A stretch of DNA of 64,000 nt from the NCBI GenBank assembly GCA_006386115.1, contig VFIW01000052.1:62001-126000 (forward strand). The letters are read 5' to 3'. Origin of the DNA: Globisporangium splendens (lineage: Eukaryota > Oomycota > Peronosporomycetes > Pythiales > Pythiaceae). The notes under the pieces were generated by a model, which ran no database searches, was not told the DNA's origin, and saw nothing but the letters and a program-made list of their open reading frames with translations. Made by a program: the position numbers and the translations under genes. Positions 1 through 64,000 of the stretch are shown here, one piece after another (positions within the stretch are counted from its first letter, which is position 1; each line of letters opens with the position of its first letter).

Positions 1-3000
1 GCGCCGCTATCTCGAGCCTCAACAAGTTCCTGCTGTATGGGCTCATTACGAACGAGTCGCTGCGCGCCGATGTCGCGATCAACCGCATCGCCGTGTGCGT
101 CTCGCGCTGCCGCTTCGAGGAGACGCACCGTGCCGACGACGAGGCCGTGCTCATGAAGCTGCTGGAGCTCGTCGAGTATTGCGTGCGCTGCGAAGTCGGC
201 CCGCTCATCACGGGCGAGAATTTGTGGAAGATGGTGCAGCTCTGCTACAGCATCAGCGTGCAGCCGCGCTCGTCATTGCATCTCAGCCGCGCCGCCGAGA
301 ACACGCTCGCGCACTTGGTGCTGACGGTTTTCGACCGCATTGATGAGCTCGAACCGAAGAAATCCATCGCGACGGATCCACGCAACCACCAGCACAATGA
401 CGCCAACGAAGAAGATGCAGAGCAGGTGGTCAGTGAGCAACAGCACCGAGACGACGTGGCAGACAAAGAAGCGCGCAACCGCGTGGGACCCTACGGCATC
501 CCACTGCTCGAGAAGGTCCTCCAGTTCCTCGCGAGTCTGATCTCGCCGACGACCAACGACGAGACCACGTGCGTGCTCGGTCTGCGACTGATCAACATTG
601 TGTTGGAGACGGCTGGCACGGGGCTGGGTAACCACTTAGGGCTCGTGTCGGTGCTGCAGGGCGATTTGTCCAAGTTCCTGCTGCAGAACTCGGAGACCGA
701 CGAGCTCGCGATTCTCTCGCTCACGCTGCGCGTCGTGTTCAACCTGTTCAACTCGATCAAGGACCACCTGAAGGTTCAGCTCGAGGTGTTTTTCACGAGC
801 GTGCACATGCGCATCATCGACTCGCGGTCGTGCTCGGACGAGCAGAAGGAGCTCGCGCTCGAGTCGCTGCTCGAGTTCTGTCGCGAGCCCGCGCTGATGC
901 TGGATCTGTACGTCAACTACGACTGCGATGTGCACTGTACAAATCTGTTTGAAGTGCTCTGTAAATCGCTTGCCCGCAATTGCCAGGCCATGGAAAGCGA
1001 CGACGGTAGTCTGAATGCACTCAGTCTGCTTTGTCTTGAAGGACTACTAGCGGTCATTGACTCGATCGCGCGACGCTGTCCATTGACGTCGGTCCCCACT
1101 AAGACTAACCAAGGAGGTGTCGTGGACATCTCGTCGCTCCAGGGCTCGGACTTGGCGCGCTTCACGTCTGTCCCCAATGGACCGCCGCAGGCAAAGCACC
1201 GCAGCACGAGCGAGATTTCGCTCGATGAGATCTCGCCCATGTCGTCGGTGCGCGATCTGATGCAGCTCGTGATGTCGGGAAGCGACAGCGAAACCGATTC
1301 AGACCCTGGTGACGAAGCCGGCCCAGACCAACTCGCGTGGCTGCACACGGCACGCGAGCGCACGGCCGAAGTGCTTCAGCAGCGCAAGAAGGCGAAGAAG
1401 CGGTATGCGCTCGCGGCCGACAAGTTCAACACGGACCAGAAGAACTGGATCGCATTTTCGCAGCAAATCGGATTGTTGCCCGAAAAGCTCACACCGGAGT
1501 CCGTCGCGTCATTCTTGCTACACACGCCTGGACTCAACAAGACGCTGATCGGTGATTACATTGGCGATGGACCAGTGGACAAGTACCCATTCAATACCGC
1601 AGTCCGCGACGCGTACATTGCGATGTTTGACTTCCGCGAGACACCGACGTTGGACGAAGCGCTGCGTCTGTTTCTCGCGCGATTCCGACTGCCTGGGGAA
1701 GCACAGAAGATCGACCGCATGATGGAGGCGTTCTCGAAGCAGTACTACCTGCAGACCGGCGCGAATAGTCCGTTGGCTGACGCCGACGCCGCGTACGTGT
1801 TGTCATTTAGCATCATCATGCTGAACACGGACTTGCACTCGGACCACATCGCCAAGAAGATGACGGTCGACGAGTTTGTGCGCAACAACCGCGGCATCAA
1901 TGGCGGCAACGACCTGCCGCGCGAGTACCTGACCGAGCTGTACCAGAACATCGGCAACCACCAGATCCAGATGCAGCACGACGTGTCGGATTTTATGGAC
2001 GCCAACAACTCGGCGATCGACCGGTACTCGACGCAGTGGGACGGCGTGCTCAAGCGCTCGGAGAACGTCGTCGGCGCGAGTTTCACGTCCAACTCGAGTA
2101 TCCTCAAGCTGCGCGCGGGTCTGTACGAGAAGGAGATGTTCAATCTGATCTCGGAGACCACGATCACGAGCATTTTGCTCGCATACGAGAAGACGTGCGA
2201 CGTGAACAACATGGAACGCGCGCTCGAGGGTCTCCGGAATTGTGCGAAGATCGCATTGTACTACGACATTGGCGACGTGTTCAACCGTGTCATGGGTTCG
2301 CTGGCGTCCTATTTCTTGACGTTTGCGCATGGCATCCTGAGTGGAGAGAAAGTGTACCTCCCGCCAAGTTCCAGTGGCAGCGTGAAGCGGGTAAGCTCGT
2401 CGAGCTCGATGAGCCATAGCCAGCAGCATCGGAAAATGAGCGGGGGTGGTGGCAATGATGACAGAGGAGACAGCCGCCACAGTGGGGACGGGCATGACAC
2501 CGAGTCATCGCCGTCGGGATCACTCGTTCGCATAGAAGAAGATCACTTGCAAGGTGCGAAAACGCGCCGCGCGCTGCTATCGCTCAAGCTGCTGTTCCAG
2601 TTTGTGCAAAACCGTTCCGAGTACTTCCGGAAAGCCTGGTCGAGCGTCGTCGAGTGTGTGCTGATGTTCAACGAGCTGGACGTCGTGCCGATCTCGCTCG
2701 TCGAGATTGACGACTTTGTAGATTCGCGCGGTGTGCCACTTCCGCCGATTCAAGGTGGCAGCGGAGCACACTCGCCGAAAAGTGGCTCCTCTGCAGGTGC
2801 ACCAGGTTCGTCAAGTGGCCAAACAGGAGCGGGGCTATCAGGCAAAACACGCGAGCGCTCGCGGCGTCTCGCCGAACGACAGGCGGCGATCCGTAGCCGC
2901 ATGAAGAGCATGAGCCACGGCAACCAGGGCACAGCATACGGAACCAGCAGCAGTGGCGGCCACAGCAATACGAGCAGCGGCTCGATCTGGGACTCGCTGT

Positions 3001-4781
3001 CGTCCTATCTGTGGGCTGAAGAAGAGAAGGTCGACGACAGCTTTTCGCAGGTCAACAAGATGCTTCGCGATGCCGTCGTGAAGCTCGGTGGCGGTATCCT
3101 CGAGAAAGAGAATTGGCTGCGCATGGTGCGCAAACTGCACGAGAAATCACTGATTAGTCTGCTCGAAACGCTGCTCGCGTGTCGCGATCCGTTCAAGTGT
3201 ATTTTGCAACCTTCGAACTCGGGAATCGACGCGATGATGCAGGAGAATGCGATCTTGGTGCTGGAGCTCAGTGTCGACATCATCCTCGTCAACTCGCATC
3301 GCATTCTGCCGCTGAACCTGTGGGATCCGTTCCACATGTACGCCAAGCGGATCCTGTCGACGCCGCTGAATGAACTCAACATGCAGGGACTCGTCGAGCG
3401 TGTCGTTGTGCACATCCTGCGCGTCTGCATTCGTCTCTTCCACGACGAGAAAGTGCGTCCGAAACTGGTCGCGACGCTCGAGATGCTGTTCAACATGGAC
3501 GACGATATGTACAAAGCGCTGAGCGACCGTCTCGCGTCGGGTATCAACATGCTGCTGAAGGCGAATCTCGTGTACATGCATGATTTCCACGACTGGAACA
3601 TCCTGTTGGGTATTTTGGAGAATGTCGTCGAGTACAAGAATGGCCGTGCACCTTGCTGGGAGAGCGTCAAGTTGCTCGCCGAAGGTGGCCACCTGAACGA
3701 TGAAAATGTGACGTTGTGGATCGCAATCTGCCTCAAGTTTGTGCGTCACCGCACGCCGTACTCAGTGGATGCACTGCGACTCCTACAAGTACTGGCGAAC
3801 AACGATAGCGCATACAAGATGGATGGCAAGACGTGGCTCGAAGTAATGCGCGTGATGCTGAGCTACCTCAATGACGATCGCGCACCGATTGCCAAGACAG
3901 CGTGGGAGTGTCTGTACAACTCGCTCTTGCAACCGGGTGCTCCTGTATCGAAAGACACATGGCAGCAGTGCTTTGAGGACGTGATCTTTGCGTTTGACGA
4001 CCAAGTGAACGAAGGCATCTGGAAACACTCGAAAGAGGCGTCGCTGTACAGTGTCACGCTGCTCTCCAAGACGTTCTTACACAACCTCAATGTTCTGATG
4101 GAGTTGCCGCGGTTCCGAGACCTCTGGCTGAATGTGCTGCGTCGTCTTGCCAATAAACTGGTTGTCGCCGGTTCCAATGCTGCGTCGTCCTCGAATGCAG
4201 TCGTCGTGTTTGAGACCACGCTGCAGTCATTGTACAATCTGCTGTTGGTGCTGAAAGCCGAAGAGATTCTCGAGAAGGTGAGTAATGAAGAGACCCAGCA
4301 GACGCTCTTTGACGAAAGTTGTGCCGTGATCGACGAAGTGTGTCCGCACGTGAAGGGCCAACTGGGTCTAGTGCCGCCACAAGTGAATCTCGCCGTGGAG
4401 ATTCCTGCAGATGGTGACACTGAAGCAAGTGCACACGACAAAGCAGAGCTGACCCAGATCCAGGTTAGCGTGGATGAAACGCAATCAGAGCCTATCGAGC
4501 AACAGGTCCAATCAGGCAGGGACGCGTCTACAGTAGCCCCAATCGAGCAAGAGAGCGAGGTTGCACAGCTCTACGACCGCCAAGGCATCAGTGAAGAGGT
4601 CGTTGTCAACGAGTCCACCGCAACAACCGTTTCCACTGAAACGAGCAGCTGCTCCACAACCGTAGTGACAACTAGCCAGACCACAACGACGAGCGAGACC
4701 GTCACGGTCACGGAAGAGCGTACGGCGTACGGTATGAAAGCGGACGGCATTCTGTTCGATGAAGTCACCGAAGCCGTGTGA
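1..4781 (+). CDS. GBF1/GNOM-type Sec7 ARF guanine-nucleotide exchange factor, 5' partial
   Basis: Large ARF-GEF that loads GTP on ARF at Golgi/ER-Golgi membranes. The frame is open from base 3, so the true start lies upstream. The N-terminal part is helical and matches DCB/HUS regions. The Sec7 domain spans about residues 444-625 counted from base 93. Its glutamic finger is in FRLPGEAQ, Glu at codon 1698-1700, followed by SIIMLNTDLHS. Long helical HDS-type regions follow, separated by low-complexity inserts rich in Ser/Gly. The tail is Thr/Ser-rich. At over 1560 residues the length fits GBF1/GNOM rather than small cytohesins. No intron is needed in 4.7 kb. The brefeldin-contact positions are mixed (see findings). 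Confidence 0.92.
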   Translation, partial: AAISSLNKFLLYGLITNESLRADVAINRIAVCVSRCRFEETHRADDEAVLMKLLELVEYCVRCEVGPLITGENLWKMVQLCYSISVQPRSSLHLSRAAENTLAHLVLTVFDRIDELEPKKSIATDPRNHQHNDANEEDAEQVVSEQQHRDDVADKEARNRVGPYGIPLLEKVLQFLASLISPTTNDETTCVLGLRLINIVLETAGTGLGNHLGLVSVLQGDLSKFLLQNSETDELAILSLTLRVVFNLFNSIKDHLKVQLEVFFTSVHMRIIDSRSCSDEQKELALESLLEFCREPALMLDLYVNYDCDVHCTNLFEVLCKSLARNCQAMESDDGSLNALSLLCLEGLLAVIDSIARRCPLTSVPTKTNQGGVVDISSLQGSDLARFTSVPNGPPQAKHRSTSEISLDEISPMSSVRDLMQLVMSGSDSETDSDPGDEAGPDQLAWLHTARERTAEVLQQRKKAKKRYALAADKFNTDQKNWIAFSQQIGLLPEKLTPESVASFLLHTPGLNKTLIGDYIGDGPVDKYPFNTAVRDAYIAMFDFRETPTLDEALRLFLARFRLPGEAQKIDRMMEAFSKQYYLQTGANSPLADADAAYVLSFSIIMLNTDLHSDHIAKKMTVDEFVRNNRGINGGNDLPREYLTELYQNIGNHQIQMQHDVSDFMDANNSAIDRYSTQWDGVLKRSENVVGASFTSNSSILKLRAGLYEKEMFNLISETTITSILLAYEKTCDVNNMERALEGLRNCAKIALYYDIGDVFNRVMGSLASYFLTFAHGILSGEKVYLPPSSSGSVKRVSSSSSMSHSQQHRKMSGGGGNDDRGDSRHSGDGHDTESSPSGSLVRIEEDHLQGAKTRRALLSLKLLFQFVQNRSEYFRKAWSSVVECVLMFNELDVVPISLVEIDDFVDSRGVPLPPIQGGSGAHSPKSGSSAGAPGSSSGQTGAGLSGKTRERSRRLAERQAAIRSRMKSMSHGNQGTAYGTSSSGGHSNTSSGSIWDSLSSYLWAEEEKVDDSFSQVNKMLRDAVVKLGGGILEKENWLRMVRKLHEKSLISLLETLLACRDPFKCILQPSNSGIDAMMQENAILVLELSVDIILVNSHRILPLNLWDPFHMYAKRILSTPLNELNMQGLVERVVVHILRVCIRLFHDEKVRPKLVATLEMLFNMDDDMYKALSDRLASGINMLLKANLVYMHDFHDWNILLGILENVVEYKNGRAPCWESVKLLAEGGHLNDENVTLWIAICLKFVRHRTPYSVDALRLLQVLANNDSAYKMDGKTWLEVMRVMLSYLNDDRAPIAKTAWECLYNSLLQPGAPVSKDTWQQCFEDVIFAFDDQVNEGIWKHSKEASLYSVTLLSKTFLHNLNVLMELPRFRDLWLNVLRRLANKLVVAGSNAASSSNAVVVFETTLQSLYNLLLVLKAEEILEKVSNEETQQTLFDESCAVIDEVCPHVKGQLGLVPPQVNLAVEIPADGDTEASAHDKAELTQIQVSVDETQSEPIEQQVQSGRDASTVAPIEQESEVAQLYDRQGISEEVVVNESTATTVSTETSSCSTTVVTTSQTTTTSETVTVTEERTAYGMKADGILFDEVTEAV

Positions 4782-5298
4782 GCAAAATTGTGAGTCAACA
4801 GAAAAAAGTATCCATGCCGATCAAAGATCCCATGATTAATTGAGCTCGATGCGTTGCAAACGTGAAATCTCGTATCTTACGATCTAGTTACGGAAACATG
4901 GGAGAGCCGCGATCTTTTGCTCCAGTACCACGTGTTCACCCATCCTCTCCCTTAAAATCTTTCACCTCTTTGTCCTCTGATTGGCTAGTTTGTTTCATAC
5001 ATCAACCCAATTGGTTGAAAGCGATACTTTGTCACAGGTATACCGGCAATACCGTTGCAGAACCGGTATACGCTGTAACGGTAGAGACAAGAAACGATAG
5101 AAAAAAAAAGGAAAGGAGCGCGAGGAGTGTGGGTCACTCGCTCGCCCCCCGCCCCAAGTGCAATCCGCATTTCATTTCCGCATTCGCCTCGCCCGCGCAA
5201 CGCCCGCCCAGTCCCCCTTCCTTCTCTATCACTACGTTCGTAGAGAGAGAAGCGCCTTCCTCCGCACACACACACATACACACACACACCACCTGAAG
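4782..5298. other. Intergenic region with CA microsatellite
   Basis: No convincing gene. It carries the 3' flank of the ARF-GEF and the 5' flank of the Caprin-like gene. Two CCAAT/ATTGG-type motifs lie near 4980-5020. A CA-rich simple repeat occupies about 5264-5291, immediately before the downstream ATG. Confidence 0.6.
5264..5291 (+). repeat. CA microsatellite
   Basis: CACACACACACATACACACA-type run in the 5' leader of the Caprin-like gene, ending 8 nt before its ATG. Confidence 0.85.
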
Positions 5299-7056
5299 AT
5301 GTCGACAACCTCTGAGACCGAAGCGCAGGTGCAAGTCCACGAAACCACGACGGTGGCGACCGAATCGGTCGTCATTACGACTTCGAGCACCACTACGACG
5401 ACGACAACCGAGAGGGAATCGGCCGGTGCTACGAATGGAACTGCCGCTGTGGGAGCCGTGACGGTCTCGAAGCGCACGGCGAAGAAGATGAAGAAGGCGC
5501 TGTACGCTGCGCAGGACGCGGGAGTGCGCGAAGACGAGCAGGAGAATGCGAACAACATGGCCACGATCGACCACCCGTACTTGAGCTTCTTGCACAAGCG
5601 CATCCGTTCGTACAAGAAAAAGCTGGAGAAGATCAAGAGTCTCGAGACGGCGCGGTCCGAGGAAGGAAAGGTGAGGAAGAGTGTAATTACTGAAAGGAGA
5701 AAACGAGGAGATGGGAAGGAGAGGCAACCGACATTGCGTGTGTCTTTTTTCTCTTGATGTGCTGCTAGGTGTTGAATGTGCAACAATTGGAACTTGTTGG
5801 CACCAAGTTTGCGATGGAGAAGCTTGTTTCAGAGTTCGAGTCTTTGCGCGAGCAATTTATTGAAGTGTACCTTCAGGTATGTCTGCTGGATAGCCGACGG
5901 ATAACGCTGTTGCATCTTGGAAGTATCTAACTTTTATGTGAACGTCTCCGAGTAGGAGGAAGCAACGAAGAAGGCTGAACAGGAAAGACTTATTGCTGCC
6001 GCTGCTGTTGCAGCAGCTCAGGTTTCTGAAGTTGCTGCTCCTGAGCCGGCTGAGGAAGAAGTTGCTGTCCCGGTTGATACCAAAACTGAAGAAGCGAATG
6101 CGATTGATACGACACAAGATGCCTTTGTGTATGTTCAAGATTTGCTGAAAACCCTGCACGTTGTGAACCTCCACCAAGCACTGGGAAAGGAAATTCCAAT
6201 GGTTTTGGACTATTTCTCGAAGGTCCTGTTGGGAAACACCCGACCTGTTGCCGAGATCTCCTTTGTCGACAACTTGGAAGAGTCTCTCGATGAAGCAAAG
6301 AAGTATTTGCAAAGAAGTGACAAGGTTGCAGCGTGCGATATGACGTACAAAGATTTGCGAGAAATCGTGGACAAGCTCTCGCAGCTTGATGTGCTGGCTG
6401 AAGTGGTTGCTCCACAAGAAGAAGCTCCTGTCGCTGATGAATTGCCCCAGATTAATTTCTTCACGGATTCACTCCTTGAAGAGGAGCACGAGGAATCATC
6501 TCATGAAGTCTATGTGGAAGTGACAGATGATAAGGAAGAGGAAGTGCATGCTGAAGCGCTGGAATTGATTGATGAACCCGTTGTTGAACAATTCAACTTT
6601 GTGGAAGAATCGTCGGCGGAGGTTGTCGTCGAGACTGTCGTGGTAAGTGCACCAGTGGCACCGCCACCAATGTCGTTTGCTGCCGCTGCTGCGTCGACTC
6701 CAGTGAATGCTCCAGCTACGATCCCGTCCGCATGGAACCGCGAGCAGCCACAACCGGCTCCTGTCAGCAACGCCACAGCTGAAGAGAAGAACAGCCAACG
6801 TCGTCGTCCTCAAGGCAACCGATGGAAAAACAGCAACAATAGCAGTAGTAACGACGACAGCAACGAGGGAACGAAGAAGGAAGGCGACAAGTCCCGCCGC
6901 TCTCGCTACCCACGCAACGATGAGAACTTGGGAGCGCGCAGCAATTACCGTGGCGGCGCAAAGGACGATCGCCGCCCTCGCGTCGACAGAGGCTTCCGAA
7001 AGCAAGGCTCCTCGCTTCACCAGCCGCAACACGCCCATGCCAGCCCTCAGGCATAA
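5299..7056 (+). CDS. Caprin-like RNA-binding protein
   Basis: Exons 5299-5670, 5769-5876 and 5956-7056, all phase 0, give 526 residues. After a Thr-rich N-terminus, residues about 90-160 hold a basic amphipathic segment (HKRIRSYKKKLEKIKSLE), then LNVQQLELV and a helical stretch. This is the pattern of the Caprin homology region 1/dimerisation domain. The middle is acidic. The C-terminus is rich in Asn, Ser, Arg and Gly with RGG-like pieces (NYRGGAKDDRR, RVDRGF), typical of mRNP proteins. Caprins act in cytoplasmic mRNA granules; that role is inferred here. The first ATG after the CA repeat is chosen as start. Assignment rests on pattern similarity only. Confidence 0.6.
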
Positions 7057-7376
7057 ATAGTGCCTCACATGTGTCAGCATCTAGCGCTTTTTGTCGATCA
7101 GTTTGAGTTGATCGCGTGGGAAAAGCTCAAGAAGATGACAACAGTTCGGTCTCTTGGTTTGTTTCTTCTTCTTCTTCACTCAAGTAAACTATAAAAGCAC
7201 AAAATACGGAGGGAAAAGAAAACAACAACAGCAGTCCATCTTTGTCATCCAAACTCAGATTTACTGCATGCATATACCTGTTCTTGCAGAGGAAGATTCT
7301 CGATTTTCCGGTTCTTGTAGAGAAAGATCCTGTGGCGTCGTCACACATTCAGTCGACTCCCCACAACACAAGCAGC
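7057..7376. other. Intergenic region, Caprin-like to DHHC gene
   Basis: Short spacer. It contains TTC-rich sequence near 7166 and an A-rich stretch near 7210-7230. No gene is supported; the open frame entering the DHHC gene from here has no ATG. Confidence 0.5.
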
Positions 7377-8213
7377 ATGAGTCTCTGCCTCGCGGGGCTC
7401 GCAGTGGCGCTGATGGCGAGCAAGATGGCCACGTGGCTGGCGATCGTGCGCTTCCACAGCAGCGCTCTCTTCAACGCGAGCTACGTGGTGGCGACGCTGC
7501 TGATGCTCTGGAGCTACTTCCTGTCCGTGACTGTGCAGCCTCGAGCGCGTCCTCCCAATGACAACCGCGTCCGCGCTGAAGAAGACGCAGGCAGTGGTGA
7601 TAAAGAGGAGGCGATGCGGTACTGCGAGCGATGCGATATGAACAAGACCGCGTCCATGCACCACTGCTCGGCGTGCCACCGCTGCGTCTACCGAATGGTG
7701 CGTTCGCTGTTCCATAATGAACCTTTATGCCGTGCAGAGACACTGATTTATCTATGGAAATTACAGGACCACCATTGTCCCTGGACGAACAACTGCGTTG
7801 GGTGGGACAACAAAAAGTACTTTTTGCTCTTCTTGCTGTACACGTCTGCGAGTTGTCTGCTGTTCAACGGCATGGTCCTAGAGATAATGTGGCACCACAC
7901 GACGCGGTATGAGACCGACAAGTCGCTGCTGCAGCTCACATGGACGCTCTCGCTGGCCATCGGCGGCATTCTCGCGGGCTACTTCTTGTTCCACATCTGG
8001 CTGCTATACCAGGGGAAGACGACGCTGGAGCTCATCACGGGGAAACATGGCGAACTCGAGGGCAACTCGCTCTGTGCCAATATGAAGGTGTACTTTGGCA
8101 GCAACGTCGCGCTCTGGTGGCTCCCAGTGGCTCCTACATTCGATACGATGACAATGCACGAACGAGAGCGAGGCGTTCGATACCAGCGCGAATCCGAGCA
8201 GCTCATGGTGTAA
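7377..8213 (+). CDS. DHHC palmitoyltransferase
   Basis: Integral-membrane protein S-acyltransferase, 255 residues, exons 7377-7697 and 7767-8213. The zinc-binding Cys-rich domain reads CERCDMNKTASMHHCSACHRC and, across the intron, continues as VYRM then DHHCPWTNNCVGWDN; the DHHC Cys is the acyl acceptor. Two hydrophobic segments lie before and two after it, the usual four-helix layout. The TTxE motif is present as TTLE after the last segment. The 69-nt intron has no in-frame stop and is a multiple of three, so reading through it yields a protein with the catalytic domain interrupted. The start is the first ATG; the upstream in-frame codons begin only with TTG. Confidence 0.93.
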   Translation: MSLCLAGLAVALMASKMATWLAIVRFHSSALFNASYVVATLLMLWSYFLSVTVQPRARPPNDNRVRAEEDAGSGDKEEAMRYCERCDMNKTASMHHCSACHRCVYRMVRSLFHNEPLCRAETLIYLWKLQDHHCPWTNNCVGWDNKKYFLLFLLYTSASCLLFNGMVLEIMWHHTTRYETDKSLLQLTWTLSLAIGGILAGYFLFHIWLLYQGKTTLELITGKHGELEGNSLCANMKVYFGSNVALWWLPVAPTFDTMTMHERERGVRYQRESEQLMV

Positions 8214-8370
8214 TCGAGAAAGTAAGTAGATGGACGGTAGAAATGTGGTCCGTTGGTATGTGGCATTACTATTTTGCATTTTGTTATCTAGCCCTGGGTG
8301 AGCAAAAGACAACGCTAAAGGATGGAAGGAGAGGAGGAGAAATAGGAGAATGGGACGAATCGCTAGACGC

Positions 8371-9796
8371 TCACTTGTCCTTCTTCTTCTCTTTCTTCTT
8401 CTTCTTCTCTTTCTTGCGCTTCTTGCGCTCCTGTTGTAAGTCGTCGAGCGTCGCCTTGTAGCCCGCGAGTTTCGATTCGTAGAGCTGCTCCAGTTCGATC
8501 GCCATCTGGTGCACGGGCTCACCCACGCGGTTGAACGTCTTCGCGTTCGCGACCATCAACTTGATGTCGCTCGTGAACTGATCGATGCGCACGTACTCGG
8601 CCTTCTCCACTTTTTCCTGCAGCAAGTGATGCACACACATTGAATTGTTGGGACAAAGCACAAGGTACAAGGTAAGAATTTGAACAAGGCTACCTTCATC
8701 CTTGTGAGATCCATGGGCTCCTTGACGAAATCAAAGTAGTTGGGGACACCAAGCCGCTTGCAGTTCTCGCGCGTAATTTTCTATACAGTGATACAAACAA
8801 ACATCGCGTTAGCCACATACACAAAACTCCATATTCACCGCCATATTTCACCACTAACCTGGATGAACGGGTTTCCAGCCTTCCCATTGACGATCCATCC
8901 CGCCCACGTGAGTCCTCGGAGCTCCGTCACGAGCGGCGCCAGCAGCTTTTGCAGCATCGACGCATCTTCGCGCTCGCGCTTCTTCTTCTTCTTCTCCTTC
9001 TTCTCCTTGCGATCCTGCTCGTCCTTGATCTTGCTCTTGAGCTTATCTTCGCGCACCTGCTTGTCCTTTTGTGTCGGCGGCGGCGCATGGATCATCCCCG
9101 ATGCTTTTTCTACAACATAAGCATGAAAACGCCATACATAAACCAACACTCTCTCCTTCTCCTCGACTTTCCCCCATAAAAAAAAGGCACCACGTACGAT
9201 TTTTGAGTGGATGCAACACAGGACCAGGTTTACTCGCGGGAGGCAGCTGGAGCGCGCTCTTCACGACGCTCTCGGGGAGCGGCTCAATGGGGCGATCGAA
9301 CGGCACGCCCTGCAGCAGCGACAGCAGATCCCCCTTTGCGTCGGAAGCTTCCGTCGTCTTCTCGCCTACGCCGCGCAGCAGGTGGTGGTACGTCGTCGGG
9401 AGCTTCGTGTCGACCATTTTCGTCAAATGGGACTCGAGCTTGTGGTGCTTCATGAGATCACGGTAGTCCACGTCATCGGACTCAACTGCGCAATATAAAC
9501 AACACCCCACCACCACTACCATCAGCACAAAAACCAAAACGCTTCTTCATTCATGCGACTGGAGATCTGCTGATTAAGGCGAATATAATCGCAACCATGC
9601 CCTCATGGAAAAAAGAAAGACGTACTGTTCTGTGCGCCGCGCAGCAGATACACGGACGACTCGGGCTCCTCCGACGCTGTAATCGCACGATACAGTAGCA
9701 AAGATACACGCGCACACATACATATACGTTAGCGTATCATTATTCCTCTCTCTATCGCGGGGTCAAAGCGCGAAATCCCCACATACCATTCGCCAT
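8371..9796 (-). CDS. Bromodomain protein with Lys-rich linker
   Basis: Six exons, 5' to 3': 9796-9787, 9676-9626, 9485-9198, 9109-8859, 8780-8694 and 8616-8371, giving 310 residues. The first coding exon is only 10 nt and yields MAN plus one base. The C-terminal bromodomain is split by two introns: WIVNGKAGNPF, then RLGVPNYFDFVKEPMDLTRM, then an acetyl-lysine pocket region NAKTFN. A Lys/Glu-rich linker precedes it and a Lys-rich tail follows. The N-terminal third (MKHHKLESHL to SALQLPPA) is not recognised with confidence. It probably reads acetylated chromatin. It lies head-to-head with the folate gene across 181 bp and convergent with the DHHC gene. Confidence 0.85.
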
Positions 9797-9933
9797 TTGT
9801 GTCGGCGTCTGCTGTCATCAACTGTCCCAGTCACGGAACTGCGAACCTGACAGTGCGGCAAATGCTGCCTTAAATAAAACTCGCCAGATAATGAAAGCTA
9901 CAGTGCACTTAAATAGCGTGGTCCACGCTTGAG

Positions 9934-9950
9934 ACACTTTTTGCATTTTG
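9934..9950 (+). promoter_or_regulatory. Oomycete-type initiator plus flanking element
   Basis: ACACTTTTTGCATTTTG resembles the TCAYTYY initiator followed by CAWTTT, 28 nt before the HPPK-DHPS ATG. It sits in the short spacer shared with the divergent bromodomain gene. Confidence 0.5.
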
Positions 9951-9977
9951 AACGAACAATGCATTCGACCAAACAAG

Positions 9978-11776
9978 ATGGCGAGCCAAGAGCAAGTGGT
10001 GGTGTATGCCGCGCTCGGCACGAACCTCGGTGCGCTAGGACGTTCAACCTGCATATACAGACACGCAGTGTGGATAGCAGGCTCATTGGCGCGCTTGCTC
10101 TCGCTCTCTTTCTTTCTTTCTGCTGGCTGATGCGCAGGCGATAAGCTCCGCAACCTGGAAGACGCGATCGACATGCTGCGCAAGCTCGTTGGCCCCGTTC
10201 TCTCAACGTCGCGCTTGTACTGCACGGCGCCGCAGTACGTCGAGGACCAGCCGTCGTTCTTCAACATCGTCGTGAAGCTCACGACGGCGCTCGCACCCGA
10301 GCCGCTACTCGAAGCCTTCAAGCACATTGAGCGCGAGATTGGACGCGTCGAGTCCTTCCGGTGCGGAGAGATCTCTCAAATCGAAGCGTTTGGATGTGGT
10401 TCTTTATTTGACTTATAACCGCGCATGTGTGGCGTATGTATTGCGTGCAGCTATGGACCACGGCTCATTGATGTCGATGTGCTCTTTTACGGAGACAAGG
10501 TCGTGACGACCACCACTGTGGACGGACCGCTCATCATCCCGCATGAGCGCATCCATGAACGTGACTTCGTGCTCGCGCCATTCTGTGACATCGCGCCAGG
10601 TGCGTATACACTTATGTCAAAATGCTGCAGCAGTATATGATACATGATGATCTCATCTCCATCGTCATTCCTGCAGATTTCGTGCACCCGGGGCTCAACG
10701 TGACGATGCGCGAGTTGTACTCGCGCTTGATCGCGACGGCGATGAGCGGGAATGGCAGCACCAAATTCATTCCGCCTGTTCCGATGCTACCAGTGATCAA
10801 GAGTGAGCCATGGCGAATGGGCGAGAAGACGTTCGTGATGGGGATCATCAACGTCACCCCCGACAGCTTTAGCGATGGCGCTGACCTGGCGACGGTCGAA
10901 GCTGCTGTCGCGAAGGCACTCGACATGGAAGCTCGTGGCGTGGATCTGGTCGACATTGGTGGCGAGTCGAGTCAACCAGGAGCTGATCCGGTGTCGTTGG
11001 AGGAAGAACTGAAGCGCGTGCTGCCTGTGATCCGCGGCATCCGCGAGAAAAGCGCGATCCCGATCTCTGTCGACACGACGAAAGCCGAAGTCGCGCGCCA
11101 AGCGATCGCGGCGGGCGCCAACATCATTAACGATGTCTCGGCCGGCGCGTATGATGCAAAGATGCTGCCAACAGTCGCCGAACTTCGCGTCCCGGTACGA
11201 ATTTATGGCAGCTATTTCATTGTGAATTATATGCTCATATCTAACCATGTTGGGAACTTGCATTTCTGTAGATTGTCCTGATGCACATGCGTGGCACGCC
11301 AAAGACCATGACGGGTCTCAAGGTACGGTATTGAACGCTTGACTGCAGCCAACTCAGAAAGCTGACCTACTCCTCTCCTCTCTGTTTAGGCTTACGACAA
11401 TGTGGTGACCGACGTCGCCGAGGTGCTGACGCAGCACGTGGATGCTGCGATCGCTGCGGGCATCTTTACGTGGAACATCGTCGTGGATCCGGGCATTGGT
11501 TTCGCCAAGGACGGTCCACTAAACCTGCAGCTGCTGCGCAACCTGAGTCAGGTCAAGACAATGTGCCGCGATCTCCCACTGCTCATCGGAACGTCCCGCA
11601 AGGGCTTCATTGGCGCCATCTGCGGACGTCCGATTCCAAAAGATCGCGCGTGGGGTACAGGCGCGACTTGCTGTGCGGCCATCTCGCAAGGTGCCGACTT
11701 CCTGCGCGTCCATGATGCCGCGGAAATGGTGGACATCGCCAAGATGTCGGACGCGATCTGGCGAGGAACCGCGTAG
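9978..11776 (+). CDS. Bifunctional HPPK-dihydropteroate synthase (folate synthesis)
   Basis: Catalyses pyrophosphorylation of 6-hydroxymethyl-dihydropterin and its condensation with p-aminobenzoate. Exons 9978-10029, 10138-10360, 10451-10599, 10677-11194, 11272-11322 and 11390-11776 give 459 residues. The HPPK part has ALGTNLGDKLRNL near the start, PQYVEDQPSFFN and RYGPRLIDVDVLFYG across the second intron, where the catalytic Asp residues lie. The DHPS part has MGIINVTPDSFSDG, VDIGGESSQPGA, SVDTTKAEVA, MHMRGTP, DPGIGFAKD and GTSRKGFIG. There is no FolB/DHNA domain ahead of HPPK, so it is two-domain rather than the fungal three-domain form. This is the sulfonamide target family. Confidence 0.96.
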
Positions 11777-12036
11777 CTCCAGCCTTTCGTGAAGAGCTGC
11801 GGCAAAGAGTGAAGCAATTCGTGTGCTGAAGCTTATTAGCTGTATTAGGAAACACAACAACCGCGGCAATGTCTGGAGTTGTTTATAGAACTCTTCTCAA
11901 TTGAGGCTGTGGTATTTTTTGTGCCCATTGCTGATGCTGTCGTGTGTTTCCAGTCTCCGCTCTCCATTTATCGTCTGTGCCACCACTTCCTCACCTTATC
12001 TCATCCAGTCCAGCATCGCCAGAAGAAGCGAAAAAT

Positions 12037-13327
12037 ATGTCGGCGTACGATGACGAAGATGAATTCAGCCCTGGGTAAGACACGCTCCGCGACGCCGAGC
12101 CCGTGTGTTCGAGCGAGATGCCGCACTTTGATGCGCTCTTCTCTCGCTACGACGTCGGCAATGGGTAAAACTCCTGAGCTCTTTGTGCACTCAACTCGAG
12201 CATGTACTTAGTGTGGTGCTAACCTTGTACACATTGCTGTTATGTGTCAAGCTCGATTGGGACCGAGCATCTTGGAAGTCTCCTACTCGACATGGGCTTC
12301 AACGCGGCGCCACGCGTGCTCGATCGCGCTCTCGACGACATGGACCCAAATGCATCGGGCGAAATCTCCAAGGTCTGAACAAACAAAAACAGACAGGCTA
12401 ACGTTATGCACGAGACTAACGAACTCATGTGTTTGCCACTGATCTTACAGCTCACATTCCTCGAGTGGTTTGAAGAAAATGCCGATGACATCGACGCGCC
12501 GCCACCGACAACGTCTAAGACCACGCCTCGCAACCACAAGGACATCCGCAGGGACAACGACGACAACGAATCCATTTCGGCGCTCCAGAGTGCGATGCTC
12601 GACGCGAAAAACGAGTGCAAGTGTGCCGAGGCTGACGCACAATTGCTGGCCAACCGCCGCGCTCAGGAGATCGAGGACGTGAAGAAGCGCAGCCACGAGC
12701 ACCAGCGCGCCAAGCAGCGCATGATGGAGCAGATGCAGCGCGAGATCAGACTCGCGTGCGAGTCCAACAGTACGTTTGTCAATTGTGCTGATGCTGCTTA
12801 TTAGGATGAGACTCGGACAAAGTCACATGGAATTTTGGTTTATAGACATGGCATCGACGCTCTCGCGCGAACGCAAGCACCAGCACGTGCCGATGATCCA
12901 GGCGATGCGCGCGCAGATCGTGCAGGAGACGCGCGACGAGCGCCAGGCCAACCTCGCGGCCATCCAGCGCAAGCGCGCGAACGACCAGTACGAACTCTCG
13001 CAGCGCTCGCGCGAGATCCGCAACCAGGAGCAATCGGCCATCAAGCGCCGCGAATTACTCAAGAAGAAGCACGAAAAGGAGCTGCTCAAGAAAGCGAGAG
13101 AGAGTCTCGCGCTCGAGCACCAGAAGAAGGTAAGCTTGTGCATGTTCATTGTAAGTTCATGCAAGTCTGGGTCACATTGGGTCGTTTTTGCTTTGCAGCT
13201 CATGCCGGAGACGCTCATCAAGCAAATGGAGACCGAAGAAGCGCAGTTGATCGAGAAATTGCGCATCACGCAGGAGATGCAGCGCGCCGCGTACGAGCAC
13301 CTGGAGTTTGTCATGCAGAACGAGTGA
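12037..13327 (+). CDS. EF-hand-like N-terminus plus long coiled coil, unknown role
   Basis: Six exons (12037-12074, 12114-12164, 12252-12372, 12451-12769, 12846-13129, 13199-13327) give 313 residues. The N-terminal region reads FDALFSRYDVGNG followed by HLGSLLLDMG, then LDDMDPNASGEISK and FLEWFEEN. That is two EF-hand-like helix-loop-helix units, of which the second loop is the better one. The remaining 200 residues are charged heptad-rich coiled coil with Arg/Lys/Glu/Gln repeats. Such proteins are common in centrosomal or flagellar structures, but nothing here proves it. The second exon is 51 nt and was placed because it restores frame and EF-hand spacing. Confidence 0.72.
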
Positions 13328-13502
13328 TAAGCTAGCAATTAGGAAGGCACCTACACAAACAAGCACATCCAACATGCAGCATTATAAAGCAATATAGAAT
13401 CACAAGGCTGCTCAAACCAGCACGAAATGTGCATGTATTGTCTTCGTACTTCGTGATGCAATTTTCACAGTGATCGCAATGCCAACATGCCGCAAACGTC
13501 AA

Positions 13503-14730
13503 TCACAAGCGGCTTTGCGCGCTTTGAGGAGGACGATGCAACTTGGCGAGACGCACAACGTCTTGCGCGCAGCCCCACTGCAGCGTGTGGCCCGAGCCAG
13601 CATGGCCATAGTTGTGGATCAGCAGCGCACCCTTCGCCGTGGCACCACGCGGGTCCAGTTCCAAACGCACGCCGTTCGTGCGGCCAGGACGCAACCCGGC
13701 GCGCTTCAAGAGCACTTTGCTGTTGCGCACCTCGGGGTTCACCTGGCAGCAGCGCTCCCAGATCGCCTTGGCGTCTGCGTCATCGCTCGAAGCATTCCCG
13801 TTGTGCGGCTGCACGGTGCCACCGAGCACGACTTCGCCATTTGTGCGTGGCAGGATGTACGTGTGCTGCGAATCAGCATGCACCACCATCGTGAACGTCG
13901 TGATCTTGGGGTTGTACACCTACAGGAAACCCCCAACTCTCAGCATGGCAGCTGCACACAAAAACCCAGGAAAGTGCTCGTTACCTTGATCGTCTGACCT
14001 CGAATCGGGTAGTTGCTGTCGTCATGGACGAGCTCCTTGGCGCCGAGCCCTGTGCAGTTGACGAGCACATCGCAGTCGATCGTGTCAAGGTCGTCGACGT
14101 GGCGGGTCTCGAACGTACCCCCGCGCGCCTTGATCTGCGCAGTCAGGAACGCCATCAACGTGCTGTTGGCAAACAAACACGATAATGAACAACTCGTAAA
14201 CCTCACCCATTTGTTGCCGCTATGCTACGTACGTTGGGTTGTAGATGATGGTCTCGAACGCAAAGCCGTGCGCAGTATCAGCACTGATCTTCGCGGCTTC
14301 GTCGGCGCTCAACAAGCGAAAGTCCTTGACGCAGTGCGCCCAGTACGGATGCACCACAGATGGCGCGCCTTCGCCCGAAGCGTCCACGCCCTTGACAAAG
14401 TGGATGCCCGTTGCCTGCTCGCCGTACGTGTCCAGGAGCGTCGTGAGCCACGCCATGCTCGCCTCGCACCAGAGTCTACACAGAGCCATATTCACATTAT
14501 AAGCAACACTGCAATAAGGCCATTTTGTATATGGGGTTGACGTACTTTGGCTTGTATGGATCCATGCTCGCAGGCAGCGCGAAGGGCATCCAGATGGCGC
14601 CAGCCACGTGCGACACGTTGTCGTCGAAGGACGCGGCCACCACGTGCACGCGCGCGTAGCCGCTCTCGAGCAGCGCCAGCGCCGACGTGAGGCCGATGAT
14701 GCCGCCGCCCACCACTACCACGCGCGTCAT
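13503..14730 (-). CDS. D-amino-acid oxidase family flavoenzyme with peroxisomal C-terminus
   Basis: FAD-dependent oxidation of D-amino acids (or D-aspartate) to keto acids with H2O2. Exons 14730-14546, 14475-14233, 14162-13985 and 13919-13503 give 340 residues. The N-terminal dinucleotide fold is VVVVGGGIIGLTSALALLE. Further family marks are AGAIWMPF, DVLVNCTGLGAKEL and the substrate Arg region RAGLRPGRTNGVRLE. The signature HNYGHAGSGHTLQWG is near the end. The last residues SRL are a PTS1-type peroxisomal signal, matching the usual location. The start is the ATG directly before the dinucleotide fold; in-frame codons extend upstream, so a longer N-terminus cannot be excluded. DAAO versus D-aspartate oxidase is not decided. 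Confidence 0.92.
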
Positions 14731-16080
14731 TCTTGCTGCTGTGTGCGCTTGGGGCTTCTTTCCAAAGTGACGACAGCACGCTTGAAGCAAGGACCGCCAC
14801 AAGAAACTCGGTGCTTGCTGAGTAATCCCGATGAGCAACTGCGCCTCTCCGAAAGATGCACGATTGAGCGCACCACTTTGCGTGTCAGGGGTGGGTAGAG
14901 TAACCCTGATTTGCATTAGGTTACGGTTGAAGTCCTATATAAAGGTAAACTTGCTGTGTAAACTAAACATTGATAGGAATTAATTGCGAAACGAATTGCT
15001 GATGCACATGGATGAATATACTTGCACTTGCAAAGCCAGTGCAGAAAATGTGTGACCAACCATGCAAATTGGTCGAGCTGCATGAGATACCTCGTGTTTC
15101 AGTGGAGGAAGCTGTCTTTTGGTAACGACGAAGTCTTCTGATCGAATACTCAAGTGTCCTCGAGTCCTCAGTGGAATTCCCGAGGCTTAATCATCTGAGC
15201 AAAAGGTAGAAGAAGAGATAACTGCGCTCGATGTCATTGGTCCTTAATGACGTTAGATATCGAGTAGGTACGTGAGTGACGCACCTACGCAGCATCTGGT
15301 ATCGCTTGAGATCGACGAGGTGCCGAAGTGCTGTTCTGTACTTGTGCTTTGTTGCACTGGTGCATCACGACAATGAGACCCACTCAGCTTTCACTCGAAC
15401 TGACGAACTAATCCGCACGAGAATTATACTGCGAGATGCAGTCAATAAATGAAGCTGCACGTCGATTGGAGATGGCAAACAGCGAGAATGGTTCGCGCTG
15501 TGTGAGTTATTCTGGTAATTTGAGTGGGCTGGGGCAGAAAATGAGCTCGCCTTGCCTTGCACTTGTTTAGTCACTAGATTGAATTGTGTAGTGTATAGAG
15601 AGCATGATATCCGGATATAAAACAAAATAGAGTAAATTCGGATAAAGGAGAGTGAAGATGCAAAAAAGATACAAGAAGATGAACGATTACACTTCGACCG
15701 AATGATGCGACCTGCTGAGAGTATCGCCATCTCAAATCAAAATCACAACGACGTCGACGTTGGAATGCCACATATATGTCATGAACGCTGCATTGGTGGC
15801 CTTGCCATTTACATTTTTGACAAGTATCCGCATAAAGGAGACCGTCATATGAACGAGGACCTTGGTGGATGCATGATGCAAGGAGATGGTTCCTTTCTTT
15901 AAATGTTGGTTTACTTTGACAGGCTTCAACATCCAAATGGCTGTCGTTACTTACATATCAGGTAGCTGATGAGCACCACGACGCAGAGCAGCACAACAAC
16001 CGAGCGGGTATACACATCTTGTGTTGGTCAGGACGTGGTCACCTATGGAAGATATCTTCTCAAGAGGTCTCCTTGAGTTT

Positions 16081-16100
16081 GGTTCATTGCACAAATTGCC
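16081..16100 (+). promoter_or_regulatory. Relic initiator/flanking element of decayed peptide gene
   Basis: GGTTCATTGCACAAATTGCC corresponds in place and order to the initiator plus CAATTTGCC leader of the intact peptide genes, and lies 20 nt before the lost start codon. Confidence 0.5.
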
Positions 16101-16119
16101 TCCAACAACTCAAGCCAGC

Positions 16120-16294
16120 ACGAACAAGTTCCTTTGCCTCGCTGCCCTTCTCGTCGTCTCCATCACGCGGCTCGGACCGCCACCAGAGCCAACCAGGTGG
16201 TCGCTGAAGCCGTGCAAGAGAGCTCAGCCCTTCGTACCTTGATCCAAGTCGAGAACGAGCTAGCAAGATCCCACCCAAGAAGTGCTGCATCTAA
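16120..16294 (+). pseudogene. Decayed member of the NEIPxEKCCL secreted-peptide family
   Basis: The sequence aligns by eye along its full length with the intact gene at 44469-44654, including the signal-peptide part (NKFLCLAALLVVSI) and the end (KKCCI plus stop). The initiating ATG position reads ACG. The middle is out of frame and the copy is 11 nt shorter than its relative, mostly through a deletion just before the conserved C-terminal block. No functional product is expected. Confidence 0.85.
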
Positions 16295-16501
16295 GTGCGT
16301 CGCTGCCATAATTGTCCGAGTGACTTTCAATATTGTCCATTATTTTCTGTTCGCTATTTTTCCACTTTTGTTGAAGATTGCTCGTCGACCATCACTCTAT
16401 GCTACATCATGTGAATTAAGTTCAACCTGTCAACCGAAAATTCCTGTGGACGAGTAGCGAAATGCATCACAACAGGAGCACAATGAGCAAAATAACTCCA
16501 A

Positions 16502-16520
16502 GCTCATTCCGCGATTTTCT
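16502..16520 (+). promoter_or_regulatory. Initiator plus flanking element before S66 peptidase
   Basis: GCTCATTCCGCGATTTTC is close to the oomycete core-promoter consensus, 49 nt upstream of the ATG. A second similar match (TCACTCATCCACTTTGTCC) lies at 16541-16560. Confidence 0.6.
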
Positions 16521-16568
16521 CTCTGAGTGACTGAGCAGCTCTCACTCATCCACTTTGTCCAGCGCAAA

Positions 16569-17711
16569 ATGCAACAGCAGATGCTGCGTCGTCCACCGGC
16601 GCTCAAGGTAGGGGACACGATCGCATTCGTCGCTCCAGCGTCGGGACTCGCTGCGCTTGCCCCGCATCGACTGCAACAAGCCAAAGACTTTCTGGAGAGT
16701 GCGGGCTTCAAAGTGAAGATCTACCCGTCCGTCTCGCGAACGCCAAAGCAGAACATGCGGGTTTTGCGCGCATCCAGCGTCGCCAGCGGTCGCATCGACG
16801 ACTCGGAGGCTGGTGGCATCGAAGTAATGGGGTTCTACAGCTCAGCAGATGCGCAAACGCGTGCTGAGGAGCTCGTGGACGCATTTGAAGACCCTGAGGT
16901 CAAAGCGATTATCTGCACCATTGGTGGTCTGACGTCGCACGAGATGCTCGAGTACCTGGACTTTGATCGGATCCGCGAGCACCCAAAGATCTTCTCGGGG
17001 TTCTCCGACATCACTACGCTGCACCTCGCATTCTACGCGAAAACCAGGCTCTGCAGCTTCTACGGACCAAGCGCAGTGTGCCAATTTGGAGAGTTTCCTC
17101 AGCCGCTTTCGTATACGATGGAGTACTTTTGGAAAGCGGTGGCTGCCACAGATCCCATCGGCGCGATCGTGCCTTCGCTCGAGTGGACCGACGACAAAAC
17201 GGCGAACTGGCTCACCAAGGCAGATATGACGTACATGGACAAGATGAAGCCGAACGCCGGGTACGTGTGGCTTCGCGAAGGCAAAGCGCAAGGACGCATC
17301 CTCGGCGGCTGCCTGCCTACGATGCTCAATGTCCGCGGCACCGAGTACATGCCGGACCTCACAGGCGCGGTTCTCCTGCTGGAGACCCCTGAGGGCCACG
17401 AATTCGACAAGGGCATGCCGCTCGATGAGGCCAACGCGGTGCTCGGCTGCCTTCGTCTGGACGGCACGTTTAAGCGCATCAGCGGACTGGTGGTCGGCCG
17501 CGCGTTCGCGTACACAGACGCGCAGGTCGCCGAGCTGCAGCGGTTGATCATGTACCACACCCGCGACACGGCGTTCCCGATTCTCTACGGCGTCGATACC
17601 GGTCACACGAACCCGATCGTGACGATCCCGTTGGGATGCCAAGTCGCACTGGACTCCACCGCAGAAGCGGAGGCTGCGTTCACGATCCTGGAAAGCGGTG
17701 TGCAGGCGTAA
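16569..17711 (+). CDS. S66-family LD-carboxypeptidase (MccF/LdcA-like)
   Basis: Serine peptidase of the family that cleaves LD-peptide bonds in bacterial murein peptides or peptide-nucleotide antibiotics. The intronless frame gives 380 residues. The N-terminus has VGDTIAFVAPASG, the family's opening strand. The nucleophile Ser is in TIGGLTSHEML (residue 123), followed by KIFSGFSDITTLHLAF and SFYGPS. The acid region is LLLETPEGHEFD and the catalytic His lies in VDTGHTNP (residue 346). No signal peptide or membrane segment is seen, so it is probably cytosolic. The family is mainly bacterial, so acquisition by transfer or a role on bacterial food or competitors is possible; that is inference. 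A second ATG four codons downstream is an alternative start. Confidence 0.9.
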   Translation: MQQQMLRRPPALKVGDTIAFVAPASGLAALAPHRLQQAKDFLESAGFKVKIYPSVSRTPKQNMRVLRASSVASGRIDDSEAGGIEVMGFYSSADAQTRAEELVDAFEDPEVKAIICTIGGLTSHEMLEYLDFDRIREHPKIFSGFSDITTLHLAFYAKTRLCSFYGPSAVCQFGEFPQPLSYTMEYFWKAVAATDPIGAIVPSLEWTDDKTANWLTKADMTYMDKMKPNAGYVWLREGKAQGRILGGCLPTMLNVRGTEYMPDLTGAVLLLETPEGHEFDKGMPLDEANAVLGCLRLDGTFKRISGLVVGRAFAYTDAQVAELQRLIMYHTRDTAFPILYGVDTGHTNPIVTIPLGCQVALDSTAEAEAAFTILESGVQA

Positions 17712-18569
17712 GGAACGCTCGGAGAAATCAAGGCAAGCGGCGAGTCTCCATGACCACGCACGCAGCATAGTCACAAGTGGATAGAAATGGAAGAAACCAC
17801 GAATCCGGCATCATGTGCGGTGGAGAATGAATGGCGTGTGCAGACGTTGAAGCATACTGACCGCGCTTGTAGCCCTCCTGGTATGGAGAGAAAATGAAGG
17901 AAGAAACTAGAAGCTAGATGGATGCAAGGTCAGTCATGTACGGAAAGAACAGGAGGGTGGACTATAGACGAGTACTTTACCAACAGGCATGCTCTGTGCT
18001 GGAAGTGCATCTAAATCTCGAAGTAAACTCAATATTTCAAGGTAGAGGTGGTCCCAATGGAATGGTTTTATAGCCGTCTGCCCTTTTCCGTGCAGCAAGC
18101 ACTCTGGTTGCCTCTGGATGTTTCTGCTTTGTAATATGCACTTGAAGGGATGGATACAGATGGACCCCAGTCCAGCTGCTGTGTACATGCAGAAGTTGGG
18201 TACACTCTGAAGCCACTGCAGACGCTACGAAAGACTCGAGAGTCCGCGTCTTTCAGTTTCACTGAGCCAGATGGTCGTGTGAAACGAAGCATCTGGGAAC
18301 GCGGAACGGCTGTCCCTGTTGTCTTTCATGTGATACTGTAGGAGGCTGGTCACCTTCCTACTGCTTCAATTCCGCACGCGGCGGTTGCGTTTCTGTTCAT
18401 TTGCCATTCGCGTCATTCGCGCTTTTCTACCGTCCGACGCACCAGGTGGCGTTCTCTCTGTCTGGATCTCTCATTCGCGCATTTCCGAGCGCTTCTCAAG
18501 GTGTCCAAGTGGGTGACAACGGCACCGACGTGTCTCTACCAGCTCTCTCTCTGCCACCAGCCGTCAATT
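17712..18569. other. Intergenic region before PX-like gene
   Basis: No gene supported in 17712-18440. The last 100 bases form the promoter and leader of the PX-like gene. Confidence 0.5.
18469..18487 (+). promoter_or_regulatory. Initiator plus flanking element before PX-like gene
   Basis: TCTCATTCGCGCATTTCCG fits TCAYTYY plus CAWTTTNC spacing, 83 nt before the ATG at 18570. Confidence 0.55.
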
Positions 18570-19652
18570 ATGAGCAGCCCTATACAGTTTACCACTTCCT
18601 CATCGCCGCCGTTCAGCAGATCGGTCTTCTCGGACGCCCGAAGCCCATTCTCTCAAATCTCCCCGCAAGCCACATCAAGACGAGACGCCACCACCCGAAG
18701 AAGCAGCGCAAACGGCACCATGTCAAGACGAGTCGATACCATTCAGGTCAGCAGCCCAGTTGCACCAACGGACCAAGAGAGTCAACCACCTCCAACCACT
18801 CAAGACCTGAGTCTTGCGGCCGCTATCGCGCAAAAGATCGCAGACGACGAGATGCTGCGCACTAACCCGGCGCCCGTGCTGCACCTCGGCGGCGTGATCG
18901 ACACGCCATTTGAGTACGAGCTCGAGCACCAGTTTGCGCGCTTCACGGGGCTCTACGTCGTGAACGGACCCACAGCATCGCGCCACATCCGATACGCAAT
19001 GGAGGTTACGATTCCGGCGCTCCAACTACGCACGCGATGCATCCAGCGGTTCCAGGGCTTCTACGTTTTGCGCCAGAGGCTGCTGATGGCCACCAAGTGC
19101 TGCGGAGCGTATCACAAGAGGAAGCAGCAGCTCGCAGCCGAGTCCCAGCCACACAACCACGGACTCTTCTCCACGTGGCAGTTGCCGGCAGCGTTCCCAG
19201 GCTCTCCCTCGAAGTGTCATGCGTGTCAGAGCACGCGGAAGATGCTCAAGACGCTCAAGTTTCCCCGCCGCAAGTTCTTCGCCGCCAAGCCCGAGGAAAT
19301 CGAGGACCGGTCCTTCCAGCTCGAGGCGTTCCTGAGCGCGTGTCTGCGGCTGCTGGTCGAGGCGCCAGGCTGCGAGCGCGGCAAAAAGCTCTTCACGGCC
19401 GTCGTGGGTAAGTTCCTCGGCGTGAACCTGCTCGTGCACCTGTTCCCGAGTCAGTGCGAGTCGTTCTCCATGGCCAACCAAGCAGAAGTTGGCCTGCGCG
19501 GAGGCAGCGACGGCGCCATGACGGACGGACTGAGCTCGCGCTCCGAGAGCAGCGTCTCGGGCTTCCACGTCGGCGCGCCGTCCACGCGCACGCTGCTCTC
19601 GACGCACTCGTCCGCGGCGTCGCTCTCGCTGCACGATGGCGGCGAGGTCTGA
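18570..19652 (+). CDS. PX-domain-like protein
   Basis: Intronless, 360 residues. The N-terminus is Ser/Thr-rich and disordered. From about residue 140 the order of motifs is that of a phosphoinositide-binding PX domain. It runs from a strand with AMEVTIPALQLRTR, through an Arg and hydrophobic helix RFQGFYVLRQRL, and a long insert with CxxC pairs (KCCGAYH, KCHACQST), to a basic proline-poor loop LKFPRRKFFAAK and the helices RSFQLEAFLSACLRLL. The CxxC pairs inside the insert are unusual for PX. The tail is Ser-rich. A role at endosomal membranes is inferred from the domain only. The start is the first ATG after the promoter element. Confidence 0.65.
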   Translation: MSSPIQFTTSSSPPFSRSVFSDARSPFSQISPQATSRRDATTRRSSANGTMSRRVDTIQVSSPVAPTDQESQPPPTTQDLSLAAAIAQKIADDEMLRTNPAPVLHLGGVIDTPFEYELEHQFARFTGLYVVNGPTASRHIRYAMEVTIPALQLRTRCIQRFQGFYVLRQRLLMATKCCGAYHKRKQQLAAESQPHNHGLFSTWQLPAAFPGSPSKCHACQSTRKMLKTLKFPRRKFFAAKPEEIEDRSFQLEAFLSACLRLLVEAPGCERGKKLFTAVVGKFLGVNLLVHLFPSQCESFSMANQAEVGLRGGSDGAMTDGLSSRSESSVSGFHVGAPSTRTLLSTHSSAASLSLHDGGEV

Positions 19653-19876
19653 ACATGGCAAAGAGAGAAATGGTGTGGATTTTTATAGCGTATTTTATTC
19701 TTTGTATCAAGTTCATTTTGGAGTCGCATTTGAAATAAACAGGTTATTTTGTTTATTCTCGTGAGATACTCTCCAAAACGTACATAAGAAGGTATAGCTG
19801 TTCTTTGTGGGGAAGTTTATGTGAAGTAAACAGGTTTTGTTCCTCCTCTGCTGCACTCTCCCGTTCAGTCGGCAAA

Positions 19877-20919
19877 ATGACTCTCGATGCGCTTGTGCGC
19901 GAGTTCCACGACGTGGGCTTCGTCGCGATCCCAAAGCAGAAGCCGGACGACGCCGCCTCCTCCAATGCAATCCGCACTCCACCTCAGGCGCTCGTGGAGA
20001 GCGTCCACGCGCTCGTGACGCGCAAGTACGAGGCGCTGCTACAGCACGCGCAGCAGCGCGGCATCGACCTCACCAAGCCCGAGAACGCCGAGGTGATCCC
20101 GGGCTTCTACGTGCGCCAAGGCGGCCGCATCGACATGCAGATCAGCGCGCTGGCGTTCCAGAAGCGCGCCAAGTACGCTAGGACTAAGGAGAAGGAAGAG
20201 GAGGATGTGGACGTGGCGATAGACATGCAGCCGTTTGCAGACATGGCAGCGTGCTGGCAGCCGCTCGTGACAGAGATCTTTAAGGACGATGCGAGTCCAG
20301 CGACAGGTAGTAATGCTGGTACGAACGCAGTAGACGGCAGCGCTGCCGTCCCAGCGAAGATGTACCGCCTCGAGTACGTGGGCTGCGTCGTGTCGCGGCC
20401 GGGCGATGCGGACCAGAACTGGCACCTCGACGGCGTGCACCGCAACCTCAAGCAGCACGAACCAGGTACGTGACCATGGACTTCTCTTTTTTCTGAATAG
20501 ATTTGCTCCTACTCGTCTTGTCTGCTTAACTCGTGCCTGTAGCGGATCGCCTCAACGTGTTTGTGCCGCTGGCCGATTTGCGTGATGAGCGTCTCGGTGG
20601 CACGGAGATGAAAGCGCGCTCGCATTTCCTCGCCAAAACGGACAACGGTTCCTCTTTCGAAGCGTACGAGCACCTGGAGAGCGTGACGCATTTCGTGGAA
20701 GCTGGGACGCCATTGGTCATGGACTATCGAGTCTGGCACCGAGGGCTTGCCAATACGTCCGAGGCCACGCTGCGGCCACTGCTTTACTTCAAATATGTCA
20801 AGCTGCATGCGCCTTCTTCTGTTGCTAATGGTGGCACAAAGAAGCGAGCGGTTAGTGCGGATGCGAAGACAGCAAAGCCACGCAAACGTGTTGCACTCAT
20901 TCAAGTTGAGTCCAAATAA
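19877..20919 (+). CDS. PhyH-like 2-oxoglutarate/Fe(II) dioxygenase
   Basis: Exons 19877-20465 and 20543-20919 give 321 residues. The iron-binding motif HxD is in NWHLDGVHR (His about residue 183). The distal His is in DYRVWHRGLANTS (about 262), followed at the usual distance by an Arg and LLYFKYVK for 2-oxoglutarate binding. An acidic, Glu/Asp-rich insert of variable type sits before the HxD strand. The last 30 residues are basic (AKPRKRV) and may be a nuclear or nucleolar signal. Substrate unknown; phytanoyl-CoA hydroxylase relatives act on many small molecules and some on proteins. Confidence 0.85.
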
Positions 20920-20988
20920 TGACACGATAATAAAAACAACAGTAATCACATGAGACAAGCCACATGAAGCAAGCCATATTGACTTCAA

Positions 20989-23900
20989 TTATGCGATTTT
21001 GGCGCGGAATTCCTCGATTTGGGTGGATGAGAGCCCTGCGCGGCTCACGATGCGGTCCACGCGATCTTGCTTGACAGTGGAAACCGCCGCCGTCACCATG
21101 GGCAATGCCGTGAGTGCGTCGTCGTAGCTGAGCAAGTGGCGCCAAATCGCTGGCGATGCATCTCGCACCAAGTCCTGCGCGAGCAACTGACGCGCAAAAC
21201 TCATCGCAGCAGCTGCTGCTGGCCGCTCTTGTTGCTGTTCAGTGGTGGCTGATGGGGAACCAAACAGGTACATTGTGAGGTGGTGGATTGCAACGCAATA
21301 TACCAATGTACCACGTGTGGGCGTGATCTGCTGCTGGCAGAGCGCTTGCTTCATCAATTGGACCCACTGTTCGTCGCTGGCAGTTGTGGTCTTGCCTCTT
21401 CCATTTGTCAAGCGCATGAGCGTCGTGTTTGTTGTCAGTTGCGTATCGTCAAAGGCTTGGAGCGCGTGCAGAAGTCGGCAGTCCTGGAGCTCCTTCCAGA
21501 CCCATTTGCGGATCGTGGCAGGGAAATCGCGCGCCAGGAACAGCGTCACGCATCTTGCAAAGTGCACGTTCCCATACGACGACGACGTGAACTCGGCGAC
21601 CAGTTTCTCCAGAAAGTTCATCACGAGCTGTTCATCCGAGGAGAATGAGAGCCCAGCCGCAGCAGTCGCAGCGTCCTTCTCCGCCGTATTTGGGTCCTCC
21701 AACTGCTGGAACCGACGAAGGTTGCGCAGGATGCCGTCGTACAAGAGCGTCGCGCTCGTCTTGCTTTTCAAAACGGGTACGGCAAACTTTGGCAGGAACT
21801 GACGCAGTGCAGCATCCACGTGCTCGTCAAAGAGCACGTCAGTCCCAGCGAAAAAGACATGCAGCAAGTGGAACAACTTGTCCTCATCCCGCATTTCGCG
21901 CTGGTACGAAACGTCGATCTGACGCCACGCTGCGGATGCTGTAGTCGCCATCTCGAGTTGATACAGGAATCGGCACGTCGCGCTCACGATCAGCTTCATC
22001 TCGTCATTCTCAGCACGCGTGGGGGCAGTCGGACTAGGAAGTGATCTGTCACCACTGGTAGAACTAGCAGAACTAGCAAACTCCATGCGCGAAAACGGGC
22101 AAAAAAGCCAAAACCCAGGCAACGGGAGGTTCGAGCTGACGTACGCGTCTTCGTACTGCGGGATCCGCAGTTGACACGAGTTTTTCTCCGTCGGGGACAA
22201 CGACGAGGAAGCGGATTGCCAGGCGAAGTTCCGTTGCGAGTGCTGCTCTTGCTCGCGCGTGGTGTTCACGAGCGCCTGATAAATAGGAACGAGCACGTGG
22301 CTCATCGTGGTCGCGTCGACTTTGTTGACGAAAAAGCCCACTTTCTGCAAGATCACTGGATCAAACAGCACTTTCGAGAGCAGTTCGTGGATCCAGAACT
22401 CCTGGCCTGTCACGAATTGTTCCATGAGCTTCAGGCCGAACGCGTACATTGTCGCGACAAACGCGTCGTCGTAGAAATCGTTCGCGTTCGTCACAATCAT
22501 CTCGCACGTCGACACGAGCAAGTTGCACGTCAACGCGACGCAGTGGATGCTGCTGCTGTTGCTCTGTGCGGTGGCTAATGCATCCATAGCCTTGGCGACG
22601 GCGTTTTGCTGATGCAACCTAGTCCGCTGAAAAAAGTCTTTCGCCACGTCGTCGTCGTCCATGTCATCGCCCGAGATGCCGTGTCGAACCGCTTGCTGAT
22701 GGAAATGCACAACCGCCGCCAACGCTTCGGGACCATTTTGCATCTCCTGGAATGTCACGAGTGCGCTTTTGAAAGCGCTATCTTGCTGAATGAACTGGAA
22801 GACGTCGACAACGGGCTTGCGCTCCAAGTGATGTTTGGTTACCAGCGCACTTGTCGCCACGAGGAATCGGAACGCCGTAGCGATGACCATGAGTTCATCT
22901 TCTTTGGCGTGTGTTTTGGCCGTGGACATTCGCGTCAAGATATCCTCTTTCGCCTGGTTCATGAAGAAGCCCAGTTGGTTGAAGTAATGTTGCGCTTCGT
23001 GCACGCTTTCAAGGCCACAGAACGCTTCCAATGCCGCGAAAAGTGCGGCCGTCACACGCACAGGACGGCGATGGGAGTTTGCGTCTTGGTCTTGTTCGCC
23101 GGTAGGCTTTTGAACCAGATCAACACCACGGAAACCACACAGAATTGGAAACAGGTACGCGAAACAGTGGAAATCCAGTCCATACTTCAGCAGCACGCGC
23201 CAAATGCGAAGACTCTCGCATTGAACGTCGTGGAACAATGGCGACGTGAAGTTGCTTTGGATCGCGAGGAAGCCCTTCGTGCTCTGAATCACGCCGTTCC
23301 CAATCAGGAACGCAGCAACAGCCCTCGATCCTTGGCACAGCGCGCGAACGAGCACCAGCGCCTTGACCGTGACCCGCAGCGCCGTGTCGTTCTTCTCCTT
23401 CTCGTCCGCGTCTTGCAGCGTTAGCACAGCTTCGTTCTCAATGCATTGCTGCTGCAACGCCTTCATCAACTTCAGGTTCGTGCCGATATCCTTGGCGGCT
23501 TTCGGCGAATGATTCGCAATCTGAGTGAGGATATCGAGCATCTTCTCCGTCGAAGTCGGGTCCGGGAGCTGAATGCGCTCAAGAATGTACCGTAGCCGCG
23601 TACCAATGTCCATGTTCAAGAAGCCCTGCACGGGGTCCAGGAACGTCAGGTCTTCGTCTGAGATGCCGCTGACGTCGTTTCCGTCGTCGTCCTGGACATC
23701 GCTCGTGTCGATGTAAATCACTTCTTCGGTCGGTGGGATCTCGAGGCGCAGCAACTCAGTGGATGCGGACGTGGTTTCCTCTTTTACGTTGCGATGCAAA
23801 TGAATGCGTGGTGGGACTACGACCACGCCATATGCGCCTTCAAACGCACTCGCCTCGTTTTTCTGCTGTTGTAGCTCAACTGGTGGCACAAGGAACGCAT

Positions 23901-25236
23901 GTAGCGCCGCGATGGCCGCGCTGAGTGCCGTGTAGTTCTGGTCATCGAGCGCAATACGCAGTGTGATCGGCAAGTCCGTCGGCAATACCCGCGGAAACAC
24001 ATTTGCCAGATCCTGCTGGTGCTGATACACGATACGTTTCTGGAGAATTTTAGTGATTGTCGTCAGCGCCATCGCGCGTTGGCTCGAGACCGTACTGCGC
24101 GCCAAATGGATGAGCTCGCCCATGGTGTACCCAGCAGCGTCGGGGTCGTCGCCATGGTGGAACAGCCCCGAATGTGTCGCGTGCTGCACGCCACCGCCAC
24201 CTCCCGAGACAATGCGGTCGCCATTAAAGTCGAAGCGCTCGGTGGTCGCAGTCAACTTCTCTTTCCGAGCGTTCACCTTAGCGTCGCTCTTGTTAGACGC
24301 TGACGATGGTGTTGCTGACGCCGACGAATCTGGAACCGCTTGCATCCATTCGTGTTTGGCGCGCTCCTCTGGCGGCAGCAGCTTGGCCGTTTCGAACAAT
24401 TGCTCTTCGGTCTCGATCTTCGCCAAGTCGATTGGCGCAACAGGAGGCTGATCTGAAGCCACCTCCTCTTTCTGCTCTTCTTCGTCGTTGTTGATGACAA
24501 CAGATTTCCCAATCGCCACGGTTGCACCTGTTGCATTAGTGCGAGTCTTGGCAGCAGACTCCACGGGTTTCTTGACTGCTGCTGGAGCCTTCTTCCGCTT
24601 GTTCATAAGCTTCTCGAGCAGCGTCGGGTCCAGAGACCGCATGAGCTCTTGTTGAGCCTCGCGGATCTCATCGAGCGACATTTCCTGCAGCCGCGCGTTG
24701 TTCGTGTGGTCGATCTCCGCTTGTTCCGCGTCCACCGGATCCGTCGCTTCCACTACACCACGCTCTACGATACCACCAGCTGTAGCTCCCGCTTTCATGG
24801 CGCTGCTAAATCGGCTCGGCTTGGTCTTCGCACCAGTTGATTGCTGCCCGGGTTGCCGTTGGCGCTTACCAAAGAGACTCTCGCCGCGGCGCTGGACGGC
24901 TGGGAAGCCGTTCGCCTGAGCGCGCGGCATGACGTCCATATTCTGGATGTTGAGCTGGACCACGTCGCGCTCCACGACGCTGCCGACGATCTGTGGCCCG
25001 TCGGCTTCTTCTTTCTCGTCATTGGGTTTGTCCACATCAGTCGCGGTTGCTACTGCTGCTGTTGCCGCCACAGAAGCCGCCGGTCTGCCCGCGCGCATGA
25101 CTTTGGCCGCCGGCCGCTTGCTCTGCTTGAGGAAGTCCTCCTGCTCCTTGAGCAGCTGCGCCAGCTCGTCGTCCATGTCGAGCCCCATGGCCGCGTTCCG
25201 CGCCGCGCGCTCCTCGTCCGTCGGCGTGATGCTCAT
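20989..25236 (-). CDS. RPAP1: RNA polymerase II-associated protein 1 (RPAP1/MINIYO family)
   Basis: 1415 residues without an intron. The RPAP1 N-terminal motif is at about residues 175-215 (NNARLQEMSLDEIREAQQEL, then LMRSLDPTLLEKLMNKR). The RPAP1 C-terminal-family motif starts at about residue 332 with RFDFNGDRI, then GLFHHGDDPDAAGYTMGEL and LARSTVSSQRAMAL. The remaining 1000 residues are helical repeat-like. The protein couples RNA polymerase II assembly or nuclear import with transcription; plant homologues are called MINIYO. The ATG at 25236 is the first in frame; the frame upstream opens only at TTG. Its end is 69 bp from the end of the convergent dioxygenase gene. Confidence 0.95.
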   Translation of the reverse strand: MSITPTDEERAARNAAMGLDMDDELAQLLKEQEDFLKQSKRPAAKVMRAGRPAASVAATAAVATATDVDKPNDEKEEADGPQIVGSVVERDVVQLNIQNMDVMPRAQANGFPAVQRRGESLFGKRQRQPGQQSTGAKTKPSRFSSAMKAGATAGGIVERGVVEATDPVDAEQAEIDHTNNARLQEMSLDEIREAQQELMRSLDPTLLEKLMNKRKKAPAAVKKPVESAAKTRTNATGATVAIGKSVVINNDEEEQKEEVASDQPPVAPIDLAKIETEEQLFETAKLLPPEERAKHEWMQAVPDSSASATPSSASNKSDAKVNARKEKLTATTERFDFNGDRIVSGGGGGVQHATHSGLFHHGDDPDAAGYTMGELIHLARSTVSSQRAMALTTITKILQKRIVYQHQQDLANVFPRVLPTDLPITLRIALDDQNYTALSAAIAALHAFLVPPVELQQQKNEASAFEGAYGVVVVPPRIHLHRNVKEETTSASTELLRLEIPPTEEVIYIDTSDVQDDDGNDVSGISDEDLTFLDPVQGFLNMDIGTRLRYILERIQLPDPTSTEKMLDILTQIANHSPKAAKDIGTNLKLMKALQQQCIENEAVLTLQDADEKEKNDTALRVTVKALVLVRALCQGSRAVAAFLIGNGVIQSTKGFLAIQSNFTSPLFHDVQCESLRIWRVLLKYGLDFHCFAYLFPILCGFRGVDLVQKPTGEQDQDANSHRRPVRVTAALFAALEAFCGLESVHEAQHYFNQLGFFMNQAKEDILTRMSTAKTHAKEDELMVIATAFRFLVATSALVTKHHLERKPVVDVFQFIQQDSAFKSALVTFQEMQNGPEALAAVVHFHQQAVRHGISGDDMDDDDVAKDFFQRTRLHQQNAVAKAMDALATAQSNSSSIHCVALTCNLLVSTCEMIVTNANDFYDDAFVATMYAFGLKLMEQFVTGQEFWIHELLSKVLFDPVILQKVGFFVNKVDATTMSHVLVPIYQALVNTTREQEQHSQRNFAWQSASSSLSPTEKNSCQLRIPQYEDAYVSSNLPLPGFWLFCPFSRMEFASSASSTSGDRSLPSPTAPTRAENDEMKLIVSATCRFLYQLEMATTASAAWRQIDVSYQREMRDEDKLFHLLHVFFAGTDVLFDEHVDAALRQFLPKFAVPVLKSKTSATLLYDGILRNLRRFQQLEDPNTAEKDAATAAAGLSFSSDEQLVMNFLEKLVAEFTSSSYGNVHFARCVTLFLARDFPATIRKWVWKELQDCRLLHALQAFDDTQLTTNTTLMRLTNGRGKTTTASDEQWVQLMKQALCQQQITPTRGTLVYCVAIHHLTMYLFGSPSATTEQQQERPAAAAAMSFARQLLAQDLVRDASPAIWRHLLSYDDALTALPMVTAAVSTVKQDRVDRIVSRAGLSSTQIEEFRAKIA

Positions 25237-25853
25237 GCTGTTTGCATATTGGGAACCAACGGACAGCAAGAGAATGCTGGCTGCATTTTAGCCAATCCAT
25301 TTGGCATATCTTTGACTTTGGTGCAATCTATTGGTGGTAAATTCGGAAGTTTATTAATTTCTTGATTTGTGAGATATGATTGGATGAAAAGACGATTCGT
25401 GTGGAATGTTTGTGCCTTGCTGCATGTACCCATTCAAGCTACGCATTGCATCAATCTGCTCATTAAGATGCGATTGATGACGCCAGTACTCTCTCGTTGG
25501 CGCGATGCTCTCGAGTACACCACATGGACTCCACACTCGTGTAGACGCTATATGGGCATTATATATTCACTGCAATACTGCGGGTGCTGGAGAAAACATG
25601 GCGAAACCTCAAGATGACGCCAGATCTTTTTCCGCTGATGGGCAGCAGACACAGACGCACCCTCTTGCAATACGAGAATGCTGCTCTGAGTCCCGTGTTA
25701 CTTTTGCAATCCGAGGTCCGTCAGAACTGCTACTCCCACATCGCCTTTGGAGGAAAGTCCTCTTTCCTGCTCGGGCAGTGAGCCGAGCACTAAGGCTAGA
25801 GCTTAGTCGCAACGAGTTCATTCTGCAATTTGCCAACAACCTCCCAAGTCAAG
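25237..25853. other. Divergent spacer RPAP1 / secreted peptide
   Basis: AT-richer spacer. Apart from the peptide promoter at its right end it shows no supportable gene. Confidence 0.5.
25815..25834 (+). promoter_or_regulatory. Initiator plus flanking element of secreted peptide gene 1
   Basis: AGTTCATTCTGCAATTTGCC is a near-perfect initiator/flanking-element match 20 nt before the ATG. The CAATTTGCC half is identical in the peptide genes at 43.2 and 44.5 kb. Confidence 0.7.
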
Positions 25854-26018
25854 ATGAACAAGCTCTTTTTCCTCGCTACCGCGTTCCTCGTCACCATTGG
25901 TGTCGTCAACGCTGCTGACGCCGTCGCTGAAGCCAGCCCTGCGCTGCGCAGCCTCGCCCAAGTCGAAGCCGCTCGGGGTGAGATCAACGAGATCCCGACC
26001 GAGAAGTGCTGTCTCTGA
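25854..26018 (+). CDS. Small secreted peptide 1, NEIPxEKCCL family
   Basis: 54 residues. The first 20 (MNKLFFLATAFLVTIGVVNA) form a clean signal peptide with an AxA-like cleavage region. The mature part, about 34 residues, contains SPALRSLAQVEAARGEIN and ends NEIPTEKCCL. It has only the two adjacent terminal cysteines. The family is present as two other intact copies in this window, which share the signal peptide and the last 25 residues far better than the linker. Function unknown; no described family is recognised. Secretion is inferred from the signal peptide and strong expression from the promoter. Conservation of a short frame in three separate copies argues for a real gene. Confidence 0.82.
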   Translation: MNKLFFLATAFLVTIGVVNAADAVAEASPALRSLAQVEAARGEINEIPTEKCCL

Positions 26019-26988
26019 GCTCAATATCCCTCTGATCTGGTGCTGTGGCTCCAACGTCAGCCTCAGCGTCCACAGTCAAAGCGCCTGCTTTGTATGTAGC
26101 CTCCGTGAATGAGCTATTTGCTTGTAAGTGTAAACTTTGGTTCATTTTGAGCAAATAAAGTGCAAATCACGAAAATCTGAACAAGGATATGAGTCCTTTT
26201 GATGATTCCCTCGAAGCGTCCACTGCGCAACTGTGCACTGTCCATGCAGCCTTGAAGCCAGCGACTTGGCAACTTTCGCTTTGCTTTGTCGACTTGGGTA
26301 TGTAGCACGCTTGCGAAGGATACTTGTATTTGCACATCGATATGGCATGTGTTGAACCAGCTTTTCGTCTCACCAAGACGGTCTGCCAAGTGGCAAATGG
26401 GTACACTTGTGTCTAATGGAACATGCCGATTACAAGACCCGCTTCAATCAAAGCGCTCGGCAATTATAAAATCAGAGAAGTGATTTTGGCGCCAACGGAT
26501 CCGTCACCATGCAAGTGGCTCATCTCAAAAGTGCCGAACGTTCCACGCGCGATGTGAAGGCGAAAATGCAAGAAGTGCCAGCCACCAGTGGATTTTGCTG
26601 CGTGAATCCCCATGCCTGAGTTATTTAAACTTGAAAAAAAAGAATGCTCCTGTGTTGGAACCTCTCCTTTAAGGGTAAACCGGCATCAGTCGTGGCCATC
26701 CATTTTGCATTTATTTATCACATGACAAACAAACAACCAACACCTTCATATCCACCGGCCTCATGGACGTGTATGGTACAAAGAGGCATATATATATAAA
26801 ATGCAAACAAGAAAAATGAAAAGAATCATCCTGTGCCGTGTCCATCCAAAGTGTGTGTGCGTCGTCTGTGTGTGCGCGCGCTTGTGCGTGGAATGTTCGC
26901 GTTCGCGCTCTCTCCCTCCATCAAATGGCGATCTTTGTCCCCATCCTCGTCGTGCTGCTCCCCGCTGCGATCTTCTGGTCTCTGCGCG
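26019..26988. other. Intergenic region
   Basis: No gene supported. It contains an AT-rich stretch and a GGGTACAC box at 26399-26406, also seen near 29437 and 63567. The right end is the 3' flank of the coiled-coil gene on the minus strand. Confidence 0.5.
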
Positions 26989-27754
26989 TTATACGCCGAA
27001 GAAATCCATGGCCGAGGAGAGCGCTTGCCGCGTGCGCACGGCCGCGGGCTTGGCGTCCTTGGGGTTGACCGTCGGGTCAATCGATAAATACGAGTTCGGA
27101 TTCTGATGCGCGCGACCGCGGAGCTCCTGCTGGTCGCGCTCGAGGCTGCGCACGATGTGCGCCTCGTGCTTGCGCTTCTCGCTCTCCTCGCGCCGCACCT
27201 GCTTCTCGATGTCGTACTTCTTCTGGTGCATGCGGTAGAGCTCCTTCTCGGCGCGGCGAAGACGCTCCTCGATCACGGCGCGACGACGGCTCTCCTCCTC
27301 GCAGCGCTTCTCCCACATGTCCCGCTGTTCTTCCAGCATCACGCGCTCTTGTGTCCATTGTCTATTGTCATGATGAATTACGGGAAACATATTCATAATA
27401 GCGATTAAAGCTTGTCGACAAGAATCGCAACCCTTGCAAGACTTGTAAAAGCACACGTACCGTTCATCGTCGGCCTTTTGCGCATCGAGCTTGATACGGT
27501 CGAGCGCTTCTTGCTCCAATCTGCAATCAGCAAGCAAATGTTAGCTACAACTATCATTTTCGAATATCCTGGTGTGTGTGTGTGTGTTTGGGCAGGTACC
27601 GTCGCTCGAGATCTTCGTTCACGTATTCGAGATCATTCTGTCGTCGCGCCTGCGCCTCCACGAAGCGCTTGGCGTCCGCGAGCTCGTTCTGCAGCCGCTG
27701 GACAAGCTGGCTGTCCTTGCGGTGCTCGCGCTCAAACAACGGCACGCTGTCCAT
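26989..27754 (-). CDS. Coiled-coil protein, unknown
   Basis: Exons 27754-27600, 27520-27461 and 27361-26989 give 195 residues, phases matched. Nearly the whole protein is charged coiled coil (LVQRLQNELADAKRF; EEQRDMWEKRCEEESRRR; EKELYRMHQKKYDIEKQ). The last 35 residues are not helical, include SYLSIDPTVNP and end SSAMDFFGV. No domain recognised; a structural or adaptor role is possible. Intron 1 contains a TG microsatellite (27571-27590). A further 5' exon cannot be excluded because no convincing promoter element precedes this ATG. Confidence 0.65.
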
Positions 27755-29458
27755 ATCGGACTAGATATTTGTCGATTACAAGCAAGCAAACACGGTCAGA
27801 CTGGACTGCATGTTGACAACAGGTGTAACCCTGGTTACGCTTCTTGTCGACAACAACAAACAAGCAAACGTACGCGTGCAAACGAATTCCCCCAGTTGCC
27901 ACCGGCGGCAGCGCGTTGATCATGTGCTAACATTGCTCGTCTGGTGCAGGGTGGCGGGCGTCCTTGCTTGACTCGCTCGCGCTTTCCTTGCGCTGATATC
28001 GCGCGGTTGTGTGTTTGGCGAGCGCGTGGACAAAAATAAAGTCCAGTGCCCCGATCTAAACAACCAAACGTCCAATCTTGCGCTTGCAAAGACGAGGAGA
28101 CCAAGGTTACACTGCTCTGTGTGGTTTGACGACAGGGAGAGAGGGAGTCCCGACAAGAATTGGACCTGTACTGTACGGCGATAAATAGATGGCAGGTCAC
28201 CTCACCCACAACGGTCGACCAATCAGAACGGTGGAGTCGAAACAAGAATAGCCCTACCCCCCATGCTGTTGGCTGACTTGACTCAAGTCTTGAACAGATG
28301 AGTAACCCTGTAACCAATGGGTGCACACTGGATGGAAGTGTACCCGGATATGTCAACTCCCAATTTCGGGAACATTCTGGCGCTACGGACACCAGTACCG
28401 TAATCTGCAAAACTTGAGTTTATTTTTGACCAGATTTGGCGTGTCGCACAAGCGCAAGAACAAAAGTGTGCCCACACATCTGAGATGCAAGGTGCGCTCC
28501 CACACACAAGCACTTGCCTTTTGTGCAAAACTGGCGCATGGAGTTCCGCCATTCGAAAAGATCTCTTCGCCATCGTGATGCGGCACGGATCGATCTGCCG
28601 CGCAACCTATGGCATTGCAGCACGCTTAAATAAAGTATGTGCACATGGTGCACGAAAGAAAAAAAAAAAGAGTGTTTTTCGTTGACCCTGAGCGAAATTT
28701 GTGCGCTCGGATCATCTCTCCAGACATTCACGCAACAAACAGCAACATAACCCACCAGCAACAAAACATGTGGAATTTTAACCAACCTGACTGCTGGTCC
28801 TATCTCCATATCTCCGGACAGCAAATAATTGTGCACAGAAAAGAAAAGAAAGCAGAGAAAAAATGCCAGCAGCTTTTTGATTTTTCTGCACAAGGCATAA
28901 TCGCTTTCTTTTTCATGTTTGACAAACGAGCCACTTTCTCCGCAACGTTTCGCAGAGGACAGCAATAAACACTCATGCTGCCATTGTCACGATTATTTCG
29001 GCACCATGGTGCTCGACTCATGTGCACTTGCTGAAGAAAAAGCCACGCATGTGCATGTTTGAAAAGGCACTTCAACACCCCCAATCACTTGCTGGAAATC
29101 ACTCAAGCGTCAAATCAGCCGTCATTGCGACATGCTCCTGCTTGTGCAAAACTCATCCACACGATGACTAGCAGCAGCACATCTTGGCGGAAAAAACGAG
29201 ATTCGGGGTCAATGCGCAATCTCCCCTAATGCCTGGGGGATCCTATTTACAAGCCAACTGCAACATGTGCTTGACAAACATGGCATGCGTGCACACCGAA
29301 TATGCCGCACGTCACTCCTGCCGTTTCCTGAGCTGCACGGTTGTCTGCAACATCGTGTCCGCAGAGATAACCCCCTACAAGAAACAAGTTGCAAGTTGCA
29401 GCAGCAACAGCAAGTGTAACCCATTTTGGCAAATGGGTACACCAGTCAGTAACTGCCA
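27755..29458. other. Long intergenic region with GTAACC-rich stretch
   Basis: About 1.7 kb without a supportable gene. Copies of GTAACC/GGTTAC occur at about 27823-27838, 28100-28105, 28301-28318 and 29415-29420. Frames are short and shifted on both strands. Confidence 0.55.
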
Positions 29459-32400
29459 TTATGGACAATCGTAATTCTTAAACGCACGCACCATGGGCTC
29501 ATAATGGACGCTCGTGCCTGTGCGTCCATGCGCACGCACGGCCGCCAGCAGCACGGCTTGATCGTTCTGCTGCTGCGTGAACGCGTCGCCGCACGTCAGG
29601 CGCTTGCAGCGCATCCGGAGCTTGACGCCAAGCCCCACAGCCAGCGCCGTCGCGATCGCCACGTCCTCCCAGAAGCCCTCACACGCATACGTGAAGAACG
29701 CGCACTCGATGCATTCAGTGGACCCCGGAGGCGCGTCGCCGCCCGAGGGACATGGCCAGCACGTCTCTAGACCTTCCTCGTCACCAAACGTGCCCTGGGG
29801 ACATGGTGAACACGTCAGCATGCCAAGCGAGTCCGAGTACGTACCAATGGGGCACAAACGGCACTCTGAAGAGCTGCTTCCGCTTTCCTCATCGGACGAG
29901 AAGTAGTACGTCCCCTTGGGGCATTTCACGGCACGAGACGACTTGAGGGAAGATGAGGAAGGAAGCACTGTGATGTTGACGAGACTCGGTGAAATATCGA
30001 TCACGTGCTGGTGATGCAGCTGCCGAACAAGAAAATCCAGGAAACCTGGACGCGAGATCGTCTCGACCAACAGTTTGTTGCCATTGCCATCGACCTCATC
30101 GTCTTCTGAGTCGCTGCCGGATCCGGCCACTTTGCTGCTCCTGCTGCTGTTGGCCTTGATGGACTCGACCATATTCTCAAACGAAGCACGCGTCGAGTCG
30201 ACAAACTTGTGGAATTCGTCCGTCTTGGTCTTGAGTTTCTGGAACATCGTGGCATTTTTCTTCTGGCGCTTGGGCAATGGCGCCGATAATGTCTCGAACG
30301 CAAAATCCACGACCAGCAAGTCGTCCGACGGCGTCTGGGGATCCAGAGCTATCAAGTGCAGCTCCATGTTCGTGACTCCAAATGCCGCAAGACTGGCTGT
30401 CCACGCGAGTCTCAGGTTTCCAAGGTTATCATCACCTGATGGAGCCGCACCTTCAGCTCCACTTGCATGCATGGCGCCTCGAAAGTCTCGAGCACTGATG
30501 CTTGCTATTGTCATTGTCGCTGTGGGCCACAGGATCGCTTCGTAGATCTCGCCAGGTTCTGCAACGGAGCAATTCGAACTGCCACCAACCAGACTGAACG
30601 ATGGCCATGGACATTCCTCACAACTCAAGCTCCCGGGAAAGTCTGCAAAATGGTTTGGTGGACAGCGTATCGGATTCCATGCGCCTTCTCTATCGACGTA
30701 AGTGCCAATTGGAGCGACGTCGCAACTCGTGGCACCCTCTTGACCAGCAAAATTTCCTACTGGACATGGCGTACACTGCAATGACCCTGAGGCTGCTGCA
30801 AACGTACCAGGAGGACAAGGTTCACAAGTCAGGCGCTTGGCATTGTTGGACGAGCCAGGCGCGCAGAGAACTTGTGTCACATTTCCATCAGATGCCAAAA
30901 TCAATCCATTCCCTGGCTCAGGCTTCTTCATGCACTCAGCATTTCCGTATCCGTCCGCTGCCATCTCTTCGGGACATGCTTGACACAACAACTGCGCGCT
31001 CGTGTTCGTGAACGTGTGAGGGGGGCATCTCGTACACGTGCTCCTGGCCACGTCAAAGAAACTCCCTGGTGGACATGGGATGCACTCTGGGTAGCCTGGA
31101 AACGGCGCAACGTAGCCTTTGGGACAAGTCTTGCAGTCCGTCGAGCCTTCATCGCTCTGGTACGATCCTATGGGGCAAGGCAGACACTCAGCTTCGCCTT
31201 GGACTTGCGTGTAGGATCCTGGTGGGCATGGTCGACAATGGTTTTGGCCGTGAGTGCCAGCATATGTGCCAGGCATGCACGGCGAGCACTTCCTTGACGC
31301 AATTCCGTCTGCGAAGTGACCGGGGAAACATGGCGAGCACGTAGTCATTCCATACTCACTGGCAAATGTGCCTGCTGGGCATGGGCGGCATCCTTCGGAT
31401 CGCGTCTCGGTTGCGAAAGTTCCTGGAGCGCAAGGAGTGCAATACTCATTGCTGGCATTCGAGTGGGATGTGATGTTGGCCAACGACACTGTGAACGTGC
31501 CGGCAGGGCACTCTGAGCACTGGTGACCGGTGCTGGCGTTTGCATAGAAGCCTGATGCGCAATACTTGCACCCGTCGATGCCGTCGACTCGAAACGCAAG
31601 TGACGTCGTATTGCTGTTGCTCACGGCCGCGGAATGTGCATCGCCGCACTCACATGTGAGATTGGTTGACGCAAGAAATTCTGGCAGTGGACATTTGAAG
31701 GCGTTTCCGCTGAAAGCACTGGGGTCTTTCGACGCAATTCTGTTGTTCAAACAGCATGACGTACTTGAGTAACTCATACAAGCCAAAACATCGAGCCGCA
31801 GAATCGAGATGGCGTACACGTGTGGTGGAAGCACCGATAGAGGAAGCACTTCAGAGAAGCGATTGTAGCTGACATCACTGCAGCAGACACAAGCAATATT
31901 GAAGCATATCAGTCAAACTTTGCTGGGAAGTATTGCGAGCCACTCTTTACTCGAGCAAAGATTTGGAAACTTACAACGTCTGCAGGGAAGTGAGCGTCGA
32001 AATGTTTGGAACAACGCCGTGAAAGCCATTGTGTGAAACATCACTGCCATAAGGTTATTACAAGCAGAAGATGAGCGAGCGGCAACAGCACAGTGGCAGT
32101 GACTAATGACGACTCACAAGACTTTTAGGCTCGAGTCTTCGTCTGGGTCGCGAGGATCTTCACGCCCTAGAGATGCAATATCACCAGGTAGCTCCCCCGT
32201 CAGCATGTTGTGCGACAAATCCCTGCAACGAAGCAGCAAGACAAATTGCAATGAGAACGGAGTATGGTTCGCTTAATCGCAGTCAGAACGGATGAATTGT
32301 TCACGTACATGGAGACGATATACTTGAGCGCTTGCAGTCTTGGGAGCGATCCAAAGATGCGATTGTGGCTAATGTTGCTGCTCAACCGAAGTCGTTAGCT

Positions 32401-33673
32401 TGTCGATACCTCATAGTTGGAGCATGATAAGCGGTATCAATCAAACGTACATGGTGTGAAGATACTCGCTCTGGAAAATGCCCACTTGGAGATCAGTATT
32501 TATCTCATTTTGTGATATGTCGCTAGCAATGAGCGAAACCAAAACCACAAGCATGAGAGATTCATTCGTGTACTCCTGAACCCAAGTCATGAAGCAGGAA
32601 GCTTTTTCTACTTGCATGTAACGCAGTTGGTGGAATGTCTTGAAGAAGTCCAACGTGGGCATCGTCAATTTGTTTTGCGCCAAACTCCTGCCAGATATAT
32701 ACCACAAACGAAATCAATAGCCCCAACTCAGAAGTGAATAGACTTGTTTTGTGGCCAACTCACAGGACTTCCAAAGCACTCGCGTCTCCAAAGGAGCTCG
32801 GAAGCTCTCCGCTGAACTGGTTTCCTGCCAAATTGAGGATACGAAGCGCTCGCAGATCGCCCAACCACGTTGGAAACGGGCCATGCAACTCGTTTGACGA
32901 CAAGTCCCTATCCGTAGGAACGAGTTCATGTCAGTTCCCTGAAGGCAATTACGAAGTGTGTGGACTTTTGCGCACACAATAGCGCCAACACTCACAATTG
33001 TTGTAAGGAGACCATGGGGCTCAAGTCGATGTCGTCCAACCGGCACCGAAGGTGTTCGTCTGGGAGATATCTGCAAAACGCACATTGGTAGTCAGATCAA
33101 GCGGACGTGGAAATAATTGTCTGCAATGTTTCCTCGAGCGTACATGTCTGTGATCGTCGTTGGATCCGTGTACGCATCGCACTTGACTCCTTCCCATGGC
33201 CAGAGGAACTCGACTACTTCATCGTCACTTCGATTCGCTTTCAACACTCTTCCGGTGCATGGATGCGTCCTGGTACGGCTTGGACACAGCACGGTGTGTT
33301 CATCCAGGTACGTGATATTGCCTGTGCACCACGTCTGCAAAGCCTGCGACTCCGGAGTCTTGCATTTCGAGTACAAATCAAGAAGCAGCTCGAATTCTTG
33401 CGGCGCCAGCGGATACGCGTCGTCCACGGCGACAGCCGTGTGCGTCTCATTTGCGTCTTTCGAAACTGCATTTTCCTCGGCAAACGCTCGACGTGCGAGT
33501 CCCATAAGCTGCTCTGTACCATTCACGATGTCATCGATATCCAGGAACGTCGACAGCACATCCGCAAGACTCTGCGCGCATACTGGTGAGATGATGCAAA
33601 CGAACACCGTAAGCAGCAACAGCAACACCCGTTGTGTCCTCTTTCGCCGCGTCGTCGCCATTGTTGATCGCAT
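29459..33673 (-). CDS. Secreted LRR protein with GCC2/GCC3 cysteine-rich repeats
   Basis: Nine exons, 5' to 3': 33673-33144, 33070-32996, 32907-32764, 32687-32616, 32522-32451, 32377-32309, 32222-32118, 32043-31975 and 31877-29459, giving 1184 residues. A signal peptide (RVLLLLLTVFVCIISPVCA) is followed by a plant-type LRR N-cap region with PWEGVKC. About eight LRRs follow (LSSNELHGPFPTWLGDL; ISHNRIFGSLPRLQAL; LSHNMLTGELPGDI). Every LRR intron is phase 2, and most LRR exons are 72 nt or close to it. The large last exon holds over ten GCC2/GCC3-type units (PCPAGTFASEYGMTTCSPC). A weak hydrophobic stretch near the C-terminus (AIATALAVGLGV) may be a membrane anchor. Probably cell-surface recognition or adhesion. 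No kinase domain follows. Confidence 0.88.
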
Positions 33674-34014
33674 TTTCGCGTTGGCTTGTGAGCTTTTCTT
33701 TGTGCGAGTCTGTTGCAAATAAGAAAATGAGGCCATCCTGTAGGTTGCCAGCAAGTGTTGTGCCGAGAAACGAAACAGTACGACACGCCCTAAAGGTTAA
33801 TCACGCCGTTAGTATTATTCAGTGAGACGGTGAATTCTTGACATACATGGTGATTTTCTCGTCCTTGGCGGACTAAAGTACATGCGCGCACAGCACAGCT
33901 CTCTGGACCTCTCTTTGGTGGTGACGCTAGCACGCAAACAACAGCGATGGGTACTGGTCTACAACAAAAACGGTGGTCTCTTATTACTGCCCTCCCTGAG
34001 TGGGGCTTGTGGTT
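33674..34014. other. Spacer between LRR gene start and TPX2 end
   Basis: Contains the LRR gene promoter: on the minus strand TCATTTTCTTATTTGC at about 33717-33732 resembles initiator plus flanking element, supporting a start at 33673 or 33661. No gene. Confidence 0.5.
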
Positions 34015-36861
34015 CTACTCCGAGTTGTTCGAGCCTGAACGGTGCGGGTGGTAGTGCAGCGCTGGACTCTGAGGCTCCGTCAATGGCTTGTCGCTCGGCT
34101 TCAACATGAACCCTCGGGTTTCTGGCACAGGACGCGCGTGAAACTGCAGCTTCTCGCGGCGCAATCGCTTAATCTCTTCTTCTTGGAGGCGACGGGTTTC
34201 TTCTTCTAATTGTTTCTTGTACTCTTCTTCACGAGTACGACGTTCGCGTTCCGCAGCGTCGAATGCTGCACGCTCAGCTGCACGGCGATCAGATGCTAAC
34301 TGAGGTGCCGCGAAACGAGTGAGCGGCTTGCTACTTGGCTTCACGTGAAATCCTTGTGCGCCATTCTCTTGGTTGCTAGAATCGTGAACAGCAGGCATCG
34401 GCATCGCTTTGAACTGGACAGACGCTTGCAAGCGTTGCTCTTCTTCTCGGCGCTTCGCCTCAATTCTCTCGCGGGCACGCTCATGGTATTGCTCACCAGG
34501 TAATGAAAACGGTACAACCTCTGTCAGTGGCTTCTTGGATCCTTGGAATGGCTGTAGAGTAGAAGCTATCCGAATAGGATTCGCTTTAAATTCACGTTGC
34601 CGCTTCATTTCTTCTTCCTCAGCTTCAATGCGACGACGAAGATTCTCTTGATATTGGCGATGCAGTCGGATACTTTTCAGCTCTGGGGTTTCTGGAACAG
34701 TAGGTCGCCGTGGAGCTGGTGGTGGCTGGCGCTGAGCTGCTTCTTTTGCCTTCAGACGCTGCTGTTCTCGTTCTTTGCGACGCTTTTCCAAGTCGGCAAT
34801 CGCAGCCGCAGCTTTCACGGCGGCACTTTGGCGGTGCGCACTTCGCGAACTGGTTGACAGTTTGGGTGATACAGGGTTCGTCAAAGGTGGCTTCGCTGCT
34901 TTCATTGGCGATGGCGGCTTCCTCGACTCAAGAACACTTCTGGGCACAGACTGAGCATGGAACTTTTTGGACAATTCAATCTCATCCTGATTTGTTATCT
35001 CGACTGGTCTGCGGTACGCTTGTGATGCTTGCGCACGGCGAGTTGTCTGCAACTGGGGAGTGAGAGGCTAAAGATTATGCAAACATGTAAGAGTTAGTTC
35101 GCTCCTGATCAAAGGCAAGCAAGTGCTTCAAAAGTCGTACCTGAGTAAGTCCTCCAACTTTCATCCGAGAGTAATCTGGCGCCGAAGGCTTTTGAGGCGG
35201 AAGTTCTTCATGGTGAATATTACGCCGAGATGCCCGTTCGGCTGTCTGCAAATGCGGTGACAAGGGTTTCTGCTACGTTTTTAAGCGAAAACAAAAACGA
35301 CAAGCTCGAAAATTAGACTAGAGACAAAGCATTTCAAAGCACAGCGAGTGGTACTAACCGTTAATTCGTGTGGGTCATGGTGCTGATTGGAGACTGGCAG
35401 AGAGAAATCTCGAGCCAAGAGCGTCTCCGGACGAATAACTTGATGAGGTCGCTCCCCGCCAGCTCCATCGTCGTTTGCTCCACTGTCGCTCTGATGGAAG
35501 CGTCTAGTGCGATGTCCGACTTCAAGGTAAGGCGACACCGGGATCGTCAACTGCTTTGTCGATCGCTGATGCACGTTCGCAGGAGGGCGTTGGGCTTTTG
35601 TCTTTTCGTGGAATTCGCGGATCTTCATTGTTTCCATTTGCACACGCAGCCGTTCTTCTTGGATCTTCAGCAATTCGCGGCTCGTGTAACTCATGCGTGA
35701 CGGATCTTTTGGGTCGCGGTTGGCTTGTTCCGCTTTCATGCTGGTCAGTAGGCGTGGCGCTCTTGGCTGCGTGAGGCGGAACGGCTTGTCTTCAAGCGGG
35801 GCACCCTCCATGTAACTTTGCTCTCGAATCGCATGCTCCGTGTGAATCCTACGAAGGAACGCCTGCGTTGGCTGCATGAGCCTTGATGTGGCGCTTGGCA
35901 GGCGTGGCACGGGTGGCAACCCATGCGCATCTTCGTGTTGGGATGAATGACGCGACGAGTGGGGCGAAAAATGGTACGCCGAAGGTTCCTGCAACAAATG
36001 CGCCATCGAGTGCGTTGACGACTGTGACGACGACGCGTACTGCGCAAACACCTCATCAAACGTTTCCAGTTTGTCTTCGTACAATCGGCTCTGGGAGCGG
36101 CTCGGCGCTTTTTCCACGTGCTCCGCTGGATCCGAGCTCAGCTCCTCGATGTTCATGTCTTCACTCGTGTCGAGGCGAAGCGTATCTTCCGAGTCGGCAT
36201 CGCTCATTCGTTCATCCTCGTCCGCAACAACATCAGCATCGATTTTCGGCGGTTCTCGATATTGGCTCATGCGAAGCTCCAGCTGTCTCTCTTCCTCAGC
36301 CATCTCCGTATTATGGTGCGCCTGATGGTATTCGTTCATCATGTGCGTTGGCTGACGATCCTCATGCAGACTGCTGTGCAGCGATCGCGTTTGGACGTCC
36401 TGTTGTTGTTGCTGCTGCTGCTGAAAGCGATCGAATGCTGGTGTTCGAAGCGTATTTTCATCACCGCCAAGTTGCGCTCGCTGCTTCAACGGCGTGTTCA
36501 GAACGGGAGGCTGCGGAATCGATGATGCCGGTCGTGGAGTCGTTTGCCCGCCGCTGCTTCCAATAGCAGTGTCCACCGTGTCCGCAGGAATGTACTTACC
36601 AGGCGTGTACTCGTTGGTAAAGTATCCGTCGGCATTGTTCACATACTCCGCTTCAAACTCCGGATTCTTGAGGTCGTAGTACGCCGGCGCGTCAAAGCGA
36701 AACACGTCGTCGTTGTAGTCTTCTTCGTGCTGGTTGCTTTCCGAGTCGGTCCGCGGCGACGGCGGTGTCGCACCTGACGATGACGCGAACGCCTTCTTCG
36801 CGTCATACGCGGCGTGGGAGCTGCTGTTGTCAATGCTCATGTTGTTGTCGTAGATCTCCAT
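34015..36861 (-). CDS. TPX2: TPX2-family spindle assembly factor
   Basis: Exons 36861-35359, 35269-35141 and 35067-34015, phase 0, give 894 residues. The N-terminal part has FDAPAYYDLKNP, the conserved opening motif of TPX2. The C-terminal third carries the repeated TPX2 pattern: a charged helix, then a Phe-Lys-Ala/His-Ala-x-Pro-x-Pro block (VQFKAMPMPAV; LQFHARPVPE), then KPLT before a Pro-x-Leu (SKPLTRFAAPQL; DKPLTEPQSPAL). TPX2 binds microtubules, targets kinesin-5 and activates Aurora A in spindle assembly. A short polyglutamine run lies near residue 190. The long acidic, Ser-rich centre is expected to be disordered. Confidence 0.87.
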
Positions 36862-37548
36862 TGTCGTCTCTTGAGCGTAAATAGCAGCAGCAGCAGCAAG
36901 TGGCGTCGTGGGGTTGTGCAGGGTTCTTGCGATCGGAGAGCTTCTGTGGTGGAGACTGTTACAGAGTCGGACTACACACACAGATAGAGGAGGGGGTACG
37001 CTCTAATGCGCACGCAAGCTCTCTCTATTAGACGCACACACAGAGCGCGTTAGGAGGCAAGTGAAGGCGGCCGATCGCTCCCTTTTCCGCACGCGTTCGT
37101 GCTGCTTTTTCCGCTGCGGTTCAAATTTTGAAAGTCGGCGGGGAACGAAGAGTGCGTGGTGTTGCCTGTAAAAGCTTATCAACTGCAACAAGAACGTGGG
37201 AGAGATCGTAGTATAATATTAAACGGACAGATGGGTTTATACAGATTATGGGTGGATGGAAAAGAGGCAACAAATGGAAGGTACTGATTTTGAGGAATGA
37301 AAGGAATAAAACCTTTGTCGGTTCTACTGCAACTGTGCGTGCAACCTTCAACAACAGGTATGAGCTTCAATTCATATGACAACCCTAGATGTGAAGGTAT
37401 TCAAATCAAAACAAACACCAGATAAACACGTTGTCACTATATGCAGGACTATGTACTATAAAAAGGTAATATATATGCACTCTTTGTGTGTCAGTGGCGT
37501 CGAAGCTCCTGCATTCATCTGCGCATTGAACCACCGACAGACACGAAG
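36862..37548. other. Divergent promoter region TPX2 / pyrophosphatase
   Basis: 687 bp shared 5' flank of two divergent genes. Contains AT-rich sequence 37195-37480. No gene. Confidence 0.5.
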
Positions 37549-38521
37549 ATGGCGCTTACGATGCGCCGCATTGCGCTGCTGCGCGCGGCCGCCACGCCTC
37601 GTGCTCTTGTGCGTCATTGTCTCCTGTTCGTTCTATAGACTAGCCCACATATATCGTCCATGTGTCACTGACTGAATGCGTTTACCTGCAGCACACTGTG
37701 CGACGCACGGGCGAGCCTGAGACCGCGGAATGCCGCTACTTTTTCTTCGACCGCATGGGACGCAAGCAGTCGCCATGGCACCACATCCCGCTCATCTCCC
37801 CAGAGATCAACGCAGCGGTGCCGCACGGCAACATCTTCAACTTCGTCAACGAGATCCCCAAAGGGTGAGTCCTTCCTTGCATGCAGTAAGCGTGTCCATA
37901 CGTCTCTCTGTATGTGTCTAATGCTTGTCTTTATATCATAGCGCGCGCGCCAAGATGGAGATCGCCGGCGAAGAAGAGTTCAACCCGATCAAGCAGGACG
38001 TGAAGAAGGGCAAACCGCGCTTCTACCACTTTGACTCGCTGGTGAACTACGGCTGCCTGCCGCAGACGTGGGAGGACCCGAACCATGTGGACGCCGACAC
38101 CAAGTTTGGCGGCGACAACGACCCGATCGACGTCGTGGAGATCGGCCGCCAGGTCGCTCAGGTCGGCGACGTGTACCCGGTCAAGGTGCTGGGTGTGCTT
38201 GGCATGATTGATGACGGCGAGACCGACTGGAAGGTCATCGCCATCAACGTCAATGACCCGCTGGCCGACCTCGTGCACGACGTGCGCGACTTGGCCAAGA
38301 CGGAGCTCCACGACATCGTGCCGCAGATCCACCGCTGGTTCCGCGACTACAAGATCCCGGACGGTAAGCGCCCGAGCGAGTTCGCGTTCAACGGTGAGGC
38401 CCAGTCGCGCGACTTCGCGGTCGACGTCATCTACCAGACCCACGAGTCGTGGAAGCAGCTCGTCGGCAACGAACTCACGACGCCCACCAAGCTCTGGACG
38501 AGCAACCATCCGGTCATGTAA
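37549..38521 (+). CDS. Inorganic pyrophosphatase, family I, probable mitochondrial
   Basis: Hydrolyses pyrophosphate to drive biosynthesis. Exons 37549-37608, 37692-37864 and 37942-38521 give 270 residues. The first exon encodes a basic, Ala/Leu/Arg-rich presequence (MALTMRRIALLRAAATPRAL) typical of mitochondrial import. The catalytic domain has MEIAGEEEFNPIKQD, YGCLPQTWEDP, the metal-binding signature DNDPIDVVEIG and a second Asp/Lys cluster (DDGETDWKVIAI), ending with ELTTPTKLWTSNHPVM. The length and eukaryotic-type C-terminus fit the family. The first intron donor (GTGCGT) was chosen because it keeps frame and matches donors elsewhere in the window. Confidence 0.94.
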
Positions 38522-38811
38522 GTAGAACATAACACGTCTTCTGGGCCACTTAATCAACACTGACAACGACGCAAACGATTCAGACAAAGAATGGCAATGT
38601 GGAAAAGAAAATGTGCTGCTTTTTTCTCGTATTTTGTTAAATATATCGTCGACGAAATTCATTCATTGGCGCACGCGAAGTGTGGCGGTGACAAGGGAGA
38701 AAGTGGGAGCAAGAAGAGGAGGAACGTCTCTATTCGGCTGGACCCTACGGCTGGTGGGCTGACGCTGTTCAACTCTGAGAAAGTCCAGGACCAAACAAGC
38801 ACAATCAATTG
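38522..38811. other. Convergent spacer
   Basis: 3' flanks of the pyrophosphatase and the FHA/RING-variant gene; nothing else seen. Confidence 0.5.
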
Positions 38812-41419
38812 TTATGCGTCTTCTATCGTCCCAAATGCCCCCGACGCCTGATCATTGCTGCTGCTGGTCATCACGATCGGACTGCCAGTGTGGCGCCGGT
38901 GCGAGTCCATATCCACACGTGGGCTCGCGAGATCCAGACCTGCCAATGAGTCTGCGATGTCGTAGAGCATGTGTTCGCGTCGCTGCACCAGCGCACTTCG
39001 TGTGCGCGGCAAATTCGCCGCCGCCGTGTTGCGGTTGTTGTGTTGCGACGAATGCGAGAAACTCGCGACGCGCACAAACGGCTGGTGGTGGTGGCGTGCG
39101 GCGTCTCGCCCTCTGCTGCTTCCATCCAGGACGTGTCCGTGATCACGAATAGCATCTTCATCATCAAACAGATGATGCAGTCGCATCGTGTCGCCCTGGC
39201 GCTGGCCATCCGGACGCTGGCGGGTGATGGCGTGGAAACCGTCGCCTGATCCTGAACCTCTCGAGCGGCCAAGCAGCTCGTGGAGAGAGTACGGCGACGA
39301 GACGATCTCGGCGCTCGGATCATGGATCATGCTCGGTCCATTCACTTCGAATCGGTTCGGCACGGAACGATGCGGCGCTGGTCGACTCCTCATGGCAGCA
39401 TTGCTGCTGTTGATACCGGATGATCGCGCCGACACGGGGGTACTACTCGCGTCCACATTAGTTGGTGTCAACGCAAAGCTGGCCGCGTCTGCTGCCGAAG
39501 GAGACGTGACTGTGGCGCCGTACTCGGTCCCTTGCCCTTCTGCATTCTCGTTGTTGCCGCCCGACCATTTCCATTTCTTCTTGGATTTCAGAGTCAAGAT
39601 TGTGCGGCCGATCTTCACATGGACCACTTTGTTCCACTCCAGTTGCAGTGGGCGGCTCAGAAACAGCATCGTACCATTCGAACTCGACGCGTCCGTCAAA
39701 AAGAAATTGTCCTGAGGCAGCAAAAAAGAATAGAGAACAGATGTCAGAAAATGGTTCCATAATATGGAATACGACCATCAATATCGACGCAATGCGTACA
39801 TCTTTGTAGGTGATCTTGGCGTGAAGCTGCGACACCGTGCGGTAGCGCAGTGTCATGTTGTTGGTCGTCGATCGCCCGATCGTCAGCGACTGCTGGTTCC
39901 GCGGTAAGCTGCTCAACACACATAACAACAATGCTACGTTAGCTTCCAATGCAATGCAACAATTAGAGACGATACAAGCCACGTACTTGGCAAAACTGAG
40001 CTGGAAGCGCGTGTTGGTGAGCGCGGTCTGTCGATTCCGCGTCTCGTGCTGGGTCACCACGGCGAACGTGACGTACGGTGGCGGCAGCTTCTGCGCCAAA
40101 AGCGACACGACGCGACCGTCGTCCAGCTTCACGCTCGTTAAATAGGTAGCTTTGCAGATCGTGCACACGTCGAGACCGTCCGTGTTGGTGACGGCGCACA
40201 CTTTCTGGTTCGGGTTCGTGCCGTCGGCATCCAAGTTGTTGTTCCAGCGCTGGAGACAGTTGAGGTGGACGTACTTGGTGTCACCCTTGCAGTTGCACGG
40301 CGCCACGAGCGGGTTCTCCTCCGGTTCCTCGTCGCCGTCGTAGCAGATATAGCAGAACTTCTTGCCGCTCGCCATGCCCGAGGCGCCAATGGAGCGTTCG
40401 ACACCACCATTCATCGACGCCGAGAGCTCGTCGTCATCCTCGCACGTGTCCTCCATCGCCAGATTATCCGCAGTCTTCCGGTCTTCCTCGGATTCGCCCT
40501 CGTCCGACGTCTCACCCGCACGGAAGCCGCGTCGATGGTGCTTGTTGTTGTTGCTATTTGCAGGATGGTGTCCACCAATTACGTCGTCTTCATCGTCGTC
40601 ATCGTGCTCGCCGTCGTGCGGCTGCTGCTGCCGTTGGCTCTCGGTTGGGTGATGGAACGTCTGCTGCAGAGGGAGGCTGAGGTAATGCTCCTTCAAAAAG
40701 TCGTACTCCTCCTCGCTGAGCGATTCCTGGGTCTCTTCCCTCGTCGTGCGGTTCACTTCACACACCACGAGCCCCACGGATCCAATGCGCAGCAGGTCGC
40801 CGATCTGCAGGTTGTGCGGCACGATCGGGTACTTTTTGCTGCCGAGCACGCGGCAGACGCCCGTGTGACCCGAGAAGCGCTCGATGGACGAGCCGCACAC
40901 GAACCGGTCGACCGTATTGTCGTACTTGATCGCGAGCGTGGTCGCGCGCGTGTCGTTGAGCACGCACTCCTTCATGGGCACCACGGATCGTTTCGGAATT
41001 CCATCCTCCCGCACCTCGTCCTGGTCGTCAAAACCCGCACTCTCCTCCTCGTCGTTCTGAGCGTAACTGGACGGCGGCGGCGACGGGAAGTCGCGCATGT
41101 GCAGCGCGTGGAAGCTCGCCGACTGGTAGAGCAGGTCGCGGTCGAGCATGGCCGTGGCGTCGTGGCCGGTCGGCGTGCTCGCGTTGTTAGTGCTGAGGAA
41201 CGCGGCGTGCGGGAACGCGCCGCGCTGCGGACCGTGCAGGATCGCGCCGTCCTCGTCCACCGTGAACTCGAGCTTGGGCAGCGTGCGGCGGCCGCGGCTC
41301 GTGCTCACGCGCGCGCCCGTGGCGTCCGTCGTGGTGCGCACCTCTCCGGGCGTCGTCGTCTCCGCCTTGACCTCCACGCGCCGCACGTTCTTGAAGCCCA
41401 TATGCTTGGCGCGCAGCAT
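38812..41419 (-). CDS. FHA and RING-variant domain protein
   Basis: Exons 41419-39987, 39908-39800 and 39711-38812 give 813 residues. An FHA-like fold occupies about residues 150-225 (VCGSSIERFSGHTGVC, then GDLLRIGSVGLVVCEV). After an acidic, His/Asn-rich linker comes a C4HC3 RING-variant (RINGv) finger from about residue 356: CYICYDGDEE, LVAPCNCKGDTKYVHLNCL, and a final VCTICKATY. A canonical second FHA domain spans both introns: LTIGRSTTNNMTL, VSQLHAKITY, LTDASSSNGT. RINGv proteins are usually membrane E3 ligases, but no membrane segment follows here, so this looks like a soluble phosphothreonine-reading ligase. The C-terminal 200 residues are disordered. Confidence 0.88.
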
Positions 41420-43061
41420 GAGTGGTTACGCTCGTTTGCGACTTGCGGGGTTACGCTTGCTGCTTGTTGTTGGGATAACCTGTCGGCTTGTTCGGCAATG
41501 TTCGCGGTTGCCGACTTTGCTTGTATGCTGTTTGTCTGCAGACTCGGTTTGCAGCACTTGCGTGCGTTGGTTTGCTTGCTGGACGGTCGCGGCGACCGGT
41601 CGAGTGAGGCACTTGCACAGTAACAACAGAGATCCAGCAAATGCAACAGACTCTCTGTCGGTGCGATAAACGGGCCGCAGCAAACAAGGCGTGCTGATTG
41701 CTGTGCTGCTGGTTGAGTGCGACTGCTTGCTCGTGTTTGTTTGCAGCCGTCCGTCCGGTCACCACTCGCGCTTGCGTTCGTCCGCCTAGAAAGCCAGGAA
41801 GTCGCTGTTGTTGGGCGATTGTGGACGGTGTCGCAGTCGCAATCTTCCGATACAAAATTTGCTTCTTTTCGTGTGTGTGGAGGAGTAACTTGCTGCTGAT
41901 TGCAGGTCCTTCTTTCTTTCGTTCTGTTTTTTTTTCTTTCCTTCTCTTCTGTTTTTTGTTTCCTTCGCATTACTTACATCACATAAATTACTTCCGCACC
42001 TGCGACAACGCAAACGAAAGTGCAGCAAGCCTCTGCTGGGTATGAACGAATGTAATTTTCATTTCAGCAATTCGAAGTTTTTTTTATTTCGTTTATTTTC
42101 CTTTCCTTGCACTTTATATTTTGCAGATCGCGTGTGTGTTGCGAGAGGGTGGAAAAGGGCAGGAAAGTGGTACACACCCCAACCCAAAAGTGCAGTCAGT
42201 TCGTAAGGGGGGACCTGACAAAACAGCAGCAAATACGCACCGAATATGCGCGCACATGTACACTTTTCTGCTCACGATCCAGTTTTCCAGATTCCACTTG
42301 CAGCAGCACATTTGCTCATATGCATTCGCTTGAGCTTATACTGCAGCAGGAGAGGAGCGCGGCGTGAAAACAGAAGACGTGCTGCAGCCAAGTTCAGGAT
42401 CCGGATTTCCAGATTTCATATTGCCATTGTGGAATGTCGGACCAGATCTGACTGACTTTTTGTGCTGAAAAAGAGTCAGGCGGCCATCTTCAATCAGTCA
42501 CAAAGCGCAGTCCACTGTCTCTCCCCATAGTGAATGAGTGAGTGCGACGAGCACACAACCATGTCGTATCAACGCTTTTATATGACTTCTGAAAAGCATA
42601 TGCGGTTTAGTCGCGGCGTATAATCGATCAAAGCATCCAAACTGCAGCTCTCCCGCCTAATGCGCTTCGAACATGAGATTCCAATTCGATCGAGGGTTTC
42701 AACTGGAAAAGCGATAACGAAAGTTCGTTGAGTGTCACTGGCGTTTTGCGCCAGAATGATCACAAATGTCGTAAATCAACTCCCTATTTCAGATTATTCA
42801 GCCAAGTGGATTGCAGGTGCAGATTGTGGTTGCATCAAAGACACATTTCAAAGAACTGAGAGGCAAGCAAAGTTACTTTTCGATTTACACGTGATCTCTA
42901 GAACGCGATTTCCGCAAAAATCGCATTTCTCAAGCCAAACAATAAATCAAATTCTCTGCTCTGCTGGTTAAACACGGACTGGCATGGACATTCTGGTTCG
43001 ATTCACAGTGGTGGCACCTTGGGGAAGCTCCCACAGCTTGACGATCCGAGGGACATGGAGC
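41420..43061. other. Intergenic region, 1.6 kb
   Basis: Begins with two GGTTACG copies (41424-41457) just upstream of the FHA/RING-variant start, then poly-T/TTC-rich sequence around 41910-41970. No supportable gene. Confidence 0.55.
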
Positions 43062-43223
43062 TCAGAGACAGCACTTCTCGGCTGGGATCTCGTTGGTCTC
43101 ACTCAGAGCGGCTTCGACTTGAGCGAGGCTGCGGAGTGCAGGGTTGGCTCCCGCCACGTCAGCGGCATAGGTGACGCCAATGGCGACGAAGAAGGCGGCA
43201 GCGAGGAAGAAGAGCTTGTTCAT
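43062..43223 (-). CDS. Small secreted peptide 2, NEIPxEKCCL family
   Basis: 53 residues. Signal peptide MNKLFFLAAAFFVAIGVTYA, near-identical to peptide 1 at 25.85 kb, then a mature part of about 33 residues with NPALRSLAQVEAALSETN and the end NEIPAEKCCL. Unlike the other two intact copies it is on the minus strand. It sits 1.2 kb from peptide 3, the two being divergently oriented. Differences from peptide 1 are mostly substitutions that keep residue character, as expected for a selected gene. Function unknown. Confidence 0.82.
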   Translation of the reverse strand: MNKLFFLAAAFFVAIGVTYAADVAGANPALRSLAQVEAALSETNEIPAEKCCL

Positions 43224-43252
43224 CTTGGCTTGGGAGGTGGTAGGTGGTTGTC

Positions 43253-43271
43253 GGCAAATTGCGGAATGAGC
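43253..43271 (-). promoter_or_regulatory. Initiator plus flanking element of secreted peptide gene 2
   Basis: On the minus strand GCTCATTCCGCAATTTGCC, an essentially exact match to the oomycete core promoter, 30 nt before the ATG. Confidence 0.75.
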
Positions 43272-44426
43272 AAACTTGTGAATGAATGGCTTCTCTTGCT
43301 GCAAGCAGCGTTCTCTGTTGCTACTCTCGCTCAGTTAGAGGTTACAAGAGGAAACAAGAGACGCGGCCGGAGATGACCCCAGATCGTGCATGAGCCATTG
43401 ATCGATGGCTGACCGATACATACTTCAGTGGATCTACTTCGGTGGGTACAGCGAGCTTGGTCGCGGTTCGCTCATCACGATGATACGGAATGCCATGTTG
43501 GACAAGTTGTTGAATCGACGGTCTTTCGCGAAAGGCGCGTACTTCAGTAATGCGCATCCTGAAGTACCCACCCAGCACAGGCGACAGCGCTGTACACGAT
43601 GCATGCGATGCGCAGTAGATGCTGCCGAACCAATATCATAACGCGCAAGCGATGAGTCATGGATAGTGTGCAAATTCCTTGGTCTGATAAACACTTGAGG
43701 AGCTTTCAGCCATGCTGCACGTTATAGCTCTTGGGGACGATGCTGAACTGTGCAGCAATTTGGCGTGTGCTGCTTGGACGAAAACATCAGCGATTGGCTG
43801 GACAGAAGGAGTGTTTTCTGTTCTACTGTTATTATTCTCATTATAGCAAGTGCAAGTTGTCAATTTGTATTACGTGGCGAACTTGTTTTGGGCATCCTTG
43901 CACGACGCGGTCTCTAGAACGCGGAGGTGATCAAGATGAACTGTGCTCAGTCAGGTGATGTGCTCTTTTAAATTCGTACGGGCGATGACCCGAGGCACTT
44001 CAAGAACTACCAGTTAGTCGCGACGAGATTGCCCAGAAAGTGGTCCGTTTGCAGACCCGAACTGGTGCCAACGGCGGGACACCCACGAATTTCGCCATCT
44101 TCCTGATCTACGAGACGATGAGCTGTGAAGCCATAGTGACAAGTTGACTCCAGAAATGGAAAGCGTGGTGTGCGTCGCCAACAAAGGATGCTGCTCTGCA
44201 TCTTTTATGGAAGACGCGGGTTGGATACGATTTGGACCAAGATGACATCAGGACGGATCCTCAGTTTACAGTATGAGGGACACTAAAGATCCCTCCTGGC
44301 GTCATCAATATCAGTCAGCCTCTGCTTAGCACTTTCAGCACCAAAACACTAACATAGATGCATCAAAGCATAGCGAGGTTTCTGTCACCCTTCAGGCGCT
44401 CTGCATCGTGAAATTGAACTCAACAT

Positions 44427-44450
44427 CTCATTTCATTGCACAATTTGCCA
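44427..44450 (+). promoter_or_regulatory. Initiator plus flanking element of secreted peptide gene 3
   Basis: TCTCATTTCATTGCACAATT followed by TGCC. Two overlapping initiator-like TCATTYY/CATT units precede the same CAATTTGCC box as in genes 1 and 2, 19 nt before the ATG. Confidence 0.65.
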
Positions 44451-44468
44451 CCACCAACTCAGGTCACC

Positions 44469-44654
44469 ATGAACAAGTTCCTCTGCCTCGCTGCCCTCCT
44501 CGTCGTCTCCATCGGAGCCACTCAGGCCACCACTCAAGTCAACCTGGCCGTGGCCGAAGCCGTGCAGGAAAACCCAGCTCTCCGCGCCTTGGCTCAAGTC
44601 GAGACCGCTCTCGGTGAAACCAACGAGATCCCAGCCGAGAAGTGCTGCCTCTAA
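44469..44654 (+). CDS. Small secreted peptide 3, NEIPxEKCCL family
   Basis: 61 residues, the longest intact member. Signal peptide MNKFLCLAALLVVSIGATQA, then a linker TTQVNLAVAEAVQE that is longer than in the other two. The conserved NPALRALAQVETALGETN follows, then the end NEIPAEKCCL. It is the closest relative of the dead copy at 16.12 kb, with which it shares NKFLCLAALLVVSI and VAEAVQE. Only the terminal two cysteines lie in the mature part. Function unknown. Confidence 0.82.
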   Translation: MNKFLCLAALLVVSIGATQATTQVNLAVAEAVQENPALRALAQVETALGETNEIPAEKCCL

Positions 44655-44859
44655 GCGTCAAGTCGAGGACATGGTTTGATGCAATTTGCGATGGTGGTTA
44701 TCGCTAAACGCGATGGGTATCTAGCAAAGGCGCAACATCCAGATCCGACCGACCAGGTTTGCATGTTTTCCAGCAGTGCATTATTGAGAATTGTTTCTAG
44801 CAATGTCGATAATTTCTATCAATTAATCAAAGCGAAATCTGCTTTGTTTCAAGGGCATC

Positions 44860-45477
44860 GATCCGGAGCTGTTCACGCCAAGTGCAAATGTCGCTACTGG
44901 TGCTTATGGGTACACAGCAAAGCCCCTCGACACAAGCTCCTGTTACTACAGCAGCAGTAACAACAACAATGACGCATATGGGTACAGCGCAACGCCTAAC
45001 AGCAATTATCGTCAGCGACATGCGACGACAACAATTGAGCTGGAGCATGTGAGCGGGTACACTGACAAGGGCAAGAGCACGATCCACGGCATCCGTCCGA
45101 CCCCGAGAGCTTCATCGCATGGTAAAATAACTTTAGCTACACTCTGTATGCGTGACCTTGCAAATGCTGTTTGTATGTTGACACTTGTGGCATCGAATAG
45201 CATGGGCGCTGCGGTGATAATCGGCAACGTCCACGAGACCCACAATCAGCAGCTCTTGCGCGGCCACGACGAAGAAATCAACGCACTCAGCATGTCGAAC
45301 ACGGGCGCGTTCGTGGCATCGGCCCAGATTTGCTCCAAGAGACGGCAGGTGCGTCACAGGCCAGGGTCACCCGGACACCGTCAACTGCGTCGCATGGAGC
45401 CCGACGAGCGCCAAATCGTGTCCGTCGGAGTCGATTCCTGCATCAGTGTCTGGAATCTTTATCAGGACGAGACCTAA
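44860..45477 (+). pseudogene. Truncated HELP/WD40-repeat gene remnant
   Basis: Three recognisable pieces of one WD40 protein lie in different frames. The first has Asn/Tyr-rich sequence then TTIELEHVSGYTDKGKST, like the HELP motif of EMAP-like proteins. The second, after a frame change and one plausible intron, reads ESFIA, then MGAAVIIGNVHE and QQLLRGHDEEINALSMSNTG. The third, after a jump, is GHPDTVNCVAWSPT, then in another frame QIVSVGVDSCISVWNLYQDE and stop. The distance between first and last WD units is too short for a propeller, so most repeats are deleted. No intact product is expected. Confidence 0.68.
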
Positions 45478-45586
45478 AAGCTGGGGTGTCACATGGCACA
45501 AACAAACACAAAGAAACACACAACACACCACGCCATCGAGTCTGCTTTTGTATATTTTTGATATAATTGAGGATATTTTTGCCCAC

Positions 45587-47608
45587 TTACTTGTGCTGAT
45601 ACGCCGCGCCGACTTGCTGTCTTGTTTGTTGTTGTTGTTGTTGTTGCTGCTGCTGGTATTGTTGCTGGTGTTGTTGATATTGTTGTTGGTGTTGCTGCTG
45701 ATGTTGTTGTTGCTGGTGTGGTTGTGATGGTGGCTGGCGATAATTACTCGCTGCAGCGGCAGGAGGAAACGCGTTTGTGCGCAACGATGGACTAGGAGCA
45801 ACTGGGGGTGCTGTCATGCCGACTGGTTTGCCGCTGCTGTACTGGAAAGAATTCTGCTGCTGCGACTGATAGCTCGCAGCATTTGTCGCGGACGGCGCTC
45901 CACCACTGTAATTGTTGTTGATGGGGCGACCACCGTTTGACGGTGGGATGGCTGCCGATGCTGCTGTTGCTGCTGCCATGGGTTGCGCACCATTGCTAAA
46001 TGCCGCACTGAGGTTGTTTTGATTCCCTGCATCGTTGCTACCACTGCTACCGTCAAACTGCACTTCATCAAGCGCTAACCGCACTTTCGGCTTCCGCTTG
46101 TACGTGTAGCCAATGAACTTGTTGAATGTAAGTGGCTTGCCATCAGGTCCGAATGCAGGTGGCATTTCGTCGGGGGACATCCCAACGTGTGTGTGTCCAT
46201 TCATGTTGGCAGCCATGGGCGCTGGTGGCATATTATGCGCGATTGACGCTGCGTTTTGCTGTGTGGGCATCGACATGGTCGGAAGCTCACACGGCTCCTG
46301 AAACTCGTCAAAGTTCGACGTGATCTTCTTCACAAGCATCTGGTACGCGGGTCCACACTGCTGCGGATCATTCTGCTGCAGCTGCTTGAGCGTGTTCTCA
46401 AACTCAACGCCACCTCCAGGCGGGATCGACGGCGCTTTCACGGTGCGCAGGTTGGTCCAATCGATGCCGCAGAACCAAGGGTGCTGCTTGATCTCGTCCA
46501 CCGATCCATTGCCAAGACGGTTCTCGGCATTGCAGACCAGGCGGCGAATAAAGTCCATACACTGCGGACTCAGTCGTGCCTTGGCCTCAGGCGGAAACCC
46601 AAACGATTGGCGCCAGTTGATGATCTTGCGGCACGTTTGCATGGGCTCGTCGGCGTAAAACGGAGGATACCCGACCAGACATTCGTACAGAATCACGCCC
46701 ATGGACCACCAATCGCACTCTTTGCCGTACCCTTTCTGCGCGAGTACCTCGGGCGCAATGTAGTCCGGCGTGCCCACGGTACTGAACGCGACCTGGCGAT
46801 TGCGCAGAAACGGACGGCTACGAGACGCATCTGGTCCATCGGACGGCGCAGGATACTGCTGCTGGCTGGTCGTCGAGTCAACTGCGTGCTGTGTGACTGG
46901 CAGCAAATCCACGCGCGTGTCCATTTTCTTGCACAATCCGAGATCCGTGAGCTTCAAGTGGCCGTGGGCGTCGAGCAGCACGTTGTCGGGTTTCATGTCG
47001 CGATGAATGTACCCGAGTTCGTGCACGGACTCGATGGCGAGGACCATCTCGGCCGCATAGAACCGCGTCGTATCTTCGCCGAGCGTGTCTTCTTTCATCA
47101 AAAGCCCCATGAGATCGCCGCCGGGGAGGTACTCCATGACCATGTAGAGCATGTGGTCGTCCTGGAACGAGTAGTGCAGCGTGACGAGCCATTCGTTGTC
47201 GTTGTCGGCGGACGCCAAAATATCACGCTCGGCCTTGACGTGGCCGACCTGGTTCTTCATGACCATCGCGCTCTTGACGAGCGACTTGAGCGCGAACACG
47301 TCGCCAGAGTCTTTCTTGCGCACGAGACGCACTTCGCCGAACGCGCCGCGACCAATCACCGCGAGCGGCTGGAAGTCCTGCACCGTGAGGCGCTTGCGCT
47401 GGTGCCGCATGCTCTGCAGCTCCTGCGTGCGCAGCTCCTGACGGTACTGCTCCTTCTGCGGCGCCGTGAGCCGCAGCGCCTCCATCTGCTGCTCGAGCGT
47501 GTTGCGCCGCATGCGACTCTCCTCGCGCTCCTTCTTCATCGTCGCGTACTTTTGCTCCAGGTACGCCTTCGTGGCCTTGGCCTTCTCGCGCGTCGAGCTC
47601 GAGATCAT
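45587..47608 (-). CDS. NDR/LATS-family AGC protein kinase
   Basis: 673 residues, no intron. The N-terminal basic helix ([19 protein letters not shown]) is the Mob-binding region of NDR kinases. The kinase domain begins at about residue 80: [13 protein letters not shown] (ATP Lys), and [11 protein letters not shown] at about 198. The metal-binding motif reads DLG (LTDLGLCKK) where DFG is usual. A long NDR-type insert with basic residues precedes the activation segment [15 protein letters not shown] (about 277). The AGC extension ends with the hydrophobic motif FIGYTYKRK (about 494). The tail is low-complexity and ends in polyglutamine. NDR kinases with Mob partners control polarity and cytokinesis. 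Confidence 0.95.
45618..45730 (-). repeat. CAA/CAG repeat encoding polyglutamine tail
   Basis: Imperfect trinucleotide repeat, reading Gln with scattered His and Tyr, at the C-terminus of the NDR kinase. Likely length-variable. Confidence 0.85.
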
Positions 47609-48277
47609 CGTCGCTTGCGCTCTTCAGTATATAGACGCACACACAGAGGGCTAATGGATCAATGCACCAAGAAAGAGAGAGAAAGTGATCTGCCTCCTTG
47701 CCTCCTTGCTCACCTCCTCCTGATACAACAATAGCAGCAGACAGAGACTCCCCCCTTCTCTCAAAATTTACGTTCTCTTCCAGTCATAAACCTCTCTCCA
47801 TCTATTCACCTCTACAAACACATGCAATCAATTCAAAGATTGGCAATCACATTAACCTGCATTACTCAAAAGACCTCTGCAAAACCATTATGTTTATGTT
47901 TGCATGCATCAATTGAAGCTTGGGAGTGAGGGTTGAGAGGCATCATCACCCAAATCGAAACTGGGTGGTTGGGTGGGTTGAAGGGGCTTCTATTCGAAGC
48001 GCGGAGTGATGGCTCCTCTCGACATGAAGCGCTGCCCTTACGGTACGAGCATTCATCACCCGCCCATTTGCCGCATTTCCGCCCCCCACACGCCGTTCTT
48101 CCTCCCTCCGCCCACCAGCAACGAACCACCGACGCACACGCATAGGCACATATACAGGCGCTGTGTGCTGTGTGTGGGCTCTCTCTCTTTCTCTTTCTTT
48201 CTCTCTCTCTCTCTCTCCTCTCTCCTGTCTCCCTGTCGCTATACCAGAGGCGACGCCATTGTGCGACCGACGACGCG
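47609..48277. other. Divergent spacer with TC-rich tract
   Basis: Shared 5' flank of the NDR kinase (-) and coiled-coil gene (+). A TC-rich microsatellite covers about 48179-48236, directly upstream of the + strand ATG. No gene. Confidence 0.6.
48179..48236 (+). repeat. TC-rich microsatellite
   Basis: Interrupted CTCTCTTT/CTCTCT run ahead of the coiled-coil gene; such pyrimidine tracts are common near start sites. Confidence 0.8.
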
Positions 48278-50781
48278 ATGATCAAAGCACCCGCGAAGGC
48301 GCGGCCCAAGCCCCGCCCCAAGAAGCCGACTTCCGCGGCCAAGCAGGACGACGCGAACGAAGGTGGCAGTGGACCAGCAGGTGCAGAGAAGGCGGGCGTG
48401 GCGAAAGACGCCAAGCTGCCCAAGCCCAAACGACGGTAAGTCATCCATCTATCAAACGGAACGGACGGACGGATGGAGTGGCGCGGAGACCGAGGAGGAT
48501 GGACCGCACTCGCGAAAGAAGAAGGAGGAATGTGAGACTCATGTGCGAACTCTGTGTATGTGTGTGCGATGTGTTGTAGACGCCCGCCGCCGAAGAAGAA
48601 GGATATCGATTCCGATGGCGCCGATGGCCACCACAAGGATCGCGCCGATGAACGAAAACACAAACTTTCGTCGCACCTGCAGTTTCTCCACGGACAGGAC
48701 GACCACCACTACTACGAGCGCGCACCGCGACTGCTGCCTGAGATCCCTGGCGTGAAGTCTCTCTCCTTAACAGAGATCAATTCCGATATTAAGCATATTC
48801 AGAGCGCACTCAACGTATTTGAAGCCAAGATGACAGCGTTGCTTCCACCCGGTTCCAACCATCATGGTGGAAGCAAACACCGAGTCGACATGTTTGATGA
48901 TGATGATGACGACGCAAGCATCGACATGGCGTACGGTTTCAAGCCGCGTCGTGCTCGACCGAATGGGGTGATCACTCCGGAAGAAGTGGTCGAGTCGCTT
49001 CCTATATGCCGTCGTGCCGTGCGCATCACGCAACGCGAACTCGCAGTCATGAAGCGCGAGCGAGACGACCTCGAGCGAGACTTTATGCGACTGCGATGTA
49101 AATACGTTTACCACGTCAGCGAGATGAAGAAAATGCAAAAGCAACAGGACCGCATCACGCGTGTATTGAGTCGAGACGTTGTGAAAATCGCGAAAAGCCT
49201 GGAATCGAGTCGGCGTCGCACGAATGCACTCCAGGATATCATGACTGAGCTGGAGACGCGTGGAAGCAGCATCATTCGCCTGACTCGCGAGAAGCACCAG
49301 CTGGAAACGATTCTGAAAAAGAACGAAATCACACTTCCCGAGATCGAAGAAGTGTACGTTGGAGACCGCGTGGAGTGTTCACTAGGAAAGGGTCAAGTGC
49401 TCAGTATGGACGAAGACACGCGGATACTTGTTGTGGATATGGACCATGGAGGACGCGCATACGTGCAGGAATCGGAAGTGGAGGTGCTCCCCGCCGAAGT
49501 GACGTACCTCGATGTCGAGAAAGAGCTGAAGCAAACCTTCTTCGAAAAGATTGGAGCACTAGTTCAGTCGAACGGAAGATTTGTGAGCCATTGTCACGGA
49601 AGAAATACGTCTGGTGATCAGGAACTGGGTGGCGGGGCTGGTGAAAACGTCATGTATGGCAACGATAGTGGTGACGACGATGATGACGATGATGACGAGG
49701 AGTCCGGTGAAGATGAGGATGGCAATGATTCAGGCAAAAACGCAGACTCAGATACAGAACTTCCGAAACAGAAGAAGCGCAAACTGATGATGATGACTGC
49801 CTCGAGCTCCTCGTCTTCGACGTTGAAGAAAAAGCAAAAGTATCAACGCGTCATTGACTACCCAGCATGTACAATCCCAATCACCCCATACGAAACTGGT
49901 CTGCTGTTGAGTCCTCTCAGCACGCTTCCTGACCGAGTCGCAGCTGTGGGACCAAACGCATTGCAATGGAAAGACTCGTACCTGCCTTCTCGTATGCATG
50001 AGTGGGAACAAGAGCGGTACGAGTCGTTGCAAATGAAAGGAGAGATCGAGCGTTTACGATTCCAGCTGCAAAGAGCGGAAGGTGAAGTTTTGTTGTTTGT
50101 CTGCTGCAATACAAAGTCGCGCCTTTTGCTGACATGCTGATCACTCTTTTATGTCTCTTCTAGCTGAGAAACTCGATGCCCAGCAGCATGCTAGTGACCA
50201 ATTGGAATCTATCAACCAGTTGGTTGCGCAGCTGGATAAGCTACGCGATGTCACATCCGCGACATCTAATGGAGGGAACCTGCAGTCGTCCAACTCGAGC
50301 AACTCGGCGAACAATCAGTGTCCAACTTGCAGTAATGGCACTGGGAATGTGAGCCGAAAGAATAGCTCTTCGTCTGTGAAAAACTCCAAATCCAATGCGA
50401 AGTCTTCACACAAGAAGGATGCCGGGAAGCGTCAACATGGAGAGAGTGCGTTGAGCAAAAGTGTCCACTGACAATTATTGTGTTGAATGTCTTGACCATA
50501 TTTGTTTCTGCTATATTCCACTAGATCTCGATGATGAGCTCCAGGAAGTATTGACTGATGAGAAAAATGACAAGAAAAGTAAGAACGATAGCCCCGAGCA
50601 CGAAGGCGACGATGGCGTAGAGCATGATGCGAAAGAGGGAAAAGACGTTGATCACGACGATGTGGACGCTGGTGCAGAATCGAGCGATGGCGCATCCTCC
50701 AAGCCAACGACGCGGTCTCTTCGTCCTCGCCGCAAGCCGACGTCCAATTCCACCACTGCGTCCCCGAAGCAGTCCAAGTAG
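48278..50781 (+). CDS. Large coiled-coil protein with basic/acidic tails, unknown
   Basis: Exons 48278-48435, 48580-50081, 50164-50445 and 50525-50781 keep frame and give 732 residues. The N-terminus is Lys/Pro-rich (KARPKPRPKKP), followed by a coiled coil from about residue 170 (ITQRELAVMKRERDDLERD; LESSRRRTNALQDIM). After that comes a small beta-type segment (VGDRVECSLGKGQVLSMDED then RILVVDMDHGGRAYV) that looks like a Tudor/SH3-like or CAP-Gly-like fold, unassigned. Then an acidic run of Asp/Glu and KQKKRKL, a likely nuclear signal. The last exon is Asp/Lys-rich, ending in a basic stretch (SLRPRRKPTS). No homologue recognised; nuclear location is an inference. Confidence 0.7.
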
Positions 50782-51183
50782 AGAAACGGCATCGAACAAA
50801 TCGCTGATGGGTTCGGTGGTTTGCCATGTTTTTATGCTTCTTTCTCGCTCTCGTTTAATACTCGTGTTCCAGTTTTCGGAGTAGGAAAAAGAATGAAGAC
50901 GAAAAAGAAGAGAATATGAATATTGAAACAAAAACGATGGAGACACACGTGATGCGAAGGTGTGTTGTGCATTTGTTTATCCTATTGATCGTCTCCGATA
51001 TGCACAAATCCAAAGCAGCGAAGTGAACACAAAGCTGAAAAGCGGAATATAAAAAAGAGAAGATATCGCGATGCAGTCGATGGAGAAGGTCGGGCAGACA
51101 GAGGAGAGCGAGCGAGCGAACGAGAGAGGGAGGAGGTCTAGGCGCAATTTGGGGAAATGCAGTGCTGGACGGTTGTATTCTTT
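50782..51183. other. Convergent spacer
   Basis: 3' flanks of the coiled-coil gene and YKT6. Purine-rich stretch near 51050-51135. No gene. Confidence 0.5.
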
Positions 51184-52170
51184 TTACATGACGACGCAGC
51201 ACGAGTTGGTCTTCTTGGCTTGTTTGTAAAACACCTTGGACTGCGTGCTCAGATCCTGCGACTTGGACACCAGATCGTCCAGTTTCTCGCCACGTTCCAG
51301 CACATTCTCAATGGTTTTCGACTGTTTACCATGCACAAACAGTTCAACAATAATCAACAATTGGATACAACATGCACATACACAGAAGCGAGCACAAGAA
51401 TCGAGCTGAGGCAACGCACCAGCACAGCCGTGGTCTCGTCCAACTCTTTCTGGATCGCCGAAATCTTGTCGGCCTTCGACGGGTCCTGGTAGTCCGTGAT
51501 GGCCGTGTTCAATGGTGCCCAGTCCTGCGCCGCACCCGAGTGCGTCTTCCACGCGCCGCGCTGCTCCTTGTCGTACTCGTCAATCAATTTGTTCAGAAGC
51601 GCAAAGGCCACGCGCGGAGGGTACTCCTGATCTGCGACCACGATTCCCGAGAGACAGTCGCGACGCACGTACACATGACACAGGTACTCTGTTCATGTCA
51701 TAACAACAACGCATCGAGCAAACGTGAGCAGGAGCCACGAGTGCTGAAACGAACGCGCATTGTAGCAGTGTGAAAAATAAACGAACCTTCGTGCTGAACA
51801 GATTGACGCACACCCGGCGACGTGCGCTTGATGAACGTCTTGCTGAAAAAGTTGATCATCTCACGAATGCTAACGAACAAACGACCGCATGCGTAACCAC
51901 ACAAGTCAACATCACACGGCAAGACTCGTATGCTATCATATGCATACGGAAGAAGAAAACGTACCCGGAGCGCTGGAAGTAGCCGAACGACGACACCTCA
52001 TACGTGGCCGAGAGAATCACGGGCTCCCCGCCATTCTCGGCATGACGAAGCAGTTCTGTAGCATACAAGGCACATACACACACACACACAAGCGCATGGT
52101 GAGTGCACACACGCATATACGACGCTATACGAAGCCAGCACAATCGCGTACGGATGGAGACGATCTTCAT
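51184..52170 (-). CDS. YKT6: YKT6-type R-SNARE
   Basis: Prenylated R-SNARE for ER-Golgi, endosomal and vacuolar fusion. Exons 52170-52152, 52055-51965, 51869-51787, 51688-51420 and 51321-51184 give 199 residues, the usual YKT6 size. The longin domain includes [20 protein letters not shown] and [20 protein letters not shown]. The SNARE helix reads [16 protein letters not shown], with its zero-layer Arg in [20 protein letters not shown]. It ends [12 protein letters not shown]: a CaaX box (CVVM) for prenylation with an adjacent Cys for palmitoylation, as in other YKT6. There is no transmembrane segment. Intron 1 contains a CA microsatellite. Confidence 0.96.
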
Positions 52171-52225
52171 GGCGGCGGAAGGGCGTACGACGCACGCACA
52201 ACAAGTTACAATGGGGCGGCTCCCT

Positions 52226-52768
52226 TTACGCGAGCGATTGTGACGAGGGGGAGGAAGGGAACAGAGAATACTGCAGTAAATTACCGATTTTATTCAAAAA
52301 TGACGGCAGACTGGCCATTTTATGCGATGGAACATCACCTGTTTTATGCCTGGAACCTCTACTTTTTGCGTTCCTCTCCCTCTCTCTATTGCAAAAGTGT
52401 GCTGGAAATAAATAAAACGCAAAATTTCGCAACCCAGAAAAAAGACACAAAGGTCGTAAAGCAAGGGTTACGTTTACGCCACTATTTTTGGGACACCGTC
52501 GAAGGTTATTTTCAAACATGAGTGATAGGGTATAGCATTCAAGCGAGCGGACTTGTATTTTGGGCTCATCGAGTTCAATCAAGACACCTCGACAAGCAAG
52601 AAACACCGAAATGAAAAGGGGAAACTCCTGCATGTCTTGCATTGAGATTGAAGCGCTGATTGTAAAAGATGTTGCGTGGACATGCGCTTGTTCCGCAGCC
52701 TCGTGAGCAAAGCTGGTTGTGGCGTACGTCGCAACGAGCATGGCGATGAGCGTACTTGTGAGACGCAT
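52226..52768 (-). CDS. Possible divergent small secreted protein
   Basis: An open frame begins MRLTSTLIAMLVATYATTSF, a good signal peptide with cleavage after SFA, followed by HEAAEQAHVHATSF. The frame stays open for 180 codons, but the second half looks like chance coding, so the true product is probably shorter or spliced. The argument for a gene is the upstream region: an initiator/flanking element and a leader (TTTTGCCGACAAT) like those of the peptide genes at 25.8, 43.2 and 44.5 kb. The mature sequence lacks the NEIPxEKCCL end. Whether it is a relative with a replaced 3' part is uncertain. Confidence 0.35.
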   Translation of the reverse strand: MRLTSTLIAMLVATYATTSFAHEAAEQAHVHATSFTISASISMQDMQEFPLFISVFLACRGVLIELDEPKIQVRSLECYTLSLMFENNLRRCPKNSGVNVTLALRPLCLFSGLRNFAFYLFPAHFCNRERERNAKSRGSRHKTGDVPSHKMASLPSFLNKIGNLLQYSLFPSSPSSQSLA

Positions 52769-52830
52769 GGCTGACGGTGGTTGCTTGCTTGGTCGGCTGA
52801 GTGCGGCGTTGTCTTGGTGCGGGGGATTGT

Positions 52831-52852
52831 CGGCAAAATGGAGAGTGAGACG
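52831..52852 (-). promoter_or_regulatory. Initiator plus flanking element
   Basis: Minus strand TCTCACTCTCCATTTTGCCG matches TCAYTYY plus CAWTTTNC, 63 nt before the ATG at 52768, with the same GCCGACAA continuation as peptide gene 2. Confidence 0.6.
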
Positions 52853-53266
52853 TGAGAACTTGGAGCGAAAAGAGAACCTCGACTCCGTGGCCAAGTTGCT
52901 GACTCGAGTGTGGTCCAACTCAGTCCTCCGTTGGCGTAGATACTCTGGCCTCCAGTGGCGGGTGGATTCATTTGAAATGAATAAAATGCGGTCACTCTTT
53001 TGTGTCACTTTGGTTTGCGCACACAGACATATTCAAGGAACAGGATGTGCGCTTGAGTTTTGCTGTTGCAGGTCAGCTATCTACTGGATGTTGCCACCCG
53101 TGTCTACCACAACGAGACACCCATAAATAAAACTATATCACGGCACGCTACGAATCTGCTCCGTGAATAACGAGATCAGTGTAACCCACCCCAACCTATC
53201 TGGGGGTTACGATGAGTAACCGTACCCTCGTGCTAAACAAAAAGCAAAAAGCGCCAAGAAGCAAGC
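52853..53266. other. Spacer with GTAACCC/GGGTTAC cluster
   Basis: Three copies of GTAACC or GGTTAC lie at 53180-53220, 45-90 bp before the next gene. No coding feature. Confidence 0.5.
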
Positions 53267-54278
53267 ATGAGCGGTCGGGCATACGCACGCAACGCACAGG
53301 GTCACTTGGGCGGCGGCGCCGACCTGGAGTCCATCGTGCCGCACCGCTTCACGCTCGCCACGCCAAAGTGCCTCAACAGCGCTAAGGAGCTGGCTATCAG
53401 ACGGTACGGAGAGCATCACGATGACGTCTGAAGTGCGGCAATTTTCTAGAGCTAGCTCCACACTGACATGCGTGTGTGGTTTGTATGTAGAGTGATTCGA
53501 CGACGATGCACGGAGAAGAACTGGAAGAAGCTGATCAGTCGGCGCCGCGTGCGCCTGGAAGGGGAAGCTGCCGTGGCTGAGACTGCGACGCCGAATAGCG
53601 AAAACGGTGGCGACCAAAGCAACACGACGGACGGAAGCGAACAGCAAGCCGTCACGAACGCCGATGCCGACGACAAGAGCGACGACAAGAAGACGGAATC
53701 AGAGCCGAAAGCAGACGCAAAGACAGTGAGTGATGCGCCGTCTGCGAATGGTTCGGCGCGCAAGACCAAGACCGGCAATCCGCCAGACAACGAGACGATG
53801 GTGCTGGCCAAGCGGCAGTTGGAGGTTCGTACACATCCACAGCTGATGCACACTATGACGCACTTTGTTGATCCTTATGCCATGTTCATTGTGTATCAAT
53901 TTAAAACAATAGGAATTAGAGGCGCGTCTGCAGACGCTCGTGGAGCAAAAGCACGCAAAGTTCGTCGAACTGAAGCACATTCTCGTCGAAGAAGCGCGGT
54001 CCAAGAGCAGTGGTAGTGCCCTTCCTCCTCAACCCACTGCCGCCGCTAGCGCTGTGAGCAGTGCAGTGACGACGCCAGCCGTACAACAAGCGACAGCGGT
54101 AGCAGCATCCAAGAAGCGACGCGTTGAATTCAAAGAACCGTCGGCGAGTAGTACGATGTCCCCACGCAGCAGCGGCACCGAATCCGTTGCTGCTGGGTCC
54201 TCCGGTCTCGTAGCAGCAGCAGGGGGAGCGGCGCCTACAACCGCGTCGCCTGCCCCAAAAGCACCGAAACATGAGTGA
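53267..54278 (+). CDS. Hypothetical protein with basic helix and coiled coil
   Basis: Exons 53267-53403, 53491-53824 and 53913-54278 give 278 residues with matched phases. The N-terminus reads GHLGGGADLESIVPHRFTLA, then a strongly basic segment crossing the first intron (IRRRCTEKNWKKLISRRRVR). An acidic disordered region follows, then a short helix LEARLQTLVEQKHAKFVELK across the second junction, and an Ala/Pro/Ser-rich tail containing KKRRVEFKE, a possible nuclear signal. No domain recognised. It may be a small nuclear or chromatin-associated adaptor. Confidence 0.6.
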
Positions 54279-54539
54279 GTGATAATGCATACCAGTTGCC
54301 TACCTATCTTGTCTTTTGCTCTTTTCTTTCCTTTTTTCTAGCTGATTCGGACAGCGTCAAGTTCAATACAAGGTGAGCACTGCAGCGTGCTTGCAGTTTG
54401 TGAGAAGAAGCCATTCCTATAATAGGCATCGAAACGCGAAAATGTAAACGGCCGTCACGAAAAGCCGTCTGCGGGTTAATTGCGACTTCGCCTCTGCTGC
54501 ATTCATCCACAGCGAACTGTCATATTGCCGAGAAAGAGC

Positions 54540-57363
54540 ATGAGGTGCCGGCTCAATAACGATGCCACTGCCGCCGGAGATGACGATGACGACGCACATG
54601 GAGACTCGGACAAGAAAAGCGCCGAGCTTTCGGCTACGACGATGACCGCGAGCGGCATCTCGCTTCAACCGATGACGACGACGACGTCCATGACGTCTTT
54701 GCACCATGACGAAGACGCCGACAAGAGCAAGCGGATCTCCAAGACCCCCGTGCCGTTTGGGAACCTGACTGAGGCGTTGGGTACCTCGTGTTCCTCGTGG
54801 TCTTTCTGCTCGCGACGTGCGTGCTGGGCGACCGCGAACAGCCGTTCTACTTTGCCAACCGCATCGAGAGTGCGCTGGTGCAGCAACCGTTTCTGGCAGC
54901 GTCATCTTTGGCGGGCAGCCTGACTCAGGCAGTGTGCAGAAGAGCTTTCCGGGCATTCAGGACCAGAATGATATGTGGGCGTTCGTCGAGGAGCCGTTCA
55001 TGGACGTGCTCTACGGCGCAGACAATGGGGACTCGACGACGACGACGGGCATGGTTCTGTCGTACAACCGCGTGCTCGGAGGTGTGAGGCTGAGGACGCT
55101 GCGCGTGAAGCCCGACTCGTGTCCGGTGCTGAGCCAGATCCCCGAGTACGCGTCCATCGTGCCGTACTGCTATGGCTCGTTCACCTCCAGCAACCAACAG
55201 CGCGACGGTTATGGTCCCATTGGCAACAGCGACGGGATCATCGCAGCGCTGGCGTTCGCGTTCGCGCAGGATTCCTTTGCCGGTGACAAGGCAACGTCCA
55301 AGACCTGCGCCGACCTGCAGATCTGCTACAGTGACTGCGCGCGCACGTGCGGTGACCACTTTGGCGTCGATCGGTTCCAATATGTCTCCACTTGCACTCA
55401 GCAATGCGGCATCCACTGCAAGTGCATCTACAAGCAGCCACCGGGGTTTACATTGTGTGCTGACCCGAATGGCGGGAATGCAGCGCTCCCAACTGCAGAA
55501 TATGCGTATAACTGGAGCAGTGCCACTGAATTGCATACGCTGCCAGTCCGTGAAGTCACAGGTGCGTCGTATCCTGGCTCCGGATACGTTGTCGACCTCT
55601 CCAGTAGCAGCTCCAGTAGCTCCGGCAATGGCTCGTTGGCACGCGAGACGCTCGCGAAATTACGAGAAGACAGGTACGTGGACCTCGCGACGCGCGCGCT
55701 CGTCGTCGACGTCACGCTCTTCAATGCGTACGCACAGCTTTTCAACCTTGTGCAGTTCGTGGTCGAGTTCCCACCCACTGGCGGTGTGTTTGTGCACTTC
55801 AGTGATGGCGTGCTGCATCTGTTCCGGTACTCGTCTGCGAGCACAGTGCGCACCGCGCTCGAGTGTCTGCTAATTGGGTACGTCGCGATGCGCTGGAAGA
55901 CGATGCTGCAGGCCATGTACGCGGACGGCAGTGCGTGGAAGTACCTGCGTAGCTCATTGTGGCATTGCGTCACATGCTCGTTTGTGGCAGTGTTCACGGC
56001 GCTCGTGGGGCTCCGATTGTACTTGCTTGGTCAAGCGTACGGCACGCTCAGCAGCCACGTGGCGTCGGAGATTGACGCGGCATCGATCGGTGCGATCCCG
56101 AGCCTCCAGATGCTCACAAGGCTCTCGCATGCGGAAAACGTGCTCAGCTCGGTGACGGCGGCGCTTGTGTGGCTCCAATTCGTGCAGTACACGCAAATGT
56201 CCAAGCGCATGTGTCTCCCACTGCGCATGCTGCATCGCGCTGCAATGGATCTCGTCTGGTTCGCGGTCTACTTCTTCGTATGCACCTGCGCGTTCGCGCA
56301 AGTCGGATTCCTGCTCTTTGGGCTCCGAGCCCGTCAGTTCCGGTCGCTCGGCGTTGCGATCGTCACGCTGCTGCAGGCCGTAGCGGGGGACCTCGCGTAC
56401 GACAACATGGCGGACGCGCATCGCATGCTCGGTCCGCTGTTCTACATCGCGTTCTACCTGCTGCTGCTGCTCATCCTGCTCAACGTCTTTCTCGCGATCC
56501 TGAGTGACGCGTACGTGCAGACGCTCGCGGAACAAGAGGAAGAAGATGAGGATGTCGACGAGCTTGAGGGCGATGATGACTATCATGATGCGCAGTTGAC
56601 GGCATGTCGCGACCTGGAGCAATTGCACAAGTACCCGTTTTCCAAGGGCTTTGTCCATGCGCTGCGGCTCTTGCTCGTGGAGCTCAAGTATGCGATCTAC
56701 GAGCTCTGCACGGGACGCAAACCGAACGTGACCAAAGTCGATCCATTGGGAATTGTACCTCAGGAGCACAATGGCGCTGCCTCTGTGTCCTCTGCTGGCA
56801 CGTCGTCGCGGAAATGGACTTGACGTATGAAGCATCACCTCGACAGGCAACTCGAGGCTCATGCGGACGACCGCGTGCGCGATGCACTCGCACTGAAAGA
56901 CGCTGAGCTCGCGAGCGTGCGGGCGACCATGGACAAAGACATCGCCGAGAGCCTCGAGGTGCCGTGGAGAGCAATCGCGCCAAGACCAAGCGCATGAACG
57001 ACATGGAGAACCTGCTCGGCTCGATTGAGAGCTTGTGCGCCAAGCTCATCACGGACACAGCGTACCTGCGCGACGATGGCGACAATGGCGACCAGAGAGC
57101 ACTGGCGGCATCGCGACGCAAGGTGTTGTCGTCCTCAGGGCGTCGGACATCGCCTGCTAGTGGTGTTTCATCGCTGACTCCCCGCGCAAATGGGGGCGAT
57201 GCCAAAACCACAGAGTCTCTCGGCGGCATTGCGCTCAGTCCACGGCCGCATGGACGACGATGATGAAGAGGACAAGCGAGGGAACAAAAGTGTCGGTCGT
57301 GGAAGCTCCAAGCGGCTGATTCGGAAAGGCACAAACGAGGACATTGAAGAGATCACGTTGTAG
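54540..57363 (+). CDS. Polycystin-2-like (TRPP) channel with several frameshifts
   Basis: Cation channel of the PKD2 type. The pieces are collinear but in changing frames: 54540 to about 54782 (acidic N-terminus ending FGNLTEAL), about 54783-54885 (first membrane helix LVFLVVFLLATCVLG), then 54817-56823 as the main frame. The extracellular polycystin domain has FVEEPFMDVLYG, many cysteines, and VVDVTLFNAYAQLFNLVQFV. Further helices include CSFVAVFTALVGLRLYLL and VWFAVYFFVCTCAFAQVGFL. The pore loop is VTLLQAVAGDLAYD and S6 LLLLILLNVFLAILSDAY. After an in-frame TGA a C-terminal coiled coil (HHLDRQLEAH; MNDMENLLGSIES) continues in shifted frames to 57363. Either a recent pseudogene or consensus errors. 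Confidence 0.75.
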
Positions 57364-57454
57364 TCAAGTACGATCGAGTGAAATTCAGTGGGCTAAGTAT
57401 GCAAAAGTTGGCTTTGCTTTCGTTTCTTTGCATGCTTTCTTTATTGGTGATTTG

Positions 57455-58366
57455 TCAGGTAATGATTGTGAAAGGAGGCGATTTAGTGGGCGTCGGTGAC
57501 GTCGAAGAAGGCGGATGATGGTGCTGGTGTGGCTGTATCCGCATGCCTGAGCTTTGTGGCGGCCGCGCGTCGTCTTCTTTCTTGCTGGTCGAGATTGGGA
57601 CATGCAAGGGTGCCTGCAGATGGTGAAACGTTGTCGTTGCTGATGGAGTGCTGTCGCCATGCGAAGGTGACGCTACGTGATTCATGGAGATGCGACGTCG
57701 ATTCACAAGGCTGCCATCGCCAGTCGGCGTGGAACTACTTGTCGTCGCAGTGGTCGCAGCAGGAGCAGCGGCTCCTGTTGAAGTCGTCGTTGGACTGCGG
57801 AGAGCGACGTGGTGATGTGGCACCTCGACAGTATGACGGTGAGCTCCATGCAGGGCTTGATGACTTGGATTACCACTTGCATGACTACTTTCTTTTCTGC
57901 GATACGGATGATGCGCGAGCGGCGTAAGCGCGACCATGCCATTGCTCACAGATACTCGGTTTGACGGAATCCCTCCGCCGTGGCTATTGCTTGCTTTCGG
58001 GACAATCGGCACCGATGGACGTCGAACGGCGACGCTGCCATTCGCTGTAGTCATTGCTTGCGTCGTCGCCATGGGCTGGTAGCCGCCGTTTGTATTCAGC
58101 ATCACGAGGTTGTGGCCGCTTCGAACTGAACTCGGTCGCCGCGGTTGAGACGCTGCCGTGAGCAGTGATGTCTCTGCAACAGGTGGCTGCTGCTGTTGGT
58201 GGTGGGAAATTCGAGGCGAAGCTCCCGACGGTGTCACTGCTCGCTGTGCTATGTGGACAGCTCTGTAGGGGGGCGCAGGAGATGGTGGGTGGGTGGGTGG
58301 TGTGCCGTCTGTGCCCACCAGTGTCCCCATGATGGGCAGATTGTCCACTTGAAGTGGACACCCCAC
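57455..58366 (-). other. Open frame, probably displaced C-terminus of the SNF1-type kinase
   Basis: A 303-codon frame overlaps the kinase tail and runs 530 nt past its stop. It reads as ordinary disordered protein (NLVMLNTNGGYQPMATTQAM; VAVRRPSVPIVPKASNSH; NGMVALTPLAHHPYRRK) whereas the in-frame kinase tail is Cys/Arg-rich and less natural. It begins with GTG, not ATG, at the place where the kinase frame reads GTSGGVSTSSG. A single-base deletion near 58370-58395 would explain both. Confidence 0.5.
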
Positions 58367-59988
58367 CTGAAGTTCCTTCGATGCTCATGGCACCAACACC
58401 GCCGACTTTCTTTGCTGGAGCACTCGGTCGTGGACTGTTGACTTTGCCCTTGGACTCGTCAATGCGGTCCAATCGTTTGTGTTGCGGAGCAGCGCTAGCG
58501 CCGTTGTTGGTATTGCGAATCTGACTCTGTCCACCACTGGCGGACGCATTGCTCGAATCTTTGAGGCGCCGCACAAACTTGCTGTATAGCAGGTAATAGG
58601 ACGCGGTGATATTGTTGTGTGCTTTCTTGCGCAACGCGTCGACGACGACGGCTTTCTCTATACCGAGAGACTCCAACTGCGTGAAGACCATCTCCTTGAC
58701 GACGAGGTCGTCGCGCTCAGCAAGCGACTTTGGCAGCACTGCGCGCATGCTCGTGAACCATGGGTGCTGGCGGATCAGCTCTACAGCCAAGCGCTTCTCC
58801 GGGTTCGTCTCGAGAATGCGGCGAATCAAATCTTGCACAGACTGCACATACATACACAAGGTCAGTCGGTCAGTCGCTATAAAGCAAAGCGATTTCCGCC
58901 GTCCATAAGTGCGTACATGTGATAGAAACGGCGGCAATTTGTAGTCGGCACTCAAAATTTTCTTGTAGAGCATGTTGGTGTTGCTGTCTTCGAAGGGCAG
59001 GTATCCGCACACCACGGCGAACAGCACGACGCCCAGGCTCCAAATATCCGCAACGGGTCCTTTGTACAACTTGCCTTCGATCATCTCTGGCGCCGCATAG
59101 CAAGGCGAGCCACACGCCGTGCGCAGCAGTCGTCCGTTGTCGTGGGTATTGCTGAGTCCAAAGTCCACGATCTTGACCAGAAAGCCCGCGGCGTGTGACT
59201 GCAGCAGCAGGTTCTCGGGTTTCAGGTCGCGGTGCGTGACGTCGTTCGCGTGCAAGTACGCTAGACCATCGACGATTTGCTGGAAAAACAGAACGGCGTC
59301 CTGCTCACGAATGCGGTGGTGCGCGACGATGTACTCAAACATCTCGCCGCTGTCGACGTGCTCCATGATCAGGTAGATCCGCTCGGGCGAGTCAATGACT
59401 TCGTAGAGCTACACTCACACATAATCAAAATGTCCGCATCATGACAACACTTTAGCAGTGCATCTAAAGCTGTTTTAGATAACGTACCTGGATGACGTTG
59501 AGATGGCGATTTCGCTTGAGGATCTTAATCTCGCGCGCGACGCGCTCGGCGTCGGCGACCTGCACGATACGCTTCTTCTCAAGGATCTTGATCGCAACTT
59601 TCTCGCCCGTGACGAGATGCAACCCGATTTTCACTTTGCCAAACGTACCTTTACCAATTGTCTCGCCGAGTACGTACTCACCGACGACGTCGCTGCCCAC
59701 GCCATCTCCCGAACCTGTAGGTCTGGTTGTACTTGAGGAACTAGTTGCGCGCTGACCTGATTGCTGCTGTTGTTGCGGTGGCGGTGTGGCGACGACAGAA
59801 GGCTGCTGCTTTCGTGGAGGTACTGAGGCTTGTGGGATCTGATTCTGTGGCTTTTGCTGCTGGGTGACAGTCTCCGGACTACTTGACTCCTTTGGATGAG
59901 CAGGCTTCTTTGGGGGAGAATGCACTTCCGGGGATGCAATCGCCGGCGAACTCACGATGACAGCTCCCTTCGCACCACTCGCAGTCAT
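57984..59988 (-). CDS. SNF1/AMPK-type protein kinase
   Basis: Energy-sensing kinase family. Exons 59988-59488, 59408-58917 and 58841-57984, phase 0, give 616 residues before the stop in this frame. A Pro/Gln/Ser-rich N-terminus is followed by GETIGKGTFGKV (about residue 107), VAIKILEKK, THRDLKPENLLL (about 222) and VDFGLSN. The activation loop LRTACGSPCYAAPE carries the LKB1-type Thr (about 260). After the kinase comes a UBA-like autoinhibitory helix bundle (QLESLGIEKAVVVDALR, then ITASYYLLYSKFVRR), diagnostic of SNF1/AMPK relatives. The tail from about 58390 downwards is probably read in another frame (next entry). Confidence 0.9.
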
Positions 59989-60321
59989 CACGCCGTCTCT
60001 CGTCTATCAGTGGGGCTCACTGAACGAAAATCGAATCACACTACGGGCTGCGTGTGATTCACCGCATTCTCCAATGGCGCTGCTGCTGCACACCAACGCA
60101 CACACTGCACACACTTTGACGCTTTTGCTATCGAACACATCAACAAACCTGGCGTTCCGAGGTAAGTGCACGTTGGCTATTTTGTGGCATTGCTACACCC
60201 GGGCTTGCTGCTATTTATACGCGATAGCATGGGCACACAAAAATGCAAAAATGGCAAGTCAGGCGCATATACCTTGCCAGTGTCTCACCTGTAGATTCTC
60301 TCTCTCTCTCTCTCTCTCACT
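59989..60321. other. Spacer with TC microsatellite
   Basis: Kinase promoter region plus the 3' flank of the nucleotidase. A perfect TC repeat lies at 60296-60319, two bases from the nucleotidase stop. No gene. Confidence 0.6.
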
Positions 60322-61627
60322 TCACTTGGTACCACGCTCCAGCTGCCACAGCAGTGCTTCAACCGGCAGGAGGCTAGCGTCGTGGGTGAGCACGACGTCG
60401 TACGCAGCGAGGTACTCGTCGAGCGCGTCGTCAACGTGCGTGTTCAAGAACCCGACGCGCAGGATCTCATCGTCGTGGAAATCTAGCCCATTCGCCATCT
60501 TGAAGTCGCTGCGCGAGTCCCCGAGCAGCAGGATGTTGCGCCGTTGTTCCAGCTGACACTGCTTCCAGAACGGCGTATCGAGCACGACGCTCGCGTTCTT
60601 GTTGAACGAATGGATCAGCTTGCCGTCAAAGCCCGTGATAGTACCAGTGGCTTTGTCAAAGTGCATCATGTTGGATACGACGTGAAGATTCGACGGAGTT
60701 GCAGGTGCAGTCGTCGATTTCTCGTTCGACAATGCCTTGTACTCTTTCTCGAGCACAGCATGGATGACGTCGTAGAGACCTGCCGAGAAGATCAGCACGG
60801 GCACGTTCGCGCGCGTGAGTAATCCAAAGAGCTCGTGGAAACCCGCGCGGAACGTCAGGTCGCTCTGCGCCACAGCGTCCACGATCTGCTGCTTCGTGAG
60901 CTTGTACTCAATCAGCAAGTCGTGCGCCTTGGTCCACCTTCGCAGGACAGTTTGCGGAACCAGCGATGCCAAAGTTAGAGCCGCACAATGGATAGAGGAC
61001 ATAGAGAAGGAAGGGTCACTCACCATTCAATCATGTAGGGCAATTTCTCGTCCTGGGAGAGCGTTAGCGACATTTCAATGGGAAAGTACTTGAGGAAGAG
61101 CTCGCGCTCGCTCGCCGCGACCTTCGGATCGAGCACGGAGCTCGACATCAGCGCGCCATGGCTGCTGTTGCCCTGATCGCCTACACACACATGGAAGGGG
61201 GGTCATAATCAACCAAGCGTACGTGTCCATAACGATTTCTCTGTGACACACCATTGGGCTTGAAATATGGCGTGAGCGTCTGATCGAAGTCCGAAATCAC
61301 GAGCAGCTTGTCAAGCCCGTCGGCCGAGAACTTCTTCCACTTCTTCGCAAACACGTCTATCTCCACACACGCGTGCACACATATACACGCATAGTGAGCG
61401 CGTTATTATCCGCATTCAAGCGCGTAATGGTGCTCGCAAGCTTTTTAACCTGGATTGCCGATGAGCAACTGCGGTTTCCCGCGCTCACCACCGCGGTACG
61501 AGCGCTTGGCGGCCTCTGCGGACGCCGCTGCGCGTGTGAAGTGCATCGCAGCGCCCGTGACGCCGCCGATGCACGCCACGAGCCCCATCGAGAGCGCCGC
61601 CGGCCGCGCTCCTTTGCCCATGAACAT
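60322..61627 (-). CDS. Pyrimidine 5'-nucleotidase (NT5C3/UMPH-1 type), copy A
   Basis: HAD-superfamily hydrolase that dephosphorylates pyrimidine nucleoside monophosphates. Exons 61627-61450, 61356-61252, 61180-61024 and 60937-60322 give 351 residues. HAD motif I is VISDFDQTLTPYF (DxDxT), motif II is LIFSAG, and motif III/IV is ILLLGDSRSDFKMANGL. The family-specific EWWTKAH crosses the third intron, and FDGKLIHSFNKN and DASLLPVE follow. The N-terminal 50 residues include a hydrophobic segment (ALSMGLVACIGGVTGAAM), possibly a membrane anchor or presequence. Its 5' end faces copy B across 183 bp. Confidence 0.92.
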
Positions 61628-61810
61628 GCTTCTCGTCCTTGCGCGTCGTTACAATTTTCTGATGTGGACCATCTTCGCAGAGACCAACATCGAGTCCGAC
61701 TCAGACCTGAGTATTTCACAGATGAGAGCCTTTCTATTGGTTATTATTGTTGCTTGAGGTAGTATTATTGGTAGGAAATAAAGTCTGACTCTGATTCTGG
61801 TGTTGCTCGA

Positions 61811-63217
61811 ATGCTCTCTTTGAATTTTCCGATTGCTTCAATGGTGGTCCATCATCTGCTGCTGCGAGGCTTGCACTCAGCGAGTGCGCGCCATGGCGCT
61901 CTCGCTCTCGGACTCACGATGGCGGTCGGCGCAGTGGGAACGATGGAGAGTCAACCGACAAGAGCTGCCGCTGAAGAGCGCGACCGCAAGCCGATCGGGA
62001 AGCCCATGATGTTTGTGCGCGACCCGGGTACGTTGATAGATGGCGCAATGACACATGGGGATCTTGCGCTTGGTTGTTCGCTGTTGCGGCACATTGACTT
62101 CGCCATGCTAAAGCTGCTGCTGCGTGTCTCTCGTTATGGCGCAGACGCATTTGCGAAGAAGTGGAAGAAATTCTCGACCGACGGCATCGACCGCATGCTC
62201 GTGATCGCCGATTTCGACTTTACGCTCACCACGAGCTTCAAACCATCGGGTGCGTTCACTCCGCAGCTACTTTGGTATATTACACGTAGCTCATTAGCCG
62301 CGCAATGCTTGGTGTCTAGGCGAACGCGGTGACAGCTCGCACGGCGTACTCATGCGCAGCAACTCGCTCGATCCCGCAGTCGGCGCTGCAGGTCGCGAGA
62401 TGTTCCTCAAGTACTATCCGATCGAGCAATCGCCGACGCTCTCTAATGCCGAGAAGCTCCCGTTTATCATTGAGTGGTATGACGCAATTAACAGTTGTGT
62501 AGTATAGCTCTTCGTGTCTGTACCTCATGGACATTGTTGTGTTGTCCTCCTCAGGTGGACCAAGGAGCACGAAACGATCGTGCAGCACAAGCTGACCAAG
62601 CAGAACATCCTGGACGCCGTGCAGGAGAACGAGATCGCGTTCCGCGACGGCTTCCGCGACATCTTCGCGCTTTTGGCGCAGCAGAACGTGCCGACGCTCA
62701 TCTTCTCGGCGGGTCTCTACGACGTCATCCACGCCGTGCTCGACAAGGAATATGCCAAGCATCAAGGCAAACTGCCTCCCAATGTGCACGTGATCTCCAA
62801 CATGATGCACTTTGACGAGCACGGTACCGTCGTGGGCTTTGACGGCAAGGTCAGTCATAGTTACAGTTGCTCTTTAATGGTCGTGCTGTTGCTCATTTTC
62901 TCTTTATATGCTCTACTACCATTCCTCAGCTCATCCACAGTCTCAACAAGAATGCGAGCGTGCTGCAGGGCTCGCGCTTCTGGCAGCAGTGCCAGATGGA
63001 GAAGCGCCACAACATCCTGCTGCTCGGAGACTCACTGGGCGACGCGAACATGGCCGACGGTCTCGACTACGACGACGACGAGATCGTGCGCGTGGGCTTT
63101 TTGAACGACCACGTGAGCGAGAAGCTCGACGTGTACCTGCAGCACTTCGACGTCGTGCTCACCAACGACTCGAGTCTGCTGCCCGTCGAGCTGCTGCTCC
63201 ACCAGGTCGCCAAGTAG
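61811..63217 (+). CDS. Pyrimidine 5'-nucleotidase (NT5C3/UMPH-1 type), copy B
   Basis: Paralogue of copy A. Exons 61811-62027, 62145-62249, 62320-62476, 62555-62849 and 62930-63217 give 353 residues. Exons 2 and 3 are exactly 105 and 157 nt, as in copy A, with identical phases. Motif I is VIADFDFTLTTSF, motif II LIFSAGLYDVIHAVL, and the last motif ILLLGDSLGDANMADGL. It carries one extra intron (62850-62929) after FDGK, absent in copy A. The N-terminus (LALGLTMAVGAVG) is hydrophobic but differs in sequence from copy A, suggesting separate targeting. The head-to-head arrangement suggests an inverted duplication and a shared promoter. Confidence 0.92.
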
Positions 63218-63882
63218 TAATAGGCACAAGGGCAGCTTGCAAGTCATTAGACGACCACCGATACAAGGATATAGACACGCACACAGTTGCTGACAAACTA
63301 TCGAATTGCGCATGCGACCATGACCATGATGAACTTTGAACTTGAGTGTTGCCATGAGATGGGCGATGGGGCCTTCTATTCGAAGGGGGTTACGCTCATT
63401 GCACATCGTAAAACCTCTTTATACACAACATGTTCCATTAATATGCTTTTTTGGATCGCATGGTTTTGAATAGTGAAGTCATAGGCATTGAAAGACCTTG
63501 AAACAATAATATCGCGTGCACAATATGAGGGTTACAAGCAGTTGTCTGTGAAAGGGTAACCTTGAGGGTACACCAAATGGACCTCTAAGTTCGATCTTCA
63601 AGTTCAACCACCACATGCAAGGGAACGCACAACGATTCGCTTCAATACCGGAACGCCGTGATCTCCTCCTCCTCCCTCCGTCTTTCCCCCGCCTCGTCCC
63701 GCCCCGCCCCTCATCTCGCGCACGCGCTGCTCTGCTTGGAGCGCATTCGCTGCGCACACCCATCAAACTACACTCCACCTCACTGAAGCGCGCTCTTTGC
63801 TTCACTCTCGTCATTCTCCTATTGGCGCTCAAGCACACAAGACATCCCAGTTCCAAGCAAGAAGCCGCACAAGCATCCCAAG
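63218..63882. other. Promoter region of xylose isomerase
   Basis: Contains GGGGGTTACG (63385-63394), GGGTTAC (63525-63531), GGGTAACC (63554-63561), a C-rich tract 63657-63715 and an initiator-like TCACTCTCGTCATTCTCC at 63802-63819 followed by ATTGG. No gene. Confidence 0.5.
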
Positions 63883-64000
63883 ATGGTGCACGCGGTCAAG
63901 GAGTACTTCCCTGAGGTCCCTGCGATCAAGTACGAGGGGAAGGATTCGAAGAACGTGCTCGCGTTTCACGAGTACAACGCAGACGAGGTCATTTTGGGCA
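63883..64000 (+). CDS. xylA: Xylose isomerase, 3' partial
   Basis: Only the first 39 codons are in the window. They read MVHAVKEYFPEVPAIKYEG, then KDSKNVLAFHEYNADEVILG, the characteristic opening of xylose isomerases (EYFP, IKxEGxDSKNxLAFxxY). The enzyme interconverts D-xylose and D-xylulose, allowing growth on plant hemicellulose sugars. This isomerase type is mostly bacterial, with eukaryotic examples in anaerobic fungi and some protists. Catalytic His and metal ligands lie beyond the window. Confidence 0.85.
   Translation, partial: MVHAVKEYFPEVPAIKYEGKDSKNVLAFHEYNADEVILG

Follow-up and report, generated by a model that had tools for sequence, protein, structure and literature searches.

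Our sequence comparison identified one family of very small peptides in Globisporangium splendens, represented by three intact genes and one broken copy within the window (that is, the whole 64-kb stretch of DNA analyzed here, whose first letter is position 1). It appears to be a genuine, conserved family that has not been described before; judged from its sequences, it would belong with the oomycete small secreted proteins, among which its cysteine arrangement looks unusual. With it, a genus that includes crop pathogens gains a constrained family of secreted-type peptides of very small size.

Four loci and a shared peptide architecture

The gene copies and the elements that accompany them are as follows.

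25854-26018, plus strand: intact peptide gene, 54 aa, L-type, with an MNKLFFLA... start
43062-43223, minus strand: intact peptide gene, 53 aa, L-type
44469-44654, plus strand: intact peptide gene, 61 aa, F-type, with an MNKFLCLA... start
About 16120-16294, plus strand: broken fourth copy (pseudogene), with no start codon at the aligned start position and with small in-frame deletions
16083-16100, plus strand: INR+FPR-type core promoter element that precedes the broken copy, beginning 37 nt upstream of the aligned start, no mismatch to TTCATTNNNCAAWTTGCC
25817-25834, plus strand: INR+FPR-type core promoter element of the 25854 gene, beginning 37 nt upstream of the ATG
43253-43270, minus strand: INR+FPR-type core promoter element of the 43062-43223 gene, beginning 47 nt upstream of the ATG, one mismatch
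44432-44449, plus strand: INR+FPR-type core promoter element of the 44469 gene, beginning 37 nt upstream of the ATG
43271-44431, no strand: spacer lying between the two promoter elements of the head-to-head gene pair, matched only by itself in a genome search

Three intact frames and one dead copy had been described in an earlier, sequence-only reading of this DNA, and we reproduced their coordinates and translations (54, 53, and 61 aa). The broken copy is most like the 44469 copy (75% over 224 bases), and the part matching residues 17-59 of the 44469 query is still free of stops; no ATG-started frame of at least 20 aa at this locus carries the tail, and a 65-aa frame from position 16045, which begins upstream of the promoter element, covers only the signal-peptide half.

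When the 44469 peptide was searched against the 53.3-Mb genome, only four places were returned, all of them family copies (E values of 1e-32 for itself, 3e-11 and 7e-10 for the other intact copies, and 0.0012 for the broken copy), and the 25854 peptide as query returned the three intact copies. The degenerate tail pattern IP..KCC[LI]-stop has four matches in the 53.3 Mb, all within this 28 kb, compared to none for the reversed control. These E values, together with the four matches against zero in the control, rule out chance similarity. Three weak genome matches, L008 (E value of 0.96) and L013 and L014 (E values of about 0.2, over query residues 3-33 only), lie outside the four tail-pattern sites, and neither the peptide searches nor the tail pattern revealed a further family copy elsewhere in the 53.3-Mb G. 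splendens genome. Between copies, the homologous blocks begin at the INR and close a little beyond the stop codon (in the L-type pair, about 20 bases beyond it), as a retained transcription unit would give. The species that carries these genes is a root-rot water mould.

To describe the peptides we used eight motif rows, one of which (P0005) repeats another (P0001), giving seven distinct unbroken members. All seven have an MNK start, a P[AS]LR[AS][LV]A motif, and an N.IP..KCC[LI]-stop end, and all seven have exactly two cysteines after residue 20, which are adjacent and occupy the second- and third-last positions. The previous statement that this terminal pair comprises the only mature cysteines is thus borne out in every row. 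The tail that had been called invariant, NEIPxEKCCL, is so in the three intact window copies only; the relatives vary, and the form that spans them is N[EQK]IPx[EA]KCC[LI]. Similarly, the linker that follows the signal peptide does vary in length between fixed ends (7 to 16 residues before PALR), and a second linker, after PALR, varies as well (2 to 14 residues; seven distinct rows). The stretch around P[AS]LR[AS][LV]A is alanine-rich and acidic or neutral, and the net charge ranges from 0 to -5 across the seven distinct rows.

In the three window peptides, residues 4-17 have a mean hydropathy of 2.46 to 2.75, a hydropathy measure rather than the output of a trained predictor, and a cut after residue 20 would place alanine at -1 and valine or threonine at -3 (a [VT]xA end). 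Cleavage there would leave predicted mature peptides of 33 to 41 residues with a charge of -3 to -4. Beyond this putative signal-peptide removal we found nothing that speaks for the processed peptide proposed earlier: dibasic cleavage sites are absent from all eight rows, which also eliminates a Kex2-processed precursor. AlphaFold gave a mostly helical model of low confidence (mean pLDDT of 57, pTM of 0.24), too poor for a fold search.

Promoter element and gene models

All four copies, including the broken one, carry the INR+FPR-type element. With up to two mismatches allowed, the pattern has four matches in the 64 kb, all at the four copies and compared to 0.24 expected, although it was derived from the family copies and its fit to them is consequently not independent. 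A shorter form with one mismatch gives two additional matches in the window, at 16503 and 37287 (1.21 expected in all). When its first position is set to Y, the pattern has 92 exact matches across the genome, four of them at the family, and its reversed control has none; the pattern TGYTGYHTNTRR alone is uninformative (1149 + 1170 matches versus 676 + 715 in the control).

From the 88 non-family sites we sampled 40 roughly in listing order, a set that leaves out six neighboring sites (on C75, C113, and C131) and all sites after the first one on C133 and that includes near-identical duplicates. At 39 of these 40 sites, the first ATG opens a frame of at least 50 aa, with a median offset of 68 bases from the pattern start. 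A crude signal-peptide test (hydropathy plus a small residue) was passed by 18 of the 40, which is an upper figure, given the duplicates and that a few of the products look membrane-bound or cytosolic by eye; in place of a background rate for this test stands the annotators' own prediction of 713 secreted proteins out of 17,350 (PMC7163027). The published draft of G. splendens strain rgcb-1 has a size of 53.3 Mb and comprises 195 scaffolds longer than 10 kb (PMC7163027). Four of the 18, picked by eye, were scanned with Pfam and proved to be three elicitins and one Kazal inhibitor. In Phytophthora infestans, INR+FPR promoters are tied to higher mRNA levels, developmental regulation, and infection-related functions (PMC3599244). 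The combination of this promoter element with a short frame offers a workable route to finding such genes.

The suggestion that genes of this size had been missed by annotation appears to hold for two of the three intact copies: a search of 5.8 billion proteins found no public protein for the 43062 or the 44469 copy, whereas the 25854 copy lies inside the GenBank model FI667_g10943 (95 aa), whose last 54 aa are identical to the peptide encoded at 25854-26018. The model places 41 residues ahead of the peptide, through a first exon that begins at 25598, and we consider this exon a likely prediction error. If the model were correct, an upstream exon would be spliced on and the product would have no N-terminal signal peptide. 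In favor of this are the model itself and the open exon at 25598, and the annotators did use RNA hints genome-wide (PMC7163027), although support for this particular exon was not seen. The implied intron, however, would span the INR+FPR element at 25817-25834, and the other members start with MNK at the aligned methionine, apart from P0004, whose partial model carries eight further residues ahead of its MNK. On this evidence, we regard the spliced form as very improbable.

Selection and relatives

Synonymous and nonsynonymous changes were compared by the Nei-Gojobori method in the three pairs of intact copies, which are short and do not form independent pairs. Whole-frame dN/dS is 0.30, 0.43, and 0.30. 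In the mature part the ratios are 0.16, 0.23, and 0.28 (one-sided Fisher P values of 0.0001, 0.004, and 0.04), compared to 0.70, 1.23, and 0.31 in the signal peptide, where none of the three pairs falls below a P value of 0.05. From PALR onward to the C terminus, the P values are 0.0006, 0.007, and 0.09, such that one of the three pairs is not significant. By these ratios, the mature part is evolving under constraint; a dN/dS near 1, which had been named as grounds for abandoning the family, is not what this part displays.

The search of the same 5.8 billion proteins returned five proteins in all: FI667_g10943 of G. splendens, Gpo141_00014413 of Globisporangium polare (marked partial), and three metagenome proteins located on contigs of 1,012 to 1,343 bases. 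The most distant of the relatives, P0009 (E value of 1.7e-7), lies outside the profile that found it and keeps both P[AS]LR[AS][LV]A and N.IP..KCC[LI]. P0004, P0006, P0007, and P0009 all end right after CC[LI]. In a tree of seven sequences, P0006—a metagenome protein to which none of the genome's copies specifically corresponds—joins the L-type pair (99/98), and P0009 forms a long branch of unsure placement. From the position of P0006, the L-type line may predate this genome.

Known families and a proposed role

The sequence-only reading had recognized no known effector, elicitor, or hormone family in these peptides, and our comparisons agree, there being no convincing Pfam, NCBIfam, or PDB match. 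At an E value of 0.001, Pfam assigns no family to the window peptides; at E values up to 1, six families each match one of the seven members, the best being a ferredoxin transit-peptide family (E value of 0.0027). Among the four proteins scanned with NCBIfam, a prokaryote library, P0009 matched TIGR02448 with an E value of 0.018 and 15.3 bits against a cutoff of 53.85, and the best PDB sequence match had an E value of 1.9. All of these weak matches were judged to be due to chance or to signal-peptide-like sequence. The string EKCCL led to one paper, unrelated by its title and the start of its abstract, and no description of an NEIPxEKCCL-type tail was found in the literature searched, in which subscription papers are sparsely covered.

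The specific families were examined by their hallmarks. PcF/SCR proteins and elicitins are characterized by at least six cysteines that are set apart from one another. The peptides described here resemble them in their signal-peptide-like start, small size, and clustered paralogues, and they share the strict INR+FPR pattern upstream with three elicitin genes and one Kazal-inhibitor gene of this genome, but they differ in having only two mature cysteines, adjacent and near-terminal. Elicitins are excluded by this count, which holds in all eight rows, and by their absence from the Pfam matches, the six weak ones included, in a scan that recognizes three elicitins elsewhere in the G. splendens genome; PcF/SCR proteins are excluded by the two adjacent cysteines and by the absence of any such family from the Pfam matches. 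With regard to CHxC, the adjacent pair again represents the only cysteines in the mature parts. CRN effectors are discounted by the strict LFLAK motif, which follows residue 20 in none of the eight rows. Very short precursors with cysteines at the end are also known from prenylated pheromones of the fungal a-factor type and, as regards the ending, from Rab-type CC tails. Unlike these, the present peptides have no CaaX box, which is missing from the C terminus of all eight rows and rules out a CaaX-type lipopeptide pheromone; moreover, a signal peptide would deliver the chain to the ER lumen, out of reach of prenyltransferases. As in YxSL[RK] and RXLR effectors, a signal peptide, here a putative one, is followed by a short conserved motif containing LR (here P.LR..A), yet R.LR after the signal peptide and Y.SL[RK] after residue 20 are each found in none of the eight rows, and both families were rejected accordingly. 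In the YxSL[RK] family, conservation lies in the N-terminal part, and the C-terminal part varies strongly (PMC2926784), whereas the C-terminal end of the peptides described here is among their most conserved parts.

We propose that these are secreted peptides whose cysteine-pair tail would form the active or cross-linking end. After cleavage of the signal peptide in the ER, the remaining 33 to 41 residues would be exported to the surface of the hyphae or the apoplast of the plant. Because the chain holds no third cysteine, the adjacent pair may at that site close on itself in a strained vicinal disulfide; more probably, in our judgment, it would form interchain disulfides, linking the peptide covalently to a second copy of itself or to a partner protein. 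Given that the end is conserved while the linkers are free, the tail would be the working part and the linkers spacers of free length. Among the roles such a peptide could have, the most probable in our judgment is that of an extracellular effector-like or colonization peptide, to which we assign about an even chance; we rank it first because of the promoter class. It has to be weighed against this reading that the family is small (three intact genes) and constrained, unlike many effectors that target hosts, which are expanded and diversifying.

Ranked second is a structural peptide of the wall or of adhesion, its cysteine pair bonding covalently to hyphal or oospore wall proteins. The signal-peptide-like start, the terminal cysteines, and the free-length linkers would all suit such a role, yet wall proteins are usually longer or repetitive and no lectin or wall domain was convincingly matched in Pfam, and we consider it rather unlikely. 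Our third choice, unlikely too and by a shade more so, is a signal of the oomycete itself, a peptide hormone or pheromone-like factor whose L-type and F-type lines would be kept for different messages. The constraint on the mature peptide, the low copy number, and the P0006 grouping, which suggests that the L-type line predates this genome, all fit this idea, and mating types exist in G. splendens as well as in G. polare, to go by the titles of cited papers; two named species, however, make no statistic, the Phytophthora mating hormones known so far are terpenoids, and we know of no receptor. The fuller version, a Globisporangium hormone or pheromone system in which old paralogous peptides with a cysteine-pair tail are read by an oomycete surface receptor, is quite improbable in our estimation, but, if true, would to our knowledge represent the first case in oomycetes of a gene-encoded peptide signal acting between cells.

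Finally, the frames might be relics of a larger gene or passengers of a transposon kept by chance, as one broken copy and the longer GenBank model of the 25854 copy (95 aa) could suggest. Neither a larger gene nor a transposon, which the sequence-only reading had also named as grounds for abandoning the family, was seen in the regions examined: the spacer at 43270-44431, the sole flank searched genome-wide, matched only itself in a search that skipped simple repeats and very common words, and 23 distinct large frames of the window contained no transposon domain. With a mature-part dN/dS well under 1, the promoter element at all four copies, homologous blocks that end shortly past the stop codon, and four distinct relatives sharing the end position right after CC[LI], the relic reading is largely refuted, and we hold it to be the least probable of all. 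Should the tail be active, the family would provide a short peptide that can be synthesized and used to test directly for recognition by plants or for signaling between oomycete cells.

Strict core promoter pattern in the genome

The strict form of INR+FPR, the oomycete-type core promoter element found upstream of each peptide copy, occurs at 92 places in the G. splendens genome compared to none in the control, with closely spaced pairs on opposite strands being frequent. Signal-peptide-like frames lie downstream of up to 18 of the 40 sampled sites outside the peptide family, and a search with this pattern thus offers a cheap route to overlooked secreted genes.

Gene model and neighboring frames

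Annotated and predicted features in the window:
16527-17708, +, LD-carboxypeptidase (Peptidase_S66) frame, 394 residues, with both Peptidase_S66 domains
25598-26018, +, GenBank model FI667_g10943
29459-31912, -, cysteine-rich frame carrying an NCD3G domain and eight ephrin-receptor-like segments
44827-45474, +, frame matching WD40 weakly, a short way 3' of the 44469 peptide gene
54769-56820, +, polycystin-type cation channel frame

The intron of FI667_g10943, as modeled, would span the core promoter element, and the first exon of this model is probably false. The cysteine-rich frame, which is flanked by peptide copies on both sides, resembles the ectodomain of a surface receptor. The WD40-like frame is perhaps a remnant or a single exon of a WD40 protein.

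LD-carboxypeptidase beside the broken copy

LD-carboxypeptidases are known best in bacteria, and horizontal transfer is a possible origin of the Peptidase_S66 frame in the window. This frame starts ∼230 bases downstream of the broken peptide copy and is immediately preceded by an INR-like element (16503-16517) with one mismatch.
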